From Deuterostichococcus epilithicus (Eukaryota > Chlorophyta > Trebouxiophyceae > Prasiolales > Stichococcaceae): DNA of 64,000 bases. Of the stretch, positions 1 through 64,000 are shown in pieces. The DNA lies in NCBI GenBank assembly GCA_033439295.1, contig JAVTLE010000004.1:558012-622011 (forward strand). The letters run 5' to 3'. Made by a program: the position numbers and the translations under genes. The notes under the pieces were generated by a model. It worked only from the letters and a program-made list of their open reading frames with translations, ran no database searches and had not been told where the DNA came from. The first letter of the stretch is position 1. Every line of letters starts with the position of its first letter.

Positions 1-1668
1 ATGAGACCGCGCGGCAGGAGTATCAGGCGTTTCTGCTGGAGGACGCCAAGCGCTTTCAGACGAGCAGACCGGCAAACTGGGCAGGTGGGCTAACAACCTG
101 CATGCGCAATTGGGCGGCGTCTCAGTATTCCCCAACGCAGCTTGTGCTGTGCACACTGCAAGACCATGCTCAGCAAATTCTTTGAGCAGTGTAAACATGC
201 CAATCAATGACTGCGCCTGTAGACCAGGCATGTGCATGCCCTACGCACAGGGTATGAGGGGCCCTGGATCGAGAACGCCTTCTTCGAGCACTGGCAGGCG
301 GCGCATGCAGCCGGCGTCGACCTCGGCGACCGGCTGTACCTGCCCGTCATGTTTTTCGACTGCTCCTTCTACTGCAGCGCCGAGCGCAAGGCGGACATGA
401 AAACATATCTCGGCGGCCTGCGCCGCGAGTACCATTACTTTATGGTGCTGCAGATCGGCAAGGGCATGGCCTGGCTGCAGATTGCTGTTCCGCCGGGTCT
501 GGACCTCATGCTGTTCGCCTCTGTCACCAGCCGCGGCGTGCGGACGGTGCCCATCCCGCTGCTGAAGGAGGTGCGGCCAGAGACAGCAGCGTGGCAGCAT
601 GCCCCTACTCACGTAAACAGGCACTCTGCTGGAGGTTCTGGTAATTCACTAAGGCGTTTGGTCGACACGAGCACACTTACGTACAAACAGTAATGCTGCC
701 GGTTTGTGCCATCATGCACTACTATGTTGAGGCGGGCGCTACCGGCGCCGCTGTATTCAGACAGAACTGATGGTACTGCCAGCTGCTGGCCTTCCCCCGT
801 GTGAGAGCCAGTGCTGTTTCGCATTCGCTAGACCCAGACGTAGTGTCCCAAGGCAGGTGCTGGCGCCGGCGGGCACGTGCTCCAGGGCATCGACCACCGC
901 CTGCTGCATGCGCAGGGCGGTTCATCTACGAGTGATTGCAACTCCAAGGAGCTGAAGCGTATGAATGCAGGTGCTGACGCCGGTGGGCCTGGCGAAGGAC
1001 ATCAAAGCCAGCTTCTTCGGCGGGCTGCACACGCACAAGATGCGAGGCGAGGTGCACGCACAGCTGGCGCCGCACGGCTTCCTGTTCGGAAAGGCAGACA
1101 ACGCCACGACGGCGCGCATCACCGAGCGCTCCAACTTCACGCTGGCTCCGCGCGGGTTCGGGTCCACGTCCTGGCGCCTGTATGAAGCGCTGCAGCTGGG
1201 CTCCGCTCCCGTGTACATCTGGGACTACGACCTGGTCCTACCCTTCCAGGTCCTGCTGCTTCACCCCGACAGCCTTCCCCACCTTCGCGTTTCGTTCAGG
1301 GTTTTGTTGCCACATGACTCGAAACTTACAGCAGCAGGGTTGCCGCTCCAGGGGGTTGCCACAGTGTGTCCGATGGAAGGTGTGTGAGCATGAGCGTGCC
1401 TGGCGGTGCATGACGTCGAGCCGTCCTGCCGCTGCAGGAGCTGCTCAACTGGAACGAGATGGCCATCATCGTCCACCGAAAAGAGATGCAGACAGTACCG
1501 CAGCGCATGCGGGACTTTGACCTGCCACGGGCACAGACGCTCATGGCGCAGTACAGGTACATGTGGACGTACAACTTCACCTGTGGGTACATAGTTGACC
1601 GGCTGCGCAACGAGCGTTGCTTTCCGGTGCCCTTCTCCACACGGGCGGATATCCCGGGCATCGAATAG
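1..1668 (+). CDS. Exostosin-like (GT47) glycosyltransferase, 5' end outside window
   Basis: Glycosyltransferase of the exostosin/GT47 type, expected in the Golgi lumen, acting on cell-wall or extracellular glycans. Exons: 1-84 (partial), 251-570, 971-1249, 1438-1668 with stop TAG; phases agree at every junction. The second exon carries the N-terminal half (GYEGPWIENAFFEHW and following). The third carries the hallmark nucleotide-sugar region, TLAPRGFGSTSWRLYEALQL followed by GSAPVYIWD, matching the exostosin pattern of Pro-Arg-Gly, then Arg-Leu-Tyr-Glu-Ala-Leu, then Pro-Val-Tyr-Ile. The last exon (ELLNWNEMAIIV) is the usual C-terminal Trp segment. No N-terminal anchor is visible because the start lies upstream. 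The exact donor specificity cannot be read from sequence. Intron 2 carries a decayed copy of the start of exon 3 (853-915). Confidence 0.85.
853..915 (+). repeat. Ghost copy of GT47 exon 3 start
   Basis: The bases from the acceptor CAG at 854-856 onward repeat the acceptor and first 18 bases of the true exon at 971, with 20 of 22 matches around the junction. Weaker similarity follows to about 915. The copy lies 114 bp upstream in the same orientation and does not keep a useful frame. Confidence 0.7.
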
Positions 1669-2260
1669 TCTGCGCTGTCATCACCTCCCTCAGAGAAATT
1701 GCTGTCACTCGCTCTGGCGTCATCTGCTTTGTACCAGCTGCCCTTGTGTTTGATGTTCGACCAGTGATGGCCTTCGTTCGCTGTGCCCTGGTGCACAATA
1801 AAGCTCTGCAGGTTGTAAGCGCGGTGGTGTGGTCTAGCTGCAGACTATTGCGAGCACGACCGGAAACCCCGTCCCTGTTCGCCAGTTGATTCAAGATCCA
1901 CCTGATCCGCCCTCTACATCCGTCCATAACACATGCGTCAATAACAGTGGCAGAAATTGGCATGGCGTACTTGTCACCGTTCACCGGGGCTTCGACATGC
2001 ATTTCCATGCGCGCAGCATCAATGCCACCTCCAGCAACTTCGTTAGTGTGTTGTTTGTCAGTCATTTTGCCTTCAAGACTGCCCACGGTTGGTCTCACGA
2101 CGACGAATGCTCAGCGTCGATGCGACGGCGAGAGCCTACAGTTTACAGCTTACATTGGAAACGGACAAAGGCGCGCTCAGACCGTCGCTTGAGCCGATCA
2201 GGGACTGCTAGCATATACTGCGTGGGCGCAGACAGCTGACTGCGGTACGGTCGGTGGCCG
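1669..2260. other. Convergent intergenic region
   Basis: The 592 bp between the 3' ends of the GT47 gene and the AMMECR1 gene. It probably holds both 3' UTRs. I see no protein, RNA gene or repeat in it. Confidence 0.6.
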
Positions 2261-3777
<1,517 letters not shown>

Positions 3778-4025
3778 GCCGGGCACGCGGATACGCATGA
3801 CCCTGGCTAATCTCCTGGCTAGAGCGACCAGAGCGAGGCTCAGGGATGGCTCCTGAGCCTCCAGCCCTGGTCTGCACCAAGCCCGCTGGCCCTTGTCACA
3901 TGCTGGCCGGCTGTCCAGGATCGCTTGAGCCGCAATCTAGGTCCGTACACCACTGGCTGAGCAACTGCACGTCAGTCGGCACTGTGCAAGCTGGAGTTCC
4001 AACCCAAAGGAAGTCGCCCAAACGT

Positions 4026-4062
<37 letters not shown>

Positions 4063-4397
4063 AACGCCCGTTGTCAACCCGCAGCACACTCCTTGGCCTG
4101 CCGTGAGTCGCAGCGAATGCCAGGACTGACCAATCGCAGCACCGCATGCGGCGCCAGCCGCGGGGCTGTGCAAACGACAAGTGAAGCGTCATGACTGCTT
4201 GCACATCATGTCATCATCTAAAGTGCTCGCAGCAAACGGCGCGCTGTCGATTTGCATTGCGAGCGGGAACGGAAAGAAACATGTCTGTTGCACGTTGCAC
4301 CGCGACCGCATGGACGCATGATCGGTATTTGAAAGTCCGGTTCGAATCTTAGGCGAGATCGTTCAGAGGCTTGAGGCCTGGGAACGCTCACTTCACG
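3778..4397. promoter_or_regulatory. Divergent promoter region AMMECR1/UBA2
   Basis: The 620 bp between the start codons of AMMECR1 (minus) and UBA2 (plus) must contain both 5' UTRs and promoters. It includes a CA dinucleotide tract at 4027-4056. No TATA box or other defined site could be picked with confidence. Confidence 0.45.
4027..4056. repeat. (CA)15 microsatellite
   Basis: Fifteen uninterrupted CA units in the divergent AMMECR1/UBA2 intergenic region. Probably length-variable between strains. Confidence 0.95.
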
Positions 4398-7300
4398 ATG
4401 ACTGCAGGACCGCTGCAGTGGCCTGCTGCCGCAGGGTCTCCGGAGCTGCAGTTGCGGGTGCATCGTTGCTTCTCTTTGAGATCACTCACTTACGTGCGCC
4501 GGCAGTCACCTGCTGCAACAGCAGCCAGTTGAAAATCGCAGTTCTTGTCACTGCGCATGATATACATTGTGAAATTCCATTGCATGGACAAGCAGACCAA
4601 GGACAGCGGCTGCGGCTCCGCACATGGCGGCTGGGCCTGACGCCATGTGCAATGCACTCACGAGGAGCAGCTGATCCGACTGGTGCCACGGCCGATGTTA
4701 CAATCATCCATCCGTGCTGTCCGCAGGTCGCCAAGGCGAGGGTGCTGTGCGTGGGCGCCGGCGGCATCGGCTGCGAACTGCTCAAGACGCTTGCGCTCAG
4801 CGGCTTCCGGGACATCGAAGTGGTGCGTCCCTCCACGACGCACGCAAACCTGTCCAGAACCTTGCGCTGGATCAGCGCTGCAGGTCTAGCGAGCGGAGTG
4901 CGCACAGCAATCATGTTGCACGGGAGGCAGAACACATGCCTCACTCAGCATGACGTCTGGAAAGCACAGCGGAATTGCATGCAGATCGACCTGGACACCA
5001 TCGAGACGAGCAACCTCAACCGGCAATTCCTGTTCCGAAAGCGGCACGTTGGCCAGAGCAAGGCGGCCGTCGCGGCGGAGGCGGTGCGGCGATTCGCACC
5101 GGATGCCAGGATTAAGGCGCACCAGGTGGCTCTAGAGCGCATGCCTCCTGAGTACCTGCCAAGTTTAATCACATGACAGCAGGGGGACGTCCACGCTTGC
5201 ATGCAGAGCTGGCTCTGCCCCTGGACCACCGGGAACAGTGCGCCCAGGGGCCGGGCACCAGGCGCATGACTGGGACCGCGACTGCAGCGCTCCACTTCCG
5301 CCTTGCGGCAGCGGAACGCGCACCGGTCGGCTCGCCGGGCGGCATCTCCCTGCGCTCACCGGCTCTGCGCTAGCCCAGCGCGCCGATGCGTCCCTGTGCC
5401 GCAGGGCAATGTCAAGGACAGCAACTACGACGTGGACTTCTTCAAGTCCTTCGACCTGGTGCTCAACGGCCTCGACAACATGGAGGCGCGGCGGCACGTG
5501 AACCGCCTGGCGCTCGCGGCCGGCACGCCGCTCGTGGAGTCTGGCACGGAGGGCTACCTGGGCCAGGTTGGTTTAGGATTAAGGGCGTCCTGCGACGGCC
5601 ACTCCGCCTCCCCTAATCTCCTGCTTTCGTCTTCCGAGTTCGCAAAAAGGATTTTGGAGTTGGAAGGAAAAAAGTTTTAGGCCGAGCGGCGCTACGTCAC
5701 CCTGCGCACGCCGCTCGAGGAGTCCGGCACCGACGGCCACATGGGCAAGACGGGCATTGCAGCCTCACCAAGGCCGCTGAAGGACGAGGGTTGTTGTTGT
5801 TGATGTTGTTCTCTGTGTCCATGCCCTTTGGATGGTCTGTGCCGCGCGGGACGCCCCGGGGCCGCCGGCTGTCCTGCCGTCTCATTTGCACGCAACCATG
5901 GGGATCAGTGGGGAGCCCAGGAATCCAAAAGCAGCATGGGTGCGCGGCGTGGCATGGCACGGCTGCCTGACGCTGGTTGCCAAGACGCCCTTGGCTGGTT
6001 CGTGGGCAGCCAGCATCAGGTGGTGATGTCGCACTTGGCACACCCATGCTGCAGCACCCTTGGAGGTGTTCCGGCTGACGAGTGCACTTGAATCCCCAGA
6101 AGGCTCGGGCAAGTCATTTCAATGACTGGGCAGCTGACGTTGGCACTCGAGACACACCCAGTCCGGATGATGAACTGCTCCCAGTGCCCGCGTAAGGCGG
6201 CGCTTGATACGCACCGGCTCTGTCTCATCAACACCAAACTATTCCACCTCATGCTGCACAGGTCACAGTGCACCTGAAGGGCAAAACGGAGTGCTTCGAG
6301 TGCCAGCCCAAGGCGGCGCCGAAATCATACCCGGTGTGCACCATCCGCAACACTCCCGACAAGCCCATCCACTGCGTCGTGTGGGCCAAGGACCTCCTCT
6401 TCCCACGCCTCTTCGCCAGGTGATGTTAACCTGCCGCTGTCGGGCCTCTGCTGCATCTGCATTCCGACCCAGTGGGGTGTACGAACTTCATCCTGAGTCT
6501 GCCGAGGCTGCAACTTTGGACTCCGCTGCAACATGCGCTGTTCTTCTGCCAAGCATGCAACCTGGCCGCACCTGTCCAAGTAGGAGCAGAAGCTCTGCAC
6601 AAGCTCTGCAGGTTGCGCATCAGACTGCAATCCTGGCTGCTGTCTTCTTAAATACTGCGCCTGTGTTGATTGCAGGCCAGACACAGTGACAGATCTGGAC
6701 GAGGCAGAGGCGGCGCCTGCGGTCGCCACTGCTGTCGATGCAGCGGAGGTGTGCAATTTGTCCTGACTATCTCGTCAACGACCTCATTGAAAACGCGTCA
6801 CGGCTGGCTCCTCAAGGCACACAGCGGTTCGACATTGCAGGGGTGTGCTTGGCGCTGAATCGAGTTTGAGATCACCCGGAAATCTCATGGGAGATACCGC
6901 ATACTGCATGAGGTTTACCGGTGGGAGTAACAATAGAAATTGTGCACTACTTTTTAAAGACGTCAATTCCAGACGTCAACGTTGACATCTGTTTGAAGTG
7001 TAACAGACATATAAATCCTTTGAAGAGTAACCGGCCTGCCGCTGGCACCTGCAGCCGCCTCTGCCGGACCCAGACGCCATGGCGGCAGCGGCGCAGGCGG
7101 CGGAGGGGCCGGCCACTGACGCCGCGGCGGGGCAGACGCCAGAGGAGCTGGCGGCAGCAAAGGCAGAGGCCGCCAAGCAGGTGCTGCCTTCTTGCACTTG
7201 ATGAACAGCAGCACCCATCCTTCCTGGCATGGCGCGGCCTGTGGGGCAAGATACTTCTCGCGTGAGCGCGCTCGCCTCCCAACCAGATATCACACGCTAC

Positions 7301-10300
7301 GGTGGGTCATCATCTGCGCTGCATGATTGCGACGACCTGGAGTCCTCCCAAAGCCAGAATGGCAGGTCTGACGCCTCCTCAGCAGCAGCGAGAGGGCCAG
7401 CAAGCAGGCCTGCGCTCCAGCCCCCGCGCGGACGCTCAGCTGCCCCCGCGGAGGCGGGCTCCGACCCCGAAATGCAGCCCCGACGAGGGCTGGCAGCTGG
7501 CTGCCCCCATGCGAGGTCCGTAGTGACCCGACAAGTCCGTGCCGCAGGCGGCGGAGGATGCGAGCTTCTTCCTGCGCCAGGACGGAGAGGGCGCACATCC
7601 CTACGCGCGCCGCATCTTCCGCCGCGTGTTCACCACCGACATCGAGCGCGTCCTGCGCATGGAGGTCGGGGCTCCCTCCCACAACCCTGCAGCCTGCACC
7701 CTGAAGCTGCATCCGAGCCGCTGCCCAGCTGTAGAGGCAGGGTGATGGCAGCGGGTCCTTTTCACCGGGCTGAGACGGTGCCAGGCGGCACTCGTGCTTG
7801 GCCGCGCCGCACATCCCTTCACTGTATCACAGCTGCAGCGAGCAGCTCTGTCGCCACCACTGTCAGAACCGAGAGCCGCGCCTCAGGCGCCATGCTGTGC
7901 TTGGCGGTCCTGTGGCCTGCCCTGTGTCGTGGTGCCTCGGTTCCACGTGTGCGCGGGGATGCGTCCGGGGCGGTTGAGCACAAGCTACGGCATACAGACC
8001 CCCCGTCCACACTCTGCAAGTTGCCCAGCCTTCAGCAGACGACCCTGCGATACAAAGCTGTGCTGCTAAGAGGTGGCGCAGGATCTGTGGCACAAGCGGA
8101 CGCCGCCGAAGCCGTTGGACCTGGACGTTCTGGTGCTGCCCAGACCCTCAGGCGCCGAGGTGCGTCATGGTGTCGTTGCCCTGGCGCCGAGTGCGCTGAA
8201 GGGCAGATGCCTCTGCCCCACGGCACAGCGCCACGCAGCAGCCTGGCGGTGCCTTCTCTTGCTTCGGTTGGGATGCATGCGCTGCCGCATGCTCCGGTTG
8301 TTTTGTGTTGCCAGAGGCGGCGGAGGGGCCCTTGCATGCGCCGGTCCTGTCTGAGGTGTGGCTCCCCTGTGGTATTCAGGAGCCGGCAGCAAACGGCATG
8401 GCAGCTGCGGCGCCGGGGGCGTCGGCGTCAGCGGCGCTCGGCCTCACGAACCCGCACGCTCAGCTCAGCATCAACGTGTGCCCGCCCAACAGACCTTCAT
8501 GCCTCCCGCTCATCCTTGCGCAATGTGGTTGCCACAACACCCGCAGCTCGGCCACGCCAGCATGCTACGCGTCGCTGGGGCTGCAGGCATCGGCTTGAAG
8601 TGCCTTTCTGTCCAGCGCATAGCGCTGTACTGCCGCTGTGGCCCGGCCAGCGGCTGCAGTGCCGACGCACCCTGGTCAGACCCGCACCTCGAGGGCAGCT
8701 GCACACCCTGCGACTTGCCTCAAGCATCTTGCATCTTGCAGGAGCCGGCGGCACTCTTCCCAGAGGCGCCGCAGCAAACCCTGCTCGCTGCCTCTCAAGC
8801 ACCCGGCAGGAGTGAAGATATGTAGCTATTTTGATATGTTGAAGCGAGACTTCTGGGTGCGCCGGCACTGCCTGGACCACAAAGCTCCTGGGTCCTTGCC
8901 CCAAACCCTCTCACGAGCTGTTTACGATCATCGTCTCACCCTGCAGGAGCTGGCTGCGCTGTTTCTGGAGGCCACGCGGCAATACCTGGAGCACCGGCCG
9001 GGGGAGGTCGGCTGTGCCATCTTTGACAAGGTGCGCCGGCTCGATAAATGCCCCCCCGCCATCAATGGAACAGTTTTTCCCCCCGATAAAGCGGGGCTTT
9101 CCTCGGCATGCAACGAGGGTAGAGCGCAGTGTCTGAGGCGTCCGCTGATGGCCTCGCCACAAAACGCTCAGGCAGCATGCGACATGCTCGCGGCCGGTCA
9201 TTGTGAGCTGTCCAGGCCGTCCATTCGAATCAGAACGACTGCCTGAGCGTGTACATGTCGGTTACCATAATGTCGATCGTGCTGCATAATGAAATTATCG
9301 CTGTCTCTTCTCGCCTTTGGCGACATTTTTCTGCGCCTCTACCTCTGTCTGCAATCTCGAGAGGCCTCAGATCCGGCAATGGACCTTTCACCTGGTTGCA
9401 AGAGAAAGACCTGTGCCGGCGGTGGCCAACCTGCGGTCTGCAGACACGCGCCCGCACGACTCTCCCGAATTAACGCAGCGGCTCATTCTCTTTCGAAAAA
9501 TCATACACCGACACACACACACACACACACACGGGTTTTGTACTGTGGCGGCAGGAGGACGACCTGGCAGTGGATTTCGTGGCGGCGGCGGCCAACCTGC
9601 GGTCGGCCGCCTACGGCATCCCGACGCAGTCGCTGTTCGACGCCAAGGGCATGGCTGGCAACATCGTGCACGCGGTGGCGACCACCAACGCGGTCATCTC
9701 TGGCCTCATCGCCCTGGAGGCGATGAAGCTGCTGGCACGCGCGCCCGACGCCTGCCGGGTGCGACCACATTGCGCTTTTTGAGGAAAAGTTACAAGTGAA
9801 GTGATCCAGAAACGTGGGGCAGACATGGAACACTCCGAAGCGTGACGAAGGTGGCAGTCTCATGACTGCAATGGCGCCGTGGCCGTGGTCATCAGCACTG
9901 CCAGAGGTGGTGAAGCTGCTGCAGCGGGTTGCAGAGCACAGACACTCTCTGCTGCGCCCTTCAAACGAAAATTATACCAGATCGGTGGAGATCAGACTCG
10001 AGTCCAGACTCAAATCCGGTCGCCTCTGCATTTGCTCTTCTCAACACCTGCCTACATCCCACTGACCGCTGCACTGGGTGCCCCTTGCCTGCAGAACACG
10101 TTCCTGCAGCAGCACGTGAGCGCAAAGCGGCTGGTGCAGCCCATTGGCACGTGGCCGCCGAGCAAAAAGTGCATCGTGTGCGGCACCGCGCAGCTGCACC
10201 TGACCATCAACACCGCCACAACGCCGCTGGGCGCCCTCGTCGACCAGGTGCTCTGCTGCCTGTGGTGTTNCAACCCCCCGGTTCACTGCTGCTGCTGCCG

Positions 10301-11997
10301 CTGCCGCGGCTGCGTCATTGTCAGTACTGATGCGCTTGGGTGCTAGAGGTGCCATTGTCTGACCCCAGTCCCACTGCCTTGGTTCGTGCAAGAGGCAGCT
10401 GGCGCTGAAGGGGCAGGCTGCTGACCGGCGTGAGGCTTTCTTCAGGCCAGGTGCTGCAGATGCGGCCGGCGCTGATTGGCAGCCCACCGGCGCCGCCGAT
10501 GCCTTCATGCACGAGGAGGGGCAGCCACCGTAGCGGCTGGCGCAGGATGCTCGCGCGGCTGTCCGGCCTGACATCTGTCGAGCCTGACTCCCTCCTCGTG
10601 TGCTGCTGCCAAGGTGCTGAAGAAGCGGCTGGCGCTGGTGAGCCCCACCGTCGTCGCGGACGCCTTCATGTACGAGGAGGGGCCCGACCTGGAGGCCGAC
10701 GAGGCGGCCGAGTCGGCGGCGCACCGCCCCACGCCGCTGGCGGGGCTGCCCGGCGGCGGCATCCGCCACGGCTCCATCGTCGCGGTGTCGGACCAGGCGC
10801 AGGCCTTCGAGGCGACGCTCGTCGTCAGCCACCGGGTGCGCCACCGGTGGCTCTGCTTCCAGTGCTGTTCCGGAGGTTTTGGCAGGTTTTGGAGGGTTTG
10901 TAGATTGGTGGCCCATTTGCTGTGATGCCCCTGTTGCCCTGGCAGGAATCTTTTTGGGGACAGTGGGAGGCGCAGGCGGGTGGGAGGCGCAGGCGGGCAG
11001 CGGCGCGCGCCGCAGTCAGGCCCCACCAGCAGCCAGCACTGCCGCTCGAAGCGGCTGTCGAGAGTGCGAAGGTCCCGGGAGGCGCTCTGCTGCAAGGAAG
11101 GATTCAGCCGAGAAGGAGCCCCAGGGCTGGCGTGCTGCGTTCTGGCAGCAACCCTTGACGGCATCGCTTTCACAGAATGGACAAGATGCAGTCCGGTTAT
11201 ACGGCGCCCAGTTTATTCGGTATTGTGACTGTGCCGGTAGGAAGAATGGGACGAGGAACAGGAGCCGGAGGGCTTCCTGCTGGAGGGTGCTGTGCCTGCC
11301 GTCGTCGCCGATGGAGGTGCGTCTCGGCACTCGATCCTGATCTCTATATCTCTGCTATATCTGTTTGCCTTTGTCTATATCTATCCATGTTGCTGCCAAC
11401 GAGGGAGCGACACAGGCTCCTGGCCCTTTCCGGCCCCCCTCTCTTCTGCTGTCCGAACCCTTCACTGCACACAATGCGGTAGCTGTGCGCGTGGCACAGC
11501 CTCCTGCCCGCCCTGCCTTTGCAGGTCGCTGGGCTCCACGAGTAGGGCAAGGTGGCTGTGCATTTGGAGAAGTAAGCGTGCGTCAGCGCCTGTGAAGGTG
11601 CATCTTTTTATGCATCTCTCGCGCAGCAGGATGCAGGTCTTTTTTCTTGCGGCACAACAGCACGAGCGCTCTGCCATTTGTCGCAGACGAGGATGCAGCC
11701 GGCGCAGCGCAGCAGCCGGACGCCTCTGCGGCGGGCGCCTCCGACAGCGACGACGGCTTCGAGATGCTCGAGGAGCCTCCAGGCCCGGCGGGCATGGCCG
11801 CCGCAAATGGCACCGCCGCCGCCGCTGACTCTGCCATCACCACCGCCAGCGCAAACGGCAAGCGCAAGCGCGAGCCGGTGGCCACAAACGACCACGAGGC
11901 AGGGCCATCATCCGCCGTCAAGCGCGCGGCGCTCGCCGACGGCGTGGGCGCCGTGCTGGCTGCTCCCGACGACGATGACATCATAATCCTGGAGTGA
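4398..11997 (+). CDS. UBA2: SUMO-activating enzyme subunit 2 (UBA2/SAE2)
   Basis: Catalytic subunit of the SUMO E1. With SAE1 it adenylates SUMO, carries it as a thioester and passes it to UBC9 in the nucleus. There are 16 exons: 4398-4457, 4727-4822, 4985-5125, 5405-5566, 6262-6419, 6676-6748, 7055-7180, 7548-7664, 8082-8159, 8380-8475, 8947-9030, 9555-9758, 10095-10247, 10614-10835, 11241-11316, 11687-11997. They give 718 aa with every junction in phase. Visible parts: nucleotide loop [34 protein letters not shown]; zinc cysteines ECFEC and CIVC; catalytic Cys in PVCTIRNTP; adenylation segment [11 protein letters not shown]; ubiquitin-fold domain in exon 14; [16 protein letters not shown]; basic GKRKRE, a likely nuclear signal; C-terminus DDDDIIILE, which resembles a SUMO-interacting motif. 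It is longer than plant SAE2 (about 625 aa) because of Ala/Glu-rich inserts (exons 6, 7 and 10) and the tail. Confidence 0.93.
5690..5757 (+). repeat. Ghost copy of UBA2 exon 4 end
   Basis: Bases 5708-5753 match the end of exon 4 (5525-5570) at 37 of 46 positions. The copied coding potential reads [12 protein letters not shown] against [12 protein letters not shown]. The donor site has decayed (AAGACG instead of CAGGTT). The copy lies in the following intron, 183 bp downstream, in the same orientation. Confidence 0.8.
6179..6223 (+). repeat. Probable ghost copy of UBA2 exon 5 segment
   Basis: Resembles exon 5 at 6295-6339 (the Cys-rich segment): 20 of the first 25 bases match, including the core AAGGCGGCGC, then similarity fades. 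Weaker than the other copies. Confidence 0.5.
8738..8783 (+). repeat. Ghost copy of UBA2 exon 11 start
   Basis: GCAG plus the following 42 bases match the acceptor and start of exon 11 (8943-8988) at 34 of 46 positions, 205 bp upstream of the true acceptor. Confidence 0.72.
9415..9443 (+). repeat. Ghost copy of UBA2 exon 12 segment
   Basis: Contains a 15-base identical core (GGCCAACCTGCGGTC) from exon 12 (9555-9758), about 160 bp upstream of the true segment. Confidence 0.55.
9511..9532. repeat. (AC)11 microsatellite in UBA2 intron 11
   Basis: Eleven AC units ending 22 bases before the acceptor of UBA2 exon 12, so length changes here could affect the branch-point to acceptor distance. Confidence 0.9.
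10449..10522 (+). repeat. Ghost copy of UBA2 exon 14 start
   Basis: From the acceptor AG onward, 23 of the first 26 bases match 10612-10637. The segment GCCTTCATG(C/T)ACGAGGAGG is also shared. Small indels break the frame between the two blocks. The copy sits 163 bp upstream of the functional exon. Confidence 0.85.
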
Positions 11998-12642
11998 AGC
12001 TGTTGCGCTTGTTTATTTCTGGATCATAGAAGGGTTTTGGCCGCCGACGCTGCAGCTCTGCCCCGGCCTACAATCCGCTGGCTGCCCAGCTCTGATTGCC
12101 GCGAAAATGCTGCTAGCAAGGGCCAGCGGCGGCATGCAAAGGAGTGGCATCCTGCTGGAAGAGCGGCATCCTGCTGGATCCAGGATGGAACAGCGGCAAA
12201 GCCCTAAAAGCCCCATCAGCAGCAGCAGAGCAGCAGTGGACATGAGAAACATGGCCAGGCAGGGGCTGTGTGTGGATGTGCGCCATATTGTCATCAGCTG
12301 TCAGTGTTACAGTCATGCTTTGGGATCTTGTGTGGTGCGTGAAGCCATCGTAAGCAGCGTCAGCCATGTGTTTCCGCGTCGCTACTGCCTGCCTGCCAGA
12401 GCTTGATGGACTTGTTCGGACTGTGTCCAGCAGCAGTCTTCATGAGTACTGAGGCAAAGCTTCGTGTCCAAACCCTTCGCTGCCTTGAATCCTTTGCGCC
12501 CTTGAGCCACGGACCAAACCAACGGCTGCATGCAGCAACACGGCTCGTCCCCGCAGTTTGGTAAGCGGTGTGCGCGCCTACGTACGCGCCTTGGCACGCA
12601 GCCGGAAGTCCGTCAAGGTGCCGAGGGTTACACCACCCCTGT
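11998..12642. other. Intergenic region downstream of UBA2
   Basis: Holds the UBA2 3' UTR. At 12140-12180 there is a short imperfect direct repeat (two GGCATCCTGCTGGA-type units). No gene was recognised. Confidence 0.5.
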
Positions 12643-13101
12643 TCACCAGGCCACTATCTCGAGGTGGGCCGGCAGGTGCGCCTCATATGCCGCCTCGGTG
12701 GCAGTCACCGCGGCGTCAACATCTCCGGCAAGCTCCACCACAATGCGCGAGAAGCCTGCCTCCGCGAGCGAGGTCGGCAGCGAGCGCAGAAGTGCTGGGC
12801 ACAGCGCAGCAGCGGACGCATCCTCAACTGCCAGGCGCCGCAGCTGCTGCAGCCCGGCCAGCTGCGCAAAGACTGCCGCTTGCGTGGGCTCGCGGTGTCA
12901 GCCCCTTGCCGCCGCCACGGGGCCTTTGCGACCAAGCCAGAATATGTAGGCCAGCCGGCAGCCCGCCCGGCAGCGGCCTGCGGGTGCGTGGCTATACACC
13001 CATAAACCCTAAACCCTCATTCCAGCAGCGAGCAGTGTCGTCAGTTCCTCCTGGAGCTTGAAGTGCTGCTGCTCAGCGCGCACCTCGACCTTGGACCAAT
13101 T
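12643..13101 (-). CDS. Putative leucine-rich-repeat protein fragment
   Basis: Two stretches on the minus strand look coding. One (about 13101-13020) reads VDLNWSKVEVRAEQQHFKLQ and continues EELTTLLAAG. The second (about 12905-12643) contains FAQLAGLQQLRRLAVEDASA and ends HLPAHLEIVAW then a stop. The LxxLxxLxL spacing is that of a leucine-rich repeat, as in algal F-box/LRR proteins. No start codon or F-box was found, and upstream exons, if any, were not identified. It may be a gene remnant. A telomere-box (13004-13017) lies between the two pieces, in the presumed intron. Confidence 0.3.
13004..13017. promoter_or_regulatory. Telomere-box-like AAACCCTAAACCCT
   Basis: Two adjoining units of the plant-type telomere repeat CCCTAAA. 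In plants such telo-boxes occur in promoters of translation and ribosomal genes; isolated copies can also be traces of break repair. It lies inside the presumed intron of the LRR fragment, about 500 bp upstream of the secreted Ala/Pro-rich gene. Confidence 0.5.
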
Positions 13102-13514
13102 GAGATCCACCTTCCACACGTTTTATTTGACACCGTCTTGGATCGGGAGACCATACCTTGTATGAATGTGAAAATAACGCCCGCGGTTTAGGTTACCCAT
13201 TCTGGACGGGCTTGCCCAGTAGGGCAAACCAGGGCTTTGCTGGTACATCGGTGACCGGTCGCCATGTGGCGAGCCTTCCAGACATCAGGTTTTTGTCAAG
13301 GCCAGTCGCGGTCCGTGACTGACCCTTTTACCTCCGGAGAGGTCATCTTGCCCCGCACATTCTGGAGGGCTGACTGGGACGGACTTGTACACGCCTCACT
13401 TCTCGGCCCGCACGTTTAGTGCTTCAGGCGTGATCGGTCGCCCGTGCACAGCAGACCGCTCATCAATCCCACCGCATCCAAAAGTTTGTGTGCGGAAATA
13501 CCGGCGGCGAAATC

Positions 13515-16470
13515 ATGGCGCGCACGCATCAGGCGCTCCTCGGCGCGCTGCTCATTATTGTCGCACTCGTCTCGGGTGAGCTTTGATGTCTCCTGCCGTC
13601 GCCTGCAACACATATCCACAATGCCAGCGTTTTGTGGTGCGCATGTTCACTGGACAGCGGTTCGGAGAAAGGCCGTCGCCAGGCACAGAATTGTGTCATG
13701 CTCGGGTGAACGTGCGCCGACCGTCGCGGGGACGGCAGTCGGATGCATCACCCAGCCGCCTTCGGCAGGACTGTGCTGATGAAGAGACCCTAATTGTATG
13801 TGCGAGCGTGTATGTGCGAGCTTATGTACTCTATATGCTGTCCCATGCTCACCTGGCATTTCAGACTCGCGTCGAAGCCAATATTCTCACACTCCACTTG
13901 AGGCCTGAGTCAGACCCACCAGTGCTGCTGTGTGCTCACGACAAGAAGCCAGCATGCTGATGGATATAATATCTCGCAAGATGCATGCGCCGCCTGCTGC
14001 TGGCGAAGACGCCACTCTCGCTCACTCCCCCCATCGTCAAGCCCATGAACTGTTACGATGATTCCTGGCAGATGAACCGCCAGACGGCAATTGCATTGCT
14101 CACGCTGCAGTGGCTTGGTGTGCCACTGATCACATGACTCTGATGCCTGTGGGCAGGCGCAAGAGCCAGAGATGTGGTGCTGCAGCGGAACCTCCTCCAG
14201 GCCTCTAGCGCGGCAGCAGCAGCTGCGTCGTCAGCCGCGAGCGCGGCTTCGAGCGCCGGCGACGCCGCAGCTGCTGCGGTGTGCTGATTTCCTCCTGAAG
14301 ATACAAATGCCTCCTCACACAGAACATCGCTTACGCTATTGTGTCGGGCTGTCTAGCAGCCGGACAGGACACATGCACGGCAGATCATGACCTGGACAGA
14401 GAGTGTCATCCATGAAAACCTCACACCATTACTTGTTGTCACATTCGCAGGCGGCTGCCGCCTCCGCGCCCGCGCCCGCACCCGCACCCATAAAGCGTGC
14501 GCACTCTCTCTGACCCATCGCCACTGTTGGTTTCAATTCCTGATGCAAGCGACACACGCTCCTGCTGAAGCTTGACGCAAGCGCCCAGCATTGTGCGAGT
14601 CAAAATCCCGACTGCAGGGTGCTGTGAGAACATCATTGCCTTTTTCAATGCAGTGGTTCCAGTCAAGGTTCCCGCGCCGGTGGTGAGAGCGAAGATCTCT
14701 TGCACTGTGCCATCTGTGTTGTGTGTGTGTTTGTGTCAGCTCGTTCTTCAGCTCACCCCGCTTGCAGAGACGTTCCCTCACATGCCATTGCACTCAGCTG
14801 CCGAGCGACGTGCACCCTGCTGTCTGCATTTTCATCGAGCATCTGCCGTGCTGCTGCCAACACAATGCTGACGCCAAGGGTGGCCTGAGTTCTGCGCAGA
14901 AGGTCAAGAAGCTGGTGGTCGTCGCCACGCCGCCGCCGCCACCACCATCAGCGGTGAAGAAGCTGGTGGTCGTCACCACGCCGCCGCCCCCGCCACCAGT
15001 TGCGATCATCCTCGTCGAGCCTGCTGCGGCGTCGGCGGCCGCCGTCTCTGCAGCCACTGCCGCTGGCCTCTCTTCGGCGGCCGCCGCAGCGGCCGGGACA
15101 GGTGTGTGTTCGAGACCGGAGTGCTGCAATCGGCAAACTGCATTGAGGCGGCCACGTCAGGTTTGCTGCCATCTCTGTTTTTTTTCATCCTTGCCAGCAG
15201 ACCTCTAGGTATTTTTCTTATGTTCAGCTTGTCTGCCAATTGGAGGCGCAAAATGTTACTTCACAGATCAAGCCTGCCTCCTTCATTGCCTGTTCACGAT
15301 CAGTTTTTCAGTTGTTACGTGGCCTCACAATTATTCTTCTCCTCTGTCAGCTGCCGCCGCCGCTGCGGCGTCGGGCGCCTCAGCGGCCGCCGCTGCCGCT
15401 GCCGGTGCTGCTGCTGCGGCAGCTGCCGCAGCAGGAGGCTCGGCTGCCGCCGCTGCCGCTGCCGGTAGTGCTGCAGGCAAGTGCGAAATTGCTTGTCGCG
15501 GCAGCCTCCTGCAGCCGGGCCTGCTGCTTCCCGTCCGGTCGCTAATGCTGACCTTCTGGGTATGTCTGCGCCCTGCTGGTTCAAACCTCGTTATCATTGC
15601 TTCTTGCATTTGCTGAGCTTCTTTTTCATTCTGTGCAGCGGCTGCCGCCGCAGCGGGAGGGTCCGCCGGTGTGAGACCAGCCCTTCTCCGATCCGCTGAG
15701 CGAAAAGCCTCTCTTGTAGCACTGGTCTCTCCCAGTTGTAATCCCAGCTGACAACAGCTTACCTGTATGGACAAGCTGTATCGGACATTATAGCTTGACG
15801 CTGCTGTCTCCTGCTGTTTCAGCTGCTGCTGCCGCTGCCGGAGCTGCCGCAGCTGCAGCAGCCGCAGCTGGTGGTGACTCCGCTGCTGCTGCTGCTGCTG
15901 CTGGGAGCGCTGCAGGTGACCATTGAATTTTTCACCGCTTTCTACTTTTGCTTCTTTGGAAAGCCTCGATCTCGTGCATAGCAGGGGCGAAATCACATTT
16001 GGTTCTGAGTTTGTGGTCATTTGTTGTGAATTTTCACCCTGCTACTGTCCTGTTGGTGAATCCATTTGTTGTGCTTCCAGCTGCAGCCGCAGGGGGCTCA
16101 ACACCTACTACGGCACCCTCCGTCACGCCTACTGCACCTGGCAAACCTACCCTGCCTGGCAAACCCACTGGGCCGGGCAAACCTACCGGGCCGGGCAAAC
16201 CTACCGGTGGCAAGATCATCGACCCGCTNCCCCCTGTCCCCGTGCCGGCTCCCATTCCCGTGCCTGCCCCCGCTCCTACCCCCGGCAAGGGCAAGCCCGA
16301 AGTCTTGCCCGATGTCATCATTGCTGGTAAGCCTTGCCCCTCCCGGCAAATTTTATTTGTTGACAGTAAGATAATGGTAATGACTTATTCTCCTGCCTGA
16401 CACTTGGGTGGCAGATAATATTCTGAGCATGTTGCCCATGAATGAAGAAGGAGAACCAGCTGGAATTTGA
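13515..16470 (+). CDS. Secreted alanine/proline-rich (cell-wall type) protein
   Basis: Predicted extracellular Ala/Pro-rich protein resembling algal wall glycoproteins; no enzymatic domain. Ten exons: 13515-13575, 14157-14278, 14451-14496, 14654-14682, 14900-15101, 15351-15476, 15639-15668, 15823-15915, 16081-16326, 16415-16470, giving 336 aa in consistent phase. It starts with a signal peptide, MARTHQALLGALLIIVALVS. An Ala/Ser coil, an alternating AP block, two near-identical copies of a VKKLVVV-PPPPPP unit (exon 5), three polyalanine exons (6-8), and then a block of repeated PGKPTGPGKPT and PVPAPIPVPAP follow. Exons 6-9 all begin and end in phase 1, and exons 6 and 8 share an AAGGSA/GSAAG pattern, pointing to exon duplication. 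The intron after exon 6 starts with GCAAGT. One undetermined base lies in exon 9. The last short exon (DNILSMLPMNEEGEPAGI) is the least certain. Confidence 0.68.
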
Positions 16471-18621
16471 TTGGATGGTTTTTCTCCCTCATAGGGCCTC
16501 CTACTTGAAAAAGCCCCCCAAGGCTTTGTTGAGCGCTGAGCGACAGGCGTGCGTGGCGCACCGCTACCTCTGCTAGGAGTAACAATGGAAGCGCGGCTGC
16601 ATTTTGCTTGCGTGACATGCCAAACTCAATAATGGGCAAGGGAAGGCAATGAATTTGTTGATGGTCGAGGACAACTATGGACTTGAAATAAACGTGCGAT
16701 CCCCTCTCCACCTGTGCGGGGATGCAGCATCAGCCCCAACAGATGGCTGCTTGCGCCGCGCGTGCACAATAAGATTGAACACTTATGAGTGTGCAACGAT
16801 TTCCTTGAAACTGCTGATGTGACTGGTTCCACGTGAGGGAGGCGTGTAAGCAATGGTGAAGGGAAATGTTGTGGTTGAGCCAACGAAGGAGGCGTTTGCG
16901 CCGCCTTCCTCTCTGGTCCTCTCGTCTCCCCCTGAGATTTCAAACCTGCAGGTTTTTCATGCCCTCATTGAATCTCTCCCAAATTGGCGCAAACGCATCA
17001 AGGCTCGTGCCAGCCTCACCTTTCATTTCTCTTGGCGCAAAACACACTTTATGAGAGAGTGTTTGGATGGAATTGGATATGAAGCGGCAGAAGGCAGCCG
17101 GGCCTCATGCCTGGCGATGCGGCAGCGTGCTGCTGCAGCAGTGCGACATCTGCAGGTACCTCGGCCTGACCATCACAGCAACAACCCGCGGCGTTTTAGC
17201 ATTATGCTACTGCAGGTGCACCGGCGGCACAATGCAGTAGCGCTTGATAAGCTACGCAGACTGCCACTTCAGCATCGACACCATGATGCAGCTGTAGTAC
17301 CAGACGACACCAGGTTCCAGAGCCTCCCAAGGTCAGGGGTTTGCCAAAGGAGATTTGCGGCACCATATGGCGGCAGAATGTAACACTACGGGCCTCAACT
17401 AGACGTATAGAAGCAAGCAGCCAAGTACTAGGCACGCCCAGATGGCGCGAAAGTTTCGTGATTTGCGGTGCTTTGTCCTTGCATGACTGATCCAGCAGGA
17501 GCTTGGCCACTCTATCCGTCTTCGTTCCCTGGCTGTATGTATGTGTATTGGCGGCGCAACAGATCGGTGCCCACAATTGGGCTGCTGGCATGTGCCGAAA
17601 TCGCTGGCACTTGAATGCGATTGCGGCGCCACATGGCAGCCAGGGCTTGATCGACGACGACATCGTCACAACCGCCGCCGGCCGATGCCGCAGCAGCACC
17701 ACATACGTACTCAGGCGGCAGCGGCACGCAGTCTCAACCCTCGCACAGTACCCTCCGTCAGGGGGCGCCAAGCAAATGTTCCGATCGATGCGGTCTACTT
17801 CACGACATGCAGCGCCCAGGAGTGGGCTCGAAGAGACGACTTCTGGTGGCCCTTATTCGTGTCCATCAGCCCCATTTGCGTGGCATGAGGACGAGCCTTA
17901 CTTAGCGTTCGTTGCACACGCATGCTGCCTGTGGACTGGCAGTTTGACAAACAGCCGAGTGTGCGCGTCTGCACGTGTTGTACTTACACCTGCCGGCGCG
18001 GCGGTCGATGAGCGGTATCTGTTGATGATGGAGTGAAGGCTACTGCGTGGTGTAATGTGGCATCGCTTCAGAGCGTTTTGACATGGGGTCATGAACCGGA
18101 TGACGATCAGCGAGGGGACCTTAGTGTGTTTGTGTATTTGGTGTTCTACTTCCTTGTGAGCAAAGAAAATTTGGCGGTTTGCGAATAGTCTCTCATAAAC
18201 TACCTCTCCCGTATCTTCTGGTACAGCATCTTTCAGGTACAGCAAGGGTGATGCATATTTTTCGCCCCTCAGCAGAGACTGTCAGCTGACCTCGTCACAA
18301 GACAGAAGAGCCATGAACATTTCGTTGACAATTTTCTGCAGAGATGAATCTTCTCCGCTTTCCTCCGCTGTCATTTAGCGCGCGGTGTAAGGTTTGATTT
18401 TGGTGCAGAGTGCAGGGACGGCAAAGTAATTCACCTGTGGCCCTTTCCGCGCATACCCATACTTTCCTCAGCTTAACTCTGGGCTTTCCTTCTTGCTCGC
18501 ACTCTTGTTGAGAGACCTTCTTCATAACATCGACGTATGGGCTGTCGGTCGCCGGATGTCTGAGAGGCTGATCATCATCCGTACGACGCCTGGCTTGTGA
18601 CGGGGTTTGCAGATCGCCAAA
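16471..18621. other. Region without a confident gene
   Basis: About 2.15 kb between the secreted protein and the kinase. Long open frames exist on both strands (for example + strand 16853-17383 and - strand 17202-17771), but neither shows a recognisable domain or splice structure. The most protein-like piece is + strand 17783-17885 (DAVYFTTCSAQEWARRDDFW). A motif around 17360-17380 is echoed at about 17615-17640 (ATTTGCGGCACCATATGGC versus ATTGCGGCGCCACATGGC), so a decayed or unresolved gene is possible. Confidence 0.35.
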
Positions 18622-21600
18622 ATGGGCGCGAGATTATCAAAGATGGTAAGTACCTTTGCTATAGTCTCACTGCGGCCAGGCGTGGCAGCGATCAACGAAA
18701 AGGCGTGCGGCGCTGTCGTACGGGGTTCCGGAACTGCCGGAATTGTTGAGAGGGCCTCCGACTGCTGTTGTGCTAGTAGTGAGTTGCTATCGGCTTGCAG
18801 CTGAAGGCTGACCCTCTGCGGCTGCCTTGAGGGCGATGTTGCCTGTTGACACCGCCCACCGAATCCGACGTTTCTGCACGCAGTCCTTTCACAGGGGCGC
18901 GGGCCGTGGCAGCGGAGCAGCCTGGCCACCATGGCTGCTCGTCACTCCTTTTCGCTCTTACTGACAGCTAAAACGCAAACTGCTTCACTGCAGGACGAGC
19001 GGGGCGGTTGCTGCAGCTGTGCCAGCGCGGCAGAAGACGGGCCGCCGCCTGTGAAGCAGCTGCCACGGCTGCAGGAAGCGCTCTCAGCTGTCCTTCCCTC
19101 GACAGGGACGCCTGCATCCGTCGGAGCAGCCTCGCCGGGGCAGAGCTGCACCGCGACATTACCTTCCAAGGTTGTCGGCCCGAACACCGCGGCCGCGCTT
19201 ACTGCGCGACCCGCAATGGCTGTGCCGCAGGCAGACTCATCAGCCACAGAACGGCCGCCGCACCCCGTCACAACCGCGCCCACTGCAGCGGATGCGTGCC
19301 GCAGCAACAGCGGTCCCCGACTGGCTACAGAGCGCTGGGTGTTCCCGGTGTTGCCTGACCCTGCGACCGCCGACAAGGTCTCGGGCCTGCCGACGCGCAG
19401 CGGCCAGTGGCACGCGCAGACCATCGCAACGCAGGCAGGGGCACCACTAGGTGCGGCGGCCGAGTGCCTGAGAGCAGCTGTGCAGAGTCGCTGATGGGCC
19501 TGAGTGCTGTCAACCTCACCATGGTGCAGAGAGTGCAACGACGGCAGCGTACAATGCCGTAGCTTGGCAGCGTTGCACCAGCAGCAGCCTCTGGCCTGGC
19601 GCTTAAGGCATTGATGGACGGGGAAAACGCTCCTTTGCGCTGTGGCACCCACAGAGTGTGCGCCTCTGCAGGCCGGCGGGGGAGCTTGGATAGCACAATG
19701 CTGGGCGCCTATTCTGGACGCAGCAGCAGCTGGCAGCCCGCCGGTTCCGCCAGAATGGAGGCTGGCGAGTCGGGCCGCATCCGCGACGGCGTGGCCATGA
19801 GGGGCCTCAACGCCAGGTTCGTCGTTAGCGCAGCCGCCTGGGCGCTCCAGCTGCGGTCGAGATGGCAGGGCGTTTGCGGCGGTAACGTGGCGCCTGCACC
19901 GCCTCTGGCAAGCTGCGCGGAAGGCGTGTGCTGACTCCTGGCCGGCTTGAGGCCTGCTGCGCGTTTGATTGCCGGAGTCCAAAACTCGGCTGACACTCGG
20001 AATGTGTGCCATGCAGGCGGCTGTCGTCCCCGCTGCCATCGGCGTTGCTGTACGAGCTGCCCAACTTTAAGGCGCTGACCTCTGCGGAGCCAGCAGGGAA
20101 GTGTACCATCCCGGAGGTGACCAGCACTGCGGCGCAGCCAGAGCCGGCAGGCGTGCCCCCGCAGCTAGAAGAACTTTTCGAAGAGCTAGGTGCGCACCCT
20201 TGAGAGTCCATCTAACAAGCGCTTGCTGGCATTCCGCCGTCCGTCAGCCATGTTCATTGGCGGTCACGATTTGGCGCAGCAGTGACGCAGCGGGTGCGCC
20301 CCACCTGAAACCCCAACTGTGCTGAGCGCCGGAAAACCTTTGTGGCAACACCAGGCTTTGGCAGTCTGCTGTCCCAGCTGCACATGGCTGTGAAGGTGCA
20401 GTCATGATTTTCCTGCAAGCCACCCCATCTCCGGTGCGGTGTGCTGTCATGTCCCTGGCAGACCTCCCAGAGGTGCTGCCGGTGTGGGCACATGGCCACC
20501 GAACACAGAGAGGGCACGACAGCCATGGCAGCACATCACACCGACCAAGGCACCTGGTCGACGTCAAGAGACGGTCCGCACATCGACGCGGTGCTTGTGT
20601 TGGCCCGCAGACCCCAATGAGCCGCAGGGGGCGCCGATACTGGCGAACGAGGGGGACCGCATCGCCAAGCTGTGCTCGCTGGGCGTGCTGAACACCGGTG
20701 CCGACCCGCGCTTTGACGACATCACCCACCTGGTGAACACCCCCCCTCCCCCCGCTTACTGGACTGACTTGCAGCTGCTGTGCCCAGAGCGCCAGGCGCC
20801 GGTTGCAAACTTGATCGGCTGGCAGGCAGCTCGTGTCTCGTGGCACAACTGCGCGCATGCCGCTGCCGCTGCCCCGATGCTGCGTCCAGTTAGGCGGCAT
20901 GGCCCCGCAGAATTGCCAAACCCGCTGGGGGGTGCGCAGGTTCTGTCATGGCACGGGCTGGGGCCTGCGACCGGCGGCACTCTACGGAGCCGCGCCTCGG
21001 CCGAGCTAAACGGCAGGCGTCAGCCCGCGCGGCCTGTAGGGTCCTGACTCCTGACAGAAAGCAGCTGACCTTGTGGCGCATGTGCCACGCAGATGTGCAC
21101 CATCTTCAAGGCGCCCATCGCGCTGGTCAGCCTGGTGGACACAGAGCGGCAGTGGTTTAAGTCCGTCGTCGGCGTCCAGGCAAGGTTCCGAACTGAACCC
21201 TGCCACGAGCCTCGCCCATGGGTTCAGGGTTCACGCCGCGGGCACGTCCCGGCGGCTGCGTGTGCCGCCGCCGGGACACTGGCGGCGGCGGCGGCGGCGG
21301 CACGCTGGCGCTGCGGTGCCCGCGCTGTCGCACCAGCAACCCTGCGCTGTCCCCTGCATGGGTGACGCACCGTCCATGCATCGGCGGGCGGCTGCGCCGG
21401 TGCAGCCGCTGCCAATGCTCCCCTGCTGTTAGCCGCTGGAGGGGCCGCCTCACACCCCAGCGCCCTTTTGGCAGCTCATTCCTGAACGACCCAACCCTGA
21501 CCGCGCATACTGGTGTTCGCCAGGCGACCGAGACGCCGCGCAGCACGTCCTTCTGTGCCTGGACCCTGCTCCCAGTCAACCCGGAGGTCCTGGTTGTGGA

Positions 21601-24600
21601 GGACGCCAGGAAGGACCCCCGGTGCGACGAGAAGTTGCCATCCGACGTCAAAATGAATTTCTCCACGAATTTTCCGTGAAACTTTCTGGGTTCTTCTGCC
21701 CTTCCCTGCGATCCTGATGCGCACACGCGTCTTGTGCCTGTCCCTCCCTCAAGCAGGCTGCACAGCTGACACCGCAGAGTGCGCGGTGCCGCGCCACTGC
21801 ATTGCGAGCTCGCATGCAAGCACCAGCTCCTCTCCTGAGATGGTTGCGCCGCGCATGCCGCAACAGCTTCCGCCGGCAGCAGGCGCCAGAGACCGGCGCT
21901 GAGCTCCCGTCGGCAATGAGGACGGCTGCGCTTTCCCGAGTAGTATCCTCATGTCCATCCCACGAGACCCTCACGTCGACCCTCACAATTCTTTGTCTCT
22001 GTCAGTGGTCGTCCGCACATGCCCAGACCTTCTGCCAGCAGGCTCACCGTGCCGCTGCCGCCGCTGCAGGTTCCGGGACAACCCGCTGGTGACTGGGCCG
22101 CCGCACATTCGCTTCTACGCCGGCGCGCCCCTAGTCACCGCGGAGGGCTTCCGCCTGGGATCCCTGTGCGTCATCGACAGCGAGCCGCGGCGCTTCGACG
22201 CCGAGTCGGGCAACCTGCTGTGCAACCTTGCGGAGATGGTGGTGCGGGAGATCGAGCAGGGCAGGGCGCCGGTGCGTGCTGGCAAGTCGAAGGCTCTCCC
22301 ATCCCAAATGTGGTCTCCCGGGCGGCTGTGTCAGGCATCGCGGCAGCTTCTATCCGAGCTTTGCCTCGAAACCTGCTGCCCTGTGGCGTTGATGCATGTC
22401 ATTCTGCAGGCAACCCTGGTGCCCCGGGGGTCCGGGTACCGCTGGGGCTGAGTGAGCTCACTCGCTCCCCGCAAAGCTGCGGCGCCCCGATGCCTCGGTC
22501 CCGGCAGTGTGCACCGCCGGTGGCCCGCTCCCCAGCCGCCGGCCAACGGCGCCCGGCGGAGCAAACTTCTTGGCGGTCAAGCACCACGCGCCAAGGCGTC
22601 AGGCTTGCCGTGCCGCAGGGCAGCGGGGGCGCGGCGCTGCAGCGCCAGTCCAGCGGCATGCTGCGGCAAGTGGACGCCGCCACCGAGGCCATCATGCTGG
22701 TGGACATGGACCAAGCCCACTGGACCGTCATGTTCGCCAACGATGCCTGGCTGCGCCTCATGAGTGCGCTGCCGCCCTGAACCCTGGCATTTGAGTCCTC
22801 AGTCTCCAGGCCCTGCGTGCTGGACCACCATGTTTGGCAATGGCCACGCCTGGCTGCGCCTCACCATGAGACGCCGACACACTCTAGACCTAACTTTTTC
22901 TGCTCCTGCTTGCCGATGACGCCTGGCTCGTGAGCGCGCCACCGCGCTGAACGCTGGACCTTTACCCCTGCTTGCCAGACCATCATAGCAGCCACTGACG
23001 CCTATGTGCATCCTGTGAGTGTGCGCCAGAGAGTCCCCCGCGGCTATGTGAAAGAAAGACCCAAGGGGCTGTTGAGGGGATGTTGGAGGAATTGTTTGTG
23101 ACAGTTTTGGTGCAGCTGCGGGGTGAGTACATGCGTTTGCGGTGTTGAGATGCATTAGTCTGCTTGCCGTCGATGCAGCCTCCATCGCTCGACTGCCTTA
23201 GAGGCCATGCATGCTGAGCCTGGATCCTGGCCCAGCGGCGCCAGTACGCTCGCCTTGCCGTGCAAACTCGCAAGGCTGGTTAGCTGTTAGCAACGTGCAC
23301 CTTATAGGAATTTCGATGCACCACACGTCGCGTGTGCAAGCTGCCCGAGGTCTTGCCTGCGCTCAAATCTCATTTCAGAACCCAAATATGGCAGCTCACG
23401 GCTTGCGTAAGCGCTCACGGCTTGTGCTGGCGCCATTGGGCAGACCTGACGAGGGACGGAGCCGTGGGGGCGGACCTATGGACGCTCCTTCGGCAGCCCG
23501 ACAAGCGGCGCGAGGCCACCATGCAGGCCGTTCGCAAGCTGATCGACACCAAACAGGTGCCGCTGTGACATCCACCACCCTGCGCCCTTGACGGGCTGCA
23601 TCTTGGCGCTGGATCTGCTCCTACAGGTGGCCTGGCGAGTCAGCTCGAGCGCTGTTGCGCCGTGGGAGCGCCCCTGCGCCGCAGTGTGGCGATCTGTCCG
23701 GGGCCAAGGCGGCTCGCAAAGCCTGATGACACGCTTGCGCCGCACGCACAATGGCGCCGCGTGTCGTGCAGTCTGTCATGTGCAGTCCTTCACCGACCGA
23801 CGCGTGTGTCTGTGCGCCACATCCGCAGGAGTTTGCGCTTGAGCTGGCGTTGCCGAACGCGCGTATGACCGAAGGCCTGCAGCGGGTCATGGTCAACTTC
23901 CGACCCGCGGCGACGGCGCCGCTGGCGGATGACACACCCGCCATCGGCATCCCGGGCTTCGTGCCGTGGCAGAACACGATGCCCAGCTACTTCTTCGCCA
24001 CAGTCTCCCTCAAGGTGCTGCCCCTAGCTATGTTGCTTTCGTGAGGATACCCATGATACCCACGTGATATCCTGCGTATGCTTCCGAGCTGGACTGCTCG
24101 CAGCTCCAAGTGCTTCGGCGGGGGCCGCCAGCACCCGCTGCTGCTCGCAGCTCTGGCGTGCCCGGAATTTGTTTGGGGTTGGCGCCACGCGCTCGTCCGA
24201 AAGCTGTGTCCACACCCAGAGCCCGTGCACCGCGCAGGCGACGTCGAGCCTGGACCGGATGTTGGACGAAGCCATGCTCAGCGGCGCCCCAAGCAGAGCC
24301 TTCGGCAGCAGCAACTCCACCAGGTGGGCGGGGGTGTGGGGCGCCGGAAGAAACGCTCCGCCACCCTGTCCTGATACAGCTGGGGCATTGCACCAAGCGG
24401 CCTGCCTGCAAGCGGACCGGTCGCCCCTCGCTGCGACCAAGGTTCCACACGTGATGTGATGCAGCTCGTTGCGGGGCCCCAGGAAAGCGCAGCAGGCTGG
24501 CGCTGCTCCCACCGCCCTGCCCAGCGGCAAGGCCCCCGGCCTCTCGATGTGTGATTGTCGGCAGTGCCGCTGCGCAGGTCATCGCGCGGCTCGGGCGGCG

Positions 24601-27377
24601 CGCGGTGGCGGCCCCAAGTCAGCGCGGTGCGACGGGAGCCGTTTGAGGGCGTGCAGCTGGGGCCACTGCTGGGCAAGGGCTCGTATGGCCGCGTGTACCG
24701 CGCCCTGTGGAACGGCGAGCCCGTCGCCGTCAAGGCGCGTCGCCCGGCAGCCAGCAGTCACTGCTGCCGTCCAGTCACCGCCTGCTGTTCACTCTTGGCA
24801 GCAGCTCTGGCGGCATGTTGCTGCTGCAAGGTTGACCATGCCTTCGCCAGAGTTGACGGTTGTCTGGCCTGCGCTGTACTGCGGCTGAGGCTCCGATGCC
24901 CATGCTGCTGTGTGCCGAACCACATCTGCTCACTGCACTGCAATCCCGAAAATGGGGCAGTGCCACAGCGTGCTTGTGGCAGCTCGTCCATTCTTCCTGC
25001 CAGACTGCCAGACAGCCCGGCACGTGTCCCAAACAGATAATTGAGACGCCATGCGATACGGGGCTGGAAGAGGAGCCGGCCGCAATGTTCGAGGCGGAGC
25101 GCGGCGCCCAGCTCAGCCACCCCAATGTTGTGCGGACCTACAAGTGTGCCACCTCCATGTCCAAGGTGGAGCCGGTTTCCTGCACTGCCCAAACCCTTGC
25201 AGCCCCTTGTCTTACAGCCCCATGTCCGGCGGCTTTGTCCGTGGAGCAGCCCAGCTCTTTGTGATCTTCAGAATGTTCTGCAGCCTGATTTGAGCCGCAG
25301 TGTGGCGCACGGCCGGCGTCATGTCGCATCGGGCTCATCGGCCAACCAAGCGCTCAGTGGGTGTGTCAGACGACAGTGCGCTGGGCACCGGAGAACACCA
25401 GAACACCGGAGAAAGCTAGGATGGGTCATCAGGCATGTGTCGAAACTGGAAGCAGCGCGAGCCGCAGAGTGGCAGGCCGCGCCGTGCCTTCACGCTCCCC
25501 ACCGCCGCGCAGGCCAAGGGCAAGGCGTTCCAGGAGACGCGGCTGCTGCTGGAGCTCTGCGACCGGGGCAGCCTGCAGGACGCGACGGACCGCGGCGCCT
25601 TCCGTGCCGTGCGCCTGGGCGCCTCCGAGTCCAAGGCGGGTGCCCACGCAGACACCCTGACTCGAAATGAGAAGTTGTTCCAGTAATGACCCTGCTGCCA
25701 CCCCGCTGCCGCGCCGCTGTTTGCTCAGTTTCAGGTGTACCACCTTGATGGAGCAGCAACAGGGAACATCGTTCTGAAATGCAAAACGGAGGCTCGTGTT
25801 CGAAGGTGAACAATGTGTCTGAAGGCGACCACACTCTGACATCAGTGTTGCTCCACTCACCTTGCCGTTTCGCTCGCTCGACAGGCATGCGCCGCGGGTC
25901 CGGACGAAGCGCCAGCTCTGCAACAGCTCAAATCTCAACCCCTGGGATCGCTGAGAGTGTCGTTGCCCTGAAGCCATCCAAGCTGAAAATAGCTCCTGAG
26001 CGTGCGGCACATCCTCGAAGCACAGGCGGACCTGGAGGCCATCATCGCGACGGCGCGGGAGATAGCGGCGGGGATGGCGTACCTGCACGCGGACAGCATC
26101 CTGCACGGCGACCTGACCGCCGGCAACATCCTGCTGAGCAGCAGCAGCAAGGACCGGCGCCAGTTCTCAGCCAAGGCGCGTGCGGGGGCCCAGGGGGCTG
26201 AGGGTGCCAAAGGGATTCGCAGGCGGGGGGCTGGACACCGCTTGCCTGCTGCATGTTGCACCCTGGCGCTGCAGTGTGCACCACACGCAAGAGGGCAGAG
26301 GGAGACATCTGGGCTCGAGGCAAGCCAGCACAGGCGGCCCCGGTGGGATGAGGGCTCCGGTTGCCGTCTACATGTGTCCCAGCAGAGGCATCATGCTGAC
26401 ATGCACCACACAGCGAGTGTGCTGTGCATCTGCAAAGCTCCTGGGTACACGGAGCTCGGCCCGGCGCCGCTGAAACATCCACACTCCTTGATGTGCTGAC
26501 GTTATACAGCTTTCCCTGACAACTGCAGATCGCGGACTTTGGGCTGTCGCGCATAATGGAGGAGGCGGTCGTCAGCACCGGCAGCTACGGCACCGTCACG
26601 CACATGCCGCCGGAGCTGCTGACCAGCGGGCGGCTGCTGCTTTCGGCCGACACCTATGCCTTCGGCGTGCTGCTGTGGGAGATGTACACCGGCCGGCGCC
26701 CCTGGGCCGGCATGCTGCAGATGCAGGCGCGCTGGCTGCCGTCCCTGCCCGATCGCCTGCTCAGGAGGTCATAAACACGCGCTGTGACAGAAGTTCCTGG
26801 AGTAATGATGTCAGTCTGGTTAGGCGGCCACGGATTTCCGGCAACAAACTGCAGCTCAGACAAGTCAGGCATTGCTTGCTGGCCCTCGGCGACCTGAGGG
26901 CTGGGGACCAGGAGCAAGGTCAGGTTCGCCATGTCACGGGTGCGAGAGCAGCAGTGCCACCAATGTCAGGATGCAGGAGGGTCAAAACGATGCTCAACTG
27001 TGTGCGAACTCCAGCACACAGTGGCAACGCCCCAACCCCTCAACCCCACTGCGCGCAGATCGTCTTCAACGTCACGGTGTACAAGAAGCAGCTGGAGTTT
27101 CCGCCCGACACGCCCGCCAAATTTGCGGTGCGCTGCGGCCTGCACAACCCCGTGTATGGCTGTCACTTTTGCGGTAACTGCACAAGAGGGCAGCATAAGA
27201 TGCAAGTCTTAATGACGACTCACATGAAAGCTGCGAAATCGGAATGACATGTGTGCACTGCCGCCGCAGGGTCTTGCGGCCAGGTGCATGAACATCGAGC
27301 CCGAGGAGCGGCCAACCTTTGTGGAGATCCTGGAAACTCTGCGCCAGGATTTCCCGGTGGCATCGGCAGCAGTGTGA
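18622..27377 (+). CDS. GAF-PAS-TKL protein kinase
   Basis: Putative signalling Ser/Thr kinase with two sensor domains. Eighteen exons: 18622-18645, 18994-19406, 20017-20189, 20611-20732, 21093-21179, 21524-21621, 22070-22271, 22619-22763, 23444-23556, 23829-24014, 24238-24323, 24578-24734, 25037-25165, 25513-25635, 26026-26175, 26529-26726, 27059-27127, 27270-27377, giving 860 aa in phase. The end of exon 2 is the least certain. The start MGARLSKM fits an N-myristoylation site, and GGCCSC soon after could be palmitoylated. A GAF domain spans exons 4-7 ([37 protein letters not shown]). A PAS-like domain spans exons 8-10 ([18 protein letters not shown]). The kinase has [67 protein letters not shown] and [14 protein letters not shown] replaces HRD, while the catalytic Asp, Asn and DFG remain. 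Four or five introns begin with GC. Confidence 0.85.
22815..22870 (+). repeat. Ghost copy 1 of the kinase PAS exon
   Basis: From CTGGACC at 22820 onward it repeats the exon segment at about 22721-22763, including CATGTT and GCCTGGCTGCGCCTCA. It sits in the intron immediately after the true exon. Confidence 0.75.
22911..22957 (+). repeat. Ghost copy 2 of the kinase PAS exon
   Basis: A second, more decayed copy in the same intron. It shares ACGCCTGGCT, TGAGCGCG and the post-donor segment CCGCGCTGAACGCTGG, so intron sequence was copied with the exon. Confidence 0.65.
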
Positions 27378-28444
27378 GACCCCAGGCGCCGGCAAAAATA
27401 GTCTACACAGCTCGCCAGTGCAGCGGCAGCCGCCGCTGCCGGTGACTACTGCGCGTGCTGCGCCCGGCCAGGCGGTAGTCCAGCAAAACCACGGGCAACC
27501 TCATCTGGTGAGCGCATAGGCGGGCGCAGCGTGCAGGTTTTCTCCCTTTGCGCGACCACATCATCGCAGCCATATTCTTGACTTTCTGATTCCGCAGGGT
27601 GATGTAGCTGGATGCACTTCACGCCACATTGTATCTGCTCAGGCTGCTGGATCGATCGTGCCATAGGAACATCCACCGATGTCGTGTGCAGATAGGTCGG
27701 AGCACTGCAAAGCCAAGCACCTGCAATTCGCTCATTGGATGCTCTCTGTGACCTTCTGCGCACCTCGATGTTTCCTGCCACTCACTTTAGAGCTTCGGAC
27801 TCGGTGTAGACTCGCTTTTGATTCGTTATGTGCATTTGGTAGCAAATCAGCAACAAGACCATATGTACGCGGCATGTATGTGCCAAGGATGTTCGTGATG
27901 AGCGCACATACAATGGTCCGTCCGCCGCCGGTGTTCCCGAGGCTCGCCGCATAGGTTCGATAATTGAGGATGCTAGCGCCGGAGCAAATAAGAACACGCA
28001 ATCAGAACGGAGGTTTTCTCGAGCTGTCGAGCCACCTCTAACTGCGCTTATTCAAGTCCTCACCCGTTTGTGCCACCAGCCTTCCATCGGAGCGGCGGAC
28101 CAAAATATTTTTGTCAAGCTATCAGGCCTGGTGGTGCACTATCCGCCAGATTTACTGATATTGCACCCCAAGTAATGGTAGCCAACTCAAGTGCCATCAA
28201 CGTCTTCCGCCCGCCACCAAGTTTCAGCAAACATAAGTTGCGTATGTACACGCCGCCGCAACCAAAACCAAGACTTCTCTTGTGTGAAGTCACAAAAGAG
28301 AAATGTCGCATGTTGGCTGCGCCAGCGGCAAACACTCTGGCAGGCAGGAGCCGCAGCAGCTTTGCGTGGCTGCTGGACGCCGGGTCATCAGGTCTTGCAG
28401 ATGTGGGCCAACATCATGGTGCGAAAACCTGGATGGATCAACAA
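27378..28444. other. Convergent intergenic region kinase/DUF268
   Basis: About 1.07 kb between the 3' ends of the kinase and DUF268 genes. No coding, RNA or repeat signal was recognised beyond the expected 3' UTRs. Confidence 0.5.
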
Positions 28445-31400
28445 TCAGGCACACGGGCGGGACCTCCTGTTTTGGAGCACCAGCACGAGCTGGAACTCGA
28501 AGGTGGCGTTGTCCAGGTACCAGAATCGGGTCAGGTCGATGACGCCGGCTGGCCAGGCGTCCTTTGAGAAGATGTCAATCACCTGCACACCATACAATGT
28601 GATGCTGTGCGCAAACGCTGGAGATTTGCCATGCATAAGAGCTCTGCTCGCAGGTATTTCAAACATCCCTAGCCAGCTGCATCAATGCACGCGCAGCAAG
28701 AGCGCATGCCGCTGCCAGCAATCCGGATCCATCCAATCCGCTAATGGTGTGCAGACATGGCCTCACCGTGTGGGCATGCAGGTTCCGGTGATCACCAATG
28801 CAGGAACACAGTTGCCCTCCGTTCCTAGCGCCACTGCGCTCCAGCGACAGGCCAGAACTGCTGCCCAGAGCTGGCGCAGTCGAGTAGCACTACAACAGAC
28901 AGGCCACACGGAATTGAACTTGTGAACAACCAGTCATCTACCTGCCAGTTGGCGGTGAGCATGGGCAGGCGGGCGGGGCCATACAGCCGGTGCGCATTGA
29001 AGACCAGGATGTCAGAGTTGATTGGGACGCCCAGGAAGAATAGGCCGCCATCCTTCACCAGACACGACACTTTCTGCACCTGCAGGAAGTTGCAAGGCCG
29101 CTGAGCTGCTTGCGAAATGTCTGCATCACCCCCTGACTGCTGACTGTACATTGCGGCTTCCTCTGCAATGCATAAATCAAGATGGCGGCTGAACCGCTCA
29201 AGTGGATTGGTGTCTCTGGCAGAGCTGGTGAGCTGGGTTCTGACGCTGCAGGCAATGGACTCAACAGGCACAGCCTGAGATCAGCTTGCTTGCAGCAATT
29301 TCACGCCTCCACAGAAGAGTTCAAGCTCAAATTGACATCTGTGATGACCTCTCTCGGATTTTGGCTGAAGCATATCAGGGGCTGGCGGGCAGCGCGCCGC
29401 TCAGCGAGCGCCCCATACCCTAGAGGAGACGGTTTTCCGAGAGCACATGGAGCTAGAAGACTATTGTGCACCTCCTTCAGGTCAGTGGCACTAGCAGTAC
29501 GGCGAGTCCAACGGATCGCCATAGCACTCTGTGCCCTCACTGCCGCAACAGGCTTTCGAGGTCAGTGGAGGGACTAGGAGAACTTTTCTATGACATTTAC
29601 CTCCTTCAAGTCCGCATTGGGGTCCAGCGGGTCGCCGTAGCGCCCCAGGCCCGAGTGCTCAATGGAGGAGTAGGAGGCGGCAAAGTCGAAGGGCGCCAGG
29701 CGGCGTTCCAGAAACTGGCGCGCCACCTCCCGCGGGTGCAGCGCCGCCAAGCGAGGGTGGCCGCTCACGATGGGGTGGTATTCTTGGGTTGTCACGTGGG
29801 CCGCGCCTGGACAGCATGTCAACCAGGATACGCTGGTTCGTTTGTGCGTTTGAGCGGTGCTGCGTCTCAGTAGGCTGGTGCTTGATGACGTGGACAGTCA
29901 CGTGCGGAGCTACTAGGCCGTGCTGAGTGCGTCGACAGGGGCGTCAGAGTAGGTGGCAGCCCGCAGCACACGGCATCTGCAGCAGCCAACCGTTCGGCGG
30001 GCCTTGCAAAGCGATTTGATGCTGCGTTCTCGTCGTCGTGCCTTTTCCTATTCGTGGGGCTGCTGCAAGTACCGAGACCGCACCTCGGTATAAGGCTGCA
30101 GCCTCCACCCTGCGCAGCAGCCGCAACAGAAAGCTCAGCCAATCCCAGGCTGATGAGTTTGGCAGACTCGACGTGCAACCTCCTTGGCAGTCAGCAGGGG
30201 AACTGGAGCGAATGCAAAGGTCATGACCACCTGTCACACTCACGTATGATACAGGACCGAAGCAGAATCTGGCAGTGCCGCCGCTGCCGTCTCCGTCGTT
30301 CCTCTGGAAACATGCAGTGACAACTTGATGCTCACCAGGGCCTCTCGGAGCCGATGACCAGCCCACGCTGGCCCCGGAGGTCCACGCTGTCAAGGGCATT
30401 GTACACCGCGTGCTGCCAGTCGCCGTCTGCGCATTCAGGTGACGACGACATTGAAGCCACGCTGTGGATACGGCTGCGCAGCAGCGGTCGGCCGGCTGCC
30501 AAAGCGTGGGTGACTGACGCACAGCACAGCTCTCCTGTCACATAGAGCCAACATGGCGCTGTGCTGCTTACAGCCGCCTCCCGTTCGGTTCTTGCCGACG
30601 CGCTCGATTGTCGCCTGGATGTGAGCCTGCGCCGGCAGCCAAGATGCGAGCCTCAGAATGAGCATGCTGTCGGAAACATGTGGGCATGTGGCACTCCCCC
30701 AAATAAAAGCAGACCGGCCAGCGAAGTCTGATCCTGCCCCGGCTGTACGACCAGACCGCGGGCGAGTGACAGACTCCCGCCACAGCAGCCCTCTGCGCAG
30801 CCCTCTTCACAGCCCTCTGCGCCCTGGCGCTGAAGCGCCGAGCGGGCCACCACTGGATTCCTGACTGCGCGAGTGCCCATGCCCAGGCGCCGCCAGCAGG
30901 CTGCTGGTGCCGCCGAGCAGCGCTCACCCGCTTGCTGACGAGTACAGCATGGGAGGTGGAGGGGCTGGCCGCAGATGAATACAGCCAGCGCGCTGGCGTA
31001 CCTCGGACCAGTCGTAGGGCAGCCGGGCGCCATTGTGGACCTGCGCAAAGTGCAGCGGCTCCAGCGCGATGTGGCCGTCCAGCAGAAACTCGCGGCGGTA
31101 CAGCGACGGGATGGTCTTGGGTGGCCTCGGCGGCAGCATGCCCGATGCGTTGGCGGCCAGCGTGGCCTCGAACAGCGGCCGGCAGGCCACTGGTGTGCGC
31201 AGCCGCAGCCAGCCGCGCTGAGCGGCGCCGCCGACGGCGGGGCAGGCGGCGTAACCGCGCGGAGTGTAGCTGCCGCCGTATATCAACTCGTAGTCCAGAG
31301 GCACGCTGTTCCACCCAGCGATGTGGAGCGTGCTCTCCGGTGGCTGGTACACCGCTGCCATGACAGAGTTTGGCCCTGCAAACAGAGCGGACGGCACCAG

Positions 31401-31505
31401 CAGCACCGCAGCGAGGGCCGCCGCGCAGACGGCTGCGCCCACGACCGCGAGGCACACCGTGGTGCGGGCAGGCTGCGTTCTATAGTAGCTACGGCTCCAC
31501 GCCAT
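28445..31505 (-). CDS. DUF268 family protein, type II membrane-anchored, methyltransferase-like
   Basis: DUF268 proteins are known from nematodes and protists; function unknown. Six exons: 31505-31002, 30412-30336, 30109-30084, 29806-29601, 29079-28942, 28582-28445, giving 362 aa in phase. ATG at 31505 gives a short basic cytosolic tail and one membrane span (VCLAVVGAAVCAAALAAVLL), so the domain would face the Golgi lumen. Family blocks in order: LRGQRGLVIGSERPW, HVTTQEYHP, FDFAASYSSIEHSGLGRYGD, GGLFFLGVPIN, FNAHRLYGPARLP and DIFSKDAWPAGVI. The order of a glycine motif after a beta strand, an acidic strand end, an S-x-EH strand and K-D-GG-L resembles class I SAM methyltransferases; this is my inference. 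Exon 3 is only 26 bp. The exon 1/2 junction is the least certain. The start is 177 bp from the divergent methyltransferase gene. Confidence 0.82.
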
Positions 31506-31682
31506 GTTTTCGAGGTCGTCTGCGGCTGTTGATGGAGTGCAGGAGGTATTCCCCACTACTAGTTGCTTCTGACGATGTTGTCTCCAAGCTGTTCGGCGTG
31601 GGTTCGGTTCAAGCAGGCAGGTGGTGCAAGCAAGTGAGAATCAGTTTGTAGATCTCTCTCACTCTTGATCAACCAAAGCAAC
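31506..31682. promoter_or_regulatory. Short bidirectional promoter DUF268 / methyltransferase-like gene
   Basis: Only 177 bp separate the two divergent start codons, so the two genes probably share regulatory sequence and are co-expressed. No specific element was identified. Confidence 0.45.
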
Positions 31683-34600
31683 ATGGATGCGTCGTGGGAC
31701 GAAGGTACGTGTACCAGGGATCGAAACGATCAAGCATTGCCTGAATGCGTATGGGACGATTTTTTTTTTTGCCGGCTCGTGTAGTCGAGGTGACAGCGAG
31801 CTGCGTCGGTGAATCAAAAATCGACCAGGGCAGCAGTCCTTCCAACTCACATGCATGCCCGCCCGCCCGCGGCGGAAAATCTGGCGGCTGCTCAAGCTCC
31901 TGCAGAGTTGCAAAAGCACTGACAGTTTCCGTGGGTACAGACGCGGCACATCCAGCTGTGTATGCCTGACTTCTCGGCGATCTAGCATGAAACCGCCTCA
32001 TCGCACTCCTTGGTGAGCCTTGCAGGAGCCTTCCGCAATAAGTAGCCATCCAAACATCAATATTGCGGCAGCAGGCCTTGTTGGTGTCCAAGAACTGGTG
32101 CTGGCAACCGCTCGCTTCTCCCAGTGCTTGTCCCGGCGTTTTGTGGTCCATCAAGAATGTATGTGCTGAAAAGCGATCTGCTGGGCGGCTGGGTGCTTGT
32201 CCACCTCAGTGCAGCTTGTGGCACTCAGCTTTTGCTTTTGGGAGTAGCATGAGCAATGATATGTTGTTGTTCACCGCCTCCCTTCATGACTGGGCGCTGT
32301 AACACAACGCGTCTGCAGGCTGGGCCCATCATCAGGGCGGGCCATAACTTCTGTGGCCGTCGTGTTCGTGCTGCTCGTTGCTGGCGGCATCGCCCATTTG
32401 CGGCATGAAGCGCGCTTGGCAACAATAGAACGGGCTGCAAGCCTGTCGCCAGGCCAGGGGGCTTCAGGTGCGGACTGCCGTCGAACACAGCTGCAGGCGC
32501 CAGCTTCCCACCTTGGAACATCTGCCATGCTGCTGCCCACCGCGCCCCTCGCACGCAGTCGATGCGCCCGGAACCACGGTGTCCACTGCCACAGACATCA
32601 CAGCAGCCGCCGGCGCCGCGGATATGTTTGATCGCTTCCGGTGGGCCGAGGAGCACGTGGCCCGCCTGAAACAGTTCGGTATGAACGAGGTGCGCCAATG
32701 CCGCTGGCGCCCCCTCCGCTGTTTCTGCTTCCCTTACCTTCTTCGTTTGCCTTTGAGTGACAGCCGCCCGCTGTCGTTGTTTTTGCCTCCACCGCAACCA
32801 TACCCCAGCAGCACGTGGGCACAGCGACAGGCTGCGTGCAGCACACTTGAGTTGCCGTCCTGGCAGAAGGACAAGCAAGCTTGCGCTGCAGGTTTTCACG
32901 CTGACGAATTGCCCGACGGCTCGCGGCATTGGGCAGCGCCCGGAACACCAGGGCGGTCCGGCAAATGTGGGCAACACCTGCGAGCCGTGGATGTCGCGCT
33001 ACTCCATCATCATGCTGGACCAGCTGCTAGACACCGGTGAGCAAGCGGTTTTCGGTTATTTGTGGCAGAAGGGGTTCTGCAGAAGAAGTTTCCTTCGTCG
33101 TCATGCTGACATCATGCTGGCATGACCAGCTCCTGAACACCTGCCAACGTCAAGTGTTCACGCACAGCCAAAAGAGAAACGGCGCTTTGGAGAATCTTAC
33201 TACAAAAAGAATTTGCGGGCCTCGGTCCATCCTTGCGCACCGTTGCGGGCTTACTCCATCCTTACACCAAGCTTGCCGATGGACCAATTGCTGCATACTA
33301 TCGGTGAATAGGGTTTGCAGAAGTCTGCTTACTACTCGTGGCTGTCTCACAGCACGCACGTCCTAAGGCTCCATGAGTCCTCAATGCAAGTTCAAGATAA
33401 TTCACCCACACACCAGCGCCAAAGTGCCGCTGTCCCTGGTGGCGAGCAGCTTGAGGTTCAAAGCATATTTCAGTCTGGTTTCTGCTTGGGTGCATGCCCC
33501 GATCGCACGCCGCCTGCACATCGCAATGCGTGCGCCTGCCACGATGCGATTCCATTGCTCCTCCCGCGCGTCGCAGGCATGGAGGCCCTGGAGTGGGGTT
33601 CCGGCTCCTCCTCCCAATGGAATATGATGCGCGTGGGGCGGCTGACGTCCATCGAGCACGACGGCGGCTGGGTGCCACAGGTGCATTTTGTCGCAGGATT
33701 GCTGAATTGTGCAGGATTGTAACTTCATACAAAGACTGCGCCTCGCAAGTGCGATCCAGCAATGCTCTGGCTGCACGCTCCGCTAGCGCTCTTGTTGTCG
33801 CCCTTTCGTCTCCGCACCGCTGCGCTTGACGCTTGCTGAGCGTCGCCTGGCATCCGGGCCCCGCCTCAGCGCCCTCTGCGGTCGTGCGGGGGACCTGAGC
33901 TCCTCTTGCCTTTCCAATGTCCTATTAATCAATCCTGCAGCTGCATCTTCCTGGGGTGCTGCTCCTGCTGCAGGTGCGGTCGTCGATGGAGAAAATATTT
34001 GGGGCAGACTACCTGGAGCGGCACTGGGAGTCGCATGTGGTGCCCCGTGGGCCACCAGCGGGGGGGCCCAATGAGTACAAAGACCCTGGCAGCTTTGGGT
34101 GCGAGATGCTGCCCCAAGGGTCGCAGCTGCTGTGTTACGACACTTTGCCACTAGTACTTCCAACGGGCTTGCACCAAAGGGGCCATGGCGGACAAGATGA
34201 GGGAGCCTTGTCGCGGCGCGGCAGCCAGGAATTGATGAGCTTTGACACGCAGTGCGAACAAGCTGCAGGCTGGTCTGGCAAGCGAAATGCTTGTCGCGCG
34301 GAGTGCGATGTCGACATACCTGCCAGGGGAGCAAGCTGTCGTTGACTACGTTGGCCGGCGGATCGATCGCGGTCCGGAGGGTTTCTTTCATTTCACTTAC
34401 TGTGCATCACGCCTGTGATGCAGGGAGTATGTGGCGGCCGACTTCCTTCTGCATCAGAAGGGCGTCTTTGACTACATCGTCGTCGACGGCCGCTCGCGCG
34501 TGGCCTGCGTCAAACGTGCCCTGCCGCTGCTGAAGCCCGAGGTGGGTTGCTCGCCGGAAGCAGCAGCAGTTTGCACGTTGGGGGAGCTAGCCGAGACGAT

Positions 34601-35656
34601 GAGGCTTGACTGCACCCAGGAGGTCACTCTGGCGGAGTACTCAGCCTGCTGAGCGCATCATGCATCAGCACCAGCAATGATGACGATGGGAAAAGGCTGA
34701 GGAACAATACAGATCCCGATTGAATCGAAAACATAAATGCACTGTACACGAGGTTTCCGTTTCGAACACATGGGTGCAGGGGGGCATCCTGGTGTTGGAC
34801 AATACAGGTGTTTCAAGCATGGATTCCGGCAACCCCTGTTGCCTTCCTGACTGACTGACTGTCCCTTTGCATCAGCTGCCAACACGAATGTGGGCTTGCA
34901 CTGCCTGCCAGTGGCCTGTCCGCTGTGTGCACTGATCGAGACACCGAGTGCCCGGCGCTGGCTGTGCAGAGCGCGAGCGCTACTCTGAGGCGCTCAAGAT
35001 GGTCCCGAGCCACTGGCTGCGGTTTGACGACTCTATGAAGACTACTGGGGGTGACCACGCGGCCTCCATCGCGTTCATGCTTGCTGTATAATCATGTCCC
35101 TGTGGTAGCACTGCGCTGCAGCACGGTTCACGCCAGCATAGCACTGCCAAAGATGATGTTGCTGCACATGTCACGTCCCGCATGCTTGCAAGCTCCGCAT
35201 GGGCCTGGTGCGCGCCTTGCTTTGCAACTGCGGTGTGCACCGTGCATGCCGATGTGGGGTGTGCGCGGCGAGCAACACAAGTCGATCTCAGCACAACCTG
35301 TCATGCAGAGCGGACGACTATTTGGATATCGTGCAAGGAGGGCGCCTGCGGCACGGCGGTGCAGCAAAGCTTCCCGCCGGATGTGGCGGAACAGCAGGGC
35401 TGAGGGTGGCAAGTGTTTGCGCATCCCTCCTACTGCCTTGCACTCGACAGAGCAGCTCGGCCCAAAGCCGCAACGCTTATTTAATTTGGTGGAACTTGGG
35501 GATGGACAGCGAGGATGAGAGGCAGCCGATTGGCCGCCCCAGGGCCTGGTTGGAGGTCGGCTGCAGTGCACTGCCGCCTGGCTGACGATTCCGCTGCTCG
35601 CAGTGTGGCGCAGCACCATGGTTTTTTGCTGGCGAGGGGTTGATCAGTTTCAGTGA
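31683..35656 (+). CDS. Membrane-anchored class I methyltransferase-like protein
   Basis: Ten exons: 31683-31704, 32336-32467, 32559-32689, 32892-33036, 33577-33680, 33974-34131, 34424-34541, 34780-34807, 34970-35050, 35604-35656, giving 323 aa with all phases consistent. The first exon encodes MDASWDEG, followed by a single membrane span (SVAVVFVLLVAGGIAHL), so the product is a type II membrane protein. Methyltransferase features: EWGSGSSSQWN (SAM glycine motif), LTSIEHDG (acidic strand 2), FDYIVVDGR (strand 4), ALPLLKPEGGILVLDN (motif VI), then YSEALKMVPSHWLRFDD and WRSTMVFC. The substrate is unknown. Its place beside a GT37-like enzyme suggests glycans (inference). Three introns show exon-like duplications (33110-33308 and near 34290-34380). 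The 22 bp first exon is inferred from phase, the GTACGT donor and the nearness of the membrane span. Confidence 0.75.
33110..33150 (+). repeat. Ghost copy 1 of methyltransferase exon 4 end
   Basis: CATCATGCTGG followed by ATGACCAGCTCCTGAACACC repeats CATCATGCTGGACCAGCTGCTAGACACC of the true exon end (33008-33035). It lies about 100 bp downstream in the intron. Confidence 0.7.
33251..33308 (+). repeat. Ghost copy 2 of methyltransferase exon 4 end with donor
   Basis: Repeats TACTCCATC and GATGGACCAATTGCTGCATAC, then TATCGGTGAAT, which corresponds to the true exon end and its donor ACCGGTGAGC. The downstream GGTTTGCAGAAG also echoes intron sequence at 33072-33085, so exon and intron were copied as one unit. 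Confidence 0.65.
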
Positions 35657-36118
35657 GATATATGACGCGCGGGAAGCTGCAGAAGAGACGTCCGTATAAA
35701 GGGCGCCCATTCACTTGTCGTGGGCGCATGGCTGATTTTAAGAAAGCCAGTGTGACTGGTGGGCAGGCGTGGCTGCGTGAGGCAGCGGCCTTTTGAGAAC
35801 ATCTGGAGGTTTCAGAGCTAAGGTCGTTGCTGAGTGGCATGGCAAGTTACGCTGCGCCAGATTATAAGAAAGGCGCCCCCGAATGCACTGAAGCATTCGA
35901 ACGATCAGCGACCAACCCGGGAGAACGAGCTGTTGCTGCAGAAAAGTTTGAATGTTCGTTCGAAGGCAGATCTTCGTTCAACGAAATGCTCGCACTTCCA
36001 AGCCTCTGCTGTCGCGACCAAGGAAATCACGAGTCTGAAATCCACTATCTGCCGTCCCCTTCACATCTCACGCCCCTCCTTCTGTCAGCATTTCGGCGCA
36101 TAGCAGCTGTCAATGTTA

Positions 36119-36171
<53 letters not shown>

Positions 36172-36995
36172 CGCAGCACGCAGCAGCAGCAGCAGCGGCG
36201 ACAGTGCAGGAGGCACTGGTCCACAAAGAACCAGCTGCCTCGTGCCTGGATGTCACATACAATGCCGCTGATATCAGCAATGCAGAGCAGCCATAGCAGC
36301 AGGCCAACAGAGGCTGCCATAATCTACCGTTGCTGCTGTTACTCGTTGCTGCCATAAGCTCCTCGTTGCTGACTGCTTCCGCAGCAGCAGCGGATGTTTC
36401 ACCACGCAGCACTGGCCCCACCACTGCACCACATCTGGCTCTGTTACTGTGGCGCCAGCGGCGGCAGCAACGGCAGCAGCAGCAGATACGTCCCATAGTT
36501 GAAGCCTTAAGCCGATGCTGCGGCGGCGGCGTCAGCGGCGGCTGCAGCAGCAGACCCTAATGTCCTGCAATGTGCAGTAGGTAGAACCCGGAACAATAGA
36601 CAGGGTCATGGAGCTTACAGCCTTGCAAATCTTAAGTCGTTTCCGACAGAGCAGCCAGCTCCCGGACCACTGTGAGCCGGCCTCATCAAGGTCGTTCATC
36701 CCAAGAAGGAAATGTCTCATTCTCCAGGAACTCGCTTTCTTGTTTTTAACGTTTGCCGCCTCGTGAGCGCCGCCAATCGCCCACGACAGGATCTATCACG
36801 CCCGCGCAATTTCAGTTTCATCCTGACCCATCGATCGACCTGACCCTGGGACGCTGTCTCGAACAAAGGCGTCACAAGTTTGCCTTTTGCGTCGAAACAT
36901 GCTGTGAACATGGGACCGCATCCTTGACGAACTGTCAGCAGATATAGATCGCGTGTCACCGCCTCTCATTTGCTCAGCGGCAGGTCCGCGACGTA
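35657..36995. other. Intergenic region with CAG/GCN-rich low complexity
   Basis: About 1.34 kb between two plus-strand genes. The 36100-36560 part is dense in AGC/CAG/GCG triplets, with the longest run at 36121-36170. Long frames here are homopolymer artefacts (Ser, Leu, Cys, Ala runs). No gene was recognised. Confidence 0.5.
36121..36170. repeat. (AGC)16 triplet repeat
   Basis: Fifty bases of uninterrupted AGC triplets, followed by further interrupted CAG runs to about 36200. Confidence 0.95.
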
Positions 36996-39551
36996 ATGAT
37001 GGCGCGAGTGACAGCCTTCAGAGCCGGAGCAGCGGGGCGAATCAAGCTGCTGACTGCCATAGGGTTGATGGTGACTGCTTTACTGACTCTGTTGTGGGTT
37101 GGCCGGCATCCCCGCAATTTTTCCTTGCGCAGCAGAGCCTCTGCTGCGGCAGTGTCAACGACGCAGGTGCGCATCACTGGGCTCTCATCACCACCAGAAG
37201 CTCACCTCAGAATCGAAACCCAATGCCCAGACCCAGCACAGCATTCAAGACCGCAGCTTCAGGCCCCGGGCCCGCCATGCTCTTTAATTCGGAAAACGCA
37301 CAACCCCGCTACTTCTGCCCACAGTGTGCTGGCTTGGGTGCAGGGGCTCATGCGGCAGCATGCTGAAGATAGATACGACATATTGCGCACACACTCATTG
37401 CCGCCATCGCCTGCGCAGGCGGGACAGCCGGGCAGCGGCGGCAGAGTCGATGTCGCAGCCTACCAGCGCAAGGTCGACGCCAGGATGCGGCTGCTTGACG
37501 CCCACAAGGACGCTCTCACAGCTGCCGCCATGTGGGACGTCTTTGCGCCGCTGTGGCCGTGCTGTCCGCTTGACCGCGTCGGCTACATTACGGACGGAGG
37601 TGCAGTCCTTTTGAGCAGCGTCTTGCGAGTCTGGCTTCTCTTCATTTCATGCCTGTCGTGGAAATTTGTCATGTGCCGTAGAACGCCTGACAGCTGCACT
37701 GTTCGCCGCTGCATTCGTAGGCAAGTGGATGTGCGACAGGGAGCGGCTGCTGGCACACCCGGTGTGCACGATCTTCAGCATGGGGTCTGCTGGCGACACG
37801 TCGTTCGAGACAGGCATCCTGGAGCAGGCGCCGCATTGCAAGGTGAACAATGCTCGCGGAGAGCTGTTGGCTTTCTGCAGTGCGTGGCTGGGTCTTCCGC
37901 TCAAAGCATGCGTGTGCGGACAATCAGCACTGAGTGGGCATACTGAATTCTGTGCGCCCTTGCGCAATAGTGCGTGACTAAGAAGTGGGTTTCTTGCGCT
38001 GGAAGTTCAGCCGAAGGCCAGCAGACTGCCTAGCTTGCGGGCACGGCTCTGGCTTCAGCCTCTAGGCGATGCGCAAGTGCATTGCACGAGCGCCCAAGCC
38101 AGGGACCCAGCGCTATATGTTGGTTGCTGTTTGAACTGCAGGTGCACACATTTGACCACACGCTGAGCCCCGCAGCCGCCGTGGCCGTGGCGCGCATCGA
38201 CGGCATCGTCTTCCACCCCCAGGGAATCACGAGGTATTACACCAGGCAACATGCACATCGATGCGGAATTAATCAGGCTTGTTCTGTTGAACTCTGTGGG
38301 GAGAACGCTGGCACCGTCTGCGTGTTGTCTGCTGCTGTTTGTTGACGCGGCTGCTGCTGGGTGCGGACAGCGGGTGGCAGTAGCGTCCAGAAGCCAGTGC
38401 CTGCTACAGGCTGTCTGTCGCCTTGCAAGCCTTCCTAGATCCCATAATCTCAGAGCAGCATGAACGCGTGCCCCTGCAGCGAGTCGCAGCTGGCCGCCGC
38501 TAGGAGCGGGCAAAACGTGTTTGGCGCCCCTTACACAGCGGCAAACTTCACGACCGTTCTGGGCGCCATGGCGGCGGACGGGCTGCAGTGGCTGGATGTT
38601 CTGAAGATGGACATAGAAGGTAGATCATGCTCCTGAGTGACCCGATTGCAAGCTTTGCAGCGTCGTTTTCCACATGTCCTCTGCTGCTGTTTATGCCTTT
38701 CACCGAAATTCGCATGTTCCTGTCGACTCTCCACCAGCGCTCAGCTTCTGCTGCCGTCGTCACCTCTGCAGCCAGCAGCATTCAAAGCTCTCGCATTGGA
38801 TGCTGGTAGCCCTGTGCGTGCTCAGAATGACAACGGGCGCAGCTCCTCACAGGTCACGAATGGGCGGTGTTTCACGAGCTGCATGGCAGCGACCGCATCA
38901 TCCCCATCACGCAGGCGCGACACTTATACCTTCTGGGGGACGGTGTCTCACCAGGACTTGCGTCGTACAGCTTACTCGTAATGGTGGATAATTTTTGCCC
39001 TCGAGCACGATTGTGCGACCCCCGTGTTGTACTGACATATTTCTGACATGCCTCGCTGCAAAGCAGATCCTCATCGAGATCCACCTCAACATTCGCAACC
39101 CGGCCGCTCCAGGATATCGTGCCTCGCGCGCCGAGACGATGGAAAACTTTTTCAAGGGCATGTGGTGAGCCTGGCGCCATCCTTGATGATACATCTGCAT
39201 CTCGTGGCAAACTTACGATTTGCTGGCCATTGGCTCTTCCCAGCGGCATGGAAAGCATTGGACGACTCTACGCTAAACTCCACACTTGTCATGATGTTTG
39301 GCTGCAGGTTCAATTTCCTTGTCCACTAGCCGCCACAGACCATGACATCCTATGCATCCAGAACAAGAGGATTTTTTGCCGCAGCTACGGTCTGTGTGGG
39401 GCATATGCGCAGGCGGCATGGGTACCGAGCGTTCGCCAACGAGGCGAACATCCACTCCGGCCGCCCGCAGGATATGTTTGAATACAGCTTCGTGAAAGTC
39501 GATGAAGAAGGCGAGATTGTGAGGGGCCCGACTACAGCTGCTGGAACCTAG
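36996..39551 (+). CDS. METTL24-like membrane-anchored methyltransferase family protein
   Basis: Similar in motif order to the METTL24-type putative methyltransferases, whose substrates are unknown. Eight exons: 36996-37166, 37344-37599, 37721-37842, 38142-38233, 38480-38619, 38853-38914, 39067-39164, 39413-39551, giving 359 aa in phase. One membrane span near the start (LLTAIGLMVTALLTLLWVG) makes it type II. The lumenal part has CTIFSMGSAGDTSFETGIL (degenerate SAM loop), VHTFDHTLSP, IVFHPQGI, LQWLDVLKMDIEGHEWAVF (the family's diagnostic D-V-L-K-M-D-I-E-G) and ILIEIHLN. It ends MFEYSFVKVD. The intron after exon 6 begins with GC (CAG/GCGCGA). The stop is 204 bp upstream of the next gene's start, on the same strand. 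Confidence 0.85.
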
Positions 39552-39755
39552 GATAGTCCAAGTACGCTTCGTGGCTGCTGCGCTAGCTTCTGGCTTATGG
39601 ATCCCGAATTGTGACGCTGCCGATGAGAGATGCCCGGGTGTCTCTAGCGGGCCCGCCACCTGCCTGGTCATGTAGTTCAGACTCCGCTCGCCGTTGTGCG
39701 ACGCGATGGTGCTTCCAGTTGCCTGTTGTTCACGTGCGCTACTTCCTCTTCGCCA

Positions 39756-41549
39756 ATGTCGCTGCGACAACCTTTGTTGTCTGTCTCAACAAGGGCTGTT
39801 GGGGGATCACCGCCGGTATTACCGCCGCTTTCTAAGTGTTTGACGATGTTGCCTGGGCCGCCCAACACCTTTGCTTCACTGCGAAGAAGCAGCACCTGCT
39901 TAGCTGCGGTGTGCGGCATCGTGCTGACCACTGCACTTGCGCTGTCTATCTGCCAATGGGACAGCAGCTGGACAGCCATACGGCCCAGCCAAGTAGCCTC
40001 ACCACGCTGGAACGGCGTTGCGAATCTGAGCGCGTGTTCCGAGGCTGTTCCGGGACGATCAACGGAGACATGGCCTGTGTCCCGGCAAGTGTGTTGTTCA
40101 CTGGAGAGCTGCCGTGCCAAGGGCTGCTTACTACTGTAGGCAACCTGTCTCCAAACTGACAGCCCGGATCATTCATGGCTGTCTGTTGCAGGGCACTTCA
40201 GTGCGGCAACAACTGGCAGAGGGGTTACGCCCAGTTGCACTCGGACATAGTGGCAGGGCGGAGCGCTCCGCAATATCTGGTGGCTCACGGCATGAACGGC
40301 CTGACAGACTCCCTTTTGGGCTCTGTCACATGGCTCTACGTTGCGCTCCTGCAGCGCCGGGCCTACTTCATGACATTCGAGTCAGACGCAACTTATGAAC
40401 AGGCCTTCACCCAGCCCAACATCAACTGGACATGGTACGTGCGAGGTGACACCTACGCGCCAGCGCAAGGATCTCTTGGCCACCTGGTGCTGCAATGGGG
40501 ATCTGCTCTGCCACAGACGGTATATAGGTAAACTACGCAGGGACAAAGGCTTGGCGGACCCAAGCATGACCATGAATGTGACCGGGACCCATGACCGGAA
40601 CTCGCCAGAGGGTCTGCACCTTCAACATCAGGTCGGTCGCGACTCTGCTGGAGGTGGCAAGCTCCTCGCACACTGCAATGCTTCCACTGCCAGGCCAGTA
40701 CTTCAACATGTACGACGCATCAACATTTTATTTGTACATGTACAGTTGTTGTATTCGGCCAACTTCGGTCCATGTTTTGCGCAGGATGTCCGGGAGTTGG
40801 GCAGGGAATTTCGCTCCATTTCCGTGGTGTCCTACACGGGATACATCATGCTGCTCCTTGACAACCCGCATCATAAGGAGGAGCTGTACCAGCTTGGCAT
40901 CATCCCCGCCAATGCCTTTGCATGCGCAATCGATTTCCTCATGCGCATACGTGAGGAGGTGGTTGCGCCCTGTGCGGGCGAGCTGCAGAGGCTCGGCAAT
41001 GCCTCAGTGCTGACGATAGGTATTCAGATCAGGGTTGGCGATGCCGCGCTGGAGGGTCACGACAATGCCTCAATCGGTCTGTACTCAGCGTTCTTCGATT
41101 GCGCCGCCCAGATCGAAGCAGCGCGCAGGAAATCGCTGGAACAGCCGGTGCTGTACTACCTGGTCAGCGACTCGCAGCAGCTGCGCCGCCTGGCTGTGGA
41201 GACCCTGGGCGCCAAAGTGATGACCAACCTGGAAGTGCCCCTAGCACACACACGCTACAGCCGCGCTTCTGGTGGCAAGCGGCTGGTGGCCTTCAGGGCT
41301 GCGGTGGCAGAGATGTGGCTGTTTTCTCTCACGCAGTATCAGGTTATCAGCCTGCACAGTCGGTTTGGCAGCTTTGGAGCGTTCATGAGCGGCCGGTTCC
41401 ACCAGCTCTATGCCGTCGACCTTCCAAAGGTTTCCGGGCGAAAACAGCAGCATGTTGCAGCAGTGGCGCGATCGTGCTCGACGTATGAATACGAATCCAT
41501 GGAATACATTACTCCAAAGACAGCACCCTGGGCAGCTGGAAGTCTCTGA
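39756..41549 (+). CDS. GT37-like (xyloglucan-type) fucosyltransferase
   Basis: Glycosyltransferase resembling the plant GT37 fucosyltransferases, which transfer fucose from GDP-fucose to wall glycans in the Golgi. Three exons: 39756-40088, 40202-40434, 40694-41549, giving 473 aa in phase. The ATG at 39756 gives an N-terminal region with a membrane span (TCLAAVCGIVLTTALALSIC), so it is type II. The catalytic part begins CGNNWQRGYAQLHSD and GLTDSLLGSVTWLYVALL. It contains SVLTIGIQIRVGD, matching the I-G-I-Q-I-R donor motif of the family, then YYLVSDSQQLRRL and MWLFSLTQYQVISLHSRFGS. The junction into exon 3 is the least certain. Donor specificity for fucose is inferred from the motif only. Confidence 0.78.
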
Positions 41550-43118
41550 TGGTTGACAGTCAAAATCCGAGTTTGTTTGTTGCATTCTGAAGACCGGTAG
41601 TTCACCGTTCCCGCTTTGAATGCAGCCTCATCTGGGTACAAACTGAAGAAGGTGCTTCTAATGCCGCTGCCGTCGCTGTTCAGCCCTGCCTAGTGTCCAA
41701 AACCTTTACAGCCAGCCTCCACGTCTGAGGCCTTTAGTAGTGCAGACAGGGCATGCCGCCGTGAGCGCCTACCTCCTGGCAAGTGCATGCCCCCGCCGCT
41801 GTCGCTGCTTGCCGAACCCCTGGTCATGCTTGGGGGCAGCCCACGGTCGCAGTCGCAACCCCCAGTCTTCGTATCACACGTCAGGGCTGCCCACCGGTGC
41901 TGCCACCGCCGCAGCGGGCCGTTCACGCGGCGGCTGCGGCTGCACCCTGCCCGGAGACTCTCACTCTTGCAGGCCTTCCTGCTGCCACTGTTGCGCCGAC
42001 CCCAGCGGCTCGCGCCAGCCGCCGCTGCCGGCACCACCCCAGCGAGGCGGGGCCCTGCACCGCGCCCTGCGCCAAGCAGCCGCCGCCGCCGGTGTGTGGT
42101 GACCCGCCGGGCCGCCAGCCAGCGCCAGCGCCCCAGCGCTTGGTGCCCTCACTCACGAACTCAGCGCAGACGCCGGCAACCAGGCGCCAAGACGGTATGC
42201 TGCACGAGGACAGCGCACGCTGTGCGCCTTCCCAACGCCTTGCATCTGGGCGCCTGGCGCCTGCAAGCGACGAGGACGTGCTCGTGAAAGGCAGCTACTC
42301 AGATTGGTGATCACTTCCGGGGCGGTATCGTTTCCGCATGGAGCCACTGCGGCCTTTGATGGCGTCAATTTATTGTGTCAGGGGCTTCGAACGTTGTACA
42401 CCCTGCACCCAAACCATCACCTCAAGCTGCACGTTTGTCGCACCAGCATGGAAAGTTGCAACGTTGGGGCGGTGCGGTCAAGATGTTGAGAGCAGATCGT
42501 GGGCCTTGTTAGAATAGGAATTCAATGCTGGAGACGCCGTGCTGTCAGAGAGGGCGCTTGCCTGCGGCTCCCTCCATGCGGCATAGCTGTTGCAGGAATG
42601 TGCCGATATTGATGAGGGCATTCGGCCTCACCATGCGGCGTGGGATGTGTCACTGCAGCAGCCGGACCACCGCAGCTCCCCAGGGCCTTCCGAAGGGGCC
42701 TTCAAGCAATCATCCGGCTGCGGGGCGCCAGCTGCTGCATGGCGTAGTGCCAGCCATGCATTGCAGCTGCTCTTCACGGGCGCCAGCGCCAATTGTCCAG
42801 TGGGGTGCTGGCCCTCACGTGTCTGCGATTGAGCATGCACGACCGTCAGAAGAGTGGCAGCGTTGCACACCTCCGCTCCCAGGGGGGATCATCACAGCAG
42901 ATAACATGGGGAGGGCATGGGCGCTACATGCTCAGAAGTCCACCGCGTAAATTTTGAAGGGACGTGTGCCAACTGCAACTGGAGTCATGTTCCCATCTCG
43001 CCGAGACATGTTTCTATCTACTTTTAATGGGTGACGGCGTCTCCCTGCGCATGACAGCGCCTGCACGATGCCCGGCGCCGCCGCGGCCGCCGCCGGCGCT
43101 GCCGCCGGTGTCGCTCAG
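41550..43118. other. Region without a confident gene
   Basis: Downstream of the fucosyltransferase. A Pro/Ala-rich open frame on the plus strand (41783-42310, ending ASDEDVLVKGSYSDW) and one on the minus strand (41690-42037) compete; neither has a recognisable domain. The rest (42310-43118) shows no clear coding signal. It may hold terminal exons of the minus-strand gene that follows. Confidence 0.3.
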
Positions 43119-44000
43119 CTACCCCACTGCTGCCCCTTCGGCGCCTGCCGCCAGGCCGCCGACCAGTCTGCATACTCCGCCTCTGTGCAGTCGCATACCT
43201 TGCAGAACATAGGCTGCGCTGCCTCGGGCTGAGCTGCCTGCCGCGCGCCCGCATGAAGTAGGTACGCGGTGCAATACGGTCACCGCCTTGACGATGTCCT
43301 CTGGCGTCCAGCCTAAGGCCACGGCACCACTGCAGCAGGTCCGCAGCCCGCTGCTCGATGCCGGTGGCCGTACATGTCAGCAGTCTTGGCTGCTCCCAAG
43401 CAAGCACGCCAGCTGCGCATCAGTGAGGCCCAGGGGCTGCGCTGTTTCGAGTCGCCGTTGCCGCAGTTCCCCCACATGTGTGCCTGGCACCTCCAGCTGC
43501 AGGCGTAGTAGGCTTGCAGCTTTGGCAAACGTCAAGCAAAGGTCCTGCCGAAAGAAGAATCCGACGCTCTGCGGCTGCGCCGGGTCGCGCAGGCCAGGTG
43601 GCGTGGCACTTGCGTAGGACCACCGCCATGCTGGCGGCCTGCGTGCCGAGGTCGCTGCTGAGCACATCGAGCAGCTGCTGCACACCTGCCGTGCTGATGG
43701 CTGCCGGAGCCTGCGCCACACCGCCCGATGGCCGCTTGCCAGCAGCCAGCTTGCGCTTGTGGGCGGCCTTGTCGGGCCAGTCAGCGGCCTCTGCAGTGCT
43801 GACGCCGAGCTCGTGCGACAGGATGTCACCGCAGGCGGGCTCACAGTCAGTGTGCACCGCGTCAAGGATGCCGCCACCTTCACCATCTCCGATGCTGTTG
43901 TTCGGGCCGCTGCTCGCCACTGCTGCGCCGTGCTGTTTGCCCGCTGCTGGTGCTGCTGCTGCGGTTCTGCTTCCAGCATAGTACTGCAGCTTCGTGCCTG
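43119..44000 (-). CDS. Unresolved protein, possibly mTERF-like helical repeats
   Basis: Several minus-strand pieces look co-linear. An N-terminal Ala/Gly-rich piece (about 44000-43610) includes GDILSHELGVSTAEAAD and GVQQLLDVLSSDLGTQAASM. A middle piece (43548-43385) includes DLCLTFAKAASLLRLQLEV and LETAQPLGLTDAQLACLLGS. A third piece (about 43330-43260) reads ALGWTPEDIVKAVTVLHRV. The LGLT-x-x-QL-x-x-LL and LGWTPEDIVKAV spacing resembles mTERF repeats of organelle gene-expression factors, but the score is low. Joining sites between the pieces could not all be matched to GT/GC-AG borders, and start and stop are not fixed. An upstream open piece at about 44690-44560 (MTPTETASAFKSNLRLVGAL) might be a transit-peptide exon. 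Confidence 0.4.
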
Positions 44001-45479
44001 CGAGCAGGTGTCGGCATTCATCATTTATCGGGGCCGTGCTCAACCTTTTCAAAAGCAAGTCGCCTCGTCACGACGCCTGTGCTGCTGCAGGGCGGTGGAG
44101 GCGCCAGGCCTGCGAGCGGCAGGATGGCAGCCTGCCAAGGTCCGACGTGCTGCAGTCAAGTGCTGAGGTGCGGTGCGGTGACAGCAGCAACACCAGGCCC
44201 TGCTGGTGACTGCCGCAGTCGGCCAGGGAGACGCATCGCCTCCTTAGCATTTGCGGCCGTGCAAACGATGCCGTGTAAAAGTTCTCCAATCTTACAGAGT
44301 CTCGATTGTGCTCAGCACAACTCCTTTCGAGCCGATGCTCGGAGCTGCAAGGCTCGTAAATCTGCTCACTGCTGCAAAGGTTACCACTACCAAACTGCAA
44401 TGAATCTGCCGCGGAGCCCGGCTTGGACTGACTGCCACATATTTATCATCACACAAATGCCCAAGCGTGGAACTCGCCGGCGTTGCGCGGCGCAGTGGGC
44501 CGCATCTGCCAGCGCCCCTGCCGGTTGAAGGCGTCCAATGACTCGTAATCACACGTAGGCACCCGTACAGGTGAATCAAATGATCGCTGTCGGCGCTGCT
44601 ACCAACGCCATATCGTTGCTGCGACTCAGTGCTAAAGAGCGCACCTACAAGCCTTAAGTTCGACTTGAAAGCACTCGCTGTCTCTGTAGGCGTCATATGC
44701 AAGGTTGAGCAGTTGCTGTGACAGTTATATCTTTCTGAGCTGGAAACCTCGCTGACCTAGCCTGGGAGACCGAAGCACCGCCAGGGATTTTGCCGTTTTG
44801 CATTCTTCCAGCCTTAGAGCGCGCGAAACGCAGGACGCTGCCGCACAACACCGAGCTTTAGACCAGGGTGACCTGCCACATCTCTTTGACTTCCCGTTCC
44901 AGCTTGCGGCGAGCTGTAGCCGGTCGGCTTCTGTGCCTTACATGTGTGTATTGTGACAGCCACACAACCACCTACGCATGGGCCTTGTGGGTTGCTGTAC
45001 AGGGAGCAAAGGTGGACGGGGAGGCTGAAGTCTGAGCCAGATCAAGTGAACGAAATATTTTTGACGCCGTTTGCGCCTGAAGGGCTCAGCTGCTGCTTGG
45101 GCTGCCCTTGTCGATGAAACAGAGCACCGCTATATTCGCCAGCGGCGCATTGTTCGCCAGTGTACTGACGGTGACAGTGTACTGACCGTGACAGCCACCG
45201 CGATGCTTTATAACAGCCTGCTGCAAAGCTGACTGCACGGCTGTCGCGTTCACTTGCTGCATGCATGCATGCATGCATACATACATGCGCACAAGTCATC
45301 CTGTAAGGCCAGAGTGCAACCGGACGCGTCCAGCCCCCTGCCTACAGGTTGTGCTCCTGGGGACCGCGCCATCGTCATTGCGCACCAGATCAATATCTGC
45401 GGCTGGCCGTGCCGAGCCGCCACACAGCGATGAGCCTGCGGTTTTGCAGGCCGGCGGTGGCGCCTGGCAGCCGCTGAGG
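44001..45479. other. Region without a confident gene
   Basis: Holds the possible first exon of the minus-strand gene (see the previous coding entry) and the upstream region of the methyltransferase. A minus-strand frame at 45086-45292 (containing QYTVTVSTLANNAPLANIA) looks protein-like but has no identified partner exons. A tetranucleotide tract lies at 45259-45290. Confidence 0.3.
45259..45290. repeat. ATGC/ATAC tetranucleotide repeat
   Basis: About eight consecutive ATGC or ATAC units. A simple repeat with no other feature attached. Confidence 0.85.
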
Positions 45480-47847
45480 ATGTCCGAGCCGACAGGAAAT
45501 CCCCTTTGGGAAATTTTCCTTGCCCACCACAAGGGGCCAGTCATTCACAAGTGGTGAGTTGGAGAGAGGTGGGATTGGTGCGCAGGTCCCACCGGTGGAG
45601 TGCGGCTACGCTGGTTGTGGCCTGCCATCTCACTGCCTACCTGCTTTACTGGGCTGGCTCACTCCTGTCATTTGTCGCAGGCATCAGTACTTCGATGTCT
45701 ACCACAGGTCGGTGATGGTGTGAGAGGCAGATGGCTGGCACGCTTCGAGAGGAAATACCAGCAGCATCCGCGGTTTGCCGGCGGCTGACAGTCGCTATCC
45801 CGCACTTACTTTTGCAGGTACTTTCAAAGGTTCCGGGGACGGAACACCGCGCTATTGGAGATAGGAGTGCAGGTGCGACTTGGTTCGTATTGATGCCGTA
45901 CAAGCAAGCTACCAATGATCTTGCATCACTGAAGCTACCAATAATGTTGCAGGCCCTGAAAAATCTATCCAGTTTCTGATTCATGTGGTCATGGTTCCGT
46001 TTGGCACAGAGCGGCGGCACAATCTCCATGTGGCAGCAGTACTTTGGCAAGGGCCTCACCATGTATGGCGTAGACATCAACCCCTACTGCAAGGTGAACA
46101 TCTGATCGCCTTCGATATCTGGCGCCTGCTGTTTTGGTGCAGCGCTAACCGATCGCTGCCTCACTGCTGCGCCACTGCCGCCGGCAGTGTGTTTTTTCCA
46201 CTCGTGTGTACTGCGGCTGGGGCCCTCAACACGCTGGCCCGCCCACTTTCCACATTGCTGCAATTCGCGTCCTTAATGCTGGCTGTAGTTGTGCTCAGAA
46301 TCCGAACTACAGGGTTGCACTTTGGCTGTGCGTGCAGGGCCTTTTTGACGATCCTCCTCAGGTCAATATCTACATCGGGGACCAGGGGTCCAGGTAAGGT
46401 GGTCACCATTGGAGCTGCCAGGCCGCTGTGCGTGCACCGGTTTGGTGCAGAAAAATGTCGTCTCCGAGGTCCTTACACCAACGTGCCCAATTTGCCCACT
46501 GCTACTTTGTTTCGCAGTGTCGGACGATGCTCCGCCGCCGAGCTGATCATTGGTGCCGCACAGGGAGTTCTGGGCGGAGATGCGGGCGCTGAATGTGACA
46601 TTTGACATCATACTGGATGATGGTGCGGAACCCAGCATGTGCATGCTGCTGCCACCATCGCTTGCTCACTTGCCCATTCGAGGACCCTGCCAGTGGATGC
46701 ATGACATGCGTTTTGGAGCGAGGCCCGGTCCGTGCCATGCCATGCAGGTGGTCACACAATGCAGCAGCAGGTGAGATTCTCGAGGTGGCAGACTGTCGCA
46801 TCACCGCATTCCACAAAGCCCAGGCCGAATCTCCACTGTGCTTCTCTGTGCAGATCACGACGTTTGAAGAGGCATGGCCGATGCTTGCCGATGGCGGGGT
46901 GTGGCTGACAGAGGATACTGCCACAAGCATGGTGAGTAACTTCAACTGCAAAATTATCGCGTGATGAGCGGGAAACGAAGCATGGTTTACTGCGTGGTGG
47001 CATAGCATGAGCTGGCCGACATGCAGCGGATCTGCATAAGCGATGCAAGTTCAGTAAGTAGGCACACTGCTTGTATTGTGCGGTGCGGCTGTGCATGCAG
47101 GACATCCTCACAGGGAAGATGCAGACGATAAGTGTGCAGCGGACTGAGGCCAAATGGGGCGGCGGCTACGGCAAGGCTTCCACCTGGATGGCTTATGCCA
47201 AGCAGTTTGCCGACATCGTGAACGGGTGCGCATTTGTTCGAGACACATGACCTGTTCCATGCGATCTTGTTGACCTTGCATTCTGGCATTCTGCTGCAGC
47301 TCGCTTTGCTGGCTCCCAGCAAAGCAGACATCCCAAAGCACTGTGCCCCGAGCCGATGTGTTGACTCCAATGGTTGCAGGTATTACGTCGTCAAGGCTGA
47401 GCATGCCGACTTTGATCCGCTGGGTCGCACTCCCTCCATTCTGTCTGCAGCTTTCTTCGACCAGATGGTTGTACTGGTGAGTGCGTGTTCCCTGCAGCTA
47501 GGCATGGGAGTACTTGCATAGCCACTGCCGTGCACCGCCAGCTCTGCAATGCGCCCGTTCCGCCATGGTTCATGGTCTATCGATTGCATTGCATACAGAG
47601 GGCGCTGCCACCCTAGCGTTCCTGGGTTTCAGTGACACCTGCAAGCCGCCATGCATCGCTGGCACCATGACATCCTTCTGACGGGTTTTCCAGCTGATGG
47701 ATGCAGGAGAAGGGGGATCACGGTTTGGCTACCGAGTCAAGGCAAGGCAACTTCAAGATACCATACAACGCTGAGGGAAAGGCAGTCGATGCTGGACAGC
47801 TAGCGCAGTACCGGGAGGCCCTTGCTGCTGCCCTGCGCGTGACGTGA
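45480..47847 (+). CDS. TylF/MycE-like O-methyltransferase
   Basis: Class I SAM-dependent methyltransferase resembling the metal-dependent sugar O-methyltransferases of bacterial natural-product pathways. Eleven exons: 45480-45553, 45681-45707, 45818-45872, 46010-46093, 46338-46393, 46564-46622, 46748-46770, 46854-46931, 47101-47225, 47380-47476, 47707-47847, giving 272 aa in phase. The ATG at 45480 starts NPLWEIFLAHHKGPVIHKW. Key parts: YFDVYHRYFQRFRGRNT, ALLEIGVQSGGTISMWQQYF (SAM loop), MYGVDINPYC, VNIYIGDQGS, FDIILDDGGHTMQQQ (the acidic DDGGH metal/catalytic motif) and MLADGGVWLTEDT. There is no signal peptide or membrane span, so it would act in the cytosol, perhaps on a nucleotide sugar or glycan precursor (inference). 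Exons of 23 and 27 bp are supported by phase and by the motif they complete. An upstream in-frame extension is possible. Confidence 0.85.
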
Positions 47848-48170
47848 AGCAAGTGTGGTGCCGGTAGTGCGCGGCGCGCAGCCTGTCTTGTCGTCAGCGT
47901 ATTTGCTGACGCCCTTATATCTAACTAGCTGCGCTGGCCAGTTTTGTGCACGCTCATTGTTTTGCAGGCCACCAGAGATTTCAACTTGGTCACTGTGCTG
48001 TGCGGCTCGTGATTTGCCTAGTTCATCTTTCACAAGCTAGGTTTCACAAGCTAGGTTTTGAAGCCAGTACGGTCCCGACATTGTCCACGTCCACACAATC
48101 AGCGAGAAGCCAACAGCACATTGCCGTGCAGCGGCGCAGACACTCCTTCGCTCGAAGGCTTCAAGAAGCC
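47848..48170. other. Convergent intergenic region
   Basis: The 323 bp between the methyltransferase and AHA1 stop codons. It contains a 14-bp tandem duplication (TTTCACAAGCTAGG twice, 48028-48055). Nothing else was seen. Confidence 0.6.
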
Positions 48171-51100
48171 TCACATTCCGTAGCCAAACACCACCTTGAT
48201 TCGCCTCAGTATCTGCTCCTGCCAGCCTGTGTCACAAGCAAAAGTGGGCGTCGGCACATTGGTCGAATTGATCGCAACCCCTGACTGGGCGCCTTCGGAG
48301 CTGTGTCACTATGCACAGTGGATTTGATTGAGTGACCGTCACACTGTGATGAACGCCAGGGGGCTTGGCGCAAATGAGGTCGCTTTTGCGTACATTCGCA
48401 CCCGTTGGCCCCTGACAGACTCTCGAAGCAGTCCAGGGGGCATGTGCTGAGTGCAGTTCACAAGCACAAAAGCATTCCATGCACAGTGCTGACAGCAGTG
48501 CAGGCGCAGGGACCGAATGCATTCCAGGCTAAGGATTGAACACAGGGCAGCCGCGGAGGACCACGCACCGATCTCCGCAGAGCGCTTCACATCGCCGTTG
48601 CCAAAGCGGTCCTCGCGCGGAATGCCGCTCTGTCGCAGCCGCAGCACCGTGGTCCCCGTGTCCGGCTCCTCCAGCGTGATGGTCACCTGTGGGGCATGCA
48701 GCACATGCTCGATGATGGGTTTCCGGTACCGAGGTGCTTTCAGTGCGCTTGTCCGGCTCCTTCGGCGGGATGGTCGCCTGCCATTTGGAAGGTGTCGAAT
48801 CGATGATCGCTGACCCTCCTGACGATATGATGCAAGCTGCAGATGTCCATGCTGCGGCTGTGCCCGGCTTCCCCGGCCTGGCTGTCAACTGCGGAGCAAG
48901 GGCATTGACGAAACTCCTTTCCCTTCTCTTTCATCTTTTTTCTTCCCGCTTACCTCCCCGCTGATGACGTCAAGAGGATGTCAGGCGGCGCGGGCTGCGG
49001 CAAGGAGCCAGCCGGCACGCGTGCCGTGCAGGATGCAGCTGATCTGCAGCTTCCTGAGAGCCCTCCCACCAACCCCATTCTCCTCTCAAGACACACAAAA
49101 CCACACGTTGACCGCTGGCGCCGTCCGGCCAGAGCCGCTGGAGCACCACACCTGCGCCAAGCGCGCCCCGGCGGCTGCACTCGGATAGCCACCTATTAGA
49201 GAACCCCCGTCTCACGAGCCCTTCACCTTCACCCCCAAACCAACAAAGTGACCCACCTTGGACACGGCGCCGTCCGGCCAGTTGCTGAAGCGCCACTCCT
49301 GCACCAGGCGCGCAGGAGCATCCACCTCCAGGAAGGTCCCCGTCACGGAGCCGCCGTACAGCGAGAAGGCTCCGCCGGGCTGCGGCTGGGAGGACGCCTC
49401 GGCCTGCGTGAACGCGCGCAGCCGCCGCTCGTCCGTGAGCGCCTGCGGCGGAAGCACCATTGCGCTATTGCGAGTGATTCTGTTGGCAGATGCCAAGCGC
49501 GGAGGTGTTGCCGGGCTGATACCTGGCTGCTGGCCTTCGCCTGCAGGAACACGCGCAGCTGCCACTCGTCTGTCAGCGCCTGCTGGGGCATGGAACGTCT
49601 TTGTGTAGGTGATGGAGATAGCTGAACTTAGAAAAAGAAGGTGCCGCCGGGCTACAGCTGGCTGCTGGCCTCTGCCTGCGGTGAGCCTTCCTCCTGCTGC
49701 TGCTGCTGCTCCTGCTGCTGGAACGGCTGCCGCTTAGCGGCAGAGCCAGAGTGAGGGTGGGTTGGCGACGCCATGCGGTTTCGAGGGCCGAAAGCACTGG
49801 AGCATTGTAGCAGCAGGCTCAATTTTTGCGATCCGCATCTCTTCATGTCTTGATAAAGGAAGCAGACCTCGAAGCGTTCCGGGGTGAAGGCGGCGTTGAG
49901 GCACTTCTCCAGCTCCAGAAACTTCAAGGAAGCCTCGAGAACATGATCAAGTTTGCTTACGCGTGCTGAGTCCCAACTGTGGTGACTGTGGCGCACCTCG
50001 ATGTATGTCAGCAGGGCGCGCGTAGGAGCGCTCCTGCAGCTACAAGGACTTGACACATACCAACGAAATGATCAAGTTTCGATCTGTGCTGGAATTGAAA
50101 TGTGCAATTACAGCGTACCTCGAAAATGTCGGCGGGGCGCGCGTAGAAGCGCTCCTCCAGCTGCAGGGACTGCGTCGCGCCGTCATCGGCGTCGCGCTTT
50201 GGTGCCTGCAGGGCAGGTTCAGGAGAGTGGGTGTGTGTCACCGCGACTACGGTTCATTCTGTCGAGAGGGTCCAGGAACAGTGGTGTCGCCTTGGTCTGG
50301 TGGTGGCAGCTCGACAGCATTGTCCTGTCAGCGGCAGTGCGCTTCACCGCCTGCTGCAGGGCATCCAGAGGGATGAGGTCCTGGAAATTCAGTCATGTCG
50401 TGGTGATTCCTCTTTGCCGCCCTGTCAGACGTCTTGAGCAGTTCGGCTTGCAGGGCCATGCATGTGTCAGGTTTGTCATGAATCCCGCCCTCCCAAGCCC
50501 TGCTCTGCCGGCAGCGGCTGCACCGGACTGCTGTGTGTTGCAGGCCGTTGCTGCCAGGCGCCAGAGGGTGGGCTGCTGGGGCTGTGCCATCAGGAGCGGG
50601 CTGCCAGGTCTCTGCGGCTTCACCTGCTGAAGACTGACCGCACCTTCGGCTGCCGCGCGGGCGCCGGCTTCGCGGCGGGCGGCGCCGCCGCCGGCGCCCC
50701 TGTGGCGGCCTGCGGACCTGCGCTGGAGGCGGTTGCGCCTCCGGTGCCGCCCGCAGCGGCGGCGGCGGCGCCTGNGCTGGCTCCCGGCGCGTGCGGGCCG
50801 CCGGCGCGCAGCTCCCTGACGAACTGCGCCACCCTGTCGAACACCAGCTGCGCGAGCGGGGACATGCACCTTCAGTCGAGGTGCCGCTCTGACAGGCTGG
50901 CAGAGGCACCGACCTTCAGGCAAGGCGCCGCGCCAACGGCTGCCTCGCCAAGCATGTCCCGATGTGCACGAGGCAAACGGGCGCATTTCCAACGGAGTGC
51001 CAGTCTGGCTCTCTTGGCAGCTTGCCGGCGCGGTCCGTTTCATGCCAACACTGAAAGTGGCGGCGCAAAGGCCAGCACGCCAAGTTAAACCTGGTGCACG

Positions 51101-52553
51101 CCCGAGAGGCGCAAGGACGGCTGCGCACATATCCCTTGAATTGGTTTGCCACCGGCCCGCGGCATGCGCCCTCTGCTGACGACTCAATTCTGCGGCTCGC
51201 AGGCGAGCTGGCGAAAATGCTTGCGTTGCTGCGAGCAGGGTGTCTATCAGTCTCGCTGCAGATGTGGGCGCCGCACCCGCCACTGGGCGTGGCCATGCCC
51301 TGCATGACGGCGGGCGGCCGTGCCTGGCCAATCGCATGCAGAGCAGCCCGCGAGCAGGCTGGAGTGCGAGTGCGGCTGCAGATAGCGAAACGCGCCTGCC
51401 GGTTGGCGTGGATGCCCTGCTTGACGGCGGCCGCGCCAGGCAGGTCCGTGGACACCAGGATCTTCATCTCCGGGTCCTCGTCGTGGTTCTCCTGTAGCGA
51501 GTGGGGATCAGTGGTCGTGATAACATCAACAGCAGCGAGTTATGAGCAGTGGTCGTGGTAGCATCAACAGCAGGAACGTTTTTGAATGTAGATGCTAGCG
51601 TGGTAGGTGACGTTCTGCTGCGACTGCGGTGTGGCATGAGCACTGATTCGAGACACACAAGCCTGCAGGTGCTTGGCCCATGCTCTGGGGTGACTGACCA
51701 TGTGCAGTCAGCCCAAGGCCACTGGTCCGCAGCTGTGAGATTCACTCGCTCGCTCGTTCAAGGCATGCATCACACCTCTGAGATGTAGGGCAGCTGCAGC
51801 ACGCCGCGAATCTCGTCGCCCGAGCCCGCGGCCTTGCCGCTGTATTTGACGCCAACGCTCAGCTCGTATGTAGCGATCAGCTTGCCCTTCCGCACGTTGA
51901 TGATCGAGTCGCCTGCCATGATGACAGCAGAGCTGAGCCCCGCTGCAGTGCTGGAGGTCAGGTTGGAAGGCAGCCTGACGGGTGCCAATCATGTACTGCA
52001 ATGAACTGCACCCTCTCCACGCCATTCTGCGTGATTCCATGCATATTAGGGGGCAAAGAAGACTCGCTGCAGGTTGCTGCATCCAGGCGGCTTCCCCCTG
52101 CGTTTGTATTTACTGCACAGCGCCAGCTATGCGGACCTTCAACAGTGTCCAGCTCAGTGGTCACAGCAGAGCCACTGCCGTTGGAGAACAGCTGCATGCC
52201 GCCAAGCAGCTCGGCCAGCCGCTGCCTAGTCCACCCTGACACGTCCTTTTCCGTCCAGTGCCAGGCGCCGACGTTCGTGCCGTCCGCCCGCTCCTGCAGG
52301 GTGGGCGCAGGCAGTTGCTGAAGTGCAACCGGTAGCGGTGAACGCGCAGGGCGCCACGCATGGATCCTGTATTGGTGAGTGGAAGGATTGCAACATGTGG
52401 ATCGTGCCATCTGCGATTGAACTGCGCTGCATAGGCGCACATGTGCGCGCCGTCGCACGCATGTCCAGCAGTACGGCTCATGCATTTGGAGAACAGAGAA
52501 CGGCAGCTCACGCTGACGATCCAGCGTTCATCTCCTTCGCCAAGGCGTGCCAT
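48171..52553 (-). CDS. AHA1: AHA1, activator of HSP90 ATPase
   Basis: Cytosolic co-chaperone that binds HSP90 and stimulates its ATPase. Nine exons: 52553-52512, 52293-52137, 51912-51776, 51491-51396, 50847-50644, 50205-50119, 49442-49257, 48686-48569, 48226-48171, giving 360 aa in phase. The N-terminus MARLGEGDERWIVS is typical. N-domain: DGTNVGAWHWTEKD, SIINVRKGKLIATYELSV, VKYSG and ILVSTDLPGAAAVKQ. A Gly/Ala/Pro-rich linker in exon 5 contains one undetermined base (50775). The C-terminal AHSA1/Bet-v1-like domain follows: QSLQLEERFYARPADIFE, LTDERRLRAFTQAEAS, LVQEWRFSNWPDGAVSK, VTITLEEPDTGTTV, QSGIPREDRFGN. The final exon reads GWQEQILRRIKVVFGYGM. Intron 4 begins with GC (CAG/GCGCGT). Introns hold at least five decayed exon copies, listed separately; one is still potentially spliceable. 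Confidence 0.93.
48745..48782 (-). repeat. Ghost copy of AHA1 exon 8 start
   Basis: On the plus strand, TTGTCCGGCTCCTTCGGCGG and GATGGTCGCCTG echo the true exon end region at about 48657-48688 (TGTCCGGCTCCTCCAGCGTG, GATGGTCACCTG). The acceptor side is included. Confidence 0.65.
49117..49170 (-). repeat. Ghost copy of AHA1 exon 7 (downstream half)
   Basis: Shares 16 identical bases (GGCGCCGTCCGGCCAG) with 49266-49281. Alignment continues through the ACCTGCGCCAAGCGCGCC segment, which corresponds to TCCTGCACCAGGCGCGCA of the true exon. Confidence 0.75.
49523..49579 (-). other. In-frame exon-7 duplicate, potential cassette exon of AHA1
   Basis: A 57-bp copy of the first third of AHA1 exon 7 in the preceding intron. 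It is bounded by AG before 49579 and GT after 49523, has phase 0 on both sides and no stop codon. It encodes ALTDEWQLRVFLQAKASSQ, identical to the true exon start (ALTDERRLRAFTQAEASSQ) at 14 of 19 residues. Nucleotide identity over 49541-49588 is 39 of 48. Whether it is ever spliced is unknown. Inclusion would duplicate 19 residues; loss of two Arg and a Glu-to-Lys change argue for relaxed constraint. Confidence 0.5.
49635..49690 (-). repeat. Second ghost copy of AHA1 exon 7 segment
   Basis: On the minus strand it reads AEASSQL, then a stop, then PGGTF, corresponding to AEASSQPQPGGAF of exon 7. It lies upstream of the cassette-like copy, so this intron contains two decayed copies in series. 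Confidence 0.7.
49995..50050 (-). repeat. Ghost copy of AHA1 exon 6 end
   Basis: Bases 50011-50050 match 50132-50171 at 35 of 40 positions (shared GGCGCGCGTAG and AGCGCTCCT). It lies downstream, in gene orientation, of the true exon. The donor-side sequence is also recognisable. Confidence 0.82.
51287..51327 (-). repeat. Ghost copy of AHA1 exon 4 end
   Basis: GCGTGG plus ATGCCCTGC(A/T)TGACGGCGG are shared with 51406-51440 of the true exon, with 2-bp indels. It lies about 120 bp away in the adjoining intron. Confidence 0.72.
51508..51573. repeat. Young 38-bp-period tandem duplication in AHA1 intron 3
   Basis: 28-base units at 51508-51535 and 51546-51573 are nearly identical (GTGGTCGTG and CATCAACAGCAG shared). 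This shows that short tandem duplication is recent or ongoing in these introns. Confidence 0.85.
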
Positions 52554-53514
52554 CCTTTAGACAATCTACCCCGCGGTTGTCCCAGTTGGCTAATGAGCTG
52601 CCTGTTGGATCTGCCAACGCAGTCGGTCCTGTCGAGCGAGAGACCAGCTCACCGGAATCGAGTGAGTTTCAGCGTCACCTCTCACCTGATCGACTAGCGA
52701 GACGGATCCTGTAATGAATGCGGTCTCAGCAGAGCTCCAGAGTCTTCGAGTACGCTCACTCGCCATAATTCATATCCCTCTGGGGATGCTGGAAGTGTGT
52801 CTGACAAAACTGGAGGTACTTACGTCATCGTCACGTGTGTTGTGTGTTTGGCGAGCGAACCCTGTCATCCTGGATCGCAGTTGTTGCACCACAAGATTTC
52901 ACTTCTGTGCTTCAAGGCCGAGACCAGTCGGCCAGCCGCGCACGCGTTTAACGGCAATCACAACCCTTGCACCGCATTTCTGAAACTCCTTTCGTTCCTG
53001 AGAGCCACCTGATCGAGCCCAGAGAAGTGCAGGAGCTCAGCAGAGCTGGAAGGATCTTATTTGTACTTTATACCGCCCCTGGCACCCCAGACCTCCTCCG
53101 TTCCATCTTGTCCCCCAGTGAGGTCAGTCCCGCTGACTCGCAGCCCCTAGGTGTGCTGCTGAGCAATGAAAGGCTGCAGCCGCTGCTGCTGTATATCAAT
53201 GAAGCCACGCGTGCAACAGAAATTGCTGCGGGGATCCTGTCATGGAGCTGTCGAGAGCCATCAACAGGCCATGGATCGCCACAGCAGGTGCTCATCGTTG
53301 CCGTGTCTGCTGTCGTCAGCAGGACTGCCGGACCAGGAAGGGTGTTTTGGCAAGGGCACGAGGAGGGCGCAGCAAATCTGAGGCAAGGCGCATCGGCCAG
53401 CTGCGTCGGAGGCGCGCGTGTTTCAAGGTGCCACAGGCAACGAGCCGCCGCGCGCGAGCCTGACCGTCTGCATAGCCGGCCACGAGCGACCGGCCAGCGT
53501 GCAAGGCTTGAAGC
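52554..53514. promoter_or_regulatory. Divergent region AHA1/acid phosphatase
   Basis: 961 bp between divergent start codons. A plus-strand open frame begins at 52967 and runs through it, and a long minus-strand frame (53068-54039) covers part of it. Neither shows a known domain, and the minus frame runs across phosphatase exons 1 and 2. Both promoters should lie here. Confidence 0.4.
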
Positions 53515-56500
53515 ATGGCTGTGCCACCCGCTGCGAATGGCGGCCATGGCGCGCAGCAGGGTCGGGCGGATGCTGACATCGAGCTGGCGCTCGCATCTGC
53601 TGAGGATCCAGGTGCGCATGCTACGCACACGCATGCAAAAGCCCGTGTTCGAACGGAGCTCCGAGTCATCACGCCTGATCGCCATCGCCACCGCCTGATC
53701 GTGCTGCGGCACGCAAGTTTCTTCACACAAACAGATAGAGTTGGCCGCCGGCGGGGGCGCCGCCCTGTGCCTACCTGCTAGACGAGGAGAAAAGTCTGCG
53801 GTCCAACCTCGCAGCTCGCACAGAATGGCTTCCAGCACCCCGTGTGCGCCTGCGCAGGCGGCAACAACTTTGCCTTCAGCCCGGGGCTCGCGCCGGAGAC
53901 CGCTTCCGCAACGGAGCGCCAGCGCCTCAACACCAGCGCCAGCAGCAGCGGTGGCAGCGGCCTGCGCAGCGCGGGGGCGGCGCCCGGCAGCAGCCAGTAT
54001 CTGCGTCAAAGTGCGCTCACATCTGGCAATCAGTGACATCCGACGGTCACCTGATCAGCGGTAGAATTGTGTGGCATCTCATGGTGTGTCCACACGATGA
54101 TGCTGTGCACGTCACGAGGAGCTGGCATTCTACGGCGCTCGAGTGGTTATCAACTGTTCGTGTAGTGTGCGGTCGTTGAGCTCACACTGGCAGAGGTAGC
54201 CGTCAAGGCTCTGAATCTCATGTATCTGTGCAACTTCGCGCAGACCGGTGGGTGCAGTGGAAGTGGATCGCGGGCGGCTCCTGCGGCGTGCTGCTGCTGC
54301 TGATCGTGCTGTCGGCGCTGGCGGCGGGCGGCGGCGGCGGCGCGCGGCTGCCTGACACCTCGCACAAGACCTACGCCCGATTCCTCATCGTCGGGTCGGT
54401 GGCTGTGTCCACGCTCGCAAAACCGCTCGCAAGCAGACTGCGTCCCACCATTGTTGTGCTTCGCCTGTATCAGTGCACGGCAGCTGTGCAGGCAGGCAGC
54501 ACAGCTTTGGAGGCTGTTTGGGGGCCTGTGCCTGCTGCGGCACTGCATGCATATGCAGAGCGCATTGTGAGACAGAGACATATCTTTTGGCGCACCCCGC
54601 AGGGACTGGGGCCGGCAGGGACTGCACAACCAGAGCGACGTTGCCACGGTCATGGGCGCGGTCGCCCATGACACGCGGCCAGATTTCGTCATCTCCACCG
54701 GCGACAACTTCTACGAGTGTGAGTGCGCCTTGCCTCGTCCGAGGACCTGCACATGGCTGCCGCAGTTGGTCATTGCTAGGCCAGCAGCTGTCTGCAGAGA
54801 ACATGCTGGTTGGAGTCAGTTGAAGGGCCGCCTTCCATCTGAGCCGGTGTGACGTCGCGTGTCATCTCGACCTACCTTGCGGGACTGGCACGGCCTAACA
54901 TCGGCAGTCTGACATCCCCGCCACGGATTGTACTATGATCCGCCGTCATGACTACCACCAAATGAAAGTCTCCTGTGCCTGCAGCCGGGCTGTCGTCGGT
55001 GCAGGACGACCGGTTCCGCCATGCTCTGCCATCGTGCCATCAAACCTACCACCAAACACACCTTTCCCATGCCCGCAGCTGGGCTGTCGTCGGTGCAGGA
55101 CGACCTCTTCCGGTCCTCCTTCATGGACGTGTACTCGGCCACCAGTCTCAAGGGCATCCCCTGGCATGCCGTCCTGGGGTGCGCGCCCCCTGCCTAAGGT
55201 TTCGGGGTTTCCCGAACACCCCGCTGTGTGTGTTTTGACCGTGGCCCTGGCGGCCTCTGCAGCAGCACCAGCCCTCTGTGGCAGGTGGTGCTCCCTGCTG
55301 TGTCGGTTGGCCCCCTGACCAGGGCTCGGCCGCCAGCCGCGCGGCGGTCGCCTGAACAAGTTGGGTGCTCGGAGATGACTGCTCCCGATTTGCTCCCATG
55401 GAGAAGGCGGTGCGTGTTGCTGCTGCGCATGCCCCTGCACCTAGCCTGCGGTCGACAGCGGGGCCGGCGATGCTGCCGAGGATCTTCAACCGGAGCTCGA
55501 GGTGCAGTCCTGCGTTGCGAACGATTCCGATGGCATGCTCTTTCCCATGTGCCGCCAACGGCTGCCATGCAGGAACCACGACTACGGGGAAAGCGAGCTG
55601 AAGGCGCCGGCAAAGTGCCCAGCGGCCGACCCGGACTGCTTCTACAGCCCCCTGCACCAGGTCAGCTGGCATTCGCCTGGCTGCTGGGCAACCTCGGGCT
55701 GCAGACCTCTGGCTGCGCTGTGCGCATGACAGCAGCTGGCTGCTGCGACATGGCGCAGGCCTCAGCGGCATCTCTGGCCGGCTGTGGTGGGTCGCGTTGA
55801 CGCGCTGGCGGCACCAGTCGGGCAGGGACCAAAGGCAATGGCCTGACGACTGTTCCTGCTACAACTGATACACACTTTCTACTCCCTGCCGTCACAGCTG
55901 GGTTTGCGGCTGCGGTCACGCGGCCTTGCAGTGGCACTGCCAACGCAAAGCCCATCTCTTCACGTGAACTTACTGTTTTTCTTTTCGTGCTCTCTGCTGC
56001 CGCAGCTGGACATGGGGCTGCGGACGCGGGCCACCCCGGTGTGGCAACGCTGGCTGATCGCTGTGTTCAGAGCGCAGCTGTGGTCAGCGCGCAATGAGGA
56101 CGACAGCAGCCCGGGAGACCTGACACCCGGTCCCTGCTGCCGCAGCTGGACGTGGGGCTGCGGACGCGCGACGCGCGGTGGCACTGCGCCCGCACCTTCC
56201 AGCTGGCGCTCGGGGACGGAAAGGCGGAAATTTTCTTCATCGACACCAGCCCCTTCATCGAGGCCTACCGCAACGTCACCTGGGTCAACCAGGAAGGTGT
56301 GTCGCGCACGACGGGCCCTCCTGGTGACGCGGGCGCGGTGCCCCGCACGACCTCCTGCGCAGCGCGCCTTCCGCGACTCGGTCCAGCTCGGGCCAGGGAG
56401 GGGGCGGCTGCTCACATGCAAATGAGCTGCTCGGCGCCATCTGTCTCACAGCAAGTGCATCACAGCGGGGCGGGTGCAGCGGCGCGACCCTCAATTCTCT

Positions 56501-58224
56501 TTTCAGAGCCCGCGTCCACTGGTCCGCAAGCACACGCAGGCGCGCGCTGCGCGAGCAGAGCCGGGGAGATGTTGTGCGTCCATTCCCCACACCAGCTGCG
56601 CCACAGCAGGTCACAGGCAGCAGCAGGGTGGATCGCGGCCCGTGTCCCATGTGGGTGGCTGTGCACAAACTGAGCTGGCGCGGGCTGCGAGAAAGAGGTG
56701 GAGAATGCACCGCAAGGGCAGCTGCTGGTCGTGGGTGGAGCAATGCAATCGTGGAGCGGGACGGGGCAGGGGCAAGCATTAAAGGGGCAGGTGGTATATG
56801 TATGTATTGCATCGAGCAGCATCGTGACCGCGACTTGCGCATGCGGCGCAGGCGGGCTGCACGAGCAGAGCTGGCGCGGGCAGCTCAAGGAGTTTGAGGC
56901 GCGCCTGGCGGCCAGCGGCGCGCAGTGGAAGCTGGTGGTGGGGCACCACCCCATCTACTCCTCGGGCGGCATGCACGGCGACACCGCCGAGCTACAGCAG
57001 TACATTGAGCCGCTGCTGCGCAAGCATCGCGTGCAGGTGGGCTTCCTGTTGGAAATGAACAAATAACGAACTCATGGAGTCGCTGGTCGTTGCCGTCTGT
57101 CGATGACGGGCTGCTGCCGAGCCGCAGCAGTACATCTGGCCCCTGCCGCGCAGGCACTGCGTGCAGGCGAGTCTTTCTGTGTCCGAAACGGCCATGTGAG
57201 GGTTGATCTTGCCGCCATACGCCTCTCCACCCTCACGCTTTCCTGGGAGGGCCTCAGCCGGTGTCTCTCGGTTGCAGACCGCCGCAGAATTGCGGCTGCA
57301 ACGAGGCTGTAGTCGCAGCACAGGCTCCCTTGAGCTGCGCAGACATGCTTTGCTGGCGTGCCTCGGATTTTCCTGCATCCACGGTGTGAGCCTGCCTATA
57401 AGCAGCGGAGCACGGCCGTGCACCTATGAACCTGCGCTGAGCGGCCTGAGCGTGGACCCACCATGACAGGAACCTGAAAGCTGCCTGAGCGATCGCGTCT
57501 CAGATCATCAGCCACCGGAACATCGTGAGGGCGTTTCTATGAGCGCTTCCTGATGAGGGCTGCTGTCTGAGAACACTGGCATAGTGAAGGATGTCAAATC
57601 TAATGCAACGTGCCTTCTTCAACTCTGCTGCCCTTCGCAATTGCAGGCGTATTTCAGCGGCCACGACCACCACCTGGAGCACCTGGTGGTGCCCAAGGCA
57701 CCGGGGCTGGACTACATCGTCAGCGGCGGCGGGTCCCAGGTGTGCCCTGCCACTGCTTCTTCTGCTTCCCCTGCTACCCCCACATTCGCGGAACTTGCCT
57801 TTCAACTGGGCGGTCCGCGCAGGCCTGCCTGCGGAAGGGTTTGTTGCAACAACACCAGCGCCGACGGGGCCCACCACTGCCCAGCCGCCGTCAATGCCGC
57901 CGCTGGGCTTTGCACGAACTGCGGCATGCGCCTGCACTTGGGCCCGGCCGCCGGCGGCCCTGTCAAAACAGAGCTGTATATCCCTGGACAGCTCCCAAAT
58001 GAGCCTCACATGTGCCTGCGCAGGTGCGGCCGGTGCGGGAGGGCGTCAAGGAGTCGGAATTTGCGTACTATGGCTCGGGCTTTGTGCAGGCAGTGCTCGC
58101 GAGCGAGAGCCTGGAGCTCAAGTTCTTCGGCATTCTGTCGGACGAACACGCCCCCGTGCACAGCCTGACCATCTCGCGGGTGCCGCACAAGGGCCGCCGC
58201 CGCCTGCTGCGGTCGGAGCTGTGA
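53515..58224 (+). CDS. Purple acid phosphatase with N-terminal membrane anchor
   Basis: Metallophosphatase of the low-molecular-weight purple acid phosphatase type. Ten exons: 53515-53611, 53858-54010, 54244-54394, 54603-54718, 55079-55178, 55573-55660, 56146-56296, 56852-57036, 57647-57739, 58024-58224, giving 444 aa in phase. The five metal-binding blocks are all present: [23 protein letters not shown] (across exons 5-6), [12 protein letters not shown] and [10 protein letters not shown]. Unlike secreted relatives, it has an 83-residue Ser/Ala/Gly-rich N-tail and then one span ([17 protein letters not shown]), so it is probably a type II membrane protein with the enzyme in the vacuole lumen or outside the cell. 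Phase-perfect joins of exons 1-3 support the tail. Introns contain at least three ghost exons. Probable role: phosphate scavenging (inference from family). Confidence 0.9.
54977..55019 (+). repeat. Ghost copy of phosphatase exon 5 start
   Basis: 38 of 43 bases match 55071-55113, including the CAG acceptor and the 20-base identical stretch GGGCTGTCGTCGGTGCAGGA. The copy lies 94 bp upstream of the true exon and encodes [12 protein letters not shown] against [12 protein letters not shown]. Confidence 0.9.
55994..56030 (+). repeat. Ghost copy of phosphatase exon 7 start
   Basis: The segment from CTGCTGCCGCAG onward matches 56134-56170 with only about two differences, including the polypyrimidine and acceptor region. 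It reads LDMGLRTR against LDVGLRTR, 140 bp upstream of the true exon. Confidence 0.9.
57116..57167 (+). repeat. Ghost copy of phosphatase exon 8 end
   Basis: 42 of 52 bases match 56986-57037, ending at the former donor (GTGCAGGC in place of GTGCAGGT). It lies 130 bp downstream of the true exon end. Confidence 0.85.
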
Positions 58225-58739
58225 GGAGTCTTTCCATGCCGGGCCCTGGTGCCACGTCTCATCAGCAGGGCGATTGTACTTCAATTGGGTGCAGATGGAA
58301 GTTGCTACAGATCGGTGAACATTGGTAGTGTTCGGCATCGAGTTTTACATGTTAGAGGCGGTTCCCTCCGCGAGGTCGTCGGTGCTGGCATGCTGGCATG
58401 CAGCCGCCGCCCGGCAACTAGGAGGCGCTCATGCCCTGTTAATCTGGGCTCCATCCGCGCATGCGACATGCTCGGTCACTAACTGAGCGCTGATGCCGAA
58501 ACCAATGATGCTCACACTGCTCGCTGCCACCTGCCGTGCGCTGGTTGCTGGCCCTGTAACGGGTCGATGATGAAATAATGTCGAGCTCCTCCCTGCTGCC
58601 ACGTGCTGCGTCCGGAAAGTAATCCAAGTGGCAACGTCGTCAGCATCGAATCAGTACACTCTTGGGCCCATCTCACCCGGCTCCACGCCGCGCCAGAGCA
58701 GGGGCGTGAAGCAGCAGCGACCTTTGGCGAACGCCTCAA
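58225..58739. promoter_or_regulatory. Intergenic region, phosphatase to fasciclin gene
   Basis: 515 bp between tandem plus-strand genes, holding the phosphatase 3' UTR and the fasciclin gene promoter. No defined element was recognised. Confidence 0.4.
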
Positions 58740-61063
58740 ATGGCCCGCGGCAGCTGCGTGCTGCTCGTGCTAGCTCTGGTCGCCGCTTCGTGCGCACAAT
58801 CACAGGTGAGCGGCCGCCTCCGTCACTCGGTCGTCAGCAGGGGCTGCGATCGCAAGCAGTCAGCTCAGTCGGTCACCAGACGCTACCAGGTGGTGTGAGG
58901 CAGGCAGCGCCAGCCTGCGTGCCCGCCGCGTCCACGCAGTTGTTTTTCCGTTTACTTCATGCTTGGATCGGGGGTTGGGGGAAGCCACGGTCAACTTCGT
59001 GCTGCATGAGAGCAGTATCGACAGCCGCTCTGCTATCCGTCTAGCCCTGCCGCGCCCTCACGGCGCGCAATTAGCTTACCGTGTATCGGTACATCGCACG
59101 GTCCTTCTACCTCTCGGGGCCGGGTGAAGATGGGCGTATTTCGGTCATGAGGCTCCTTCGATAGCCGGCAATGCTGTTGCTCAGGCGCACTGCGGGTACG
59201 CGGCCCAGCGCCGTCATGGGGTGCCTGCAAGCACGCTGTTGGGGGGGTACTGCAGAGGCCTGGCTGACATTTTGTCAAGAACGCCAGCCTTGTAGGACGG
59301 GCTCGAATCTTCAGGAATCCGCATTGCGGGCGGCCGCAGCAGGCTTGATTCCTCGCAGCAGAAGCGCGATCGCGGCATGCCGTGCCGGGACCTGTAGTGC
59401 CATCCGGGTGCCAGGGTCGGCAAGCGGTGCCAGTGGCCTTGCGCGGCCTGTTGTGCTTCAGAGTCAACACGTTTCGCCTCTGTGCGCTGGCACGCTGGCT
59501 CGACGCACGCAGGAGCGAAACGCTGCTGGGAGATAGTTGGGGCGTCGGCTTACGTTCAAGCTACCATTGCCTAATTGCCTCGCCCGGACAGGCTCTTGCA
59601 CCGCCCTGGAAGGTCCAGCGGGGTCGCTGTACATTGCGGAGATGCGTTTGCGGCGCGCGCACTCATGCTGACCTGTGTGGTTGCCTCGCGAGCTGTCACC
59701 GAGTTTGGGGCTGTCGGCACGCCGTTTTTTGCACTTGTTCAACTTTTGCGCACCGTGCAGCGATCCGGAATTTTGACAGAACTCCGAGATATGTGGTAAC
59801 TCAGGCAAAGCCCAGCCGCAGCGTCAGCCTGGGGCCGCCGGAACCGCAGGCCTGACTGCGGCGCCTTGCGAGTGAAGCTTGTGGGGTCCCGCTCCCTGCA
59901 GGCATGCAACCCATTTAGTTGTCGCCGGGCCGCCAGGAGTTCCCCAATCGCAGATCACATGCGTGTCTCTGACGCCTCGTCCTTGTGTGCATTGCAGGCG
60001 GAGGGCGTGCAGTCGTTCATCAAGGCCGATCCCGAGCGCACCATCGTGGCCAAGTTCCTCCAACTGGCCGACGCAGCCCCTATCTTCGGCGACGCGCCTT
60101 CAGCTGGTGTCGTCCTCTTCGCAGCCACAGACAGCGCCTGGCAGACGGCAGCGACCAAGCTCGGTGAGTGGCACGGAGGCCTGCTGCGAGCGCTTGGAGC
60201 GGCATCCCGCACCCCAACATGGGGCGACTGGCCGGCCTGACCAGCACCTACATCCCTCTGGCACATCACCATGCCGTGCCCACCGGAGCAGCCGCGCTGA
60301 CGTGTTGCATTTACGCCGCCTGGCGGTTCGTGCGGGTTGCCGCCGCCCAAAAGCGGCGCCAATTGGAGGTGTCCCATGTATGCCGGCGCGTGCATAGGCC
60401 GTTACACAGTACACCTGCCCCGCTTGCAGGCATCAACATCGACCCGGCGACGGCCTCAAAATCGGATGGCGAGAAGCTGGGGTCCCTCATGATGTACAAC
60501 ATGATCAGCGGCGCCGGCGTTGATGTCGAGGCAGAGGGCTCGCCGGCGGGTCTCTTGGCCAAGCAGTCGGTGCAGACGCTGCTGGGCGCAGCGTACAACG
60601 ACCAGCTGCCGCTCACCTTTTCAGCCTGGTCGGACGACTCGTCGAAGGTGAGCCGTGCGGCCTCCCTATGGGTGCTCGCGGCAGCCGGCTGTGCGCCGCA
60701 GCGCATGCAACAGAGTAGACAAGGGTGCTGTCATGGGCGCCTGGGGACATTGGCTGGCAGCTTTTGCCAGCTGCAATCATCAGTGGCCGAGACTGCACGC
60801 GTAGTACGAAACTTGCTGCTGTGTATCTGCGTACCCCTGACGCCGTGCTGCTCAGCATCTGTGGTGCATTCATCCTGTTCAGGCTTCACAGTTGACGCCC
60901 TGCTGCTGCGCAGACGGTGGCGACAGGCCTCGCTTTGTCCAACAACGCAGTCTTGTCGGAGCCACAGAAGAAGGGCTTGAGTCTGGTGTACCTCACAGAC
61001 ACAGTGCTGCTGCCATCAGACTCATCAGGCGACATCCCCATCCCACAGCAACGGCGACGGTGA
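58740..61063 (+). CDS. Secreted fasciclin-domain (FAS1) protein
   Basis: Small extracellular protein with one FAS1 (beta-Ig-H3/fasciclin) domain, a fold used for adhesion in algal and plant walls. Four exons: 58740-58805, 59998-60163, 60430-60647, 60914-61063, giving 199 aa in phase. The ATG at 58740 gives a signal peptide, MARGSCVLLVLALVAASCAQ, which fills exon 1 exactly. The FAS1 features are FIKADPERTIVAKFLQLADA, VVLFAATDSAWQTAATKL (H1-like motif), LMMYNMISG in place of the usual YH, SVQTLLG, NNAVLSEPQKKGLSLVYLTD and TVLLPSDSSG (H2-like end). There is no glycolipid-anchor signal or membrane span. Intron 1 is 1.2 kb and shows nothing else. Confidence 0.82.
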
Positions 61064-63020
61064 AAAGGTAGGCGTGATCAAAGCATATCGCGAACAGCCA
61101 TGTGACCTTACTTGTACAGCATTGGCTGAGCCGTACCTGAGCCGTACCCCGCATGTTCCACACTGTTGCGCACGCAAATTTGATGCCGCCCAACCTGTAC
61201 ATGCACTTCAACATCTTGCTGATATGCCAGGACGGACCACCTGCCTGACTGCGATCCGCTGCAATGCACACAGGTCTGCGAGTCCCTGGCGCGCTGTGCT
61301 CAGTCCTGCACAGCCCCCTCACTGGCCTCGCGCCCCTGGACCGGGCTCTCCCGCCCGCTGTAGCGCCACCAGCGAAACATGTGGAAAGCTTCCGAGGCAG
61401 CGCGCTCTTTGTGGCGGCTGCCGGAGACCCGGGAGCAAAGGCGTGCTTACCATACCCAGCTGGTGTTAGTTTGGCCACGCCGGCAATACCCTGCAGCCAT
61501 CCTCCAGCCCCCAGCCGCTGCCCCAGTTCATTGGGGGGCGACCTCGCCAGGCTCGGTTCGCCGGCTTGCCGCATTCATTTGGTCTTTCGCGATTGCCCTG
61601 TGCGCAAACTGGGTGCCCGCGCCGTGGGCGGGCGGCATACTGGTTTATTGCTTAGAGTACTGAGTTTCGGGTGTGCTAGTAGCTAGAATCTTTTCTGCAG
61701 CCGTGCGGACATGATCTCAGGGGGGTGACAAGTATTCGACCGCCGCCGCCGCAGTTATTTGGGGTTCAGACTGCGAGCGCAGGCGCACATGCCGGGCAGC
61801 CTCGACTCGCTTGGATGCAGCCATCACACCGAACCCTATCTTTTCGCCCGAGCTGTAGCGCCAAAGACCTGTTGTTTGATGCGCGGCACTGACTTACCGC
61901 CGACTGTTCCGTTTCATTATTACCGTCATCACGTGCCTATCTGATCGCGCTGTAAAGGACTCGACTTCTTCCTCGATGTGCGAGCTGCCACAGCTGCGCC
62001 GCCTACCGCCAGTGCTGCGCCACCCAGTAAAGTGGCGCCATTTGTGTACACATGCGCACCACGAGAGATTCTGGGTGACTGTTCACTCTCTTGGTTCCCC
62101 ACAATGCAGAATCCGTTCAATGCTCTGCAATCTGCAGCTTCAATATTTGAAAGCTTTGTTTCGAGTGTCAACCCTGCTTCACCTCTGTTGGCAAATGCTG
62201 CCTTTCATTGAAAGCTGGGCTCGTTAAGGATCGACAGAGGACGATTGAAAGGCGCAAAGGCCATCACCCATCACAGGGAACTGCAAATTTGCGCAGATGG
62301 CAGTCTCAACAATCTTTATTGGAAATTCACAGCCAATCTGCAAATTTCCCACAGCACGTTTGCAGCCGGTAAGTATCACGTTCTTGCAGCGGTAAATCCC
62401 TCTAGGACCAGCGCCGTCACACCATGCGACCCTCATCCGCAACCAGCGCGGGTATTGGGCTACGCCCTCAGCTCCGAAACAGGTGTCGTGCCTCGCACAC
62501 AGCGTCGCTGCGCCCACCTGCTTCGGCGGCATTCCGGAGGCCTGCTCCCAGCTTGTGGGCCGTGCAACACCAGACGCTCGTCGATCAGCTGGGCTCTCCA
62601 ATCAGGTTCCGGAAGCGGGTGAAATTGCGTTTCGGAGAGCCTTACACGATGTGTATCACACAGCATTGAAGCTCAGAGCTTGGTCCTGCAATTTGGTCCT
62701 GCAACTACTCAGATCCACCTCGTGATCGAGATGTGCCTTGACTGCGCCGCACGATAACTGGCTTGCAGCTTATCTGCCCAGCTGCACAAAACCTCAGAGC
62801 AATTGCATCTGAGGACAATCAATCCATCAACCGAAGCCCGCATGGATCACACTTATCAACAGACTGACGCCGGCCTCTGCTACCGAGAGCAGCATGTCTG
62901 GCGTACATCCTGACGTGCGGATGTGCACAAGCTCCTCATCAGCAGGTCTCGCGGTCTCCAGCCTTCGCTGGCGAACCCGTCACTCCCGACGACGGTTTCA
63001 TCTGCCAGCTGGATGCACAG
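61064..63020. other. Region without a confident gene
   Basis: About 1.96 kb. Competing frames occur at 61929-62171 (minus, containing GATLLGGAALAVGGAAVAAR) and 61978-62211 (plus, containing MQNPFNALQSAASIFESF). Another piece is at 62483-62725 (plus). None could be placed in a spliced gene. Upstream exons of the last gene in the window probably lie here. Confidence 0.3.
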
Positions 63021-64000
63021 GTTGTTTCGGCTGCTGCGGCGGGGAGCGACGCTGGCGGCGAGCATGGCGGCGGCGAGCATGGCGGCCATGAAGGCCCCGG
63101 CGGCGCTGGGTCGGCCGCGCAGCAGGCGTTCAAACCAAACTCCGTCGAACGCCCCCTTGGTAGCCGCAGCTCGGGTACCTCTGCCGGCACCACCCTGAGC
63201 AAGCCATCCGGCAACCCGCTGGGAGGGCGCTGGGAGGCGAGCTCCCAGGAGTCCGGCGGCCGCGGCGGCTCGTCTGGCAGCCCTTACGCCAGCGCCCTGG
63301 GTGGCCGCCGCAGCGCCGGCAGCAGCGTCCGCCTGGACGATCCGTTCGACAATCCGCTGGGCGGTCGCCTGCAGTACGAGGTGTGTGAAGTCTGCATTTT
63401 GGGTCTGCGGACGATGTGTTGGGAGCTTGTCGGGGTTCGCAGGGCCCATGCTGCACGGCTCATGCAAATATCGATGCTGTGTTCACGCCCCAGCAGCATG
63501 CCTTCTCGTGGACTTGAGTCCTTGGTGAAATCCTTGGTTGTTTCTTGCGCAATCTTTGAATGCCGCCTCAGCAAACCCTGCGAACGCGTCCGCATAGTTA
63601 GCAGACTGGCTGCCGGGGGCGGTGACGGCTGGAATGATAATCTTCTGCGCGCAGGGTAGCGAGGGCGATGCCGATGAGACGCAGGTCACGCCGCGCAATG
63701 TGCGCCTGGCCGCCGCCTTCATGACGGGCATGCTGCTCATCTCCGGTGCGCAAGGCAGGAGTCGTCGTGTGCAAATGAACGTTTGTGTCGTTCATCAGGA
63801 GCCGCTTGTGCAGACGGCATGCGCAGCCTGGCATGCTGCCTCTGCAGCCTGTAGCGGCCGCACTGCAGGGCATGCAGGTCTTCGGCACGGAGCAGGCCTG
63901 CTGGCCTTGGCAGTGGTCTGTCCTGACATGGCTTGACATACCCGGGAGTGCGGACATGAGAGAACGGCTGCTCTGTCCCCGCCCGCAGGCATTGCCGCGG
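63021..64000 (+). CDS. Unrecognised membrane protein with PLGGR repeats, truncated by window end
   Basis: Three exons with matching phase: 63021-63380, 63655-63745 and 63989 to beyond 64000. The first encodes a Gly/Ser-rich low-complexity region with a repeated motif (RPLGSRS, NPLGGRW, ALGGRRS, NPLGGRL) and an acidic DDPFDNPLGG. The second encodes TQVTPRNVRLAAAFMTGMLL, and with the third (ISGIAA) begins a membrane span. The 5' exon or exons and the 3' end are not identified. I do not recognise the family. Confidence 0.5.

Follow-up and report, generated by a model that had tools for sequence, protein, structure and literature searches.

Decayed copies of exon edges in the adjoining introns of a 64-kb stretch of eukaryotic DNA

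Introduction

According to an earlier study cited in a paper on a potato RdRp gene, internal duplications are reportedly widespread, some with boundaries in introns, and coding exons or introns are said to be kept or created by them, whereas the copies described here are decayed and partial. In the accessible text of the potato paper itself, a short tandem duplication comprises the 3' portion of an intron together with the 5' portion of the exon that follows, so that the acceptor signals are copied, and a further 83-bp tandem duplication lies inside an intron of that gene (PMC4974935). As at the present locus, the duplication unit crosses the intron-exon boundary and the acceptor is copied; however, the potato case is one recent event, which gave rise to a newly spliced intron and to an insertion of exon sequence, while here approximately 20 old, unconstrained copies lie in existing introns within 64 kb (PMC4974935). 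In Drosophila, tandem exonic duplication and intron sliding are described in the part of the report available, and their footprints are expected to fade (PMC2891723). Local duplication in coding genes, with one intronic copy free to change, is common to both systems, but the Drosophila cases rest on proto-splice sites, whereas here the copies can still be aligned and the mark of intron gain is absent (PMC2891723). Similarly, in mutually exclusive exons that arose by tandem exon duplication, exon sequence was copied into a neighbouring intron; as far as the accessible account goes, those exons are functional, whereas the copies found here are partial and unconstrained, two of them with stops (PMC5740500).

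Each single event described below is thus of a known kind, and it is the density of the copies and their near-exclusive tie to exons that are unusual. In the literature searched, whose coverage left out most subscription journals, decayed exon-edge copies at such a density were not found described, and this is weak evidence of novelty.

Copies of exon edges in adjoining introns

The window (the whole stretch of DNA analysed) comprises 64 kb of a GC-rich eukaryotic genome in one assembly, and its gene models, in which several exon edges were placed by homology, contain 67 introns, all with GT or GC donors and AG acceptors. By scoring ungapped same-strand segments, 123 segments with a score of at least 16 were detected at short range (shifts of 20-699), compared with none at shifts of 2000-2679 and one after 100-bp block shuffling. 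Two low-complexity clusters, at 14.88-16.25 kb and at 36.0-36.6 kb, contain the starts of 97 of these segments, which were set aside. Of the 26 that remain, 24 link either an exon to its copy in the neighbouring intron or two copies of this kind to one another. Introns of this window do contain copies of exon edges: 20 copies of 16 exon edges were tallied in five genes, with one or two weaker copies in a sixth (Table 1). The copy-to-exon spacing is 91-310 bp, which corrects the 90-260 bp of the first-pass annotation, and the adjacent spacing is 67-205 bp; two AHA1 copies of the same exon start, at 49533..49588 and 49636..49680, together give a period of approximately 136.

Table 1. Exon-edge and exon-part copies located in the window
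Gene	Copied part	Position	Strand	Exon source	Spacing d (bp)	Similarity and features
GT47	exon start	850..915	+	real exon from 971	114	22/25 ungapped, gapped P = 0.004
UBA2	exon end	5706..5749	+	5523-5566	183	84% over 44 bp; donor GT lost
UBA2	exon part	6176..6203	+	6292-6319; exon from 6262	116	82% over 28 bp, P = 0.001
UBA2	acceptor and exon start	8732..8783	+	8937-8988; exon from 8947	205	73% over 52 bp; AG kept
UBA2	exon part	9413..9441	+	9579-9607; exon from 9558	166	90% over 29 bp, P = 0.001
UBA2	acceptor and exon start	10440..10522	+	10603-10683; exon from 10614	163 then 161 (2-bp indel)	10449-10522: blastn E 3e-13; extension covers 129/161 bp
PAS kinase	exon end, copy 1	22820..22863	+	exon ends 22763	~103	16/16 core and extension, P = 0.01
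PAS kinase	exon end with donor region, copy 2	22904..22957	+	exon ends 22763	170	81% over 31 bp, weak extension
Methyltransferase	exon end, weak copy	33093..33141	+	33000-33036		core 33110-33141, gapped P = 0.001; under score threshold of at least 16
Methyltransferase	exon end, possible second copy	33252..33325	+	33000-33036		marginal, gapped P = 0.05
AHA1	acceptor and exon start	48743..48780	-	48652-48689	91	82% over 38 bp; AG kept
AHA1	exon end	49117..49166	-	49266-49313; exon end 49257	147-149	extension covers 136/147 bp
AHA1	acceptor and exon start, copy 1	49533..49588	-	49396-49451	137	80% over 56 bp; AG kept
AHA1	same exon start, copy 2	49636..49680	-	49364-49408	272	78% over 45 bp; in-frame stop
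AHA1	exon end	50005..50050	-	50126-50171; exon end 50119	121	87% over 46 bp; in-frame stop; extension covers 112/121 bp; ATGATCAAGTTT in both intron parts; donor copy near 50000
AHA1	exon end	51272..51316	-	51391-51433; exon end 51396	117-119	80% over 45 bp; extension 89/117 bp
PAP (purple acid phosphatase)	acceptor and exon start	54942..55018	+	55036-55112; exon from 55079	94	79% over 77/94 bp; AG kept
PAP	acceptor and exon start, more diverged	55883..55922	+	56131-56170; exon from 56146	248	78% over 40 bp; AG kept
PAP	acceptor and exon start, least diverged long copy	55991..56028	+	56131-56168	140	95% over 38 bp
PAP	acceptor and exon start	56525..56564	+	56838-56874; exon from 56852	310	gapped P = 0.001
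PAP	exon start	56662..56688	+	56858-56884	196	85% over 27 bp, P = 0.001
PAP	exon end	57116..57180	+	56986-57049; exon ends 57047	130	78% over 65 bp

A comparison of exons with their own and with foreign introns, which the first-pass annotation had proposed as a check, bears out the local relationship. At a score of at least 15, exons matched their own flanking intron in 14 of 126 pairs (8 pairs with an exon below 25 bp, or an intron below 60 or above 1500 bp, being excluded) and the introns of other genes in 0 of 322. With fully automatic gene models, from a gene finder anchored on green-alga-like codon use, the counts were 11/139 for own introns, 1/267 for other genes, 1/417 for shuffled introns and 0/139 for own introns reverse-complemented. 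Low-complexity sequence aside, the similarity is only direct, local and non-inverted, as expected of tandem duplication. The 16 copied exon edges are all absent from the 21 rows of a tandem-repeat scan and are thus not part of a minisatellite or simple-repeat array. Rfam (at the gathering threshold) and tRNA scans of the window gave no matches, and a search of viral and genome contigs for relatives returned 3 and 54 loci, all viral or prokaryotic to judge by contig title and none useful.

Eleven of the 12 places at which copies had first been reported (853-915, 8738, 10449, 22815, 22911, 33110, 49523, 49635, 54977, 55994 and 57116) hold up, and that at 33251 is marginal (P = 0.05); further copies were found near 5706, 6176, 9413, 48743, 49117, 50005, 51272, 55883, 56542 and 56662. 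On the other hand, the statement that such copies occur throughout the window is too strong, since only 13 of the 67 modelled introns bear them and none reaches the threshold in AMMECR1, DUF268 or the exons at 60-64 kb. The copied part is an exon edge in most cases, as had been described, but the copies at 6176 and 9413 match sequence 20-30 bp inside the exon.

Decay and extent of the copies

The differences between exon and copy are spread evenly over the three codon positions (35/227, 38/226 and 31/220; P = 0.73), and two copies have in-frame stops, as expected where one copy is unconstrained. In the cores, the intron part is more diverged than the exon part (31/137 versus 104/673, P = 0.044). 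Similarity nearly fills the unit in about five of the 20 copies (Table 1), while in several others it is confined to a short core. The extension into the intron, the flat codon positions and the stops agree with the proposal that exon and flanking intron were duplicated locally on the same strand and that the intronic copy decays without constraint, and the copies are most likely dead relics of tandem duplication. No sign was seen of the new exons that had been envisaged, and mutually exclusive or alternative duplicated exons are rejected as well, the copies being partial, flat in codon position and in two cases interrupted. The exon-to-copy changes comprise 56 transitions and 48 transversions, with AT>GC at 38/185 and GC>AT at 35/485; they show no pattern of hypermutation, and an origin of that kind was rejected.

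The PAP copy at 55991-56028 is identical to its exon at 36 of 38 positions, ends abruptly on both sides and has dissimilar flanks; against a view of whole-unit tandem duplication, this sharp-ended copy fits short-segment copying better than a 140-bp unit.

Divergence is homogeneous over the 20 copies (104/670; chi2 19.5, df 19, P = 0.43), with a mean of approximately 15%, and young copies are missing from the distribution, which speaks against the repeated duplication suggested at first being a steady process. Copy-bearing introns have a median length of 570 bp (n = 13), compared with 286.5 bp for the 54 others and 326 bp for the other introns (n = 31) of the same five genes. This fits the suggested growth of introns by duplication; yet long introns also give more room for copies.

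Noncoding-only duplicates and simulations

At a score of at least 16 and shifts of 60-319, 21 segments pair exon with noncoding sequence and six pair noncoding with noncoding sequence; of these six, four lie in one CAG-like tract and the other two are part of the copy sets of the PAS kinase and of PAP. When the score is lowered, noncoding pairs too become more frequent at near than at far range (30 versus 9.2 at a score of at least 12, and 17 versus 3.6 at a score of at least 13), though 12 of the 17 near pairs lie in low-complexity tracts or near copies. These counts and the gapped ones that follow were computed with five exon edges off by 1-11 bp. Outside the copies, gapped noncoding similarity at score 15 occurred in 1/993 near, 0/1399 far and 1/993 reverse-complemented comparisons; at a score of at least 13, the near rate (2.1%) exceeds the far rate (0.7%) and equals the reverse-complemented rate (2.1%). 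In the final tally there are two noncoding-only tandems, both small (38 bp at 51496 and 17 bp at 10963).

Homogeneous divergence and the near absence of noncoding-only duplicates are both unexpected under random duplication at a constant rate, for which the simulations gave P values of 3e-6 to 6e-5; these are approximate, since an exon share of 17/18 events was entered whereas the final tally is 16 edges and 20 copies versus two noncoding-only tandems, and the five misplaced edges were used here too. At moderate ages or at a constant rate, the simulated exon share was only 0.25-0.61, compared with the 17/18 entered. For t of 0.25-0.3, it was 0.69-0.95 with indels at 0.15-0.3 but only 0.45-0.48 with few indels (0.05). 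Old pulses simulated with t at 0.25-0.3 and with 0.2-0.3 indels per substitution, values picked for fit, match the identity, length and flank decay of the copies (P 0.038-0.89 over 12 KS tests, of which one fell below 0.05). When simulations of mixed age were matched for ascertainment, the observed flank similarity was rather low, with per-event P values of 0.03-0.73 (17 of 18 events matchable). An old pulse fits in simulation, its age being a simulation-based estimate.

Discussion

It is probable, judging from the sequence, that short local tandem duplications, with units that spanned an exon-intron boundary, left the copies behind as relics. Splicing would stay with the copy that preserves the reading frame, and the other copy would turn intronic and decay unconstrained, so that each event would lengthen the intron by about one unit. 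The duplications may all date from about the same distant time, and noncoding-only duplicates of the same pulse may have decayed past recognition because both of their copies drift, the pulse remaining visible only at exons because the constrained exon slows decay.

Since noncoding-only duplicates are almost absent, either such an old pulse or a targeting of exons is needed. Under targeting, duplication, or templated short-segment copying in break repair, would be directed to exon edges (e.g. by transcription, R-loops or splicing), and noncoding-only copies would seldom arise. The six noncoding pairs, none of them independent of the CAG-like tract or the copy sets, the single near match at score 15, the poor performance of constant-rate duplication in simulation and the sharp ends of the least diverged copy all favour it. 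However, an old pulse with ordinary decay yields a similar exon share without targeting, several units clearly contain long intron stretches, and noncoding pairs are also in excess at lower scores, though mostly low-complexity or copy-adjacent; we regard targeting as possible but unlikely. A broader proposal is doubtful, namely that exon-intron boundaries are, or were in the past, the target of short local duplication in this genome (e.g. coupled to transcription or splicing) and that this process was a major source of the genome's intron DNA, the window showing only the part of it whose decay is slowed by the constrained exon.

It is improbable that selection keeps the copies, whether as splicing decoys or as regulatory duplicates of the splice-site regions. 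Of the 13 exon-start copies, 10 could be judged by eye, and 9 of these retain the acceptor AG; in several events, moreover, the flanks are less well preserved than the core. But this survival of AG is not clearly above what a per-site divergence of approximately 16% allows, the donor GT is absent, also by eye, in 3 of 7 exon-end copies, and coding use is excluded by the flat codon positions and the stops. Intron gain by the tandem-duplication AGGT (Rogers) model, in which the copy-bearing introns were born from a duplicated exon segment, shares the step of local tandem duplication including coding sequence, but is very improbable: a direct repeat spanning donor and acceptor, with a shift equal to intron length, was found in 0/67 introns at a score of at least 10 and in 2/67 at a score of at least 8 (0.85 expected), the mean donor-acceptor likeness is 2.96 within and 2.98 between introns, and the introns holding copies are longer than the copy spacing. 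An assembly artefact from haplotype or chimeric joins is equally hard to credit, for although the window comes from a single assembly with three N bases, the copies are on average approximately 15% diverged from the exon, two have stops, unit lengths vary, and copies occur in at least five genes.

Introns change so quickly that the traces of their origin are lost, and for most intron DNA the source is therefore obscure. Copies left by boundary-spanning tandem duplications would act as slow clocks, since the exon preserves the source and old duplications remain visible. Conspicuously long introns are described, in the text available, for core-Reinhardtinia green algae, and if the pattern is general, such duplications may be one source of them, a link that presupposes that the window comes from such an alga (PMC8226300). 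If general, the exon-anchored copies would also provide a direct means to count and date the duplications that lengthened introns.

Exon copies in adjoining introns

In the window, five genes (GT47, UBA2, the PAS kinase, AHA1 and the purple acid phosphatase, PAP) carry 20 copies of 16 exon edges, each copy being a decayed, same-orientation duplicate within the intron adjoining its exon. Ten exon starts (13 copies) and six exon ends (7 copies) are represented. The methyltransferase adds a sixth gene, with one weaker and one marginal copy. Since 13 of the 67 modelled introns contain copies, the pattern is dense, though absent from some genes; the first-pass annotation, which placed ghost exons throughout the window, overstated their spread.

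All results concern this single window of 64,000 bases (GC 61%, 3 N bases). The gene models came from a small gene finder and were supported by Pfam and solved structures, after which homology was used to place several exon edges manually. The Pfam families AMMECR1, ThiF with UBA_E1, protein kinase with GAF, DUF268, Methyltransf_22, AHSA1 and Metallophos were matched, the GT47 match lies under the curated cut-off, and solved structures back the models of UBA2, AHSA1 and PAP. The donors of the final introns are GT (61) or GC (6), and the acceptors are AG in 67/67; GC3 is approximately 0.88, and codon use presumably resembles that of green algae. The best of 54 loci, NYVR01000102.1 (1800-2327, recorded under Planctomycetota), codes for an E1-like protein with 41% identity to the part of UBA2 that served as query; contamination from a eukaryote is one possible source, a prokaryotic enzyme of the E1-like type another.

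Self-comparison of the window (blastn) gave 17 pairs: 14 direct and less than 500 bp apart, 1 direct and more than 5 kb apart, and 2 inverted. In the ungapped scan, 123 segments scored at least 16 at shifts of 20-699, compared with 0 at 2000-2679 and 1 after block shuffling. Two low-complexity clusters (14880-16250 and 36000-36700) consist of long GCC/GCT and CAG-type stretches, which dominate raw repeat counts and need to be removed ahead of any repeat statistic. After the 97 segments in these clusters were discarded, 24 of the remaining 26 belong to sets formed by an exon and its copies in the intron, two of these segments pairing one copy with another. Of the other two, one is an intronic tandem of 38 bp at 51496 and one a GC-rich match within a single exon. 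Exons compared with their own flanking introns reached score 15 in 14/126 pairs, against 0/322 for other genes' introns (15/126 and 0/315 prior to the exon-edge corrections). Because some edges had been set by hand, the control was repeated with purely automatic models, giving 11/139 for own, 1/267 for other-gene, 1/417 for shuffled and 0/139 for reverse-complemented own introns. The tandem-repeat scan of the window returned no copied exon edges. The self-comparison, the shift scan and the intron control bear out the initial observation of exon copies in adjoining introns.

Sequence character of the copies

The copies are noncoding: exon-to-copy differences are flat across codon positions 1, 2 and 3 (35/227, 38/226 and 31/220; P = 0.73), and two copies contain in-frame stops. 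In about five cases, the similarity continues across the exon edge into the intron and covers almost all of the unit, the presumed tandem-duplicated segment whose length is the copy-to-exon spacing.

Extent of similarity within duplicated units (window coordinates)
Gene	Edge	Position	Similar (bp)	Unit (bp)	Remark
AHA1	exon end	49257	136	147	
AHA1		49442			two copies, period ~136
AHA1	exon end	50119	112	121	ATGATCAAGTTT in both intron parts
AHA1	exon end	51396	89	117	
UBA2	exon start	10614	129	161	
PAP	exon start	55079	77	94	

Within the cores (the best-aligned parts of each pair), divergence is higher in intron parts (31/137) than in exon parts (104/673; P = 0.044). This would be expected if drift affects both intron copies but just one exon copy. 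Adjacent spacings range from 67 to 205 bp, with a median of 125.5, and four pairs (170, 248, 272 and 310) cover two units. By eye, 9 of the 10 exon-start copies that could be judged retain the acceptor AG (3 further copies were unjudged), and the donor GT is missing in 3 of 7 exon-end copies. Across 22 compared core segments, in an unpolarised comparison, exon A/T to copy G/C (38/185) is commoner than exon G/C to copy A/T (35/485).

Scarcity of noncoding duplicates and probable age of the presumed duplications

Hardly any duplicates are purely noncoding. Outside the copies, gapped score 15 was reached in 1/993 near, 0/1399 far and 1/993 reverse-complemented pairs; at score 13, near pairs (2.1%) exceed far pairs (0.7%) but equal reverse-complemented pairs. 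At an ungapped score of at least 16, there are 21 exon/noncoding segments versus 6 noncoding-only ones, 4 of which lie in a CAG-like tract and 2 of which are members of the PAS-kinase and PAP copy sets. Lowering the score to at least 12 gives an excess of noncoding pairs (30 vs 9.2); at 13 or more, 12 of 17 are near copies or in low-complexity tracts, leaving 5 vs 3.6 expected. The clear short-range noncoding duplicates outside low-complexity sequence are the 38-bp tandem repeat (51496-51573), which on the minus strand lies directly upstream of the AHA1 exon starting at 51491, and a 17-bp tandem (10963-10997).

Random tandem duplication with neutral decay was simulated, and the exon share among detected duplicates was compared with the observed share, entered as 17/18. 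With the age t set to 0.15-0.2 and indels to 0.05-0.3 per substitution, the simulated share was 0.34-0.61; a constant rate gave 0.42-0.49. A separate run gave similar shares. Shares of at least 0.69 arose when the duplications were old and of similar age (t 0.25-0.3) and indels numbered 0.15-0.3 per substitution, and likewise at lower age when indels were very frequent (0.6); t 0.25-0.3 with only 0.05 indels gave just 0.45-0.48. The settings for such an old pulse also gave a reasonable match to the identity and length of the cores and to flank decay. Divergence across the 20 copies is homogeneous (104/670, chi2 19.5, df 19), which uniform ages yield in 0.1-0.3% of simulations, although best-core choice itself favours homogeneity. 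If very young duplications collapsed during assembly, some of the youngest could be hidden.

Despite identity at 36/38 positions, the copy at 55991-56028 ends abruptly on both sides, a feature not predicted by a 140-bp tandem unit, and flank similarity lies on the low side of matched mixed-age simulations (P 0.03-0.73, 17/18 events matchable). Duplication targeted to exon edges, or copying of short segments, therefore remains a candidate, albeit a less likely one.

Intron length and known context

Introns with copies have a median length of 570 bp, versus 286.5 bp for those without (P = 7e-5). This is only consistent with intron growth by duplication, because long introns also give copies more room. 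Donor and acceptor surroundings are no more alike within than between introns (score of at least 10 in 0/67), so the copies do not represent introns gained by AGGT duplication.

Published reports describe a tandemly duplicated intron-exon boundary in a potato RdRp gene (PMC4974935), exon duplication in Drosophila in which one copy turns intronic (PMC2891723), and conspicuously long introns in core-Reinhardtinia green algae (PMC8226300). The literature searched yielded no account of decayed exon-edge copies at such density. The type of event is already known; its density and its association with exons are unusual.
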